Below are positions 1 to 64,000 of a stretch of 64,000 nt of DNA, piece after piece. A model generated the notes under the pieces. The model saw nothing but the letters and a program-made list of their open reading frames with translations. It ran no database searches and was not told where the DNA came from. The stretch comes from Bryum argenteum (taxonomy: Eukaryota; Streptophyta; Bryopsida; Bryales; Bryaceae): assembly GCA_037043015.1 (NCBI GenBank), contig CM073321.1:21883001-21947000 (forward strand), given 5' to 3'. Both the position numbers and the translations under genes were made by a program. Every line of letters starts with the position of its first letter. Within the stretch, counting starts at the first letter, position 1.

Positions 1-951
1 TGTCTTAAAGACATCCTCCTATACGCCATTGAACAAAAAGAGGCAGTACTTCAGGGTATTATGAATAATAATAACTTCTTCTCTTACTGCTCGTCCTCCA
101 TGTCACCATCATTGTCTAAAATTTTTGCAGCAGTAACATGGGACCCTCTTGTTGGCACCGGTCTCTGATTAGACTCTGTCTCCAAGACCTGCGGTTGTAA
201 GCCCTCGAAGTTTGCGTCGTCACGATTGCGATTCCATTTGCAATAGGTCGTCAATGCTCTAATGTTGTACGTCGACCTCGGACGTTTGTTCGGCATATGA
301 TCTTCCATCCGTGTCTTGTTGGGTCATCGGGGAAAAAAACTTGTTGACAATGCAAGGGGAATGCAAATGAATTTGGATGCACCTTATTCTCCATGTGGTA
401 GAAGTTTGCCATGTTGAATCTGTACTTCTTCTGCTCAATAGTGGGCACCCGCAAATCTGCAGAGGGTCTTACCTATTTGCATAGCAAAATCGTCGTGCAG
501 TGTTTACGATAATCGAGCTCCAATATCTCTTGTATATATCCCACATGCTCAGTTGTATGTTCAATAGGCCTCCCATTGCAAATCCCCCAATTAATTGCTG
601 TATATAAGTAGCCACTACACATAAGTCTCGAGTAATAAGGCCCCCCTCCGCCTTCCGCACCCGCAAATGCATTCCAAATGCGTGCATGTGCTGATGGAAA
701 ATTGCAAACCCCTCTAGAGGACATGAGTACTATATGAAGGCGTTGTCAAGTCGATCACCAGTGGCTTCTGCCTGCATCACTCGTGCCTTTAGCCAATCTG
801 CAAAGCATGGCAAATCTCTCAGCTCAACAAGGTACGTCAGGACAATAGAAGGTTGTTGACGTCTTGACTTTACTCGGAATGCTTCTTGTTGTGGAAGAAA
901 ATCTATAACTTACAATATCTGCTTAGCTATGGAAAAAACTTTGAAGCATCT
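1..951 (-). pseudogene. CACTA element A: C-terminal part of a TNP2-type transposase gene (truncated by window edge)
   Basis: Reading the minus strand gives pieces typical of the region after the TNP2 transposase core in plant CACTA (En/Spm) elements. A segment at about 251-454 reads QQVFFPDDP...GWKIICRTNVRGR, which resembles the DUF4216 module that follows DUF4218. At about 740-860 the frame reads RDLPCFADWLKARV, the linker before it. The stretch 770-860 is clearly similar in DNA to 33880-33955 in the second CACTA transposase, so both belong to related families. A short acidic tail (DNDGDMEDEQ) ends at 84. The frames are broken and the transposase core is missing, so this is a deleted copy. 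The element resumes after the Copia insertion at 30320 and ends at 32145. Confidence 0.6.
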
Positions 952-1320
952 TGTTTAAGATTAGATTGTTCGTAGTTACTAAGAGTAACTAGTGTTGATT
1001 AGAGTATGTGGAGAGGGTTGGACTAATAGAGTCTTATTGTATATGAAGAGGGCTCGTCCACAAGAACTTATTGTGATTAGAGAGGATGGACCACTAGAGC
1101 CTTATCGTATGTAGAGAGAGAAGGTTCTCTAGTGATCTGTCCTTTGTAGAGTGATCTTGTTCACTCGAACCTTATCTTTGTTGTAGCACCTAGTGCCTTC
1201 ACTTGGATATATATGTAAATGCTTAGAATAAGTGAGTATCTCATTGAAGCATTCTTTGCTCTACTACTTGTAAGCTTTGAGTGTGTTGTATCATCTCTCT
1301 CCCTCTATTGAATCGCAATA
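952..1320 (+). repeat. Copia left LTR
   Basis: About 369 bp, beginning TGTTTAAGATTAG and aligned over its whole length with 29945-30314, including the last 14 bases. A degenerate primer-binding-like stretch (GGTTATGGGCCCA) follows directly at 1321, consistent with the 5' repeat. Confidence 0.85.
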
Positions 1321-1647
1321 GGTTATGGGCCCACTACTCTTGTAGTGAGGTTGAGTTTGGGTACTTTTGGAGGCTTGGAGATGTTGCATGCTCATGTAGG
1401 GCTCATTTGCACTACTTGGAGTCTCTTGGAGTTTAAGAGGTGCACTTGGAGTCATTTGGAGGAGATTTAGAGCATTGGAGGCAATAGAAGCAAATTGGAG
1501 GTGTTGGAGATGACTCAAAGGCTTGTAAGATTGTATGCATTTTGTATGAAACCTCCTTGCACATTGTAGGTGCTATTTTAAGGCCTTATTAATTAAATTG
1601 AGACACTTTGAAGTCTCAATTTAATCTCTGCTATAAATAGACTTCTA
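1321..1647 (+). other. Copia leader, left part
   Basis: Noncoding leader that begins at the primer-binding-like site. Its last part (1580-1604) is an inverted match, 24 of 25 bases, to 25341-25365. These two stretches would lie about 140 bp apart if E1 were removed, so they either form a hairpin of the old leader or are the true inverted ends of E1. Confidence 0.5.
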
Positions 1648-1916
1648 AATATGCAAATTAAATTGAGACTTTCCATTAAATTGATACTTTTGAGTGTTTT
1701 GATATTTGAAAATTTCTTTTTAAATAGATAAAGTGTTAATATCAAACATCCCATGATACATAATACAAAGTGATTATTTGTTATACCAATTTGAGACATT
1801 CTATTAAATAGAGATTTCCAAAATAACTATTCAAAGGTAAAGTTTTAGTTAGAATAATATGCTATTTATTTCCAAATTGAATAGATGAAGTAAAGACAAA
1901 GTCCTCTTTGCACAAT

Positions 1917-1962
1917 CTACTAGCTAGAATACAACTATATCTACTAGCTAGAATACAACTAT
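1917..1962. repeat. Short tandem repeat near the left end of E1
   Basis: Two adjacent copies of a unit of about 24 bp (TCTACTAGCTAGAATACAAC plus four bases). It lies in the AT-rich stretch 1648-2071, where I see no gene; that stretch holds several AAATTGAGAC-like motifs shared with the Copia leader side. Confidence 0.8.
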
Positions 1963-2071
1963 GAAGGGAACTATTCTATCTATTTCCTGCCAAGCAATAT
2001 CATAACAAAGAAATGCCCCTTTAGACACCAAGACACTCTACAATGTGAAACTTCAACATCGAAAGCATATA

Positions 2072-4902
2072 TCAGCCTTCTGGAGTAGATGCGTCGTCCT
2101 CAGAATTTGTCGTAAAAGCATTCACTGATGCCTTGATGATGTCAATTTGAAGCGTTGGTATAGCTATCTTGGGATCTGAAGTTGATTCGCGCGCTCTTGG
2201 CTTCCAAGCTGTCATGATACATGATGTGTTAGACCATGTTGGAGTCATTGTTCGATCTTCCCGCCACACATTCCCTTTTTTTGTGTCCCATCCTACATAC
2301 ATGTCCATATTGATATGTTTTCTAACTGCAGGAGCCCAATATTGAATTTGGATCGTATGCATATGTCCGAGATCCAGACTTGGATTTGTTAAGGCTCTAG
2401 CAAGCCATAATGGCCTTGGATCATCCTCTGCGGGAGGCATTGCAACAAAATATCCTGCAAACGTATCGCGATTTACACGAAATTAAGCACACGGACGGTC
2501 ACGGACACGTCGAACAAAGGATGCATCTTCCGCATCCTCTTCCTGTACAGTGCCATCTCCATGCAAGAAGTCAACCTTGTCAAGGAGAATTCTAGAAGCC
2601 GGCCAAAATCCATCAACTAGACTTTCACGTGGCCCGATCGATGCATCGAGAGCAACTCGAACACGTTTTCAATAATCTCTTGAAGGATTGTTCTGCCGTC
2701 TAAATTCCCCAGAGAGATCCTCATCAGCCATTCCTATTCAATGTGCAATATACCCATCTAGCGCTTTCTTGACATCATTAAGTGAACTTTTATGTTTTAG
2801 GATGACAATTCTCGGTGAACCAAATGGAACACAAGGTCTACCATCTTCAGTATCACCGTACCATCGAATTCCTTTGCCGTGCTCTAGTAGCCAATCCTTG
2901 TTAGTGCACAAATTCTTGTACTCTATTATAGGCCATTCGAATTCATGCAGAACTTAAATTGCTTTGCCTTGGAATGACCCTCTAGAAAGTCACCGCGTGT
3001 GCCCAGATAACCATCGCAAAATTCCTTGAAACTGAGAACCTCCTCAATGAAATGGGGAATGAGAGGTTGTGTCTCACAGTCCATAAAGGATTTCATAAGT
3101 CGTGGGATTGTTGGATAGTCATTTATATTCAACTTCGAGCTCCATCGGCCGAACATGGCATCTATATCTTCATGCGTGTGTCCAACTATGAGGAAGTTCA
3201 TGTAAACTTCACAAAAAATCCCTTTGTATACAAGGAGTGAACAAAGGCCAAAAGCCATCTATTCTTATTGTCACCTGAAGCATTATCTACCTGCAAGACT
3301 AATATAGGGGGCAAAGCTTGAGCAGGGACAGGAGCATCAGGTTGAAGAAGAAGGGAGTCAACGCATGTATCTGAACCTTGCAGAATTGCCTTGGATAATG
3401 TCGATCGAGTATTCGCATTTGAAAAGAGCTTACAAGATGAATTCCTACGTTGTCATTGAGATCACGTAGGAGCTTTGCAAGAGAACCAATGGTTGAGTTA
3501 GAATTTGCGGGGAAGATGTCAAGACCATAGTGCGCGTATTTAACATCTCCATGACCATGTGCAATCATTCCCGTAAGTGCAACAGGCATTTTTGTGTAAG
3601 AATCTGTTGCCTTGGTCTTGTGAGAAAAGTGTGGGGACGCGTCTTGGAGTGATCCATCTTATCATGAATGACGGTCCGATTAAAATAGTATAGTTCTCTA
3701 TGTGCCCGTTGAGAGATGAAGTGACTTTCCAATTTATTTGACCACTTCTGCTGTGCATACGATAGAGGTGTGCAAGCGCTTCAAAGTTGCTTATATCTAT
3801 CACACAGGCCACATCGAGAAAAAATATCACCTCGGGCCTTTGGGGCAAATTCTGGAAATAAAGAACGTCGAATGTTACTCAGGCCACTTGAGGAAATTGG
3901 CGATAGCTCGAATCTTGCATTCATCTCATTGATGCGAGCTTACTTGTCACTCCAACAGAACGCAGATGGCAACACCATGGCAATGACTTTTTCACCATTC
4001 CCGAGCGTCCTTATTTTTTGAGGCGTTTTGTCGGCATCGGAAACTATGAGCGTACGAAGCGTCGCAGCTGCTTGGACCGTATGTAGTTGGGGTTTTTTCA
4101 ACCCCACATTCCCGTGACCCTTAGCTTGTTTCCCACTTTTAGACATTTCCCTGTATCTGTAGAATTTAGCTCTAGAAATACCATGAATGATCCACCAAGC
4201 AGTAGGGCACACTTCTCTACATTTCAAGGTAATCCACTCCAAGCCTGCCAAGTCCTTGTGGATGTGTCTATGGACCTCAAAGAGACACTTCTTACGAGCA
4301 TAGACCCCATCATTCACATGCAGTTGGGAGCGGATATCATGAATATGTCCTCGAGGAAATGGTTGTAAGCAATTTCCCTCACAACACGATTGTGTGAAGA
4401 CTGCAACGATAGATGCTGGCGCTAGCAAAACATCTTTCTTGGGTGGAGCAACATTCTCTACTCTATGATGCACAGAGTCATATGAACGAACACCTTTCCG
4501 ACCTTTTCGATTTACTGCTTTCATAGCCTCCTTGTACTTATGAGTCTGCTCATGGTCGTAGAGACTCACGCCATCAAGCAAAACATGTTTCGTGTCCCAT
4601 GCGTGGAAGGACCACATCTGTCCGGATGGAAAAGGCTCTTGAGATAGGGACTTCGCGATTTGCACCATGAGCTGATTTTCACCAAGAATTAAGCCTTCTA
4701 TCCCGTCATCCACATCCGGATCCAGGTTTTGGCACAATGCTTTGGCCACGTCAAGACCTTCATTGTTGCGAAGGGTCACAACTTTTAATATCCATTTAGC
4801 CCAAGAAATACTGTCGGAGACAGCGACACCAGGAGCCAAAGAAGGCAATGACCTTGCAAACTCTTCTGGACGATGCATATCCATCCTGCAAGGAAACAAC
4901 AA
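2072..4902 (-). pseudogene. DUF7869-type transposase-like gene
   Basis: Several minus-strand pieces assemble in order into a known protein family. The first piece (4902-3940, 320 aa) has VCPTAWWIIHGISRAKFYRYR, matching the conserved 'IHGIS' region of DUF7869 proteins. Further on come QVDNASGDNKNRW at about 3220-3300, then FLIVGHTHEDIDAMFGRW near 3180, the family signature. The asparagine-rich DN motif and HTHEDID probably supply acidic residues of an RNase H-like fold (inference). The end (2072-2440) reads PLWLARAL, the usual C-terminal module. Several changes of frame separate the pieces; some may be introns, but at least some look like decay. The gene starts next to a palindrome cluster and diverges from the ParB-like gene. 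Its role would be to move E1. Confidence 0.65.
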
Positions 4903-5045
4903 TAGATACCAAAATTGAGTTCATTTGGACGACTGAGAGAATAACAGAAAATCATGTGGTACGCTTATTTCAACCACCGGCGAAAATGACATTGAAATAT
5001 TGGGAATATGATAAAGACGAGAAGAAGAGCGCTGTAAGGGACACG

Positions 5046-5985
5046 AATCGTCGACTCGGCGATACCATCCTAACAGTAACCGTCTCCGAGCTGTAAAGTG
5101 AAGATAGAAACCTAACGAATCGTCGACTCGACGATATCCACAGCAAATGCCTAACAGTGGGTAGTTTTTCTACAACCCTACAAACAAAGGCTATCAAACC
5201 TAACTAATATACTACTTTGAGTTGTCCGTCTACAACATAGAGTCTATCTTGGTAGTCGATAGCCTCATCAATCAAAGTTATCGTCGACCCGACGATATCT
5301 TGATGGTCGACCACATATTTCTAAGATAAAATACTCCCCGACCGTGGATTGAAGGGGTATCGTCAACCCGACGATAACCACCGACGGTACAAGTAATATT
5401 CAACTTAATATATTACCTCGTGGGCAGCTTGGAAGATATCGTCGACTCGACAATAGCATGCCATGGAAGCAATATTTTCAATTTACATTCTTGTATTGGT
5501 TAACATAAATATTATCGTCGACCCGACGATAACATGGCATGGTACTAAACAACATAAGCGTTATCGCTGACACAACAATAACCTGGCATTTAAAGAGGTT
5601 AACATAAGAGGTTATCATAAGAGTTATCGTCGACACGACAATAACCTCGCATACATAAGAGGTTAATGTTAGAGTTTACCATAAGAGTTATCGTCGACAC
5701 AACGATAACTTGACATACATAAGAGGTTAACATAAGAGGTTATGATAAGAATTATTATCGACACCACGATAACCTGGCATACTAAACATTTCAATATGAA
5801 ATGAACCTATTGATAATCATAATAGTTATCGTCGACCCAACGACAACCAAGCAGAAAAATTCGAAGGCTGCACGCCCACCGAGGCGACCTCAGGGTTATC
5901 ATCGACCCAACAACAATCAGGCAAAAAATTCGAAGGCTGCACGCCCCCCAAGGTGACCCTCAGGGTTATCATCGATCCGATGATG
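5046..5985. repeat. Cluster of 13 E1 palindromes upstream of the DUF7869 gene
   Basis: About 13 copies of TATCGTCG-NNN-CGACGATA spaced 30-150 bp, for example 5046-5064, 5118-5136, 5279-5297 and 5967-5985. The spacer is mostly ACC, ACT or ACA, the reverse complement of the GGT/AGT spacers of the right-hand cluster, so the two clusters are mirror images. Seen from the minus-strand gene they lie directly upstream, at a promoter or 5' leader position. Some copies are degenerate in one arm. In other settings such arrays are binding sites for an element-encoded protein; that role here is inference. Confidence 0.9.
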
Positions 5986-6720
5986 GCATAGTTCCCAAGG
6001 CATTTCCGAATTATTTGGCGTAAAGGGCGCTATATACGTTGTCAACAAATGTTTGTAAACAAAGGTTAACACAAATATAACAACAATCAACTCAACCGAA
6101 ATACTACAGAAAAATCGAAGAACAATAAACACAAATAAAGATGACGAACAATAAACAAAAACGAAGGCGATCAGCTCGACAACAAGATACGGATTATACA
6201 TTCTATACAATTGCAAAAGGTGAATAAGTCGTTGAATGTTAGCTAAAATGCGGCGGAAGTTAAGAGCCAACACCGTGAAGTAGCGCCCAAAAATTGATAG
6301 AAAAGAAGAGAAGAAGAGAGGGAGAGAGAAAGCGCGGAAGAGCAGCGCCTCAAGTTGAAGGAAGAGCAGCGCAAGAACTTGACCGGAGTTTACACAACAC
6401 GAAGAGCCTTCAGGAAAAAGAATGTTGAAAGCCAAGGCAGTTCCTCGCGCGAAGAATATGAGCAATCAAAGGATGAATTCCGTGCGTAAGGAAAGAGCGG
6501 GAATAATTTGCCGCCAAAAACAAAATTCAAACCGTCATTGTTCAAACGGATCTTCGTATAAGACATATTTAAGATGAGATCCGGCTAATAAATGAGGATC
6601 CAGAACTTTTGTAACAAATTTAATAACCAACTTCTGTAACGAATATACGTCCCAAATAGCATCCTCCTTGAAATTTTGCTTTGTTGAACAAATACATAAT
6701 TAAAGGCTTACAAAATAAAA
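5986..6720 (-). promoter_or_regulatory. Probable 5' leader of the DUF7869 gene
   Basis: No convincing gene. On the minus strand a pyrimidine-rich stretch (TCTTCTCTTCTTTTC and neighbours, 6290-6330) and GC-rich islands resemble the leader-like segment at 14480-15200 in front of the ParB-like gene. A long open frame at 5917-6465 is hydrophobic low complexity and I do not trust it. Confidence 0.3.
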
Positions 6721-6935
6721 CCTTAGGGTTTAGGGTTTAGGGTTTAGGGTTTAGGGTTCGGGGTTTAAGTTTTAGGGTTTAGGATTTGGGGTTTTGGTTT
6801 TAGGGGTTAGAGTTTAGGGTTTAGAGTTTGGGATTTGGGATTTTGGTTTTAGGGGTTAGAGTTTAGGGTTTAGAATTTTGTGGTTTAGAATTTAGGGTTT
6901 GTGGTCAATGCTTAGGGTTTTAGGGGTTAGTAAAC
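6721..6935 (+). repeat. Interstitial telomeric-type repeat (TTTAGGG)
   Basis: Five near-perfect tandem TTTAGGG units (6723-6758) followed by about 180 bp of degenerate copies, including two copies of a longer unit ending TTTTGGTTTTAGGGGTTAG. TTTAGGG is the telomere repeat of most land plants and many streptophytes. It lies far from any end in this window, so it is an internal tract. Confidence 0.95.
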
Positions 6936-8486
6936 TCAATTTAAGGATTTTTAAAGAAAGGCTATAAGCTTTCCGCTTAAATAGTTGGTAAAGATCTAAA
7001 AGATTATGTTATAGAGGTAATTATAAGTAACTCTTTTTGTTTGGTGTTGACGAATGTAAATTTTTCCAATATTCGTATCACTCATTTTCCATTTTAAATT
7101 TACAATAAATAACATATGAATTTTAAAATTTGGCGGTAGAATAACGTTTGTAAATACTTAAAGTAGCATAATGTAGGTTGAATATCAACCCTAGAATACA
7201 ATATTACAATATGAGTAAAATGTATATTATAAAAAATATTCTAACTTAACATAGGAGACTATATAACCAAACTAAAATGCAATAGTTAGCAACTTTAGAA
7301 GAATGTATATATTCATTAAAGTTACTTAGAGTTTCAAATTACATAACTTTATTTGAATTGTGTTATTGTGCAAAGTGCATATCTATGTAGCTTTATAGTA
7401 CAACCTATTCTAGTTTGGACTAACAAAGTGAGATTATGTATTATTAAAAGCTTTCAAACTCTTCTCTCCTAAATACCTAATAGCTCTACCATGATACAAA
7501 ACTATAAACCTATAAGAAGATGTCCTAAGTTGTTACTTATATTCATGTAGAATTACTTAAGTAACTAAATTGTTTTTTCATAATTCTCTCAACTAATTCT
7601 CTAAAAGTCCTTATAAGACAATTAAATCTGCTCTATTATTTCTATTTTATAATAAATGATAACATAAAATTCAGACTAATAAAAGATAGTTGTTTATGGG
7701 CCCTTTAAAGTTCATAGTATCTTCTCCTTATATAATATCTCTTAGTCTAAACCACATTCTAGTTTCTTAACCTAGTTCTTATCCTTATATATAATAATAA
7801 AAAAATATAACCTTTGACAAATATTGACAAACGTTATATGTATATCATATATATAGTTTTATCCATTTTATGCGTAACTTATAATGTTATTAAGTACCAA
7901 ATTTATTCTTAAATTATTTTGCTTAGTATCTACTAATATTTTATAGTTTTAGGGTGTTAAATTCTTTGTAAAGATATAATCTTGTATGGATGCTTGCTTC
8001 TGATTTCTTTGCTAGCCAATAAATTGTATATTGTTATCTACGCAACAAACTCTTATTGAAATATGGTAATATTTTTAAAATGCCATGTATAATTCATGGC
8101 TATAACGCAATGTGATAATTCAAAAATATTATGAAGATTTGGTACATATGAATAAAACAATATGACGTTAATAATACGACAACCGTAAAATATACTTAAA
8201 TAACATAATTAGACTAGGATACTTGTTGGTGGATGAAAGATTCCATATTTCACTTTCACTTATAAACACTATGTCCTCGTTTTAGCAAGAAAGGACAATT
8301 CAAGAAGTAAAAATATTTTTGGCAATGGGGGTAATCAAACTCTATGCATTTCTAGAAAACAAACTTATTTATAGTTAAAGTAAAGGGCAAGTCTTTAAAG
8401 TATCTCTATTATAAAATTAATTCGGATAGCACAAACAAGTCGACAATGCGTAAGAATATGGATGTTGCGGATTTCTAGCCGTCCGA
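6936..8486. other. AT-rich stretch without a gene
   Basis: Very AT-rich DNA with no long or plausible reading frame on either strand. I see no repeat family here. Confidence 0.6.
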
Positions 8487-8714
8487 CGTGTATTGGCAAG
8501 CGTGTCTCCACTCTTTGCTAAAATGTTTGGTCATGACGTGAAAGAACAGCTTACTTCCATAGTGCAAATCTTTGATATGACCATCGATGCTTTGGAATTG
8601 TTCTTGCTTCTGCACTACATCACCAACGGCCACACCGATGGAGGTATACAGCAGCTAAACGATGCTATCGACAAGAACGTCAAAAAGTTTCGAAAAGCCG
8701 TGATGAAGTGCTAA
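8487..8714 (+). pseudogene. BTB/POZ domain fragment
   Basis: The frame VLASVSPLFAKMFGHDVKE followed by IFDMTIDALELFLLLHYI matches the central part of a BTB/POZ fold (the 'LAARSPVFKAMF' helix and 'DMS.EAFQ.FL.Y.Y' region). BTB proteins usually act as adaptors for cullin-3 ubiquitin ligases. About 75 codons remain; the N-terminal strand of the domain and any MATH or NPH3 partner domain are absent, and a stop lies just upstream. It is probably an exon captured by the element or left by a nested insertion. Confidence 0.6.
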
Positions 8715-8814
8715 GTAGAGAGTAGACTAGAGAATGTTTATTTGTTTGTTTTCTTTGAAATGTGAATCATGACAATAGCTAGGTTTATCACTAAGAATGA
8801 GCACTTTATTCTAG

Positions 8815-9190
8815 TTGAAATATAAGTACCAACAAACATTCAAAAACTAAACGTAAGAAACAAAACTTAGTGCCAAAGCAACTACACTAATTGACCAATG
8901 TAGAATGTAAATATTTATAAACAGTAAAAACTTTTAATATATTTTCATAAATTAGTGTACCTAACACTAATCTACCAATTTAGTTTAGTTTCCTAACACA
9001 TAACAAAACTTAGAATAGAAATATATAAACGCAAAACCATACGCAAAATTTATGTGTTCTATATATAGTTTTGTAAATTTTGTAAATTTATAATTTCTTT
9101 GGTTTTGTAAATTTTCTAAAATTTTAATTTTTTAATTTTATATATTTAGTTTTCTAAATTTTTATTTTATTTTCTGAAATTATAGGATGT
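8815..9190. repeat. Direct repeat, copy 1 (partner at 14208-14460)
   Basis: AT-rich sequence with the landmarks AAACGCAAAACCATA and TCTATATATAG shared in the same order and orientation with 14208-14460. The pair encloses about 5 kb. This could be a segmental duplication or the ends of a nested insertion; I see no clear target duplication. Confidence 0.7.
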
Positions 9191-11165
9191 TCACAATTTT
9201 AATTTTAGATATGACATGCAAATATATGCGACTTGCATATAAATAATTATCACTATTGCAAATTCAAAAGTTTAAAAGCCAATAGAATAATTATTTTGAT
9301 AGGGTGGGCACTCTTGGGCACATTCTCAAATGTACTCAAACCTTGACACTCAAAACCCCTCCAAGGCCGAAAGTTTCTTACTTCTATATGGTTAATGAGT
9401 TTCAAACCTTTCATTTTTGCAACCCCACACTCTGCCATGCATTGTGGTTTTTGCATATGTGGCGGTGGTCTACTTGGGGTGTCAAAAAGGATTGTCCCAT
9501 GAGATGTTTGACCCACCCCATGTCTTTGACCTTCAAGCTTGGAATCTTGAATTGTATTTTAGTGTTGTTAGCTTGAAATTAAATTACATATACACATGTA
9601 GGAAGTGTTGAAATGGATTTGCATAAGTATCTTAAACATTGTGCTTTCCGAATGAGTCCTTTTGCTTCAAGCTCCGGAACTGTCTCAATCAGAGAAATTA
9701 GCAAAAAGGACCCCTACGGACAAGTAACTTTAGTGGGTTTGTTATGAAACTTGGGGTATTGGTTTACAAATGTCTAATGAGCATACTTTTATAAAATAGA
9801 AGTGTGTGATACAAAGAAGGGTGTCAATGGAGATTTGCTTAAGTGTTCATTTGCACGTAATTTCTTACAACCCACAAAAGAGTTAAAATTATGATTTTGA
9901 ATGTTTTTTTAAAGATTCTATGTATGTATCACTATATGTAGGTGCCCATAAACTCAAAATTATCAAAATCATGCTACTTCATAGTGTGTAGTGATAGGTG
10001 TGGACAATCCGGAAAAAGGATTTACACATGATTGAAGGACTTTAGACTTCTACACGTGAGCTTAAAAAGAAAGGAAAGGAAGGGAGAGAGACACATGTCA
10101 ATGGCACATGGAGAGTACATTATGGCGTGTAATCAAGGAGGAGAAGGGTTCTTGGGAGAGTGCTGCCCCATTGGTTGACAAGTACATTAATGATGCATGC
10201 GTAGTGGCCTCATGGGCTGTTCAACTGAGGAATATTCCAACAATACTGTTGGGGGCCCAAAACGGAAGGCAGCACATGTGCTGGATGGGGGCCGAAAATT
10301 AAAGGAGGCACATACTGATTGGATGTAATGTGGCTGCTGCAGCATGGTAACTTCTGTCCTTGATGGTATGTTGATTGTGAGGGGTCCACATAAGAGAGAG
10401 CGCTCAAGGATGGTGTATCATACATCTTATATTTACTGATCTGTATTGAAGTAAACAGTGTAACCAATTTTTATGCATGCCAAAAGTAAATGGATAGACA
10501 GTTCTTGTCGGATCATACTACAGAGATCCTTTTCCCCACAATTTTGCAAATCACATTTCCCAGATTATGAGAAATATGAGAATAGCGTTCAATTTTGGGC
10601 TGATTAGGGGTGTAGGGCTTTTCGGGTGTTGGTTTTAATTTTGGGCTGATTTAGGGGTTTCGGGTTTTTAGAGTTTCCAAGGTTTCTAGGGTTTCGAGGG
10701 TTTTAGAGTGGCTATGCTGTACTGAATTTTTTAGTATTTAGGGTCTAAGGTTGATGACAAATTTTGATGTATTACTTAACCCCTAACCGTCCGTGTGTTT
10801 TTGGGAGCTTGAAAGTAGGAAAGTGCAATTTTTAACCTCTATGCACTCTTGGGGGTATGATCCAATTTCTTTAATTAATTTTAAATTTTCAACCGTAAGA
10901 TCTTGTAGCCAACCCTATTTGAAAGTGCTAATTGAAATTTTAACCGTTGGATCTTATCCATTTGTGAGATTATAGCATTCAAAAGTATATTGCTTGGTGT
11001 CTTTCTATATGTCCTTGTATCCACTTCTATGTACCTATTCTTGCAAATAAAAGAAGGAAAATCAATTTTAAAAAATCAAACTAGGCTTATGAATCTATAT
11101 ACATGAGCCGTGAAAATTATTTTTACTTTTTATTGACCAATCAAAATTTTACATGTATATGATAT
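9191..11165. other. Unassigned region
   Basis: No recognisable gene. Short open frames at 9253-9611 and 10108-10467 overlap on both strands and have no family features. The stretch 10590-10700 is rich in GGGTTT-like words, but it is not a clean telomeric array. Confidence 0.5.
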
Positions 11166-12790
11166 TACAAGCCGTCAAAATTTACATATACATAATATTA
11201 CTTGTTGCTTTAAAGTACATGCATCTCCTGACTTACTATCTTTCCACGCCATTTTTTCCCCTATTTTGAATTGATTTATGGTTCTTGTATGTAATTGTTT
11301 TTTGTTCACCATAGCAATACCAATTTTGATAACTTGGTCATCCAGTGTTTCTTCTTGGAACTTCATTGTTCCATGTACATACTTTTTACTATGAATAAAT
11401 ATAGCAGCTCCCTTGTTTGTATTGAACTTGAGACATGATTGAAATACACTAAAATATTCTCCTTTTGGATCTCCTCTTGTAAATCATGATATTAGTGATG
11501 CTCCCATATCCTCTTTGACAAGGTGAGCTTTGATATATGTGTTTTTACTTAGGTGCATTTGATGTACTTTTGTAGGACACTCTTCAACACCTATATATAC
11601 AGAATTAACAGGTGCATGTTGAACTTCAAAAAAGTTTTCTACCTCTTTACCAAATTTTGGTAGATGTTGCCAAATAGAAGAGCCAAGAGCAATACCAAGA
11701 TCTCTAAAACTTTCTTGAACAACGTTTGATACCTATTTTCTATTGTACTTTACTACATCACCTTCTGAACCTCCATGTGCTAAAAATCCATGACTAGTGA
11801 ATCTACATCTGCCTCTTTGTGCACTATCATCAGTTTTTTTCCCTCCATATAGAGATGTCTCAAAATAGGTGTTAGCAGTAGCCAAGGTATGTCGATAACT
11901 TAAACTATTATCCCATATATTTTGAAAATATACTAGCATTACATGATTGAATTTTATGTTTCGAATATTTGTAACTTTTGTTTTTACAATATTATAGCCG
12001 TTTAATACCAACACATTTTTCTTTTGAATAGGGAATATATTTTCATCCTCATAATTCTCCTCTCAATTGACTTCAAATTGTGGATCTATCCAATATGGTA
12101 GTGGAGAATTCTTCTTTATCATTTTTTATGCTGGGATGTTTGAATATGAAATCATAACTTCCATCTTCTTTTGGATACCAAACTTTTGTAAAATCTGTTA
12201 TTCCTGAATGGAATATTTTTCAAACTTACAATTTAGAATTGTAAACGGAGATTCATCCTTTGATGAATTAGAATTTGATTTATCTTTCAAAAAAACGAGA
12301 AGTTTATCATATACATTGTGAAATTTTTCTAAGCTTTCAATTATTATGCCTTGTGTTAAACTGAAATTAAAAATCCACTTTGTATTTTTTTCATTTTGTG
12401 TATCTTTGTCGGCGTCGCATATAGGACAAATTGGAGGATCATCAAGACATTCTTCACATAATTTGTGACACAAATGTACATAGTATTGTTGCTTTTGCAA
12501 AATCTTCAAATTGGTATTTTTGATTTTTTTTATCGAAAACCGTCTTGAAATAAGGGTTTTCCAACGTCTTGATACATGGTACTATAAATAGTTTTGAGAA
12601 CTTTTTTCTTCCATGTTTAGGAGTTTTACATCTTTGTGCATTGTCATTATCATAAAGCAATTCTATTACATTTCTCTTTTTTGGGAACTTCGCTTTAATC
12701 ACTTGTTGGATTGGTTTCTTTGACTCTTTAGGTGTTAGAGCACGTGATAAATATTGCAAGCCTACTCTCCAGAAAGGCAACTATATACTA
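11166..12790 (-). pseudogene. Unrecognised gene with half a RING-like motif and a possible 2OG-Fe(II) dioxygenase-like region
   Basis: The minus strand holds a series of open pieces. One at 12198-12509 has CHKLCEECLDDPPICPIC, which looks like the second half of a RING finger. Further on (11733-11250) the frame reads DPKGEYFSVFQSCLKF, then GAAIFIHSKKYVHGT, preceded by YIKAHLVKEDMGAS. A G..F........G...F......HG pattern with an upstream histidine is what the double-stranded beta-helix of TET/JBP-like dioxygenases shows, but the match is weak and the usual HxD is not clear (H-L-V here). Several stops and frame changes make it a pseudogene or a many-exon gene. It is far more AT-rich than the ParB-like gene, so it may be a separate insertion. 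Confidence 0.3.
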
Positions 12791-13005
12791 TCTTCCAAAA
12801 TCAAAACATTATAATCTATAATTATAACAACTTACATTTATATACAAACACCTTTCTTGAAGGTTCTTTAGAAATAAAATTATAACTATAAATACAAAGT
12901 AAAAGTGTACTAAAAATATGAAAAACTATTAAAACTAAATAAAAATATGTAACTTTTTTAAAAAATATCTTAATAAAAAAATTCAAATTAAAAGTATAGG
13001 AATCC

Positions 13006-13110
13006 CGGACGCACCACTCGGGTGCCCCAGACGCACTGCATGGGGGCCCTAGTCGTACTGCTCGGAGGCCCTAGTTGCACTGCTCGTGGGCCCTAGACGC
13101 ACCGCTCAAC
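13006..13110. repeat. GC-rich minisatellite, about five 22-bp units
   Basis: Tandem units of the form GACGCACTGCNNGGGGCCCTAG, slightly diverged, in the middle of AT-rich DNA. No coding potential seen. Confidence 0.8.
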
Positions 13111-14207
13111 TAATTTAGACCCTTAGGTACATAATAGCTTCTTCTTGCAATAGTATTATGTTTTGACTACATTTGGGATGCACTCTAGGAATTAATTGGA
13201 TGTATATAAAGAATGAGATGTGCCAAATGTGAACCTTACATCAACCTTTTGGCAATTTTTAGTCATTATAAACTTTTGCCGACTCGAATAAACATCCAAA
13301 AGTTGGTTTATGTTTTTTAGTTCCTTTTTCAAATTTTAACAATTTAATGGCATAAATAGGATAAATTTCTTTTAAAGCTAATGGTTTAAATCTTTACAAC
13401 AAGGATTTAGAGTCATTTTATGCCAAAGGCTTCGAGGATTTACAAGTCTTTTTTATTCTTGGATTACGCACTATTGAACCTCCCAAGTTATTTTGAAAAC
13501 ATATTTATTTTCCAAAATTTTACAAAACTAAAGAATTTAGAGTCAAGACGGACTCTCTGTTCTTATTTATTCCAAATTCAATGTTGTTTTTAACCTTGCT
13601 TCATTTTTCAATTTACTTAAGGCTATATTTCTTGATTTGGATAGTTATTCTCATTTTTAGCCGACATACATGTATTGGCTTGTTGTCGCCTTTTCCTGCA
13701 AAAAATTAGGTGCCGCCCTTTGCCTCTAACTCATGTGTGTCTTTTGGTGATAACTAGTCAAACTTTCTCTCTCGTAAGTTGCACAACTTAGTATCGGTCG
13801 TCTCAACAGTAGGACATGCTAAAAGGCATATAAGAGGGTATAAAAAGCTGCAGAGCTCATAGTATTTTTGTTTGCAGAGACCCTTTATGTAGTATAATGA
13901 TGTTAAGGATGCATTGTAAGTAGGGCAATCACAAAATTTTGCTTTTCAGAGAGTTGTGGCTTCTTTGTATTTTTGTGTTCACTCACTTGATTGCGCATCT
14001 TGAGTTCTTGCGGGGCATTACCAAAACCAACTCAAGTTTTGAGCTCTTCTACAGTGCTTAGAACCTCCACGTAAGTATCAAAACTTACTAGCTTGACATG
14101 TCAACCTCACATGACAAATTTAACTCTGTAATAAGGTTTTTGTAGTCATTTTTTTATCACCCTCTTTCCATGTTCATGGATGTTCTTGAAAGATTCTTAA
14201 GTAGCAA
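13111..14207. other. AT-rich stretch without a gene
   Basis: No plausible reading frame or repeat family recognised. Confidence 0.5.
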
Positions 14208-14460
14208 CAAACATTCAACAACACAAACATAAAAAACTAAACTTAGTGTTGAAGCAATTAGTTTTCTAACACGTAACAAAATTTAGAATGAAAATAAATA
14301 AACGCAAAACCATAAGCATAATTTTGTAATCTATATATAGATTTGTAAATGTTGTAAATTTTTAATTTGTTTGGTATTCAAAATTTTCTAAAATTCCAAT
14401 TTTTTAATTTTATATATTGTGTTTTTTTAATTTTAATTTTAATTTTTGATATTATCATGT
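14208..14460. repeat. Direct repeat, copy 2 (partner at 8815-9190)
   Basis: Same order of motifs as copy 1, with about 80% identity by eye. Confidence 0.7.
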
Positions 14461-14479
14461 GCATGGTGGCCATCATGGG

Positions 14480-15670
14480 GGGCATGATGACCCCCCCTGC
14501 GCCGCCTTTCATCTTCATTCCTCTTTGTTGTCAGCTCTGTTCGTTGTCGACGCTTCCGCCAGCGAGCTTCCGCAAAACGCCGTTTTTCTCTGCGCCGCCT
14601 TTCTCCCGTTCTTCCTGCGCAGCTCGAGCCGTCTCTCTCGCTTCTGCATTTGCTCTGCTCGCTCGCTTGTGCAATCGCTCATTGCTCAGAACACTTCGGT
14701 TGAAGCATTAGGGTTTGCAGCGTTGCAAATAAGTTTCTCGCGGAGCTTCTTGGCACCGGAGCTTTTGAGAGTGCGTTCTAGTAATTGAAACAATAGAACT
14801 CCTCCAGCGCCGAACTCGTGCAACGCCAAACTGGTTGCAGGCAGGTTCTCGTGCGCCAAACCTCTCCTGTGCGTTGTTTGTGACGCTTAGGATTAGGTTG
14901 CACATTAGTTTCTCGCCTCCTGCACGACGCAGGTTAGGTTCACGCTCGTTTCGATTAGTTTCTTGCCTCCTGCGCGACGCAGGTTAGGTTCACGTTGTGT
15001 GTCGATTGATTTTTTGAATTGCCTAGCTTTACGGCTCTATGACTTGAACGTGTTGATCAGGAACTTCTTGTAGATGCTCATGAACTTCGCCGCGAAGGCT
15101 GTGTACGTGCACCATACAACAGTCGATCAGAAGCCTTGAAGTCTGATGTTTTTCTGTTTGATTTGCAGCACTTCGGCCATTGCTGACGGCCGTTGAAGCA
15201 TTTAGGGCTTAGGATTCACAGGAGGTACGCTTGAAGCATATGTCAGTATTTTTTACTGCATATTCTCAGTTATTTTGTATTCCAGGTTTCAGATTCTTGT
15301 ACAGATTCTACACATTCAGTTTCTTCTCTTCCCCCACCGTTCTTTTATGGTTTTTTCTCATTGTTAATTCAACTTCCTTATGATCTTGAATATCTATGGC
15401 TTCTGCTCAGAATGTGTTTGATTTTGCAAGTACAGGCTTTAGTCTAATAGAATTCATGCAATTCCTACGACCTTGTTGTTCACAGGAAGCTCTAACACTG
15501 TAGTCTTGTACGGATAGATCCAAAATCGTATGATCTCTCAAGATCATCAAGACGAAGGCAAAGTCTACCGACAAGGTGACTACTCTTTAGTCAGATTAGG
15601 GTTTCTAAATATATGAGACTACCTTTCTATAGTTTTGGTGAGATTCCGTCAATATATTATCTCATGATAG
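14480..15670 (+). promoter_or_regulatory. Probable promoter/5' leader of the ParB/methyltransferase-like gene
   Basis: An abrupt switch from AT-rich to CG-containing, pyrimidine-rich DNA begins near 14480. It includes two direct 40-bp copies at about 14905-14944 and 14956-14995 (core CGACGCAGGTTAGGTTCACG, one unit every 51 bp). Possible introns could lie here, but no clear coding exon is visible before 16565. The palindrome cluster follows at once. Confidence 0.35.
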
Positions 15671-16481
15671 TATCGTCGGGCCGACGATACAGCAATAAGT
15701 TGTAGTACTAAGAAGATTTTAAATGAATTTAAGAGGCCACCAACTTTTAATATAGTTCAGAGAGCAATTGCCTTATCGTCGAGTCGACGATACGAGGCTT
15801 CGAATGGCCTTATCGTCGGGTCGACGATAGAAGCCTTCAAATGGCCTCATTGTCGGGTCGACAATATATGGCTTTCAATTGCCTTATCATCGAGTCGAAG
15901 ATACAAGGCTTCAAATGGCCTTATCGTTGGGTCGACAATACAAGGCTTCAAATAACCTTATCGTCCGGTCGACAATACAAGGCAAAATTAGGCCTTAGAG
16001 GTAGTAAGATAAAAAAAATAAAACATTCTAGAGGATAGTTAGAAAGTTATCGTCGAGCCGTCGATAATATGATCGAAAAAGAAACATGTAAATCTAGAAA
16101 GAAACATGTAAATCTAGAAAAAAAAGGATATCCAGAAAAAAAGAAGGATATCGTCGGCACGACGATAACCTTCAGTATTGTGAAATTGTACATTCTAGAG
16201 AAGAGAAGTTAGCCATTGATATAATATATTGCAACAGACGAAGTGTAGACAGGACGTCTGTATCGTCCGTCCGACGATAGCTATGTTCGAGGTAAATAGC
16301 TTAGACACTAGAGGAAAGATATAAGTGAGATCCATCACTATTTAGCTCTCAGCAAATGCATGAGAGCTTATTGTCGGTTCGACGATGAGCTCTTAAGATT
16401 ATTCAAAAAGAGTTTTGTGAAACGCTCATACGTCTCCCTTTCCGGGAGATATCGGAAGACTGCATCGTTGGGTTGATGATA
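15671..16481. repeat. Cluster of 12 E1 palindromes upstream of the ParB/methyltransferase-like gene
   Basis: About 12 copies of TATCGTCG-NNN-CGACGATA, for example 15671-15689 (spacer GGC) and 16463-16481 (degenerate, spacer GGT). Between 15770 and 15980 they recur every ~37 bp within a longer unit (AAGGCTTCAAATGGCCTTATC). The last copy ends 83 bp before the ATG at 16565. Orientation is mirrored relative to 5046-5985. Confidence 0.9.
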
Positions 16482-17995
16482 GGTACCTTATAATCAACAC
16501 ATAACTAATTGCATAGCAATGAAATGTCTAATGCAAATCAGTGACGCTGATGTAGAAAGTTAAAATGGCGGAAGTCGAAGCATACGACTACCAAGTCTCC
16601 CTGCATGACCTTGAGCCGTTCGTGAATCCCTTGGGAGACGAGCCATTTTTCGAAGAAATGGCCGAGACATATGGAGATCTCTGGCAGTTCAAGCCACACG
16701 TTCAGACATGGAACTTTGGAGTCAACAAATTCAAGAATTTTGTGTTCATTCGATACAAGGCGAACGAATCATCTACATATCTACGGTGGAATCACAACGA
16801 GAAAGTGACCATCATCGAGTGCCACGGAGTCATTTACATCGTCATCGTGTTCCGTGCAGTGGACGAGAATGGATTTGAGCAAGATCATTGTTACTCTATT
16901 GTTATCGATACAACAAAGGAGCATGGAATTTTCGACATTTAGGACCTCATGACGTACTTTGAGGGTTCCAAAATGGCCTCCCTGAATAGCGAGTTCATCA
17001 ACTTGGGATATGTGAGCGGACCATGTGGCTCTGCAAAGTCCATGGCAAATCGACTTAGGAGGATCTTCCAAACACTCGATCGATACGCCTTGGCTAACGT
17101 CTGCTTGGAACCCGCTCCACGACGAATACCAGTGCAGCCGAATCGAGGTGCGTCAAATCCACGCCTGAACTTGGCGTCCACCCCTTCCGAATCTGCAAGC
17201 AAAGGAGTAACGCTGAGTCAGCCTCGATCAGAGGGTAAGAAGAGAGCACCACCTTCTACAGATGGAGCTGGGTCGAGCCGCAAGCGTAAGAAACCCGCCT
17301 CAGCCGCACCAAGTACTGCAATAGTACCGACTCAAATTACGGAGAGTTCAAGGTCAGTCCTAACAAACGTTACCGCTAGAGCCGGTACTTCTGATGAAAA
17401 GCTGGAGGAGTTTGAGAAAACCACGAACTTACAAAAAGAATTCTGGGATAATCACAAGGATTGCTTCTTAATGAATATGAACCCGATGGAGGTAGATATC
17501 GATCAGTGCATACTGGCGAAAAATCAGTATGTTATCCAAACGCTGCAGTAGGACATGGTTGAAAGAGTTGCCAGAGAACTTGTCCAGATGATCGATGTCA
17601 AGCAGAGACAAGAAATCTGCCTAACTAAAGAGAAGCTGCTAAAGAACAAGCCCGAAGATTGGGATGAGATCAAGGAGGGGAAGTTCATGATCATCAACGG
17701 GCAGCATAGCGTTTGTGCATCAAAACAGCTTCACAAAGAAGGATGTGGAGAAGTTTGGCGCAACGAGCTCCGCAAATGGAACGCCTACATCATCTGGACC
17801 TTGGACGCCACTAAACTTCGAGGAATCTCAAAGTTGTACAACATCACGAACCACCTGGATCATGCGCAACCGTCATGGGGAAACCAGGTAGTGGCGTGTA
17901 GAAATATTTGGATAGCCCTGAAGCGCCCAACTGATGAATTCTCCGAAGCGGTCACGAGGGGTAACAAGGCGGTGCACAACGTCATTAAGTTCAAG

Positions 17996-18098
17996 GTAAC
18001 AATCTGATCTCAAGTGGCTATCGTCGCATCGACGATACCTCTGATGCTGATGTTCATCTTGCTTCACAATGCTAACCTTAACTGATTTACGTACGCAG
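17996..18098 (+). other. Intron 1 of the E1 ParB/methyltransferase-like gene, with a palindrome
   Basis: Donor AAG|GTAAC and acceptor TACGCAG|AG, phase 0. A perfect palindrome (spacer CAT) lies at 18019-18037. The position and phase match intron 1 of E2 (63016-63243): both fall just before the SFTDAL / EFEEAV segment. Confidence 0.8.
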
Positions 18099-19057
18099 AG
18101 CTTCACGGATGCTCTGACGGAGAGATACCAGCACATCAATCCAACATCGGATGGGGCACGCATAAAGTCCGCAACCAATTTGAAGAATGAGATTCAAATC
18201 ATCACCCTACCGGACCACAAGTTCGGCTATTGGGAAAGGTTTCTTCAGAAGCATGCTCACGGCAAACTAATCGACCCCGTCTCGAAATTGCTTTTCAACA
18301 AGACGAAGACCTACAAGTCCCAGAGTAACAAGCTGAAACGGGAGTTCTTCAGGCGATGCGGATGGTTCACCGTCACGGACTTCACCATCATGCCAAGGCA
18401 TCTACTTGGGGAAACTCCAGGACGGACCGCACCATATCTGGAAGTCACTGTTGGGAGACCTCTGGTGCTTGTGGCGGACAATCTTGCGTGCGTCGACTGG
18501 GTAGAGAGAAGGAAGCGCAAGAAAGTTGTGCTTGAGGATATCATTTGAATCAAGCCCTCCCTCAAGCTTATCGACGGCAGCGGCGACACCATTGACGCCA
18601 CATGGAAGGCGTGGAAGATCACGCACCGTTTCACATCGGCGAGCTGGGATTTTCTCTTGACATATCCAAGCGCGGAGTACTACAGGAAGCGCCTCCGCAA
18701 CGAGGCAAAGACAAAAAATGCGGTCGAGTTGGAGCAGCAACATCCCAAGGTGGTGCACATATACAGGAGGTTTATGACACCGAAGTACCGTCCGAAAGAG
18801 CCTCTTAAGAGTGTGCAGATCAGAGGGCTAGACTTCAAATTGAAGGCTTTAGTCACATGCAGCCATTACATCTACACTTCACGTGAGGTGAATTTGGCAC
18901 TTCTCGACTTGCGCAATGTCCCACGCTCGCAAGTGACCGAGACGAGCGGAGCCGTCGACCCATTCGTGGACTTTCTTTGGCATCATCTAGAACCCAAGAT
19001 CTCGGAGCCAAACGTCTGGCTGATGGTGTTGTCTGAAAATGAATAGTTCTTAAATTT

Positions 19058-19076
19058 TATTTTCGGATCGACGATT
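19058..19076. repeat. Degenerate E1 palindrome in intron 2
   Basis: TATTTTCG-GAT-CGACGATT. It lies between the stop at 19044 and the acceptor ACGCCAG|ATG at 19109. The same intron in E2 also holds a palindrome (61566-61584). Confidence 0.65.
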
Positions 19077-19682
19077 ATGTAATCTAACAGAGTGACATGT
19101 ATACGCCAGATGTTCGGAGCTCACCACTACGGATTCGTAGATAAAGAGGACGTGAAGAGCAAAATAAAAATCTCCGCTCTTGCAGAACGGCTTGACATGA
19201 ACGATTTCATGCACTCAAACTTGCCGTATTCGATAGATTACGTTCGTCCGGTCACACGGGGTCCTGTAATAGTGCACTCCGACTCTCCTCCGTCGACACC
19301 AATGAATCTAAACTCTCCTGTCGAAGGTGGGTTCGGAGTAATGCGCCAACCTGAAGAAGTAGGAGCGCATGTTTCCAATATTCCGGCCATCCAAAGCATC
19401 GATCAATTCCGGACGAACACGTTTCGAGTCTGCTCGAAGATGTATTTCGAGCAAGCTTTCCCCCTCGCACCAATAGATGACCAGGGGGCCGGTTCATTTC
19501 AGGTGCATATTGTGCATTTGTAGGACAACCCCTTGGAAGGCCAAGAGGCGCCCTGATAGGATTAAGGCGAGCATGATTTCTATCATGACGATGCCATCCA
19601 AGATGATGTCGTCATCAATTTGGCTGCGATAGAGGTGGGACAGCATGGTGTGGTCGTCCAAGGCGGTTCTCAGAATGTCGAG

Positions 19683-22410
19683 GATCGTCGGTTCGGCGAT
19701 GCTGAGGAGCCTGTCCGGGAACCTTGTCCTGACTACGAACGCGAGCAGGGGTAACATCGTCGGGACGGCGATGTACAGAATAAAGTACATGATCTCCGTC
19801 AAGGCGGTGGGGGGTTGAAAGGGTGGATCATCGGGGTGACGATGTACTGGAGGATGTGGTGCACCTCTCTTAAGCCGTTTGAAAGGGACGATCGTCGTGC
19901 CGACGATAGACAAGATGAGGATGTGGATACCCGACATGGCAATGCAATGGTGGAACAGGTGGAACCGGGAGCGGCTATAGAGCCTCAGCATGATGGAGGC
20001 GATTGTGGTGAAGGCCAAGATGCAGCTCATCGCCGACTCAACAATCGCGACGCATTGGGTAGGCAGGTCATCACACATGCGAGGGAAGACAGGGCCATGC
20101 GCGAGCAAAGGCAGAGAGGAAATTCCACAGGCGGTAGCAGACAGGACATTCCAAAGGCGAGGGTTAACCGGGTACCTCGCAAGCGAAGGCAGACAGGGCG
20201 TCCGCCTGGCAAGGGCAGACAAGATAATCTTGAGTCGCAGACACGCGAAGTCCTGGGTGGCGATGACGTTGTAGTTGTGACCCAAGTCGTCAAACAGATG
20301 GTGCCAAGTCCCTCAGAGATCATTCATCTTCCTAGCGATGACGAGTTCAATAAACCGCACTCATCGGACGTGGATGACGAGGAACCCGTAGATCCAAACG
20401 CTGAGGAGTAGAAAATCACGACGGCACCCAATGGCTTCCGGATCAAGTTCGAGAAGGGATATTGGGAGAAGGACGAGGAAAGGAGGGCGAAAAGAATCAG
20501 GCGGGCTCAAGAGAAGGAGGAGGTGAAGGCCAAAAACAGAAGGTTAGCTCAAAAGCAAGCCGAGTCGGACAAGATAGTGGAACAACTGCAGGCTCAGATG
20601 GCACAGATGCAGTTTTTGTTGCAGAGCTAGACCAAGTTCAATCTTGGTGCCGCCGCTCTGTCTTCTCCAGTGCTTCCTCCGTCGACAACCGCCGCCTCTA
20701 CACCAATGCCTCCCGCGTCGACATCGTCCTACCCTCCTACTGAGCTCATGGTCATGAATACGCCACCGCCTCCTCCTTGCACATTGGCACCTCTACCTCC
20801 TCCGACAAAACAGCAGCCGCTTCTAGCGACTTCGAATCATCGCACCGACGATGATGGTGCTCCGATCCTCAACGATGTTGCCGTGTGCGCTGCATCACCT
20901 CGTGCGGGCTCACCTCATCGTCGAGCTAACGATGAAGGTGCTGATGTCCCCTCCGGCACTGCAGATTGCGCGGCTATAAACCCAGTCACCTAATAATCGT
21001 GTCGACAATGAATGTGCTATTGTTCCCTCCATCACTGCAGATTGCGCGGCTCCAACCCCAGTGGAGGCACTTGTTTGTTGAGCCAATGATGAAGGCGCCG
21101 CTGTATCACTCGATACTGCCAATTTGACGTCTCCAACTTCGGCTGTGTCCCTTGATCGTGGATGCCGCGACCCTTATTACTCCAACTCATTTTTTTCTTA
21201 TTGAGCCTTACTTGGTAGCGGAATCGCGGCTCACTTAGTTGATAGCAACCGGCCACGACTTTGCTAACACTTGCATGTGCCCACACACACAATGTTAGCA
21301 CCATTCTAAGTCAAGGTGTCCAACCCACCTTGACTCCATAACTCATTACCGGATACTCATTACCCGGAACTCCCACCAACACATGGGCATGCCAACCCGG
21401 AACTCCCACCAACACATGGGCATGCCACTTGGTGGCACGGGGCGGCCTTCCACAAATGTCCAACCTCCCAAGGGTGCTACTAATCACCACCGGAGCTAAC
21501 CGCCCTTATCCAACTTCCAACTAGTCCCCTTCCACTCTTGGTTCTCACCCATTCCGGACTTTGCCGGAAATCCTCCCGGAATCCGGCACTAGTTTTCCCG
21601 GGGACTAGTTTGGAGAGGGACTCTTTCCAACCCAATGTTGCGGGATGCTCAAGAGCATCCTACAATGCCCAAGGTGTAGGAGTGAGGCTTCTTTTCCATG
21701 CCTCACCCTTTTGAACCATTCCCGGTTACTCCCGGGAACCGGCACTACATATCAAGGGGACTAACTTGGAGGGGGACACTTCCCAACCCCATGTTTAGAG
21801 ATGCTCCAAAGCACTCTCCATTTTCCACAAGGTGCGGGAGTCAGGCCCCATTCCAAGCCTCACCCCTTGGAGCCACCCCGGCTCCTCAAGGCACCATGTG
21901 CAAGTGAGGAGGGAGACCACCCCTCCTCATAGTACTCTCTGGAGTCTTCGGTAGGCCCCCCCCTCTTGTGTTGAGGGGCCTTCCGTGACACACTTTCTTT
22001 TTGGAAGACCACCCGTTTTTGCCTTAGCCTCAAAAACGGGCCGTAACTTCTCATCGGGCTAGCTCCTAGCTCAGGTATCCACATAGGACGTGCAAGCCCA
22101 TTTTCGACATCTACTCTTTGAGTAGATAGCGATGAACTACCTACTTGCCTCAATCGGGTCTGTCCCAAGGGAGATATGCCCCTCTGAACATTTGGTGTCC
22201 CGGGAGGCAACATTCCCGAGTCCCGAAGTCCCGACCACTTTGAGGAGCCATATCTCCTAAACTATTGCTTTGCTCATCATGAGCTTTAGCATTCTAGAAA
22301 GCCCTTGTCATTAGCTTTCCAGAAACATGCAACATGCCGCCCTCCACGTGTTGAGGTCAATCCAACAGCTGGAGATGCTCCCGAAGACTTGGATTGTCGT
22401 GCCGATGATG
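19683..22410 (+). repeat. Palindromes embedded in the coding frame of the E1 gene
   Basis: Copies at about 19683-19701, 19755-19773, 19828-19845, 19890-19908, 20838-20853, 20916-20934, 20995-21010 and 22392-22410. At least six lie in the same codon phase (NAT CGT CGN NNC GAC GAT) and give related peptides: EDRRFGDA, HRRDGDV, DDRRADD, NHRTDDD, PHRRANDE, DCRADDV. The palindrome has therefore become a repeated peptide of the protein's acidic, flexible region. Confidence 0.75.
21126..22330. other. Probable insertion in the E1 gene, family unknown
   Basis: About 1.2 kb with no open frame, different in composition from both sides, and rich in CCGGAACTCCC and CCCGGTTACTCCCGG-like words. A 31-bp tandem duplication (core AACTCCCACCAACACATGGG) lies near 21365-21426. 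The acidic coding frame resumes after it in the same frame. Solo LTR or short retroelement remnant is possible; ends not resolved. Confidence 0.4.
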
Positions 22411-22527
22411 TTGATGTCGAACTCGAGAAAGTTGACTACGAGTTGGGAGCTGACAACCTGGAGGTTGGGAGCTCGGATCTTCAATCGGCTCCTGAAGTTC
22501 CTTCTCAGGATCCGGGTCTAGACAAAC
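22331..22527 (+). pseudogene. Acidic continuation of the E1 protein
   Basis: The frame VELEKVDYELGADNLEVGSS continues the acidic tail and ends at a donor-like site, AAACAG|GTACAG, at 22527. It carries one coding palindrome (22392-22410). The downstream acceptor at 23065 leads into the FCP1-like domain, so the two could be exons of one gene. Confidence 0.5.
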
Positions 22528-23065
22528 AGGTACAGACCTTTGACCCTTACTGTTTTGATTGATTCCACGCCCCCACTGGAGTCTCTCATGCTGTGTGAGC
22601 GATGCCGAACTCCGTACCGCTCTTTGCATCTAATTTGTATCTTATGCTTGTTGATACGATATCAACTTCGGTTCTTGAGTACCCATGGCGGACGACATTC
22701 AAGTCCATTGCTCGCGTACTTGTATTCTAGTGTAACGCCTAGTGTAGAGAGTAGATTCGAGTGCCAACTGCGGCTTGCGAAATTATTCCAAATGTATTAT
22801 GATATTCTTGTTTATAATATTATGGCTATTTTCGAGGCCTTTTTCCGCATACATGCCTAATTGTCTTTGCTTGTCAATGTTTATTCTGCACAATTACCAA
22901 TCAGTATTTGCGTGCCACTCTCATTTGAGCTGGAAGAAATCTCAAATAGGAGGCCGGAGTTGATCAGGACGTCTGAAAGCTCCTATCCACTCCGTGGCTC
23001 TCCCATTTCTTCATTACCCGAGGTAACTCTTTGATCAATCCCTTTGTGTCTTCTGTCTTGCTCAG
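22528..23065 (+). other. Intron-like gap before the FCP1-like domain
   Basis: Noncoding stretch between a donor-like GTACAG and a pyrimidine-rich acceptor TCTTGCTCAG at 23065. No convincing gene inside. Confidence 0.45.
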
Positions 23066-23906
23066 GTAGTTGTCAAGGATCAGGTAGCTATCGAGCGTGG
23101 GATAGAGATCGTCGAGAGGATCCTACCGCCTCCGCCGCGGAAGAAGTGGTTGAATATTGTCCTCGACCTGAATGGCGTTCTCTGCCATTCTACGTATAGG
23201 TCCAACCACACGGTGCACTCTGGAGGACAATATTTGCTCACATAGGACTCCCAATGTCATTGATCCTAAAGTGGTTTTCGCGAGGAAAAATGTCGGGGAT
23301 TTTCTCCGGCAGGTTTCCGACATCGCGGACAAGGTCTTAGTGTGGACTTCGATGATGAAGCATAATGCAGAGGGTGTCGTTGGCCACCTCTTTAGGGGTG
23401 GCAAACATCCTTTCAATGTCCTCTACCAAAAGGATTGCACCACAATCTAGCTCCGCGAAGGCAAGTCATTTTAGCTCGGCCACAAGGTTGTCTACATGAA
23501 AGTGCTCTCGGAGGCTGTGTTCAGCAATCCTAGTGGTGACACGTTCTTTTCTCCAGACGATACTCTTCTCATTGATGACTCTCCCCAAGAGAGTATCCGC
23601 AATGAGAATGGTAATGTCATGTTCCTCCGCACCTGGAGTCCCCGGGATGGCGAGAACGACTCCCTCATAGAAAACCTTCTGTCGTGGCTAAACTGCCTAG
23701 ATTCCCACAAGGGCCATTTGCAGCAATTCGCGGAAGACAATTGCATTGGCCAAAACCCGCTGCGTCCCGGTGACCCGACCGCCAAGAAACTCATCGCCGG
23801 CATGTTGATGTCTTCGCAGACCATAGGGACTCGCTTTAGTTTACCGGGGATGGGCTTAGTAATAGAAGATGGGCGCACAGTTACTAGGAGACCTGGCTTT
23901 CTATAG
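23066..23906 (+). pseudogene. E1 FCP1/NIF-like HAD phosphatase relative
   Basis: The frame begins VVVKDQVAIERG and reads KKWLNIVLDLNGVLCHS, the first HAD motif of FCP1/SCP/TIM50-like proteins (usual DxDxT/V; here the second Asp is Asn). After a change of frame comes VFARKNVGDFLRQV with KVLVWTSMM, the conserved 'RP.L..FL ... vWTS' region, and then LLIDDSPQESI, the third motif. The order and spacing fit the family; the altered first motif suggests low or no phosphatase activity, as in TIM50-like proteins. One frame change (near 23.2 kb) and two stops around 23.45 kb break it. E2 carries a relative in the same relative position (48348-49182), so it is a conserved part of the element rather than chance neighbour DNA. 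Confidence 0.65.
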
Positions 23907-24151
23907 CTTCCTTACTCCATCTACATTTCCATCCACATTTTGTAATTATTGTACCGTAATGTACACTATGTATTTACCGGAAGTTAATAATAAAGGAGTT
24001 GGATTTACTTCTAATTCTTCGTATTAATACTATCGGTCGTCCATGGATGTTTCCCTAACTTTGAATCTACTGTGATCGATTATGCTTCTTGTTTTACCCT
24101 GCCTGATGCGGTTCTCTACGAAATGAATGTTTGTGTACATAGGATGAATGC

Positions 24152-24928
24152 ATGCGCGTGGCTCTGCCGCGTCAGAGGCCATCCACGAGCCTCCTCTCGG
24201 GGTTCGTGTCGGAGGGGGGCAGTCGCAGCACTACAGTCTGCTCCGTACTATACCTCCTCCGGTCTGCTGCAGACGCTACATCTGCAGCCATAGACTACTC
24301 CAAAGGGCACATCAAAGACAACGTGGTCGACAGCCCCCCAAGTCGCGGATTTGTCAGGACTCCAACTTGCTCTCCCTCTCCACTGAAACGATCATCTCCG
24401 ACTTTAGGCAATTGCTTCTCGCTTATCGCTCGGACTGGTGAGGGATCAATTCGCAAACTAATCCTCCTTCCTATCATGGCGCTCGAACCTGAACCCCTCA
24501 TGGCCGCTCCAACTTCTGCTCCAAGTTTCAAGGATATTAGCGGCGAAGCCAGTGGGGAGTGCTCAAAGAGCCTTCTTCAACATTGTGTCCGCGTTTTGCC
24601 AGAGTGTCGTCCTCACTTTCTTGCAACATTAACTGCAACACCGGTCACAAATACAAAGACTCCCAGTACGACGGTGTCTAGAGACTCCGGACGACCTCCT
24701 TGCGGATCACGGTCCGTCTGCGCTTGTGGGCCCTTTGATACCATTACTCAAGTTCGAGGGTCGAAACGGAAGGTTCGTGAATCTGAACAAGTTAGCGCAA
24801 GCGAAGCCTGCTCGTGGGGAAGTGGGCCCCTCCATCAATCACGACACGATGATATTTTCAAAGGGCTTGCAAAGCTTAGAGCACAAGAAGCAGCTAAACT
24901 TAGTGACACAAAATCGGTCGTGCATTGA
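24152..24928 (+). CDS. Hypothetical Ser/Pro-rich protein, 258 codons
   Basis: An open frame of 258 codons without a recognised domain. It is rich in Ser, Thr and Pro, with a basic stretch RGSKRKVRES and a short helical end (KGLAKLRAQEAAKL). It follows the FCP1-like gene on the same strand. It overlaps other open frames and may be chance; codon evidence is weak. The adjoining 24929-25296 is AT-rich with no gene and forms the right end of E1. Confidence 0.25.
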   Translation: MRVALPRQRPSTSLLSGFVSEGGSRSTTVCSVLYLLRSAADATSAAIDYSKGHIKDNVVDSPPSRGFVRTPTCSPSPLKRSSPTLGNCFSLIARTGEGSIRKLILLPIMALEPEPLMAAPTSAPSFKDISGEASGECSKSLLQHCVRVLPECRPHFLATLTATPVTNTKTPSTTVSRDSGRPPCGSRSVCACGPFDTITQVRGSKRKVRESEQVSASEACSWGSGPLHQSRHDDIFKGLAKLRAQEAAKLSDTKSVVH

Positions 24929-25296
24929 TTGAACTACTATGGCAGTAGAAGTCATGTCGCAGAAGATTATACATGTAGACCGTTTAGTAGTAGTATATAC
25001 CCGTACAATAATTCTTTTGAGGTCTACTATATTCTTTGACCTCCAGCAATGCATATCTTTGTATACAATTACTTATTAAATATATTACCCTCTTTGAAAA
25101 ACACTCACTTTTTCTTCTATGAGTAATTGTTCTATTTGTGTTTCATAGATGCATGTCAATTTCATTCAACCTGCACACTATTAATTCTGGAGATGAGTGA
25201 GAATAAATATAAATTTAAGCGTCTTCAGTTCAAGATTTGGGTATTTACCAACACATCACTTCTACCTATCGTTGGGTTCAACAACTATTGATTCAC

Positions 25297-25873
25297 TAGA
25301 CTTCTACATCTGTTTTTGAAAGTCTCAAAATGTACGTTTTGTCTCAATTTAATGAATAAGGCCTTCTTTACATTCAGGGCTCTCAAATCCATTGTTTGAA
25401 GTGTTTTAAGCTTAGGAGTGTTTGTTGTGATCTTTACATGAGTGCACTTAGAGTTGAGAGGGCCGAATCTAGCCTTTGGGGTGCAGATGTGCACACATAG
25501 GGCTGATTTTAGCATTTGAGGTGCAAAAAGAGGTGTTTTGAGACTCCTAAGCTTAGATTTTAGTGATTTGTGGATCTACAAGCTTTGTTGACATAGTTTG
25601 AGAGTTGATCTAATGTAGAAAGTGCACAAGTGCTCATTTGCGTGCATTGAAGGTTGATTTGAGTGCTTTGAGGTGCAACCACATCTTGGGTATGTGGAAG
25701 AAATCTAGATGTACCATTTGGAGGTCAAATAGCTTGGAGGGGATCGTATTTGAGTAGGAGCAAGTGTGTCTTGCTTGTTTGAGTGTTGAAGAGGCTTGTT
25801 AGGATTGTTTAGTGCACAAGGGTGTTTGCACACTCCTAAAGAGTTGATTTAAGTGCTTACGAGCTAGATTTGA
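25297..25873 (+). other. Copia leader, right part
   Basis: Noncoding sequence leading up to gag, rich in TTTGAGTGC and GCACTT words. It starts with the 10-bp direct repeat shared with 1638-1647. Confidence 0.6.
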
Positions 25874-28800
25874 GTGCTTTGTGTTGTAAGGGCAACATTG
25901 GTGTTTTGCCATGGCTTCTTTAGAGTACTTGAAAAGTTCAATGGTAGTAACTTCAACTTGTGGAAGTTCAAGATGAACTTGGCACTTTCTTCCATGGACT
26001 TGTGGGAGATTGTTGAAGGCACGGAGGAGGCTCCACCATCCGAAGCAAGTGAGAGAAATAAGAAGGTTTACCAAAGGAGGGTGCGCAAGGCCATGTCTAT
26101 GATTGGGTTCAACTTGGTGGATGCACAACTTGCGCACATCAAGAGTTGCAAGGGTCCGGCGGAGGCATGGAGCGTGCTTTGTAACATCCACAAGACAAGA
26201 AGCTTGTCCAACATACTCTATTTGAGGCGCAAGTTCTTCACAATCAAGATGGAAGAAGGGGCGGACTTGTTGGAGCACATCAACAACATCAAGACACTTG
26301 CGGATCAACTTGCATGCTTGAATGTGCCCATGAGGGAGAATGAAATTGTCATGACATTGCTTGATAGCTTGCCACCTTCATTTGAGAGTTTGATCACGGC
26401 ATTGGAGACCTTAAAACTTGCTGACCTTATAATGGAGTTTGTTGTGTCAAGGTTGATGCATGAAGTGTCCAAAAGGAAGGAGAAGGGTGCTCAAAGTGAC
26501 AAATCAGCGTTGGTGGCGGCCCAAAACAAATGGAGGATGCAATATGTGCCAAGGTTGTGCTACAATTGTGGCAAATGGGGTCACATTGCAAGAAATTGCT
26601 TCCAAGACAATGAGATGAAGAAAAAGAGTGCCAATGTTGCAAGCAACAAAGAGAATGAGGAAGATTATGCGTTTCTAAGCGTCGTTGTTGCAAGCTAAGA
26701 GGAGATGGAGGTAGAGCATGCCTTTGCAATCAATGATGGAGATTACAACGCTATGGCCAAGTGGATCATGGATTTGCGAGCAACCAAGCACATGTCACCG
26801 CATAGGGCATTTTCCCAAACATATGAGGTAATATCACCACAACAAAATGTGCATTTGGTAGATGATAGCATTGTGCATGCCGTTGGAGTTGGCACCATTG
26901 TTGAGGAGGTGATGGTGATGGGAGTGAAGCACAAGATCAACATGAAGGAAGTGCAACACATCTCCTAGTTCAAAAGGAACTTGATTTCCATGGTAAAGCT
27001 CGCTCTTAACGGTTTAAATGTGGAGTTCGATGATGATGCATGCATTGTGAGAGATGCCAATAGAAAGGTGATTGCTAGATTGCCAAAAGTAGGGAGTTTG
27101 TATAAAATGCCCTTCTCCATGCATGAAATGGCCAATGTGGCACACCAAATGCCACAATTAGCCCCTTTGGAGCTATGGAATCGATGCTTTGGGAATTTGA
27201 ATGTGAAGAGTGTCAAGGCGCTTCAAAGCATGGTGAATGGCATGCAAATCAAGGATGGAGCATTGAATTTGGCGGTTTGTGAGGGGTGCGTTGAAGGCAA
27301 GCTCTCAAGGACTCCATTTCCAAGTGAGGGAGGTCAACGTGCAAGCAAGCCTTTGGAGTTAGCCCACTCGGATGTGTGTGGTACATTTAAGACCATTTTA
27401 ATGGGCGGTTGCATGTACTTTGTGACTTTCATCGATGATTTCTCTAGGAAGGTGTGGGTGTATGTGTTGAAGTCCAAGGGAGGGGTGTTTACCAAGTTTG
27501 TGGAGTTCAAGGCCCTTGTAGAGCAGCAATCAGAGCACAAGATGAAGGCGTTTCGATCCGACAATGGAGGGGAGTTCACTTCCAAGGCCTTTGAGCGCTT
27601 CTTGCAAGCACATGGCTTTAAAGGCAAATATCTACACCATACACACCACAACAAAATGAAGTGGTGGACAGAGCAAATCGCACCATTGTGGAGATGGCAA
27701 GGAGCATACTACACCACCAAAACCTCAACAAGAACCTTAACGCAGAAGCGGTGGTTACACCGGTATACACACGCTTTAGGTGCCCAACTAGTGCATCTGT
27801 TGGTAAGACACCCAAAGAGCCATGGAGTAGTAAAAAGCCTTTTGTAACACACATACGTGTGTTTGGGTATGTTGCTTATGCAAAGGTGCCGGATGAGAAG
27901 ACGACTAAACTTGATGCAAAGGGCACAAAGTGTGTGAATCTTGGTTATTGTAGAGGAACAAAGGCTTATAGCTTGATGTGTTTGGAGACGAAGAAGATCC
28001 TCAAGTGTCGTGATGTGGTATTTGCGGAGGATGCTACTTGTGGAGATGCAAATGTGGAGATGCATCCAAGTGGGAGTTTGGAGCCACCTATGGTGATTTT
28101 GGTGGATGCTCCTCCAATTTTAACGCCCGTTGTATAAGAGCTACAAGTTGGAGAGGAGTCTAAAGGTGTGCAAAATCCACAAGAGAAAGAAGAAGTGGAG
28201 GTGGTGGAAGAAAAACTAGCTCCACACGTGGAGATTGATGAGGAGCAATGTGCACAAGGCTCAAGGTATCCAAGAAGGGAGAGGAGGCTGCCAGGTGAGT
28301 GGTGGTTGAATAACATTCTTCTATCACCTAGTGAGGTAGAACGTGCAAATGTGGCTTCTTTTTATGATCATTTGAGTTTGGGTGATGCTTTGAAAAGTGT
28401 GGATGCAAGCAAGTGGGAGTTGGTCATGCAAGAGGAGTATGTATCTCTAATGGCCAATGGCACATGAGAGTTGGCCCCATTGCCAAAAGGTCGCGAGAGT
28501 GTTGGTTGCAAGTGGGTGTTTAGGACCAAGAGAGTTGCACAAGGCAACGTGGTGCACTACAAGGCACGGTTGGTGGCAAGTGGCTTCTCTCAAGTGGAAG
28601 GTGTAGATTTCCATGAGACCTTTGCACCCGTGGCAAAGTTTACCACCATTCCTTATATGTTGGCGATTGGCGCAGCGATGGACTTGGAGATTCATCAAAT
28701 GGATGTCAAGACGGCGTTCTTGAATGGTGAGTTGGAGGAGGACATCTACATGGACCAACCTCTTGGTTTTGTGGAGAAGGGCACTCAACACCTTGTTTGC

Positions 28801-29944
28801 AAGCTCAAGAAGTTGTTGTATGGGCTCAAACAATCACCAAGAGCGTGGTACCAAAGGATTGACATGTTTTTCACCAAAGAAGGCTTCTTTAGAAGCTATG
28901 CGAATCACTCCTTGTATGTGAAACAAACAAGTGAGTTGTTGATTTTGATCAACTATGTGCATGATTCGATTATCTTGGGTACTGATGATGGGGATTTGGG
29001 GTGGTCAAAGGCCAAGCTTGAGAAGGAGTTTGAGATGAATGATCTTGGGCCTTAGAGGTTTGCCTTAGTGTTGCGTTTGACAGAAATCGAAGCGCACACA
29101 CCATCACCATGAGCGTAAATAAGTACATTGAGGAGGTCCTCAAGCGCTTCAACATGGGGGAGTGCAAACCGATTGGCACTTCGCTTGTTGTAAAGGGGTT
29201 GTTGTTGAAGCTTTCGGATGAGGAGTTGAAGGAGGTTGAAGAGGAGATGAAGGCTATTCCATACAAGGCTGCAGTGGGGTCGTTGATGTATGCAATAGTT
29301 GCCACAAGGGCTGACCTTGCATATCCGGTGAGTATGGTGAGCCAATTCAAGGCAAAGGCTGGTCCTCAACATTGAATGGCTATAAAATGCATCTTAAAGT
29401 ACTTGTAAGGCACCATTAACTACAAATTGTGCCATGGTGGCAACAACCTTGATTTGAAGGGATATTGTGATGCGGATTGGGGGGGGGGGGGTGACGTGAA
29501 TGAGCGCCGGTCCACAACAAGGTATGTGTTCTTTGTAGGAGATGGTGCAATCTTGTGGAATTGCAAGAGGCAATCCACGATACCGGTGTCTACTACGGAG
29601 GCGGAGTACATGGCAACTAGCCATTGCTTGAAGGAGGCGTTGTTGCTACGACAACTATTGGAGGATGTTGGGTTTGTCCAAGCAAAGGCCACAATGATCA
29701 TGTGTGACAACCAAGGGTGCATTGGACTTGCAAAGGACCCCAAACACCACTCTCGTAGAAAGTTCATAGATGTGCAACACCACTTCATTCGGGAGAAGTG
29801 GGAGGATGGAGAGATGAGCTTTTGGTATTGCCCAAAGGAAGACATGGTGGCAGATGTGTTGACCAAGGCGCTTGCTAAGGTGAGGGACGAGAAGCTAACA
29901 AAGGCAATGGGTTTGCGAGGTGATAACTACTCACAAATTGGGCG
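25874..29944 (+). mobile_element. Copia gag-pol region (fossil)
   Basis: Parts in Copia order: gag with a CCHC zinc knuckle (CYNCGKWGHIARNC, about 26560); protease region (about 26705-26960); integrase with its zinc-binding and catalytic regions (about 26980-27850); reverse transcriptase (about 28470-29050, VGCKWVFRTKR, HQMDVKTAFLNGELEE); RNase H (about 29450-29870, TEAEYMATSHCLKEA). Integrase before reverse transcriptase defines Copia. Broken in several places; not expected to move. Confidence 0.9.
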
Positions 29945-30314
29945 TGTTGAAGATTAGATTGCTTCTAGTTACTAAGGGTAACTAGAGTTGATTAGAGTAT
30001 TTGGGGAGGGTTGGACCAATTGAGTCTTATCGTATATAGAGAGGGCTCGTCTACAAGAGCCTTATCGTGTGTAGAGAGGATGGACCACTAGAGCCTTATT
30101 GTATGTAGAGAGAGAAGGTCCTCTACTGGTCTATCCTTTGTAGAGTGATCTTGTTCACTCAAACCTTATCTTTGTTGTAGCACCTAGTGCCTTCACTTGG
30201 ATATATAAGTACGTGCTTATAATGAGTTAGTATCTCATTCAAGCATTCTTTGCTCTACTACTTGTAAGCTTTGATTGTGTTGTATTATTTCTCTCCCTCT
30301 ATTGATTCTCATTA
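29945..30314 (+). repeat. Copia right LTR
   Basis: About 370 bp, starting TGTTGAAGATTAG and matching 952-1320. Followed by the target duplication CATCT at 30315-30319. Confidence 0.88.
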
Positions 30315-30319
30315 CATCT

Positions 30320-32145
30320 GGTATCTAATTTGTTGTAGAGGAAATCAGAAAACCTTCTATAGTTAATGTGTTGTGATTGAAACCCTGAAGATGTCTCCAG
30401 AGATGTCCGAGATGACGTCCATGAAGATATCTAACATGATGTCTATGAAGATTTTGAAGATGACATCAACGAGAACATCAATAACCATCTATAGGGATGA
30501 TTTTGCCACCATAGTTAGGTCATGAGACCTTTAAGGAGAAGTAGAGGCCGCACAAAGCTTATTTTCTGCCTTCATTTTTTGGAGTTAGTGTTTAGAGTGT
30601 AGAGGCTAGGGTCTGTTTCTTTGTGTGCCTAGGGTTTGTTGTCGCCGCCATAGTCAGGCCAGGTAACCTTTAAGTGGAAGTAGAGATTCGACAAAGCTCA
30701 AATTCATCTCAAGTTTTCCAAGGAGTTAGTGTTTAAAGTGTAGAGGATTTCAAAATTGTTTCCATTCAGTATGAAAATGATTGTTGAGTACAATAAGAGA
30801 ATAGTATTTGTAGAAAGACCTATGAAACATACACTACTTGTGAGCTACTGGATTTCAAAAGCATCATGTACAAGAAGAGTAAGTGACTTCTTGTTTTTTC
30901 ACAATTGCAGAGAGGCAGCGAAACACGATCTGAGGTTGCAAAGAAAAAATGATGCGACATGCGTGCTTATAGGTAAGTGGAGAAAATGTATGCATAGATG
31001 TCTATAACGTTGTTTGTAATGATGTCTGGAAGGATGTCTGAACAAATGCCTAAGCAAATGTCTGCAAAAATGTCTAACTGTGTCGATAAGAAGTACAATC
31101 AAATGGAATTAAATTAGAATTTTTTTACCTTTACAAACCCTTCTTTAAATGCAGTTGATATTGGCTTATTGAACATGTGTAGCGGGGAGACATGCACGTG
31201 GCCATATGGGTATCTATAGCAAGCGATGGTAGTAGAGGAGCTTCCGGAGTTCAGATTGTAGGTGCGTAGTATATATCGTAGTTGTTGACAGGTGTATTGA
31301 TGAATACTCTAGTTTTGTATTATCTGAGGTTCAAATGACCTAAGCAATATATGGTTTACTCAAACTCTTTGATGTGACAATGTTTACTATTGATGTTATG
31401 GGAGACGTCTGTTGATTACGGTTCTGATGACTATATAAACATCTAGTCATCCTGGATGTCCTTTCATATGCCCATAAAACATCAATTGTAACATTGCTGC
31501 AAACATTATGTCTAACACAAAACGTTTACATCGATGTTCTACGAGATGTCGCACAAACATCCGAGCGAACATCACAAATTTAAGAAGGACATCAACCTGA
31601 ACATCATTCTACGCACTAGAAACATCAATCTTGGCATCGTCCTAGGCACTAGAGACATCCATCTTGACATTGTCCTAGCTACTAGCCAATTAAGCAGGAG
31701 ACATTGATGTCTAAAGTGATGTCTAACAGCAACGTCAGTTGACCCTAAAACCCCCCAAAACGTTGCTGACGTGGCATGCCAAGTCATTTTCACGGGTTCC
31801 AGGTCGGATTTTTCCGAATCCACGTAGGATTTTGGCGCCGCCACATCACATTCTACTTGAGCACCAAAAAGTCCACATCAAAATGTAATTCATTGCCATG
31901 TGGCACTGCCCGTGCACATGGCGCTGATGTGTCACCTACGTGGCATACGTTTTACCCTTCCAAAGTTACCGTCTAACGCTGATGTCTTTAGATAATTTTA
32001 GATGTCTAACTTGATGCATTTGATGTTTAACTTTATGTCGTAGATGTTAAAATGTCTGACATCCACTTGATTGATGTCAACGCGTTAGATTTAGATATCA
32101 CAGACATCAAATTCAGACATTAAAAAACAAGGTTGTCTTATAGTG
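30320..32145 (-). mobile_element. CACTA element A: terminal region with subterminal repeats
   Basis: The plus strand ends ...GGTTGTCTTATAGTG at 32145, the reverse complement of a CACTA terminus (CACTATAAGACAACC). Inside it are many short GATGTCTAA / TTAGACATC motifs (30390-30480, 31010-31080, 31500-31740, 31975-32120), as expected for CACTA subterminal repeats bound by the TNPA-type protein. There is a GC-rich block at 31740-31960 (ACGTGGCATGCC and related). The target duplication would be AGT after 32145. The other end lies left of the window. Confidence 0.7.
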
Positions 32146-33759
32146 AGTTAGAGCTGAAATGCACGAAGGTGACCATTCGACAACAAACGCCTCAGAAAGC
32201 AAGTCAAGATTAGGGACGAGACGCTTGCCGTACAACAACAAGCTGTAGAGACGGCCCATGAACATGTACTTAAACTTGTGTATAGCTGTGATGTGCCGGC
32301 TGCAGTACTTCAAAAGGCCAATTTTTCTGAAGCCGAAATCCTCGGGTCGGAAATATTCAAAGTCAACACCTTCCACAAATTCTTGTTGGCAACCAAGATG
32401 TACGCTGCAAAAATTGAGACCAACAATAAAACGATGGTGACCGTACAAGAATCTGTCCGCGACCAGATCAGGGAGGTTGGACCGGTTCCGGTCCAATAGA
32501 GACACTAGCCCAGACTCCAGTAAACCATCCTATTCTAATGGACGTCCTTTAGGGTCCGCCAATCCGGCCACCCCCAAGGACAAGGGTAAGAGAGAGGCGG
32601 AAGCACCTGTCCCAAGCGACTCTCTGGCCAAAAACACAGGCTCTGTGGCCCGGAAACTCCCGGCAGAAGACTGGGAGAAGTTGGTAGCGGCCTAAAAGCT
32701 TCATGAGTTGGTTAGCATCACCGTCTCGGACAAAGAGGAGCTTTAGAGCGAGGGGGAGACTAGTTACGAGAGCGACGAGGTATACGAGGTCGTGGATGGG
32801 AAACAGATAAAGACAGGCCGGATCTCAGCAACTCCGTTAAAGCAACGGAGGCGCGGTGCCAGCCGGCGAGGCAGGCGGTAGCAGGACGGGTTGAATAATC
32901 TAGATTGAGAATCCGGCGTAGACTTAGGAATCCGGACTAGGACAGTAGGTAGCATCTTTTTCAAAATGTGAGACGCTTTCTATAGTGTAAGCCTATTAAA
33001 AAGGCCGGTTCTAAGGTTTTTTAGGTCTCAAAGGTTTTGACTTTGAATACTTGTAGGTGAAGATTATGTCACCTAATCATTTCTTAGTTTTTAATCAAAA
33101 AACCTCTTATGCGCATATTCAGTGTGATCCTTGATTTATCTCCCTTTGAGATCAAGTGCTTAGAAGGTTGCATCTATTGTCTTTGAGTTATAAGTTGGAA
33201 GTTAGGAATCCGGATCTCTTTCTGGGTCGAATTTGTGGAGTTGGAGTTGTGTTAAGCGTATTGACGAGTGCCTTATGTCTTAAGTTGGTCTGGATTTGCT
33301 GAGAGAGGGATATGCCTGTGGCAAACACTTTACGGTCTAGGAGGTTCGGGAGTAAAGTGAGCGAGGCCGGATTACTATCCGTTCTCCCACTGTTACAGAG
33401 TTCGGTTCCTTTGTAGTCTCAAAGGACGGGTTGAGAGCATTACGTGAGCGGGGTATGTGTATGTGTCCTCTAGCCGGACCCAGATTCTTTGGAGTTTGTT
33501 GTTTTAATAAGGTGATAGGGTAATGAGGACTTCCTGCGTGACCTTTTAGTCCGGCTTGAGCGGATTAGTTGTGAGGAGGTAAATAATGCCTAGTGTTTTT
33601 GAGTGTGTAAGTCTAAGTTAGACGTGGAGGTTTCCACCACATAAAACATAAGGGAACGAGTCTTTGTTCATCCCCTCTTGCAAAGGGATACCCTTGGTAA
33701 TCAAGGCTAAAATATGGGTTTGAGGGTAGGACGGATTTGGTGTTCATAGTCATAATTAC
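32146..33759. other. Unassigned region with short open frames
   Basis: Plus-strand frames at 32278-32499 and 32477-32695 are hydrophilic (KGKREAEAPVPSDS; AEDWEKLVAA) and continue as an acidic then basic stretch to ~32880. They could be from a retroelement gag, but no zinc knuckle or other signature is seen. From 33000 to 33759 I find nothing. Confidence 0.35.
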
Positions 33760-36700
33760 TATTTTGTATTGGTTACTTCATAGAATCCCTGGAACAATAC
33801 ACAAGTCACTTATACACATTTATTATAGTTATAAATGTATAAGGGACGGTAAATATAAAACATGTGCTCTAACACTTGTGTCTTTAGCCAATTTGCAAAG
33901 CATCGCAAATCCATCAACTCAGGGGCTACGTCTAAGGTCTAGAGGATTGATGACGTCTTGGTTGTACTCAAAGTGCTTTTCGGTGCGTACTTTTGTTTTA
34001 TTGCGCCCCGGGATCTCATCGTTCATGGTGGCATCTTTGTTAGCATCCCATACCGGGAAAGTTGTTGCTCCATGGTGTTTCATGTACTGTCTACAGAATC
34101 CGAGAGTTGCGTCTAGCCGGTACCCTTTCGCTATGCTACCTTTGAAATGGACGTACGTCCGTACGTAATCTTTGAGCGTCTTCATGTATCTCTCAATGGG
34201 ATACATCCATTTACAATGGACCGGTCCGCATACAAAGAGTTGCTCTACGAGGTGTACAGGAAGATGCGCCATCACGTTCAAGAACGCCGGTGGGAATCCC
34301 TCCTCCAACACACATGTTGCCATGACCACATTGTGCATGAGACTATTACGGGAGTCTTCTTGTACCTCCCTCCCACATCTACGCTAGAAAACCCTGCACA
34401 TTTTAATGATTGCAAGTCGCACATCTTCCTCTAAGATGTTCTGAATTGCTACAAGAGGAATGTGCAACCTCCATACAAAAACATCAACCGTCTGTGCAAT
34501 TACATAAGGATGTATTTTAGGACAATTTTCTTGATACGCGGACATTTGAAATAACGTCTCAACAAATCTATGTATCGAGGTCGACCGGATTTCCTTGCCA
34601 GCATGGCAAATTGATGGCATCGGCGATGTCTTGTAAAACATTTAAAACTCAAATGCCTAAACTAATATCCATAGACATCCTAATATCCGTAGACATCCTA
34701 CCAATCTACGTCCTACTGGACACAATAAGACATCGGACTAGACATCCTACAAGCTTAAAGATGTCCGCTAAGGCATTAAAAAAAGTAGGTTTTCTATGTA
34801 CGGTAGTCTTTTTTTCTTCACTCATGTCCACTGTAAAATTGTACCTGTTGCATGACGACATGTTACTTGTGTGTCTATATATAGTGTAGGTTTCCGTCCT
34901 GTAACCGCTTGTCAATTGCCTCCCACATAGTTTGTTGGAGTTCGCATACTCAAAACTATTTCTCGTCACACTTTAGAAGGCATGGGGCGTGCAACATGTA
35001 GTACTTATCACCTCAACGTGGAGGTTGCAGCCAAATCTCCTCAAGTATGTTGAAGTCCTGTAGATCTTGGCAACTTCCAAGGCCATCGTTCATCTCAAAT
35101 AAGGTGTTCAAAATGTTCTCGCATAGATTTTCTCATTGTGCTTGACATCCAAGACGTGTCGAACCTTCAGATGCTGTACCATAGTACCTTCAGATGTTGT
35201 CACATAGTTGCATTTCATGTTATTAAATCCATATACAATGTGGTCAGAATGCTTATTGTGCGATTCAGTGCCGTACAAAGACATTTGTCAAGACTCAAAT
35301 AACATCTTGGATGATGTCATATATTGATTAGATGCCCGTGAAGTGCAGCAGACAGGTTTTGATGACTGGAAGAAGGCAGTGTGGCACTTGACTCCCGTGC
35401 TATGAACATGGTACGGGGGAGCCTCTTCCTGCCCAATCGAGATCCAAGTATGATGGCCGCCATGCAGCGTACTTGATGATGTCTAACCCAAAGACTGTCG
35501 TGGGCACTGTTCAAGTCTCATGCTGGTTGTTAAACCTGGTGTTGCGCCAATAAGGATGGTGACGACTCTAAATCTACATATACCTCTATACACGATGTTT
35601 GAGCCTCTTACCGTACGGTTAGTGCGGAGATCCTTGTCTTTGCTGTACGAATATCCTTCTGTAGGCCACAACAAGGACAACCTTTATATCTCTTACATGA
35701 TAAACCAGAAATCAAGCCGTACGCCGAGAAATCCGAAATTGTCCACATTAGCAATCCGTGTAGGTTAAATTGTCAAGACCCCACGAGCTGGCTGAAATCC
35801 TTTGCTGGTACACCTGACCAAAGTTGTTGTAGCTAGTTCAACAATGAGCGTAGATATACATTTAAGTTTGTTGCGGTTGGTGACCGCTTCCCTGTTATCA
35901 ATATGCACAATGATATGAAGAACTTCTTCGTAACAAACCACAACTCCGGGTTATAAATCAATACTAGCACTAGCTTGGTCACCAGTTTGAGTTGCTCAAC
36001 TTGAACGGATTGACACCGTCAATCGCTAAAGCAATTCGCATGTTTCGGTCCTCAGTCTCGAAGAGGTCTAATAGAGAGACACTCAACTTCAGATTGCATA
36101 ATCCCATCGCTACAAAACATGGTTCTTGTAACTTGTCAACATGCTAGCAATCTCTAGAGACCTCCACAGTTGTTGGAGCCTCATAATGAGAAGAAACTGT
36201 CTTATCACCTTTGCTGGGATGGAATATGTGCCATCCAACCATCTGGACTTCGACCACTCTAGACATGTTTCTAACTCTGCATAATCGTCTTCGTACAATA
36301 CACACCCATCTAAACAAGCATGGATGTCGTTGTAGTCCAACACCAACCTCCAAATTGACTTTAAGGCATCATACTTACAGTTGGGCAACTTTTTGCCCTT
36401 TGGTAGTAAATCCGAAGCCAAATACGTGAAGAATTTGGTTCTGAAAGAGTTGCTGACCCCGAACACAACACACATGTTCATCTAAACGGTTGTAGTAGAC
36501 ACAACACTCATTTTTGCTTCTGGATACACTGGTGTCGTGGCTTCCGAATATAATTTTTCGAGTTCGTCAACTGAGTTGCTGTCAAACTCATCATTTTCAA
36601 CCACGTTTGGTTCTCCTCTTGCATCCCTGTGTAGTGCGCTGCCACAATCTAAAGCTTCCATAACCTGGCGCTGGACCTTATGAAACTCATCGTGTAGTAT

Positions 36701-37250
36701 GGCATCTCCGTTGACATCATCCTTTCTGCGGTCATCTTCAACAACGTCTTTAGGAACATCATGTACGTTGCCTTAAAGGACATCATGTACGACGTCGTTA
36801 TTGTATGCAACATCCTCCACCCATATGCCCTCCGCTGGATACTCGTGAGGCGGGGTTTCCCACGACAATGGACTTAGTAAGAAATGGATCTGTGCCAACA
36901 GCCGCGAGGTGCTCTCTGATGACGGCAATTCATCGGCATCGACTTCCATGGCATGCTTGGCAAGGGCAATAGAATGATGATATGTTCTGCATCGTTGCCA
37001 CTCGAAGCTCTGTTTGAAGGATAAGGTTCCTAAGAGGAATGTGACACATTGTAGGCCTATCAGCATGATTTTGAATTATTGCGCCTTGGCGGCGCTGCTC
37101 AGTACTCTTAGTGCACCTGTGCTGCAAAGTTAAGAAAATTATATTCTACTATGTAAGAAATCAACTTGAAGAAGATCTTCACCCATAGATGTCTACTGTG
37201 ATGTCTAAATTGATGTCTAAACCAATGTCTAACAGGATGTCTCGACCTCA
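33760..37250 (-). pseudogene. CACTA element B: TNP2-type transposase gene
   Basis: On the minus strand from right to left: an N-terminal region (36773-37066) with ELPSSESTSRLLAQI; CKYDALKSIWRL with YNDIHACLDGCVLYEDDYAE (36481-36110), the zinc-binding start of TNP2; EDRNMRIALAIDGVNPFKLSN (about 36050-35990), matching the 'LA.DGFNPF' core motif; then a DUF4218 module at 34338-33919 (FPPAFLNVMAHLPVHLVEQ, CKWMYPIERYMKTLK). TNP2 is the transposase of plant CACTA elements. The pieces are in several frames, so it is decayed or has many introns. GATGTCTAA-like motifs at 34670-34770 and 37186-37245 match those of element A. No clear CACTA terminus was found nearby. Confidence 0.75.
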
Positions 37251-38058
37251 AAAATAACAGTAAAAATAAATAATGAGAAGCCATGGAAGCAAACCGCCTA
37301 CATTTACCTCCTCCTACAGCGATCCGTGCACCAAGTTTCGCGAAAAGAGTGGAACACAATGTATAAAGAAAGTGAAACAAAGTTCTGTCTACAAACTTCT
37401 TAGTTTCCTCTCATGCGATTTGCATCTCCACTCTAGTCTAAGGATTGATGTTGGAATAGGATTGAAGTAGGATTAGGATTGCTAAAGGAGAGTAGACTTG
37501 AAGTTGGGATTTGTCGCTGGCGCCAACCTTGGCTAGCAGCATCGCTTCTCAGCGTCTGGGCCAATGATTGCGCAGCCATGAGCTCGCGGCCATGGGCGAG
37601 CACGGCCCTCGCCAACGCAGTCACTAGCCTGGCCTTTGGCAATCATCGGGCCTGTCCATGGGCATCAGCGGCTAGGCCAATTTATTGGCGCCAATAAATG
37701 CATTTGGCAGCTATGTCGCTCTGAGTCCCTCTACCATATTTTTGCACTCCACCCTTAGTCGCTACAAACCGCTCCCTTCACACGGCATCTAGTCATCGAC
37801 ATTTCGTCCGCGAAGAATCAATGTTAATTTTGTGTTAGCAAACGGCTCCAACTCTCATATTCATCTCTTTTGCCGATGTCTAATAAGCTGCATATCTTGA
37901 TTGTGTGTCTGAAGGTTCATCTCCGCCGATGTTGCTTTTGCTGTTGTCTTGCAAAGTTGCTTTCGTTGTTGGCTCCGACTTTTGCTGTTGCGCCCGATGC
38001 TATTGTTTGTTGCGCTCAATGTTTCTTTTGTTGTTTGGCACCTTTGGCTTTGTAAGAG
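37251..38058. other. Unassigned region
   Basis: A GC-rich segment (37500-37680) with GGCC-containing words and open frames on both strands, then TG-rich DNA with a TTGCTGTTG-like pattern. No gene family recognised; possibly the leader end of CACTA B. Confidence 0.3.
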
Positions 38059-39406
38059 TGTGTTATACGCTATCTTCTTAAAATGTTGTTTAGTGTGGTT
38101 TTAGTTAACCAAATATTCCTCGAAGATTCTTTTTTTATCATCTATACCCGGTAAGTATAGATGTATAGGTAGATAACCAGCAGAATCAACACTAGCCAGG
38201 GATTGATACCCGACGCGTCAACCGACTTACCCACAGGTCAAATCGACCCTAGTATCAAGTCGGACCATAGTATCAAGTGGGGTCTCTCACCTATATGTAG
38301 TCTATTCTCTTCAGAAAAGACATTGCTTATTCATATACTACATTATATTCTAGTCGACTACCTTTCTGTACAGTGATGTCTTTGCGTCCATTGATTAGAT
38401 TGGTCGACTTCTTCTTGCTCTGTAACGTTGTACTGCTTCTTTTGCTAAAATTGTCAATTAGTGTTGAGTTATTTGCGAATTGGATGTTTATTGACGCCGT
38501 TCAAGGTGACAGATCAACTGGGCCAGTCGATCTATTATTTGTCCCCACTTGGTCTACTGGTAACCCTCTCTGAATTTGACATTTAAGTCGACTAAGTCAT
38601 TACTCATTCCAGGCTAGTCAATTCCAGTCTTAGTCATTGTCGAAGTTACCGAGTCGACTCCCTATCTCATTCCCTCGCTTCAGTAGGACTTTGCGAGATC
38701 AGGACAATCGATCGACTGACTTCTAGAGATGATAATTGTCGTGAGTATCAGTATTAGGATCAACTAGTGGAATCACATGCGACTTGATGATGGAGTCGAT
38801 TAGGAAGAGTAATTCTCTCTCTATCAGTTCTGATTCTTTGAGTCGCGTTTCTAGAAAAACTCCCTTAATATTTGGCGACCATGCTTAAGTTCTAACCTAG
38901 AAATCTCTCGGCCTACATCCTTCACACACTAACGCCTTCTACATTGTGTCCCACGCGAGTCTCAGCAAACAGCAGACGCGCGGAACCATTTAGTTTCCAC
39001 ATCCTTTTCACCACACCCAGCCACAGAACCACATAGGTCAAACGCCCCATCCAGCGATTCCCTCGCTAGGTTTTCCCTTCCCAAAAAATAACAACCCGCC
39101 CTATCTTGACCACCACGGCCAATACTCAAGCTCACACAAACATAGGTTTACACCCACAAGTCGTTTAAAAAACTAGACCCATCGTGGCAAGTACTAATCG
39201 CCACCCTAAATCTAAGATCCAGATCGGGATCCAGATCAGACAACCAGATCTGATCTCTCACTCGGCAATTTTTGTCCCCGAGCGCGTTTCGGATCCAGAT
39301 CTTGAAGACTCCACCCAACCCTAGCAATAACCCTTGTTAATCTCCAAACCAATACTTGGACCAAGGATGTCTCGTCCTTACACTTGTGCTGTTGGAGAAC
39401 CCCAAC
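38059..39406 (+). mobile_element. LTR retrotransposon fossil, left part (probably Ty3/Gypsy-like)
   Basis: The sequence TTGGCGACCATGC at about 38872-38884 is the same as the stretch directly after the LTR of the Gypsy element at 51810-61542, so it marks a primer-binding region and the end of a 5' LTR near 38870. The LTR start is not fixed. A gag-like frame begins at about 39367 and is split by the hAT-like element. The remainder lies at 46757-47310. No pol region and no second LTR were found. Confidence 0.5.
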
Positions 39407-39944
39407 CAGGGTTGTCAGGACGACCGGACCAGGGGGCGACCGGTCGACCATGGTCCGGTCGTCCTCAGCCCCTAGGACCTGTCGGTGACATAACGGGTTT
39501 TTTATAATTTACCTGGGGTAAATTACCGTCCGACCGGTGGCCGACCGCACCCCCGTCCGATCCTTTGACCAGCCGACCGCACCCCCGTCCGACCGTTGCC
39601 CGGCCGACCGCACCCCCGTTCGACGCTTGGACCGGCCGACCGGTGGCGGGACCGGCGTTCCCTAGGCCGACCGGTGTGCGGACCGGCGAGGTCGGCCGCC
39701 GACCGGTTAGCGGACCGGCGAGGTCGGCCGCCGACCGGGGTGACGACCGTCGAGGTCGGCCGCCGACCGCTTTGGCGACCGGCGAGGTCGTCCGCCGTCG
39801 CCATGGCGGTCCAAGGATCAGGCTGGCCGTCGCCGTGGCGGTCCGGGGGTCGGGCTAGCAGTCGCCGTGGCTGTCGGGGGTCGGACCGGCGGTCGGCAAG
39901 GCCGTCGGATCGGTCGGCGGTCGATCTGACTGCCTGCAGTGGCT

Positions 39945-40250
39945 CTTTAAACTTGAAATGCCCCTAACTTAGTCAAAACTTATCCGAATCGAACATTTAA
40001 GATGTTTTTTGACATCTACAGAACATGCACATGCCAAAAAATATCTTAAACGTCCAATTTGGATACGTTTTGACAAAGTTATAGGCCTTTGAAGGTTGAA
40101 CGGCCTTTGAAGGCCTATAACTTTGTCAAAACTAATCCAAATTGTGCATTTAAGATGTTTTTTGGCATTTACATGTTTTTCAGATGTCAAAAAACATCTT
40201 AAATAAGCAATTCGGATAATTTTTGACGAAGTTATGGGCATTTGAAGTTT
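39945..40250. repeat. Module M, copy 1
   Basis: About 300 bp, itself made of four ~65-bp half-units in alternating orientation (core CATTTAAGATGTTTTTTG and its reverse complement). Copies 2 and 3 lie at 42930-43230 (inverted) and 45920-46220 (same orientation). Confidence 0.9.
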
Positions 40251-42950
40251 GAAGAGCCAATGCAGGCAATCAGATCCACCTCCGACCGATGTGCCGACCG
40301 ATTCAACGGCCGGCGACCGATTCGACGGCCATACCCGGTCGGCCCACCTAACCTTCTTCTTTCAACACCCCTTCTCTTCCTAACTTCCCTTCCTCCCTCC
40401 CCCTCCCAAATGCTTGACTTTCGTGACAAATGAAAGGATCGTTGAGACTTATTGTTTTAGGACGTACAATCTAACATATATAGGCCTAATTGGGAAATTT
40501 CTGATACTTGTATTAATAGTCAAAAGAATGTCCGAAAGATTCTCTTGCAAGAAGGATCATATCCCTAAAGGAGAAGCTCTAGAGTGACCTCCAAGACGGC
40601 CATATCTCAAATCTGCGAACAAATTTTTTTGAATTTGATTTTGGGAAATCCAACCGTAGGATCTTGTTTATAACGGTTGAATTAGTTTATGTCCAACGGT
40701 TGAGTTCTTACTTTCTAGAAGTTTGGTGAGTTAGGAACCACATGCAATTTACAGAACCTCATTTGGAATCATAGATTGTTCACACCAAGCCTTCAAACAC
40801 AAACGTGGCAAAGTTTTCTTAGTGTTAGAAAACTTACTATTAGGGGATACTATTAGTATTCTTCTTGAGTTATTAGTAGCCTTTTTCTATTTTATCATAT
40901 AACATATAATATTAGCCAATCATATCAAATTTCAAGTACTAATAATAGAAAGTGTCATTTCTATTGATTTTTAAAGTTTTACCTTTTTTAATTCATTACA
41001 AAATGAATATTTACTATTTAAAGAAATTCAACCGTATCGATCTAATTTAAAAATTAAAGTCTTCATATTGTTCTTAGAGAAAAACTTCATAAGGGTTAGG
41101 GAACTCACATTTCATAACACATCTAAGTTTTTATCCAAACCCCTCGGGCTTTTAGGGGTTAAATGCTCCCAACTCTCATATGTTAACTGAAAACATTATC
41201 AAAAGCATTAATAAGCTTTAAATGGTACTAAATGGATAGAAAATTAGTATTATATGAATCCTACGATACCACCAACTTGTATATTCAAATATCTATCTAC
41301 TATCCCTCGTATTTTAAATCTTGTTCACAATCTATTACTCTCACTTTTAATTTATTATTTTTCAATTTTAATGAACATATCACCCCCCAAGATTTCTTAA
41401 TCTTGGTCTTATTTTATTTAAATTGATATTTCTAAAGCTTGATTGATAACTAAATTTCACATATCAACTTAAAGTAAAAAAATTCAATAATTAAATGGAA
41501 GCATTTAAAATCTTAATTTAAACCGTGAATAATTTTAAATTGTACTAAATGGATACTTTAACATACATATGTGGATAATATACATTCTATTTTACTTTTG
41601 AGAAAGTTGGAAGTTAATGCAATCTAATAATTGTAATAAATTGTCAAATTGTCCAATAGGCACAAACATTTACTCGAACGTGGTTTACGTAGTCTATAAT
41701 CTATAAAAAACCCAAAATACTATGTGGTCTACGTATGAGAGATGGAGGTGATTTAGTAATTACGACTTGTGTGAATAAGGTAAAAAAGGGCATTAGTCAC
41801 ATTAGTCACAACCTACAAAAAATTAAATAGAATTGTGTCAGGTCCTTCTTGACATAGATGAGGAAGAAGAGGAGAAAATCCAGCCAAGATAGCAAATTAG
41901 ATTTGTTTAATTCCTACTCTATCCCTACCTTGTGTTTTAATTTCTATTTACCAACGCTAGTATTTTAAATCTTGTCCGACAACCTCAACTTCTAATTCTG
42001 ATTTATTGCCTTTCAATTTTAATTAACATGTAACCCTCCTATATAATGTAAATTTGTATGCTATTTTACTTAAAACTTTAATTTCAAAAGTTTGTCTTCT
42101 TGCCTTAATTATCTTCTTAAATTCCCAATTTATTTAATTTTTTGAATTTGCAAGTATCTTCCTATTAAATATTAATGTTTTTTCTTTCCTTTGTAATTTA
42201 CATCTACCGCCCCCTTCCCCCAAATTTCATTCCTTTGTTTCACTCTAACAACTTAATTTCGCACCACTCTCCAAAAACTAAAATTAAAAACTCAAAATTG
42301 AAACTATTAAGTTCAATAGTTTATATGTATACCCATAAGTATACCCCTTAACCCCTAAAGGAGAGTTTGACCCGAATCGGGTCGATTTGCTTGAAAAAGA
42401 TATGATGTTTTTTACAAAAACTGAAACTTTGACTCAATATATCTCAAGATCCGTACAGTGAAATCTAATAAAAATTGATGGGTAGACTAATTCAACCGTT
42501 ATGAACAAGATTCTACGGTTGGATTTCCCAAAATCAAATTCAAAAAAATAATTTGTTTGCGGATTTGAGATATGGCCGTCTTGGAGGTCACTCTAGAGCT
42601 TCTCCTTTAGGGATATGGTCCTTCTTGCAAGAGAATCTTTCGGACATTCTTTTGACAATTAATACAAGTATCAGAAATTTCCCAATTAGGCCTATATATG
42701 TTAGATTGTACGTCCTAAAACAGTAAGTCTCAACGATCCTTTCATTTGTCACGAAAGTCAAGCATTTGGGAGGGGGAGGGAGGAAGGGAAGTTAGGAAGA
42801 GAAGGGGTATTGAAAGAAGAAGGTTGGGTGGGCCGACCGGGTGTGGCCGTCGAATCGGTCGCCGGCCGTTGAATCGGTCGGCACATCGGTCGGAGGCCGA
42901 TCTGATTGCCTGCATTGGCTCTTCAAACTTCAAATGCCCATAACTTTGTC
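40242..42950. repeat. Long inverted-repeat unit 1
   Basis: Arms of about 460 bp: 40232-40700 matches the reverse complement of 42480-42950 almost base for base, including GC-rich CCGACCG words and AGGCCTATATATGTTAGATT-type sequence. The centre (40700-42480) is unique AT-rich DNA without a gene. Confidence 0.88.
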
Positions 42951-43230
42951 AAAAATTATTCGAATTGCTTGTTTAAGATGTTTTTTGACATCTGCAAAAC
43001 ATGTAGATGCCAAAAAACATCTTAAATGCACAATTTGGATTAGTTTTGACAATGTTATAGGCCTTCAAAGGCCGTCAAACCTTCAAAGGTCTATAACTTC
43101 GTCAAAACGTATCCAAATTGGACGTTTAAGATGTTTTTTGGCATGTACATGTTCTGTAGATGTCAAAAAACATCTTAAATGTTCGATTCGGATAAGTTTT
43201 GACTAAGTTAGGGGCATTTCAAGTTTCTGC
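42930..43230. repeat. Module M, copy 2 (inverted)
   Basis: Reverse complement of copies 1 and 3 with about 90% identity by eye. Confidence 0.88.
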
Positions 43231-45953
43231 AGGCAGTCACATCGGCCGCCGACCGATTTGCCGACCGATCCAACGACCGCCGACCGATCCTACGGCCCAC
43301 ACCCGGTCGGCCTCTAGCACTCCCCTCTCTCCCTCTCCCCTCTCTCACTCACGAGCCCTTCCTCTCCTCTTCTTCAATGTATTCCTCCTCTTCAATGTAT
43401 TTAAGAACTTTCTATTTCGAGGACCTGACATCATATTCTCAGCCTAATTCAAGGCATGGACCCACGTGCCATATTCTTTGGGGAATGTCAAGAAGATTTC
43501 ATTGTAATCTATGAGAATGTTTTATTTGAATAATCTTATGGGCTTGGATATGAAAAATAGAACTTTTTATGTATAGGTCCACTTTGTTCATTTGATTTTA
43601 GTTTTCACTATTCATGAACCATTCGACATGCTCAACGAGTAAAATGTCCACATGTTTTCATAGAATTTGCAATTTCTTCATATTGACATATGATAATGAA
43701 AAAGAATGTGGTCTTTATTTTTTAACAAATTTAACCATCTTTTGTCTGCCTCGTAATGGGTCATTCTTTTTTTAAGGGTTGGAGTGAACATGTATTGGTG
43801 AAGAAAAATTGTAGTATTCCAAAATTATGTTACTTCACCTTTCAGTAGCAACTTGAAGTAAATTCTATGAAACGTATGGAATAAATTTAAGCATGCACTA
43901 AATTGGAAGGCTAATAGCATTCATACAATTGTGTGAAATAAATAGATATATAAAATAAAACTTCCAATGTAAATTCGTATAACCCAAAATCAATAGACAT
44001 AGTATATGCTAATATTTGTTTTTCGAGTGCCTAATAGGATTCAAAGATTACATTTCTACAAGACTTTCCTATATATATAACAAGTTACATAGTGGCAATG
44101 TGTAAACTTAGACTATGCATTTATCGTTTTTGGTCAATGTTCATAAGTTCCACACAAGAATGATTCTTTTCCACATTTATGGCCTATGTTATTTTTTGTT
44201 TATGTATAAAATGATCTATTTTTGAGTTTTTATTTTATCAATTCTTGTTATTACAAGAAACTCCATTTTGAATTTTTGACATAATTTACATGTATATTGG
44301 AAATATTTGACAGTACAACTTACGGATTATATTTTAAACGTTCAATATATTGCACCTTGTAATATTCTTTCATATAAAATTCTAATCCTACATTACTTTA
44401 TTAACAGACATCATGTACCCTATAATTTTTTTATAATATATTTTTGTTAGCATTCTTGGATTATGATTAAACTTGAGTTTTATCTAAGTGTAAGGTTTTC
44501 TATTTATATTGCGTACATAATAATTTTTTATCTTCTCTAGTATGATTTCTCTTCACATTATAATTAGAATACTTTTTAAATGACTTATACAAAGCAAATA
44601 AGAATTTGTTTCTATTTTCTATTATTCCATGATAATGAATAATAATAATACTAACCGAAGCCAAATAAAATTTCAAAAAACTACTAGTTTTATAATATAT
44701 AGCATTGGAATATTAGTATACTTGTTCCTATAGTTGTAGACTCATATGTTATTTTAATACGCAATTGGATAATATTAACTTCAATTGATTGATATGGCGA
44801 TCAAATTTGTCTTGAATAAGAATATTCTTTGTAGAAGCCTCTTCTTAGCCTCAATTAGATACTTTCTATTCATCTTGTTCGACCCCTATAATATTAAGCA
44901 TTTTTGTCAAAGGACTTTAAAAACTTACACTCAAATACTAAATGCCCCCCGGGTTGAATTTGAATATGAGGCATGTTCCTAAAATTCCTTCTTTGGACAA
45001 AAGGAAAGAAAAGGTAATTTTAAATACACAAAATGTAAAGATCTTTATATTTTCTTTTTACGATTGTAAAACTATAATATGCGTTAAATAGTAAGTAACA
45101 TCTTATTGATCTTCATTATCCCCTAAAGATCCTTGATACAAAATTGTCTAAATTATCAAGAAGAACCTTCTTCTACTTCAGGCCCAAAGAAACTCAATCT
45201 AAGGATTAATAAGAAGATCCAACCGTAGGATCTTGAAGTTAACTTGACCCTTTACTCGAATGTCGAATTTGAACCATTGATATTTCTCCAATTTTGAGAT
45301 TATAATGGTCAAAGTTGGCTGAATTTTTCCTCATGGAAATCCCAAAAAGCCATTTCGGCTTTCTTGGATCTTTAGGGGTTATTAGAGTATGTGAATTATT
45401 GAGAAATTAGCAAAAGTGGCTTGAGTCTAGTTTATGTCTTAGTTCAAATAGAGAGACTTTAATTCCTAAAAATCCTTGATGCAAAATTGCCTATATTCTC
45501 CACAATAATATTCTTCTACTTGAGGCCTAAAAAGCCTCAATCCAAGCATTATATAGAAGACTCAACCGTAGGATCTTAAGGTCACATGTCAAATTTCAAC
45601 CTTTCATATATCTCCAAGGCCATATGATTATTCAAATAAAACATTCTCATAGATTACAATGAAATCTTCTTAACATTTCTCAAAGAATATGGCACGTGGG
45701 TCCATGCCTTGAATTAGGCAAAGAATTTAATGTCTGATCCCCAAAATAGAAAGTTCATAAATGCGTTGAAGGAGAGGAAGAAGAGGAGAGGAAGGGCTCG
45801 TGAGTGAGAGAGGGGAGAGGGAGAGAGGGGAGTGCTAGAGGCCGACCGGGTGTGGGCCGTAGGATCGGTCGGCGGTCGTTGGATCGGTCGGCAAATCGGT
45901 CGGCGGCCGATGTGACTGCCTGCAGAAACTTGAAATGCCCCTAACTTAGTCAA
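43199..45953. repeat. Long inverted-repeat unit 2
   Basis: Arms of about 320-350 bp: 43199-43545 pairs with 45633-45953. The centre (43546-45632) is AT-rich with no gene. Confidence 0.88.
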
Positions 45954-46220
45954 AACTTATCCGAATCGAACATTTAAGATGTTTTTTGACATCTACAGAA
46001 CATGTACATGCCAAAAAACATCTTAAACGTCCAGTTTGGATACGTTTTGAAGGTTTGACGGCCTTTGAAGGCCTATAACTTTGTCAAAACTAATCCAAAT
46101 TGTGCATTTAAGATGTTTTTTGGCATCTACATGTTTTGCAGATGTCAAAAAACATCTTAAATAAGCAATTCGGATAATTTTTGACGAAGTTATGGACATT
46201 TGAAGTTTAAAGAGCCACTG
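45920..46220. repeat. Module M, copy 3
   Basis: Same orientation as copy 1; slightly shorter. Confidence 0.88.
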
Positions 46221-46257
46221 CAGGCAGTCAGATCGACCACCGACCGATCCGACGGCC

Positions 46258-46410
46258 TTGCCGACCGCCGGTCCGACCCCCGGACCGCCACGGCGACAGC
46301 CAGCCCGACTCCCGGACCGCCATGGCGACGGCCAGCCCGACCCCCGACCGCCACGGCGACGGCCAGCCCGACCCCCGACCGCCATGGCGACGGCCAGCCC
46401 GACCCCCCGA
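46258..46410. repeat. GC-rich tandem repeat, ~31-bp units
   Basis: About five units containing GGCGACGGCCAGCCCGAC. A shorter, inverted version lies at 39810-39890 near the other end, so it is part of the element's terminal repeats. The Arg/Pro-rich open frames here are by-products of this repeat. Confidence 0.8.
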
Positions 46411-46756
46411 TCTGTCGGCCGCGCCCAGATCCGACGGCCGTCGGGCATGCGGACGGCGGCCCGATCCAACGGCCCGCAAGCGCCTGGAATTGATCCAACG
46501 GCCATGATCTACTGCGGTCGGCCGCCGTCTGATCTGACGGAGCGACCGGAGGCCGGTCGCCCAGACCGGGGATCAAATTTTGACGGCTGAGATGTGGCCA
46601 GGTGGATGATCCAACGGCCCCAGAAGTTACCAGGGACCGGGGTAACTCCCATTTACCCCTCCGGACCATGGTCCAGACTATGGTCCCGGTCGACATAGTC
46701 CGGACTACGTCCGCGGACTAGGTTTACCCCGAATGTCGACCGATTTGACAACCCTG

Positions 46757-47310
46757 ACCCCAACCAATCACTATATCTCCTAGCCAAGTCAACAACCCGC
46801 AGACGCAAAGAGAGCTAAGGAATCTGCAAATCAATTTGGCGTCAACCCCCGTCGTCCCTGAAGGCACCAGCTTCACATCGTACGACGTCCAACGACATGT
46901 TTCTCCCCCTCTCTCTCCTCCTCCGTCTTTACATCATTATCTCCAACCTGTTCAACCTTGGGTTAATACTCCAGAGTACGATTGTATTAAGGATCTATCT
47001 ATTCCCCTAGGACGTTTGGTTTACGCAGCCTCAGTCGGCCTCTCGACTCGGACTAAGACAGCTCCTACATCGTCCCACTCTTACATCCGACCTAACATCA
47101 TCGTCCACTCGTTTAAGGATCTACCACCTTCACATGTTATCTAACCTATCGACCCCTCACGCGACCCCGTCCCGCCGCATGGTTTCCTATACACCTCACT
47201 CCATGCGTGCCGAGCTCGACCGTCAATGCGAACTTTATCAACTTTATAGATGCCGTGCCGATTAAGATGCTCAGATTGCGTCCGTACTAACGGATACGGT
47301 AGCCCCTAAA
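46757..47310 (+). mobile_element. LTR retrotransposon fossil, right part (gag-like)
   Basis: A Pro/Ser-rich, gag-like open region with no zinc knuckle visible, continuing the fossil interrupted at 39406. It fades out before 47310. Confidence 0.4.
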
Positions 47311-47805
47311 ACATGTAAATCATTATAATGGGAATATATACACAAAATGGTAAATATAGCCGCCTGTAATACGCCCGCCTTTAGACTGCAGTAAGCTAAA
47401 TACATTACCAAATAACCAAAGTTTATCAATAGAGAGGAGTATTCTCAAAATAAAAAGCACATTTTATCACTATAATAGACTATTCTCAAAATAAAAAGGC
47501 GATACAATGAATATACAAAACTATACTAAAATGAAAAGAGGAATTAACAAATACAGACACGTCATAAAACAAATTCACTAAAGGAGAAGAGTTTATTGAA
47601 GGAAAAATCCAGAAAACAAATTATTGGTGTAATTGTAGACCTCCTGAAGTAAAGCTTAGTAAAATCTAAATTGTACTATGAGGACGTGCATCACCAAAAG
47701 CGTAATTTCTGTCTCGCTTTCCAAGAGCTCGGCGAGCTTCTGCTGCAGAGGACAGTCCCACACGGGCGATTGTAGTTCGCAAAGGATCATTTAGGTCGAC
47801 AGGAG
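47311..47805. other. AT-rich stretch at the edge of E2
   Basis: No gene seen. The E2 boundary probably lies here, but I found no terminal repeat. Confidence 0.4.
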
Positions 47806-48144
47806 CTAAATTGCAAGGTACATCCGGGTCCGTGGAATGAATTGGGGTGTCACTATCCGTGCCTCGGTACTTGTCGTCCTCAACGGGATGTCATGACATG
47901 AAGCCGCGACAATTCGATTCCGTACATTGACATAACTATCAACGACATCATCATCATCATCCAGGACCTCTTTGGTGTAGTCCACAACGGATGCTTCCTC
48001 TCGAGCAAGATATATGTACCGCCCTCGCTGCAACTCCGAGAGTGTCCTGGACCCCTCACTATTGAAAGAGGCATCCGAAACCGTCGAGGGACCAATAGGG
48101 CAAATATCATCGAGCAAAGAACTTTGTTGTCGATCGCTGAAAAC
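47806..48144 (-). CDS. E2: final exon downstream of the FCP1-like domain
   Basis: Open minus-strand exon of 112 codons after an acceptor TGATATTCAG|GTT (exon start 48144). It reads VFSDRQQSSLLDDICPIG and contains an acidic run (VLDDDDDVVDS). No domain recognised. It lies 200 bp after the FCP1-like frame and may be its last exon. Confidence 0.45.
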   Translation of the reverse strand, partial: VFSDRQQSSLLDDICPIGPSTVSDASFNSEGSRTLSELQRGRYIYLAREEASVVDYTKEVLDDDDDVVDSYVNVRNRIVAASCHDIPLRTTSTEARIVTPQFIPRTRMYLAI

Positions 48145-48347
48145 CTGAATATCATATAAACAAACATTCAATCAGTAAAACTCATTCTTATTGTACAACT
48201 GGCAGTTGGAACAATTTGCAATTTGCAAATTCGTGACTAGCAAATAGTAATGATCTGATGAGCGATTACAACGTAAGCATTGCAATTAAGCTATACTGAC
48301 GCAAATGCAAAACAGAAAATTTAAAATAATACCGTAAAAGAAAGGAA

Positions 48348-49182
48348 TCACGACATTGTTTTCCAATTCACAAGGAGCTGGTTCCAAACATAGGGCAGAT
48401 TCCGGGACATTATGCCGTACAACTCGGAGTCCTTGGAGAGGTCATTGTGAGAGGGTCTACCACTCATAACTTGACAGAAGTTCTGAGGACCTCTCAAATG
48501 TACGGCAAAACAAAACTCGTGGATTAATTTAAGCGGATAAGAGTCTAAGGGTGGACCGTGGTGTGAATGGACCCAAGGATCAGGAAAGAGAGTGTTCAAT
48601 GGGGGAACACCCATACAAGCGGCAGGATTGCTCTCGACCATAATAAAGTTCTGGGCGTTGAAATTAGCATCCCTTCTAGTGAAGAGACGTCGACGTGGAT
48701 ATTTAAGTAGGATGGGATTAGTCGTGCCAAGATACATGGCCTTTGAGTAATTCTTCAACAAAAGTACATTGCAAGAGTTTGAAGCTAATATAATTTGGGG
48801 GACGGCAGAAGTTCTAGAGAAAACAAAGGTGCAAAGACCGTGGACAACCTGAGGATGAAGGGTACTCCAAACATGGATGTGGCAAAAACGGTCTAACACA
48901 TTAAGGAAGGGGGTAAGTCCAGGGCGACAGTATACTACCGTGTCAGCAACTACGGTGGGGATAGTGGAGGAAAGAACAGGAGGGTGTATGGGATCGGGAA
49001 AGATAAGGTACTAAGATGGCGCTTGAGACATAGGGGTAGTGGAACAAAGGACCCCGTTCAACTCCAACACCACATTCAACCACTTGCGCATGAACCCGGT
49101 GTCCATTGAGTGATGACATAGGCGGTAGGGGTTGACCGAGGGATGTAGGGAAAGTCCTGCTTGAAGATTTGGACAATCTAGC
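48348..49182 (-). pseudogene. E2 FCP1/NIF-like HAD phosphatase relative
   Basis: After an acceptor CTGCAG|GC (exon start 49182) the minus-strand frame reads MRKWLNVVLELNGVLC, then VYCRPGLTPFLNVLDRF with HIHVWSTLHP, then FIMVESNPAAC and NTLFPDPWV. These line up one by one with the E1 protein (KKWLNIVLDLNGVLC; ARKNVGDFLRQV; VLVWTSMM; LLIDDSPQES) and with FCP1-like HAD proteins. Both catalytic aspartates of the first motif are replaced (ELN) and IDDSP has become VESNP, so phosphatase activity is unlikely. One in-frame stop lies about 30 codons after the first motif. It follows the coiled-coil part of the E2 protein, as in E1. Confidence 0.65.
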
Positions 49183-49725
49183 CTGCAGCACGACAAGTGA
49201 CAATTGCGGACGATATTAAAACAAGAGTGTTACCTTGTGAAATGCTGAAGCATGCAAATGACTACTCGGAGTGATTGAGGACCGGACCACCACACCGACG
49301 CACACCACAAGGTGGTCGGTGGGGGTCCTGGTGGCAAGCGGACGGAATAAGGTACTCATAGGCGCGGCCTGATAGAGAAATGACGATGTTTAGCGCCAGG
49401 TGGTGAGGAGAATGACGCGGCAAAGTCCAGACGCAAGTGATATAATAAAAAGTCTTCATTTTATTGAATGATGTGACTACATGGTACTATCAACAAAACG
49501 TGGTACACCATCCAATAATTCGAAGACTAACTCGGAGGACCTACTCGCCGCCTTCAATGCCGGACTTCTGAAAAACAATGAGCGTCGGCTTTAAGATTCC
49601 TACAAAGATCAAACATCATACAAGCCGAGCAAAAGTATGAGCAAATGCTCATCAACCAATCAAACGCGCAGACATGTATAGAAATTTAGCTCGACCCGAG
49701 CTAAACGAACTTTTCTTTAGTTGAG
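49183..49725 (-). other. Spacer between E2 coiled-coil exon and FCP1-like gene, with a palindrome
   Basis: No convincing gene. A perfect E2 palindrome (TTAGCTCG-ACC-CGAGCTAA) lies at 49686-49704, 22 bp after the stop of the preceding frame. An open frame at 49262-49459 has no family features. Confidence 0.6.
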
Positions 49726-51768
49726 TCAGAACCTCATCGTGGGATTAGTCGTAGGTACTGAGTCAGGTTCGTCGTTGGCAGAGTCAAGTGAGATTGGGAC
49801 ACCATGAACCGCTCTCTCTGCATCTTCTTGCAACTCCTGAACACCCTCAGAAGCCTCATGCGCAGACGCCACACCAATCGAGACGGGGGTCACCAAGAGC
49901 GAGGATGCGCCGTTACGAACATCTTCATCCGCTGGCCCGTAGTCGCTGGCTTTGTAGTCCACATTGTCGTTTCGGTGGTCTGGCACCTCGAGCTGATGAA
50001 CGCCATCGTTTTCTCTTGGATTGGCGTTATCAGCTTTCGAAGGAGATGCGTCAACAATAATCTCCTCAATAACAACGTCCGGTAGTGAGGTAGACGGAGC
50101 AGGAAGAATGCACGCAGGAACTGAAGGAATCGGAAGTGTTGTGCGCTCGAGTGGAGTTTGAGTGGTGGAAGTCAAAGGCCCACAGATAGCTAAAGTAGGT
50201 TGATTGACGAGGTTGTAGGAGGCAAGGGGAAGAGCCACCTTTGCTACATGGGTCATCAAACTCCTCAAATCGCTCAAATCGCCCAAAACTCTGGAATTTG
50301 AGCTCTCCAAACTCGAGAACTTGGATTCGATTTTGAGTTGATCTAATCGCCATTGCTCCTCTAACCTAGCATGATCTGCCCGCCGTTGCTCCTCCGACTT
50401 AGAAAGATCTGCAAACCTTTGCGCCTCACGTCTTGCATTTAGAGCTTCCTCTTCAGCTCTTTTGGCAGACCTTCTCTCCTCCTTTCCCTTCTCACGCTGT
50501 GCTCGCTTGGCATCCTTTGAGAGTGGAAGGGCAATGTTCGTCTCAATTTTTACTCGAGGTTGTGAAGGTTCCCCTTCCTCTTGCGGACCTAGACCCAGAC
50601 TTATGAGGGGATCAGCAGCACCGTCCGCAGGCGTGGGAGAATCCGGCTCACCCGAAAAATTAAAAAATGTAGTCTCCACCTTCTCGTCGGGGTCGTCCGC
50701 GTGAGTATTCCAAACACCCTTCTTCAACAAAGGAAGGTTCCGTGCACGTAAAGGATGCACCACAGGCGGTGGAGGCGGTGATGACACCATTGCAACTGGC
50801 AGAGGCGGCGATGACTCCCTTGTAACTGCCGGAGGCAACGATGATACCCTTGCTAGTGCTGCTGCCGGCGATGGGGCCAACATGTGAGCGGGAGAGGAGA
50901 CGACATCATCACCCAAATTCATGGGCGAGGGATCAATAGTGTCATCCTCGTAAAAACCTTTACAACCATCATCGGCGTTCTCCTCGTCAGAACTATCCAA
51001 GGTAGCCGCATCCCCGGGCATCCTCTCTTGTCCGAGAACAACCTCCTCATCCGACTGAGACCCAAAAACATCATTTACCGCCTTCGTGCGGGTCTCTTGA
51101 CGATGGTCTGAATTATCATCTTCAATATCATCGTCTTCGCTAAGAGCATCAGGGAGGCCGATGGAAGCGAGTGTTTCCTCAAGCAGCATAGGGGGATTTA
51201 GCTCGACTCGAGCTAAATCAACACCGCGAGTCAGAGATCGTCTTCGGTCACTAGAAGTTCCCCTGGATAGTCAAGGACGAGCATGCCCACCACGACCACG
51301 ACCACCGGATGAAGGAGCGCCTCCACGACTGGGAACAGCGATTGAAGGAGCGCCTCCACTACCACCAAACGATGGATGATTACCACGAGCACGACCACCC
51401 GACGATGGATGACCACCACGAGCACGACCACCACGAGCACCACAACCACGGGCACCACCACCAGACGATAGATCGCCACCACCAGCAGATGATGATTCGC
51501 CACCACGAGCCACATCAGCAGACGATGTCTCACCACGACGAGCACGACTACCAGACGACGATGCCTCACCACGCCCACGCCCAGCAGAACAGGTAAACCC
51601 AGTCTCAGGCGAAGACCCAGGCTTCGGACCATGAACCCAAGCTGGATTCACATAGGCGTCCTCACAAAAGTCGTTGGGATCGAGATTAAAACTATCTGCC
51701 TGGACGGCTATATATTTCTCCAACTAATCTTCGTCTTTGTAGACAATATGAGTCTGAAGATTAAGCAT
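49726..51768 (-). pseudogene. E2 protein, third exon: methyltransferase end, Gly/Arg-rich and coiled-coil parts
   Basis: One minus-strand frame of 681 codons runs from an acceptor (GTGAG|ATG at 51768) to 49726, with two in-frame stops. It starts MLNLQTHIVYKDED, which aligns with MFGAHHYGFVDKEDV at the same exon start in E1, the strand after motif I of a methyltransferase. Next come a Gly/Arg/Ser-rich stretch (51300-51600), an acidic part (SEDDDIEDDNSD), Pro-rich SSPPPPPVV, and a strong coiled coil (KDAKRAQREKGKEERRSAKR and onwards, ~50530-50280). A palindrome at 51198-51216 is in the coding frame and encodes LARVEL. The order of parts matches E1. Confidence 0.6.
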
Positions 51769-53303
51769 CTCACAAATGAAAACACAGTAAGTAAAGTAAG
51801 AAGAACGTATGTTAGCCGGGGTACGGGTATGGAGATGCCCGAGGTATGAGAACGGGGAAGGTAAAGGTAGGAAACAGGGAGAAGACCGGGGCATGGAGAC
51901 GACGCTCACAATTACTCCCAGGGTCCGGGTAGGGTATGGCGGTCGTTGACCGGGCCGCAATCACCTAGTGATTAATTCGGTCGGGCAAGCCAGTCCTGAG
52001 CGGCCGAGGTATGATCAAGGGGGGTCAAGACCCATGGTTACAGTCTCCCAAGGTGACTTGTCCTTGGCTCACTTCCACGGCCACGGTGCGTGGCCTGTGT
52101 CCGTTTGTTAGCTAGATCCATGTGGTTTTCTTCCATGTCCCGTGCCTCGGATGCCAACGTGGTGTGAATATCCTGTAGGCTTAGGGACTGTCCCAGGTTT
52201 GTGGTCTTTGTGAGTGTAGTATTGTTTCGATTTTGTGGCGTTGACTATCGTGGCGTGGGTGTCGTAGTTCGTCTTTGTTGACGAGGAGTACGGTATTGTC
52301 GGTAGAACCAATCAGACCGTATATGGGCCATGCCATATCGACTCAAATTTAGACCGTTTGAGTTTGGGGTCTCGGGGCACCAAAGTACTTGGTCACCCTT
52401 TTGAAACACCCGTGGAGGCTGCGTTCACTGGAAATGGCGGGCCGTCGGGGTCTGTTTGTGATGTATGTGCAATGTAGCCGGGGTTCTAATTTCTTCGAGG
52501 TGGTGTAGGTCGTTGATGCGGGTGCCAAAGACTTCGTGGGGTGTAATCCCTCGGTCAGTAGTGTTTGGAACGTTGGTACGATGTACTCCGTGGGAAGCGG
52601 GGTTGAGTACCGTAAACCATTTCGAACGGGCCGGCATTTGTGGCGCTTTGACGGCGACACGGTAAGCCCAGTGCGGCCGTAGACAATCATCCCGATCCGC
52701 CCGATTTGCGTGCACAAATCTTTTCAAAGATATTAATTAGTGTCTTGTTTGTCGACTCTGCCGCCCATTTCCCCGAGGGTAATACATGGCTGTCTTTGGT
52801 GCGATGTTTGATAACGTGGTTATCGAGAGGTCCTGTATGACGGTATTCGCGAAATGCGTGCCTTGATGCGATACTATCTCCAGGGGGCATCCAAACCTTG
52901 TAATTATGTTTTCGTAAATGAACGAGGCTGTGACGACGGCGGTGTTGGTCCGCAGAGGCTTGGCCTCTACCCACTTCGTAGTGTAGTCCGTGGCCACGAG
53001 GATGTACTTGTACCCCTGGCGTCTAACTGGTTTGATTGGTCCCACGAAATCCAACCCCCACCGTTGAAATGGTCCCAGGGGAGGTATGGCCTTCATTGGT
53101 ACTTTGCCTTGGTGCTGAAAATTTGTTGTGGAAATTTGACAGGCGTGGCAATTTTTGACATGGGCAATCACGTCTTTGTGGAGCGTTGGCCACTAGTACT
53201 TGGCGGAGAGAATCTTCTTTACCGTGGTGTCAGGGCCCTGGTGGCCTCCTGCGGGTCCATCGTGGAGATGTCTGATGATCTGCTGCTGCTGTTCAGTGGG
53301 TAC

Positions 53304-56300
53304 TGTGAGGTCAAATCCCGGTGTCCCGGTTTCTAACTCACAAGTGGGCCGTGGAGATGGGTGCACACAAGACAATCCTTCCAAGCAATGGACAATAAAA
53401 TTCATACAAGCATAAAATTCCTACTTTGCATTCAACATAGAAGCACAATCATTCAATCAACCCTCAATTTAATCCCTATAAATTGCAATTCCATGAGTGA
53501 CTCAAGCCCCAAAACCCATCAAAAATTGAGCCTAGGAAGCTACAATTGCATCCCTTGAGCCACTAGGGCCTTGGGCTCAATTATGGGGTCAAATAGGACC
53601 TAAACTCAAGCAAAAGCCCCCAAAATGCATCAAACTATACTACTACAGCACACTTTCTAAGCTCACAAAAATGGTAGATTCAATTGTAAACCCCCATTTC
53701 TCGGTTCCAAGGCAATCAAAACCCATACACATGCTCATAACTCATTCCTACAATGCAAGATACACTTGAATGAGACACTAGGGTTTCCTAGGAAAAAATT
53801 GGACAGCGCTTCCGCGCTTGACCCAATACTTCCAAATCAAGCCCTAATTCAGCAAATGAACAAAACTTTGAACAACAAGAACCTAGTGAAACTCGGACAG
53901 CGCTTCCGCACTGATTACAAATTCCCGAATTTTTTACCTATCTTTTATAATTTCAGCCCAAATTTGGGCAGCACTTCCGCACTACCCTTTACACACGGAA
54001 CACCCTACTTACACCTCTAACATTCCAGCACACTCATTCATTCAATTAGACAACCATCACACACATAAGATAACATGAATCACACCAACAACAAACAATC
54101 AATTTTTTGGCAATTAGTTTTGCCGTTTTCAAAATAGAGGTCCACAATTTCTATCAAAGCATTCTACAACCAACCATAAGCAACACAAACAATAAAGGAG
54201 GAGGGGGGCTCCCTCTATATTAGCACCCTGTCTACCCTCCGTAGTATCACGGGGAGGGGACAGGGCTGCTGTTGCTGCCGTGGCTCTCCTTCGCCGGGCT
54301 GCTGGCTACTGCGCCGTCGGGGCTGCTCACGTACTTATCGCCGATGGCTGAATCGCCGCGCTCTGTCGCCGCTCACCGTCGCCCGTTCAACACTCGCCGA
54401 TAGCCGCAGCTCCTACTCGCCGTGGTCCGGCCCAATACGCTTGTCGGTAACTCTTCCACTGACCGACTGCTGCGGCGCTGCTGAGATTCTCTCGCGCCAC
54501 CGATCAACGCCGTGTGGGCGCTGACTGTCCGTCGTCGAGGCTCCGCCCTCCGCAACTCATTCGGCCGCCTCGTCGGTGGCTCGCGACTACCTCCACCGAC
54601 ATCGCTTGCTACCGATCCTCGTTCGAGATCGCCGGTTCTCCTCTGCTCGACCGTGCGGTGCCGTCCTCGTCGAGGTCGCCGTGATGATCGCCGTCCTTGG
54701 CGGGTCACAACCTTCCCGATCTCTCCGACCCCCAGGCTGCGGTGTCGCACCCTCCGCCGTTCATATCACGATGCTCCGCCTCGAGCCGCCGGGCCGGAGT
54801 GTTGCCGAGTCGGTGGAGGTTGCTTGTCCCCGCGTCGCCGGGTCTCCGCAGCCGCTCCTCCACAAATGCCGCCGAACTAGTCGCCTTTGCCGGTTGCCGC
54901 CACGCCGTTGTTGCCCGATCTGCGGCTCCCTGATCGCCGTTGATCGGCCTCGCGTCGTTACCGTCACCCTTCCACCCTCCGATCTCCCCACGCGATCGAT
55001 TTACGAAACAGAATCCACTCAAAATCCCCTAAAACTCCAATCACACATTTCCAAAGAAGAAAGATCCAGCCTAATCTTCCGAGTTTTCCTTGGCAATTTC
55101 TTGCTCTAGGGTTTCATACCCTAGATCCAATGCCACGAGAACTCTACACACCAAAAACTTGAATCTCCACGCAAAAACTCCAACAATTGCACACAACCCA
55201 AAAAAAACTAGCCTAACGGCTTCCCTTCCAATTCCCTCCTCCTCCTGGTCGATCCAGGGAGGTTGAAGCAAAAGCTTCATCCGTCCAATTGGGCGGATTT
55301 CATCCGTCCAGTTGGACGGACTTCCATCCATAGTATTTCCTAACCCATTGGGCAAGATAAAGGCACCCCACCTCGTACTAGGAGTTTTGTAGAAGGTAAA
55401 GGCAAAAACGGGGCAACCCGACTCCTACTTAGGAATACATAATCGCTAAAACCTACTAAAACTCGCCATTTAATATATTGGCATTTATCAAAAATACTAA
55501 TTAGGTATAAATTAGAGCAAGAACGGCCGCTTGTGCCAAAACTCCTTATGAGACCATGGGTATTCCGTGAATCTACGAAATGAGCTAAAACGACTAATTA
55601 AACCATGAAAACTTGATAATTACGCTAAAACTTTGCGGGAACGTATTCCCGCTAGAGTGAACCGTTTTGCGGGTTCACACTAGGACGCGTGTAACTCTCT
55701 ATTTACTTATGCATTTGCAATAACACCCTTACTTGTATTCTTATCAATATAAAAGATTATAAATAAAATAAGCTACATAGTTTTAATTTTCATATTGATT
55801 TTTGAACACTTTAACACATACCTTTGGTTCATTTAGCTAATTTAAGTGTTATTATTAATTCTTCTATTCTTTTGTTCTTTATTTCTTTATTATTAAAAGT
55901 TATAATCATTGCGTGTAAATCATGATTGATGTATAAATGAAATTTTCCTAGAATTATCTTTGTGTTTCCATAATCTCCATAAAGTGATAATTACTAAGCT
56001 CAAGAATTAAAATCATATTATGCTTGCGTCTATCTATATTTCCACTTGTTTTTCGATATTATGATAAATTTGAAAACTATAAATCCAATAAATAAAATAA
56101 ATTACGAATGAAAATTAATTCAATTAAAAACTTAAAAACTAATTCCGTAATGCAACTAACTTATTTGTTTCAAAATCATCTATTTAGATTTTAATTATAC
56201 ATAGGCTGATAAAATATTTGTTACTCTTTCTATCACACTTTGTAACAATGACCTAAATAATTCACTACAGATCAATCTTAAAATAGATCAATTAAAATAA

Positions 56301-56694
56301 CTCAATTAGAATCTCAGAATAACACATTCAAAATAATTGAATACTATACCTAGAATAGTCTGGAGATATAATTTACGAGATAATAATCTTGCAATATTTA
56401 ACATCAAATAACTCATTTATTATTTTAGAATATTTCGCTTAAGATATCTCAATTCTAATCTCAATGAATAAAACCACTAATAAAATTCTTGAATACTATA
56501 CCTATTATACTAAACGTAATTTACTTAATATTTATTCTAGTCTACCACACCAAATTTAGTAAATTATTAAGTTAATGAGCCTCAACTTATTTAGTACTAA
56601 AGTACTGAACTTAGAATATTTTAGTTAAAAAAATATTAATTCTAAAATACCATTCTAAAATTCCCGCTAGAGTGAACCGTTTTGCGGGTTCACA
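53304..56694 (-). mobile_element. LTR-type insertion nested in the Gypsy element
   Basis: It lies between the RNase H and integrase parts of the Gypsy element and is flanked by GGTAC at 53299-53303 and 56695-56699. The ends are TG...CA. The first ~36 bp of its minus-strand end (GTGAACCCGCAAAACGG and following) recur at 55645-55680, so it seems to contain one long LTR (about 2.4 kb) plus part of a second. It includes a motif CAGCGCTTCCGC in three copies (53802-53980), a GC-rich segment (54200-55000) and AT-rich DNA (55690-56640). No pol part seen. Confidence 0.65.
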
Positions 56695-59600
56695 GGTACG
56701 CATAGCCGGATCTCCTGATCCGGCCCCCGTTTGTATAATTTCCCATGGACCACGGTGTAAGGGAGTGTTGTCTGCACGAAGCTGACCCTGCGTGTCCCCA
56801 TTATGTCCACGGGAGTGTTGCCCGTGGTGAGATATCTAATGATATCAGCCCTCCAATCGTCCCCGTGCTCCTTGGTGTCCGTGGCGATTTGCGTGGCTTG
56901 TACATAAGCCTCGTTGAAGGAGTCATCTATTCCTTCTGTCGTGGCGTTGGTGTCCCTGGACAAGTAGTCTGCCACGATGTGTCGCTTCCCGGGGACGTAT
57001 ACCACTTCGAAGTCGTATTCGAGGAGTATCATGATCCACCGAGCCACTCGCCCCGTGACCAATGTCTGGTTTACGAGGTATGACAAGCTGTGGTGGTCGA
57101 CCATGAACCGGAATTTCTTCCCGAGGAGGTAATGTCTAAACTTTTTGATGGCGTATATCATTGCCAAGGCTTCCCGCTCCGTGGTGGAGTAGTTTCGTTC
57201 GGCATGGTTGAGTAGTCTACTAGCGTATGCCACGGGTTAATCGTACTTGCCATTTACATTTTGTGCTAGCATTACTTCCACGGCAAGATTAGACGCGTCC
57301 GTGTGGACGTGGAATGGTTTAGACCATCCGGGCTATGAGTATCGGTGCGTTGGGTATGCGTTTTTATCTTATCCAACGCCGCTTGTGCCTCGGGTGTCCA
57401 GTCCCGTGGGTATGTGTACTTGGCATGGTTCAAAGCCGTGATCGGGGCGGTGATGTAGGCTAGTTTTTCTATATAAATTCGGTTGAACTGTGCTAGACCC
57501 AGGAGCCGTTGTACGCCTTTTTGATTTGTTGGTGGTGTCATGTCCAGGATGTCTTTGATCTTCTCAGGATCGGGAAGCTTGCCATATTTACACACGATGT
57601 AACCCAAGATAACCCCCGCGAAGTACAGAAACATGCACTTGTCCGCGTTAAGGCTTACCCCGTTGGCTCTACAGGCGTGGAAAATTTGCCTGAGATGCGA
57701 AACATGGTCTTTCATCTTGCCGTAGACGGTGCCATCGTCCAGGTAGATGCGGAAGAACTGTTTGAGGTATGGTCTGAAGATTAATTCCATGACCCGTTGA
57801 AATGTCATGGGTGCGTCTTTGGCCCCGAAGGGCATGCGCTCGAATTGGTACGGTCCCCATTCCGTGGAAAAAGCCGTTTTACCTTTGTCTTGCTCTGCCA
57901 TGGCTACTTGGTAGTACCCTGAAAAGCAATCAATGAACGAGTACATTTCATGTCCAAAGAACCTCGTCGATGATCTCTTCCATGTATGGTAATGGATAAT
58001 GGTCCTTTTTTGTCGCGGCGTTGAGTTTTCTCAAAATCCACACGGATGCGCAACGTGCCGTTTTTGGAATAATGACCATGGGAGAGAGCCACGGTCTTTG
58101 CATCCACGGGCGAAATGAACTTGGCGTGGAGTAGTTTGTCTAGTTCACTTTTGACTCGGGCGGCGTAGTTCGGATTCATCCTGTACCTCCGTTCTTTGTC
58201 TGGGGTTGTTGCACCGGGGATGAGATCGATGGTATGTTCGGCCAAGGAATTGGGGATGCCTTTCGGTCCTCGTGGTTCCGAGGCGAATATGTCCCCCTGT
58301 ACTCGTGGAACAGGCGATGGCGGCTTGCTTAATGCCCGGTGGTGCGTCTGTGTTGATTTTAATGTACTTGGGCTCGTCTGTTGTTCCGAGGTTGACCACC
58401 GGTATCTCTCTCTTGGCCCCGTGTGTCCATCCCATGATGGTTTCGTGATGTAATGCCGTTTTGGCCGGGACGGCGTTCACCACAACCTCTCCAGCTATCT
58501 CCCGGGTGAAATGCTCGGGAATATCCAGTTTTTCTTCTTGCATCAGACTAGCCAAATGTATATCCTTTCTACGGGTATCAGGGTAGGTGTGCGTGTGAGT
58601 ACGAGCCTCTTGCTTGCTGTTGTGAATTCTTCTGGCCAATCCGTTCCGGCCGAAGTTCGGATCTGGTTCATCTTGGCACGGGTCAGACAGCTATCCACGG
58701 GGATGACCACGGTTCTTCCGTGGTGTTGCAGGTGGATCTGATTTTTTGTCCAGTCGTGAATTGCTTGCATGTCTCGCAACCACGGCCTCCCTAAAATTAC
58801 CGGAAAATTGCTGTCATGTGGCATATCGATGATTACGAATGTTGCTGGTGTTGATACTCCGTGTATTGCAATCCCGACCATGGTGAGAATTCCCAGGGGT
58901 GTGACTGGAGCGTCATTAGCCATACGTAAAATGAAACAAGCGCCTCGGGGCTGCGGCAATCCTAGTGTTTGTCGAACATGGTTGCTCATTACGTTCACGC
59001 CCGACCCTCCATCTACGAGGACGTTGGTTAGCGTCTGTCCCCCGAGTTGCACTCGTATCACTGCAGCGTCGGGGTCCAAAGTGGTGGCATTAACTTCCAC
59101 GAACGCGGGATCTGATTTTGCCTCGTTTAACGCAGCCCGTTGTAAATATTGCTGCAGTTCGGGGCTGATTTGTACTAACTTTGCCAGGGTGATGGTCACG
59201 TTAGTAGTGTCCAGTATTTGCTGCAGGGTGTGATCCGTGGCACGTCCTTGGTCCGGGAGTGAGGCTTCCAGGTCATTTTGTATATCTGTTCTCAGGTTGT
59301 GCGGCCGCTCCCAGGTGTTTTTAAAATGGCTTTCTGTTCCCACCACGTGGTTCGGGAATCGGCTTTTGATCTTGTCGTCATCTGCGGAGGCCGATATCGT
59401 GGACACATTAGTCTCGATCCGTGCACCTCGATCGGCGTTACCCCTCCCCTCCCGTGAGCCGCGGTGTTTGTGTTCGGGGCCCCGGTATTATTGTTTCGAT
59501 TTTGAGCCCATTTCTGTTTGAATATTGGGCACGCTCCGTCGGTGGTCGATCCTCCGCATTCCCAAAGATGCATCGAGCGGCGGGCTGAAAGGCATCCACG

Positions 59601-60703
59601 TTAACCTCGTCGGGGTATACCGCGGCCATGGTGTTCCCGGGGCGCGCGAGTCCTGGGGCGGCGTTGTATTGGTGGAATACCAAAGATCGTCCAAGGTGTT
59701 TTTTTCCACGGTCTCGCACAGGAGGTTGTCACCCTGGCATCCCGCCGTGTCGAGGCGATGGTAAAATGGGGGCTTGTGTACGCTTTTAGGGCCGTGAGCT
59801 CTCTGATGTCATTTGCGGCGAGAGAATGTCCGCAACGCGTTTTACGCCACGGATGACAATGCCGTTTTGTATCCATGGAAGTAGCCCCTTTTTAAACCAT
59901 TCACACATATACTCGTCTTCGGGCCGTTGGCTAAGTTTATCCGCCAACTGCTTGAATCTATCATAAAACTTATCTACAGGCTCGTTCGTGGATTGAGTAA
60001 TTGATCCCAATGCTTGGAGGACTTCCGAACTTGTTTTAAGTTTTCGAAACTTGTGTAAAAAACTACGCTCCATATCTTCCCAACTGGCATTGTTGTGTTC
60101 TGATTCGAAGTCGATGTACCAGTTGATATGGTTTCCTTGGAGCGTGGTACCAAAAATGTTCTGCAAATCCGTGGCATGGAAAATGTCGTTCGTGCGCGCG
60201 ATTACCTTAAATCTCCTGATGTGCTAGTCTGGGTCCCCCGATTCGTCGAACACGGGGTAAGGTATTTTGGGTAACTTAGCTTGGGCGTCAAGGCTCCCGG
60301 GGTTATGTGATACACTTGGGATCCCCGTGGGTACCACTACGGGTGGCGGGGATGGCATTCCCGAAGTGCTTGAGCTGGCCGCGACGTTGTTTCCCCGAGG
60401 GATGGTTGCCGATCTGGCTGCCTCTTCGGGTTCCCCCTCACTCCTTGGTGTGGAAGCGATAGCCTCGGGGTTACCATTACCTTGGATATCTTGGTATTTC
60501 AGGCTAAGCAGTTCTAGCTTAGCGTTCGTGGCATCGTTCTTAGCAGCCAGATCTGTCATCTGCTGCTTCATCCACTGTAGTATCTCCTTGGTTTCATCCT
60601 CATGTTGCACTATTTCTTCCTTATCTGCAACAATATTTTCCACGGCTTTTTCCGCGGCGTGCCTTTTCGGGGGCATTTCCTTTCCTAGTGGCTTGTAGCC
60701 AGA

Positions 60704-60710
<7 letters not shown>

Positions 60711-60743
<33 letters not shown>
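60711..60743. repeat. Homopolymer T tract
   Basis: About 33 T in a row (A on the coding strand of the Gypsy element) in the leader between LTR and gag. It may also be an assembly or sequencing weak point. Confidence 0.9.
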
Positions 60744-60746
<3 letters not shown>

Positions 60747-60778
60747 TCAGCATTCCATCCCCAGCATGGTCGCCAAAA

Positions 60779-61542
60779 TGTTAGACGGGGTACGGGTATG
60801 GAGATGCCCGAGGTATGAGAACGGGGAAGGTAAAGGTAGGAAACAGGGAGAAGACCGGGGCTTGGAGACGACGCTCACAATTACTCCCAGGGTCCGGGTA
60901 GGGTATGGCGGTCGTTGACCGGGCCGCAATCACCTAGTGATTAATTTGGTCGGGCGAGCCGATCCGAGCGGCCGAGTATGATCGAGGGGGTCAAGACCCG
61001 TGGTTCTGATCTCCCGGGTGACTCGTCCTTGGCTCACTTCTACGGCCACGTCTTGGTTCGGCGAGACAGATCCTTGGGGCGGGCGTTTGCGGCAGCAACA
61101 ACACAACCACGTGAGAGATTGAGACACCACGGCTCCGACTCGGTGACTACCACGGTGCCAAGGCCTCCGCAGATGACGAGCGCGCGATTAGAGGAGGGTA
61201 GTAGAAAATAGATAGAGGCGGGGTAAGATAGAATTGGGTGAGTCCTGTGTTTGCATTGAATTGGAGAATGCCGTAAGGCTACAAAGTTCGTGAGTACGCA
61301 CTCGTGGCTAACATCCTGTTCTAGCAATACAAGGAGTGCTATTGTATCATTCTACCCTTATTTATAATAAAACCTTAATCCCTTGCGCTGCCCTTCGACT
61401 TTCTTCGCTGTGTCCACGGTCTCGATCCTCGTGGTCCTCTGATCACTGTGTCCTTGGCCTCGAGCCCCGGGGTCGTCGTTAATTCCTGGTCTCCCCGTGG
61501 CTGTGGTCTTCGATGATGATACCCGTGGTTCGGCGGGTAACA
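60779..61542 (-). repeat. Gypsy right LTR (5' LTR of the element)
   Basis: 764 bp with TGTTACCC...CTAACA ends on the minus strand. It is followed inward by TTTTGGCGACCATGC, a primer-binding region shared with the fossil at 38872. Confidence 0.85.
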
Positions 61543-61680
61543 ACGTATAGTGAAGCTATGGTAATTTAGGTCTAGCCGAGCTAAATTGACAAGTAAACAA
61601 AAAAAGCAGATGGGTAAGCGACAAAAAAACAGGCATTCAGGTGGGATCGAGCTAAACGCCTAGGTGAATGTAGAACTTAC
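61543..61680 (-). other. Intron 2 of the E2 gene, upstream part, with palindrome
   Basis: Donor ATA|GTAAGT at 61680. A one-arm-degenerate palindrome, TTAGGTCT-AGC-CGAGCTAA, lies at 61566-61584 and a half-site (ATCGAGCTAAA) near 61647. The intron would be about 180 bp without the Gypsy element. Confidence 0.7.
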
Positions 61681-64000
61681 TATTCCTGGAAGCATGGGCT
61701 TTGTGCCTGCCATAATCGACAGAAATCTGTTGCCTGGAACGGTAAACATTCGCAATATACGAATGTAGAATTCCAAACGCAACTCGTTCTCGTTGATGCT
61801 GAAATCAAACTCCCTCTACGCTCCTGATCTTTGGTAAAGGGGAATTTTTGGGGCATAGAACGTCTCCGGAATGGATTCGATGAGATCGGCTACCTGGTGG
61901 GTTCTCTTCACGAGAAACGAGAGTGGAATGAGGTGTTTGTCCACGACCTTTCCCTCCAAGATACTGTTGAAACGCTCATTGTTCGCAGGAGCGTAGTGGA
62001 CAGTCTTCGACTTGTACAAATCTTTGAACACGTTGAAATATACGACGGCCTGGCAATGCCGATCGGTTGTCTCCGTAATAAATAGCAAGACGTCAGGATT
62101 CTTTATAGAGGGGTCAAACACAGAATCCTTCCAAGCATTCAGGAAGTCATTGAAGTAGACATTCGAAGTGTCGTCCACTCTACTACTATGGCCCGGGACG
62201 CATCTGAGGTCGATAATACCCAATGCGCACCTTCCATCGTCCCAAGTATATCCATTATCCCAGCCATCGAATTGAAAGGTCTCAGCATCAAACATTCGTG
62301 TGCGAAGTTCCGGAGTTGGCAGCGAAAAATCCCCTTTCACTTCCAAAAATTTCTTGAAGAACTCCGCAGCGTACTCGGAGATCTGTTCGGAACTCTTGTT
62401 CTTCGTCATCTTCTGGCAGTAGTCGGTAAAGAAGCTGTCTCCGGGAACGGAAAGGAGCATCAACATAGTCTGCCGGTTGACGTTGTAATCGCACTTAAAC
62501 TCATTCCTCTTGTCAACAACAAAGTTGTCAGTACTGTCAAATAACCCGAGAGCAGGCTTGATGTAGTGGAACTCTTTGGCAACACATTTTTTCCTCTTGC
62601 GCTTCTCCATCCACATCTTTATGGCAACGCACTCCCAGTAGTTGACCTTTGACTTCTTGAACAACACCTTCGGATAGGGTAGATCCCGATTGGGAGTCTT
62701 ATTCAGAAGATGTTGCGTAAGAGTCTTTAAGTCGTGCTCCTCCAATCCTGACATGCACTTGAAGGTATTGCGGGTCAAGACAGTATCCTTGGATTTTGAG
62801 GCCCAATCTTGCGCTCGGTTGAAAGGCTCGCAAGTGTCGGGGTCAATCAATTCTCCTAGCCCGTTTGCAATGGTAACATTGGACCACAGTTGGTATACTT
62901 CCTCGAATGTAGTGATAAGTTCCAATTCGTCGAGGAGGTCCGATGGCTTTAACAGCTTGTCGAGTGATTTGGTGTTGATGCTCATGAAGCGTTTCACCAC
63001 AGCCTCCTCAAACTCCTGAAGAGGAGAGCAACTTCATTAAAAAACATGAAGTGATGATAGTAATCGTTTAAATCTACGCGAATTTAGCTCGATTCGAGCT
63101 AAACGCCCTGAATTTAGCTCGGATCGAGCTAAATTCGCGTAGATTCAAACGTACGAATGGTTCAGAATGAGTCGAGTTGAAAGGTGCACTATTACTAAGA
63201 TAACTTTGTTGCAGATAGAGAAAAACTGTGTTGCAAGACGTACCTCATACTTCCGCCGGGCGATAGTTTGTTCGACAGTTGCACGAACGGACTTGGGCTT
63301 CGGACCACACTTCGCGGGCGACCCGTATTCCAACCAAACACTCCTCGCGCCCAAGATATTTGTGCCCCAACAAGGTGTGAACGTTCCGGTGTTGTTGGTC
63401 TTTTTAGCCATGATGGACACGTCCATGATCATTTTCGCGTCAGAATGCCAAACAATTTGTGCCCGCCAAGTCTTCAAGGCAGTAATCTTATCAGCTGCAA
63501 TTCTAGCCTCCATGATCAGCTCCTTTGCTGCTTGAACATGATGTTGCCCATTGATGACACGGAAATTGCACTTTGAGGCGAGTAGTTCATCCCAGTCCCA
63601 TGTCTCAGGGGCCTTATCCATCACCAGCATAATGATGATGGTCTGCCTCAAGTTCAAATCGATTGCGTTTGTCAATATGTTTTTGTAATGCACAACTCCA
63701 GCGGTCTCCAGCTTCCGGACGATATACCGCGCATCACCATTCACAAGGAGATCGATAGACACGTTGACTGGAGGAGAGTCCTTCCCAAAAACGTAACAAG
63801 GCCCAAACTTCTCCCAGAAATCCTTCAAGGTCTTACTTGCTGCTTCGTAATCGATATCCTCCTCGGTTGAGGCGTGCTTCATAATAGGATTCAAGTAAGT
63901 GAGAGTACTGCCCCCCAAATTACTCTTGGATCTCTTCCCCTTCTTAACTGGGGATGGGTTTGAGTTGCGACGTTTCTTTGAGGCCGAAGGAGTTGCCTCA
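61681..64000 (-). pseudogene. E2 ParB-like / amino-methyltransferase-like protein, exons 1-2 (runs off the window)
   Basis: Exon 1 (from beyond 64000 to 63244) has a basic stretch (KKRRNSNPSPVKKGKR, nuclear signal-like), an acidic-hydrophobic region, and the ParB/DGQHR-like core NFRVINGQHHVQAAKEL near 63550. Intron 1 (63016-63243, phase 0) follows RRKYE. Exon 2 (63015-61681) reads EFEEAVVKRFMS, then ALGIIDLRCVPGHS and PDVLLFITETTD, like motif IV and the next strand of beta-class amino-methyltransferases, then FYIRILRMFTVPGNRFLSIMAG, like the 'L...LI..F..PGD.VLDPFAGSG' motif X-I region. The usual catalytic DPPY is not present (IDLR) and motif I is degenerate, so the domain is probably inactive or diverged. 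One stop lies at 61816. The pair with E1 is clear throughout. Confidence 0.62.
63016..63243 (-). other. Intron 1 of the E2 gene, with two palindromes in a long hairpin
   Basis: Donor GAG|GTACGT and acceptor TCTTCAG|GAG. Two perfect palindromes, TTAGCTCG-ATT-CGAGCTAA (63084-63102) and TTAGCTCG-GAT-CGAGCTAA (63114-63132). Around them, 63071-63091 and 63125-63145 are perfect 21-base inverted arms. Confidence 0.85.

What the first reader, a model, noticed from the sequence alone, without database searches (positions are those of the whole stretch)
5046..63145. Two related elements, each with its own 19-bp palindrome of identical 8-3-8 design
E1 carries TATCGTCG-NNN-CGACGATA and E2 carries TTAGCTCG-NNN-CGAGCTAA. 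Both have 8-base arms ending in CG, a free 3-base centre, and are linked to homologous ParB/methyltransferase-like genes. I saw no copy of one motif in the other element. This looks like co-divergence of a protein and its recognition site. ParB proteins bind palindromic parS sites, and plant VANDAL elements co-evolve short motifs with the VANC protein, but I know of no description of this combination.
Basis: partly seen in the sequence, partly recalled or inferred. Interest (0 to 1): 0.93.

Follow-up and report, generated by a model that had tools for sequence, protein, structure and literature searches.

The report
Transposons with their own docking palindromes
Large DNA transposons in this eukaryotic genome carry a 19-letter palindrome beside and inside their own genes, and the branches of a transposon protein family that were examined have their own versions of it, as expected if a protein of the element and the DNA site it binds change together.

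Summary
Exact 8-3-8 palindromes in the 258.8 Mb genome: TATCGTCG 324, TTAGCTCG 6744; reversed controls 0, a scrambled arm 0. They sit upstream of two divergent genes of large transposons (a DUF7869 gene, putative transposase, and a ParB/methyltransferase-like gene) and in an intron of the latter. E1 is 23.8 kb with 26-bp inverted repeats. Two further arm types here track protein clades: TTAGGTCG (107 copies, graded C-to-G change along the protein tree) and TATCCCCG (1032, found in the same intron of an unexamined clade). Metagenome relatives read into the next intron fit the design in 13 of 46 tails (shuffled mean 0.71); one arm so predicted (TCAGCTCG) was confirmed in another organism's DNA (6 exact sites). 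Of 250 listed sites, 120 lie within 5 kb of a listed gene of the matching clade, none near a listed gene of another. Most likely an element-encoded protein binds these sites to keep its element expressed (VANC-like anti-silencing); binding and function are inferred. ParB/methyltransferase homology is sub-threshold, and linkage does not separate this protein from DUF7869.

The parts
1580..25365 (.). Element E1 (23.8 kb DNA transposon)
   Evidence: Ends defined by 26-bp inverted repeats, 25 of 26 identical; homology to a related copy stops at the left end
1580..1605 (+). Left terminal inverted repeat of E1, begins AAGGCC
25340..25365 (-). Right terminal inverted repeat of E1
2072..4920 (-). DUF7869 gene, putative transposase, in exons
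   Evidence: PF25273 E 1.4e-23 (2926-3258) and 6.9e-6 (3299-3658); collinear copies in other elements
5046..5845 (.). Array of 9 TATCGTCG-type palindromes (at most 2 mismatches) upstream of the DUF7869 gene
   Evidence: nearest site 126 bp from the gene's approximate 5' end
6723..6900 (+). Degenerate TTTAGGG (plant-telomere-like) array inside E1, also in other E1-type elements
15671..16387 (.). Array of 10 TATCGTCG-type palindromes (at most 2 mismatches) upstream of the ParB/MT-like gene, partly a 37-bp tandem repeat
16556..19523 (+). E1 ParB/methyltransferase-like gene, several exons, degraded (in-frame stops)
   Evidence: GQH..A motif aligned with relatives
18019..18037 (.). Exact TATCGTCG palindrome in the intron between the ParB-like and MT-like exons
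19890..19908 (.). TATCGTCG palindrome, 1 mismatch, downstream of the MT-like exons
23172..23450 (+). NIF/FCP1-like phosphatase gene piece inside E1
   Evidence: PF03031 E 3.8e-4, 20.6 bits, just under the 21.8 cut-off
47791..47809 (.). E2 hybrid palindrome, left half TTAGGTCG, 2 mismatches to the TTAGCTCG type
48348..49010 (-). NIF/FCP1-like phosphatase gene piece of E2
   Evidence: PF03031 E 4e-5
49686..49704 (.). Exact TTAGCTCG palindrome between two E2 open frames
51198..51216 (.). Exact TTAGCTCG palindrome just upstream of the first ATG of the 49726-51189 frame
61566..61584 (.). E2 hybrid palindrome, left half TTAGGTCT, right half TTAGCTCG
61819..63033 (-). E2 MT-like exon (405 aa)
63084..63132 (.). 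Two exact TTAGCTCG palindromes in the intron before the MT-like exon
63249..64000 (-). E2 ParB-like exon, continuing past the window into L005; the boundary is read by eye from the splice-like GT

Best explanation
E1 and E2 belong to one superfamily of large DNA transposons. Besides a putative transposase (DUF7869), these elements encode a ParB/methyltransferase-like accessory protein that binds, probably as a dimer, the element's own 8-3-8 palindromes. The sites are amplified as arrays upstream of both genes and also lie in introns. The outer arm bases and the protein co-diverge, while the inner CG-NNN-CG and the first T stay fixed, so each lineage recognises its own kin. The likely purpose is sequence-specific protection of the element's own promoters from host silencing, or activation of them, as VANC does for VANDAL elements. 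Shown here: the sites, their placement, their conservation, the clade-specific arms, and the same layout in another organism. Inferred: that the ParB/MT-like protein is the binder, dimeric binding, loss of methyl-transfer activity (no DPPY-type motif; a D-L/F/V-R motif at the aligned place), and the anti-silencing role.
For: Arms 93% versus spacers 60% identical within arrays, arms higher in 9 of 9 arrays. Sites avoid coding DNA: 4 of 241 overlap coding matches (37.8 of 184 kb), and by my reading those 4 are edge or intron read-through cases. Sites within 2 kb upstream of 5 of 5 DUF7869 genes examined (nearest 51-190 bp) and of 10 of 10 ParB/MT genes examined (nearest 30-444 bp; 5' ends approximate). 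Intron before the MT exon: 17 of 17 stretches fetched by gene and not by motif hold an 8-3-8 palindrome with at most one mismatch (13 TTAGCTCG, and 63/65; 2 TATCCCCG, 88/89; 2 TATCGTCG, 90/91). Cross-table: 120 of 250 listed sites within 5 kb of a same-clade listed gene, 0 near another clade. Graded C-to-G arm change along the tree. Metagenome tails 13 of 46 against shuffled mean 0.71, maximum 3 of 200 shuffles. L066 from another organism: 6 exact TCAGCTCG sites in the same layout. Decayed TATCGTCG half-sites are mostly CpG transitions (49 of 77 mismatches), as expected if the host methylates silenced copies.
Against: No binding data. All genes of an element are co-inherited, so the clade-arm match would arise for any element-encoded binder, including DUF7869. 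ParB and methyltransferase assignments fail statistical thresholds: no Pfam or NCBIfam match above cut-off; PHROG ParB-like E 0.26; PRMT7 E 0.52; no PDB match for the ParB part at E up to 10. Of the listed sites, 8 of 50 TATCGTCG, 35 of 100 TTAGCTCG, 14 of 50 TTAGGTCG and 16 of 50 TATCCCCG have no same-clade listed gene within 20 kb (gene lists are capped, and 30 of the 35 TTAGCTCG sites lie in stretches where a gene was found by direct comparison, L015 and L016). TTAGCTCG decay is less CpG-biased (21 of 61 mismatches). Site changes within the E2 family are not independent events, because copies share descent. No methylation or expression data.
Confidence: 0.66

Rival explanations
1. The palindromes are binding sites of the DUF7869 transposase, used in transposition like subterminal repeats; the ParB/MT-like gene is a passenger.
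For: The DUF7869 gene is in the same elements and has sites upstream; it also diverges between E1-type and E2-type elements (33-34% identity over the first matched exon of L013 and L016). The clade-arm match cannot separate linked genes.
Against: Arrays in E1 begin about 3.5 kb inside the left end, at promoters and in an intron, not next to the inverted repeats. The palindrome is present in the intron of the ParB/MT-like gene in 17 of 17 stretches fetched by gene, and the L066 contig shows it around that gene.
Confidence: 0.14
2. The sites are enhancers or operators for a host transcription factor that the transposons exploit.
For: Position upstream of both genes and in introns.
Against: At least four arm types coexist in one genome and follow transposon clades; a host factor would favour one site. 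Arms decoded in other organisms are rare here (TCAGCTCG 1, TATCCTCG 9).
Confidence: 0.07
3. The palindromes act as RNA or cruciform hairpins (splicing, small-RNA or silencing triggers) and not as protein sites.
For: Palindromes lie in introns and in flanks that may be transcribed; spacers in 7 of 9 arrays are also self-complementary beyond shuffles.
Against: A hairpin needs pairing, not one arm sequence; here the sites of a lineage share the same arm across arrays, and the CG-NNN-CG core recurs in deeply diverged clades. Spacer self-complementarity was not seen in the two TATCGTCG arrays tested.
Confidence: 0.07
4. No function: the motif is a by-product of tandem amplification and hitch-hiking in transposons.
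For: Many sites are in tandem arrays with lineage-specific periods, and copies share descent.
Against: Arms are more conserved than spacers in 9 of 9 arrays; arrays of different period and spacer share the same 19-mer; single intron sites persist in 51-67% identical copies; a palindrome of the expected design was found in a clade not examined before.
Confidence: 0.03
5. The protein is an active N4C/N6A DNA methyltransferase that marks its own palindromes, as proposed for related algal proteins.
For: Authors of PMC12477816 (section 5, read) propose this for the Ectocarpus Sola1-1 protein and cite green and red algal cases. A faint match of the last part of the MT-like profile to PRMT7 (E 0.52).
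Against: No [DNS]PP[YFW]-type catalytic motif seen in the aligned MT-like exons; the aligned place reads D-L/F/V-R-x-x-P or similar.
Confidence: 0.08

Closest known systems
VANDAL transposons and VANC anti-silencing proteins (Arabidopsis; PMC5735166 passages and PMC10398659 abstract seen)
   Same: Accessory protein and short non-coding motif in the same element; motifs in introns and upstream of element genes, amplified as tandem repeats; related families have different motifs; proposed co-evolution.
   Different: VANC21 motif is 9 bases (YAGTATTAY), arrayed in the same orientation; here a 19-bp palindrome. No VANC or VANDAL sequence was compared here. Binding and demethylation are demonstrated there, not here.
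ParB-like plus DNA-methyltransferase accessory proteins of algal transposons (Sola1-1_Ec32 of Ectocarpus, PMC12477816 section 5 read; Iyer 2011 and Petroll 2025, cited there, not read)
   Same: [quoted passage not shown] proposed self-binding.
   Different: The text read there names no recognition site, palindrome or co-divergence; that protein is predicted to be an active methyltransferase; the MT-like part here lacks the catalytic motif.
Bacterial ParB-parS (recalled, no call)
   Same: ParB-like GQH..A stretch; palindromic DNA sites in clusters.
   Different: No partner ATPase noticed, no significant family match; canonical parS is recalled as a 16-bp palindrome without a free centre.
En/Spm-type transposases and subterminal repeats (recalled)
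   Same: Repeated short motifs bound by an element protein.
   Different: Sites here are promoter-proximal and intronic, not subterminal in E1.

Membership tests
VANDAL/VANC | Motif arrays in introns and upstream regions of element genes | tested here: met
VANDAL/VANC | Related proteins with different motifs in different families | tested here: met
VANDAL/VANC | VANC protein homology and Mutator-type element | tested here: inconclusive
   Pfam gives DUF7869 and NIF for the element genes and nothing else above cut-off; no direct comparison with a VANC or MULE sequence was made. It is not filed as a VANDAL.
VANDAL/VANC | Protein binds the motif and removes silencing marks | not testable with these tools
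   needs EMSA/ChIP and methylome
ParB family | Significant ParB-domain match | tested here: not met
   no Pfam or NCBIfam match; PHROG 1033 ParB-like E 0.26 over P0012 293-361; no PDB match
ParB family | Conserved G-x-H-x-x-x-A box | tested here: met
   columns G344 Q345 H346 A350 invariant in 14 sequences; equating it with the ParB box is recalled
N4/N6 DNA methyltransferases | Catalytic [DNS]PP[YFW] motif | tested here: not met
   aligned place reads DLR/DFR/DVR..P or similar in the sequences that cover it; placing it there is by eye
N4/N6 DNA methyltransferases | SAM-binding motif I / methyltransferase fold | tested here: inconclusive
   PRMT7 E 0.52 over profile positions 404-445; structure prediction switched off
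DNA transposon | Terminal inverted repeats with a gene set in between, many copies | tested here: met
   E1: 26-bp TIR, 25 of 26 identical; 103, 124, 90 and 93 scored matches for four protein queries
DNA transposon | Target-site duplication | tested here: inconclusive
   flanks of E1 read; no clear duplication in this old copy
Sola1 superfamily | Sola1 transposase | not tested
   only the layout resembles Sola1-1_Ec32; no Sola sequence was compared

The most novel reading that the evidence does not exclude
A previously undescribed, ParB-derived class of transposon self-recognition system: one family of accessory proteins has changed DNA specificity several times (TATCGTCG, TATCCCCG, TTAGCTCG, TTAGGTCG in this genome; TCAGCTCG in DNA of another organism; TATCCTCG and TTAACTCG decoded from protein frames) while keeping a CG-NNN-CG core. 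It evolved independently of VANC toward the same anti-silencing strategy, and one lineage here is caught in mid-switch (C to G at arm position 5), so the stepwise change of protein and site can be replayed.
Probability: 0.5. Interest if true: 0.92.

Novelty: new variant of a known kind. Interest (0 to 1): 0.8.

Why it matters
Transposon-borne ParB/methyltransferase proteins have been noted in algae, and the text I read names no DNA target for them. This gives a concrete 19-bp candidate target, a natural panel of four paired protein-site variants in one genome, and a lineage with intermediate sites. It makes two open questions directly testable: what these accessory proteins do, and how a protein and many scattered sites change specificity together. 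It would also be a second, apparently unrelated case of the VANC strategy, suggesting that sequence-specific self-protection is a recurring solution for large transposons.

Tried and rejected
Structure prediction: switched off, so folds could not be compared. PDB sequence searches: nothing for the first MT-like profile at E up to 1; at E up to 10, three weak matches for the wider profile (the best, E 0.011, to KLLA0C11825p over the first 76 positions, I could not interpret) and none for the ParB-like profile. Pfam, PHROG and NCBIfam on the ParB/MT-like parts: no significant match. Rfam: no match in the window. E2 ends: not found by searching for the E1 terminal repeat or by comparing E2-type copies. 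Target-site duplication of E1: not clear. Specificity residues: 37 N-part and 34 MT-part columns differ between the C-type and G-type copies, too many to single any out. Viral contigs: P0002 gave no relative; six and one contigs with a single site of the two patterns, about what chance gives in so large a collection (own estimate), not pursued. Papers: one hit on ParB-MT in transposons (passages in 31 and 41, section 5 in 35 and 37); searches for the 19-mers, for DUF7869 and for related phrases listed no description of the palindromes that I recognised. That they are not in print rests on these open-licence searches only.

A DUF7869 genome search did not complete, so DUF7869-motif linkage rests on the fetched loci only.

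Caveats on counts: the second table counted a site under two arms and used a hand-set 5' end for L010; one search repeats it for 10 genes without either fault. 5' ends are extrapolated from matches or taken as open-frame starts. In one search the clade lists are capped, seven C1 places in the E2 list come and their clade is not certain, and the 'M4' gene list is one search matches on C1 under 36% identity that are absent; sites are the first ones the tool prints, all on C1. Trees: one search used 40 own copies and 9 metagenome proteins (49 rows); one search used 14 of those 40 copies and 29 metagenome proteins of 400 aa or more (quick method). In one search, of 92 MT-type proteins 46 had a usable tail, and the template demanded T at the start and CG at the end of the arm, so these two features are not independent findings there; P0020 also gave one probable chance fit (TCACCGCG). 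Of the 12 stretches L007-L018, L009, L013 and L018 continue neighbours. L062 and L063 are near-identical copies.
Full report
WHAT WAS CHECKED. The window lies at C1:21883001-21947000 of an unnamed 258.8 Mb eukaryotic genome in 25 contigs. Exact genome-wide counts are 324 for TATCGTCG-NNN-CGACGATA and 6744 for TTAGCTCG-NNN-CGAGCTAA. The reversed patterns give 0 each, and one scrambled arm of the same design gives 0.

ANATOMY. E1 spans 1580-25365 between 26-bp inverted repeats. Inside are a minus-strand gene with DUF7869, a plus-strand ParB/methyltransferase-like gene (16556-19523), and an NIF-phosphatase-like piece (20.6 bits, just under the curated cut-off of 21.8). The two main genes are divergent and about 11.6 kb apart. 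Arrays of the palindrome lie just upstream of each, and one exact copy lies in the intron between the ParB-like and MT-like exons (18019). E2 has a ParB/MT-like gene that runs off the window at 64000 and an NIF-like piece; no DUF7869 match was found for it in the window or in the next 10 kb. Two exact TTAGCTCG sites lie in its corresponding intron (63084, 63114). Twelve 10-kb stretches fetched because they held sites or continued such a stretch (L007-L018) all contain one or both genes, and none mixes TATCGTCG with TTAGCTCG sites at up to 2 mismatches. In one region (C1:205-236 kb) an element of each type lies side by side: TTAGCTCG sites end at 217679 and TATCGTCG sites begin at 226471. All 5 DUF7869 genes examined have sites within 2 kb upstream, nearest 51-190 bp, and so do all 10 ParB/MT genes examined, nearest 30-444 bp; the 5' ends are approximate. 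Of 241 sites in these stretches and the window, 4 overlap coding matches; by my reading all four are where the query frame runs into an intron or upstream of a start codon.

SELECTION ON THE MOTIF. In 9 of 9 arrays the arms are more alike (mean 93%) than the spacers (mean 60%). Periods differ between arrays (33, 35, 37, 38, 46, about 53, 64 and others) while the 19-mer stays. Decay of TATCGTCG half-sites is dominated by CpG transitions (49 of 77 mismatches); TTAGCTCG shows 21 of 61. This fits host cytosine methylation of silenced copies, which is inferred.

CO-DIVERGENCE WITHIN ONE LINEAGE. Among E2 and the 29 copies listed as most like it (L019-L048), a subclade carries TTAGGTCG arms instead, a type with 107 exact genomic copies and reversed control 0. 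On the MT-exon tree of 49 rows the arm changes step by step. At position 5, the outside copies L049 and L012 have C only; L022 and L023 nearly only C; E2, L020, L021 and L033 mostly C with hybrids; L024, L025 and L043 are mixed; and the 21 others are mostly G. The change hits both halves of sites at several places in the element, although the copies share descent, so sites are not independent events.

TESTS IN COPIES NOT CHOSEN BY MOTIF. The intron before the MT exon was fetched from further copies found by protein only. In 13 of 13 copies 51-67% identical to E2 there is a TTAGCTCG-type palindrome, 10 perfect and 3 with one mismatch. In 2 of 2 E1-clade copies at 53-56% identity there is a TATCGTCG-type one with one mismatch. 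In 2 of 2 (near-identical) copies of a clade only 31% identical to the E1-clade query there is a perfect palindrome with new arms, TATCCCCG, which proved to have 1032 exact copies genome-wide, control 0. Some of these surround genes of that clade (C1:962960, C1:3827373).

CROSS-TABLE. For the listed sites of four arm types (TATCGTCG 50, TTAGCTCG 100, TTAGGTCG 50, TATCCCCG 50; the first places the tool prints, all on C1), 25, 51, 33 and 11 lie within 5 kb of a listed gene of the matching clade, and 0 lie within 5 kb of a listed gene of another clade. TTAGCTCG and TTAGGTCG share the E2 family, so they count as one group there. At 20 kb, other-clade neighbours appear at about chance level, with TATCGTCG near the L014 clade somewhat above (8, with 4.1 expected). 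Against: 8, 35, 14 and 16 of the listed sites have no same-clade listed gene within 20 kb. Gene lists are capped at 90-124 scored matches; 30 of the 35 TTAGCTCG sites are in stretches where direct comparison did find an element gene (L015, L016).

OTHER ORGANISMS. A profile search found 85 related proteins, most of them metagenomic. Open frames that run past the MT exon read into the next intron; 13 of 46 usable tails can encode a perfect 8-3-8 palindrome with arms that begin with T and end with CG (demanded by the scan), against a mean of 0.71 and a maximum of 3 in 200 shuffles. The decoded arms agree with the tree (quick method, SH-aLRT only): TTAGCTCG in P0002, P0003, P0004 and P0006; TATCGTCG in P0020, P0028 and P0034 (P0034, and one of two sites of P0020, also allow TATCTTCG); TATCCTCG in P0031 and P0032; TATCCCCG in P0048; TTAACTCG in P0029; TCAGCTCG in P0040 and P0049 (P0006 and P0049 are not in that tree). 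For P0040 the DNA could be fetched (L066, a 6.2 kb contig filed under a cyanobacterial MAG): six exact TCAGCTCG palindromes, upstream of the first frame, after each of the two exons and downstream. That arm occurs once in the window's genome, and TATCCTCG nine times, not assigned to a clade.

WHAT THE PROTEIN IS. The N-terminal part has an invariant GQH...A box and a later invariant N and P, which I recognise as ParB-like from memory; the only database support is PHROG 1033, ParB-like, E 0.26. The C-terminal part ends in a stretch that aligns with PRMT7 at E 0.52, in what I take for its SAM-binding region, and shows D-L/F/V-R where, by eye, a DNA methyltransferase would have its catalytic DPPY-type motif. 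I therefore treat it as ParB-like and MT-like by resemblance, probably without methyl-transfer activity (inference).

MECHANISM. The simplest reading is that the element-encoded protein binds its own sites at promoters and introns. Palindromy suggests a dimer. Lineage-specific arms confine the effect to kin. The layout resembles VANDAL elements (motifs in introns of the accessory gene and upstream of another gene, tandem growth, family-specific motifs; PMC5735166, passages seen), so anti-silencing is my leading function. The main weakness is linkage: any protein of the element would show the same clade-arm match. Position argues against a transposition site (internal, promoter-proximal, intronic), but only binding data can decide.

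NOVELTY. ParB plus methyltransferase accessory proteins in algal transposons are in print (PMC12477816, section 5 read, which cites Iyer 2011 and Petroll 2025, not read). No paper in the open library holds the 19-mers searched for, and I recognised no description of such palindromes in the listings. I rate it a new variant of a known kind.

Noticed in passing
window 6723-6900; L010 1489-1676; genome C1:227331-227551; C1 about 2130470-2130650: A degenerate TTTAGGG telomere-like array sits inside four E1-type elements, between the DUF7869 upstream array and the ParB/MT gene.
   Followed up: partly
L012 5051-5850, L013 4289-4622, arrays in L014, L015, L016: Spacers between TTAGCTCG palindromes are themselves self-complementary (7 of 9 arrays beyond shuffles), often ended ATG..CAT or ACT..AGT; not seen in the two TATCGTCG arrays.
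   Followed up: partly
contig C1 (44.1 Mb): Copies are concentrated on C1: 52 listed E1-clade gene places there against two elsewhere (capped list), though C1 is about 17% of the assembly; possibly a sex or otherwise low-recombination chromosome.
   Followed up: no
window 23172-23450, 48348-49010; L015 8516-9322; L018 3129-3935: An NIF/FCP1-like phosphatase gene recurs in E1, E2 and L015, with a look-alike frame in L018 (not searched), on the ParB/MT strand downstream of it; a third accessory gene.
   Followed up: partly
L027 1041, 1180, 1319 and similar places in L026-L048: Within the TTAGGTCG subclade a further asymmetric half-site, TTAGGTGG, recurs (at 139-bp spacing in L027), perhaps another step of site change.
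   Followed up: no
window 39875-46332: Nested inverted repeats of 48-682 bp at 75-100% complementarity, a large foldback structure between E1 and E2.
   Followed up: no
window 25874-29957, 33919-34383, 52349-60874: Retroelement frames (recognised by eye, Copia- and Gypsy-like) and a DUF4218 piece (PF13960 E 4e-28) between and inside the elements.
   Followed up: no
L066 (CADCWO010000269.1): A contig filed under an uncultured Synechococcales MAG carries a split gene of this eukaryotic element kind, so it looks like a eukaryotic contaminant in the bin.
   Followed up: partly
genome C1:36003727: A single TATCCTCG palindrome lies about 400 bp beyond the MT-like match C1:36002310-36003311, near the place of its intron; perhaps another arm-clade pair.
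   Followed up: no
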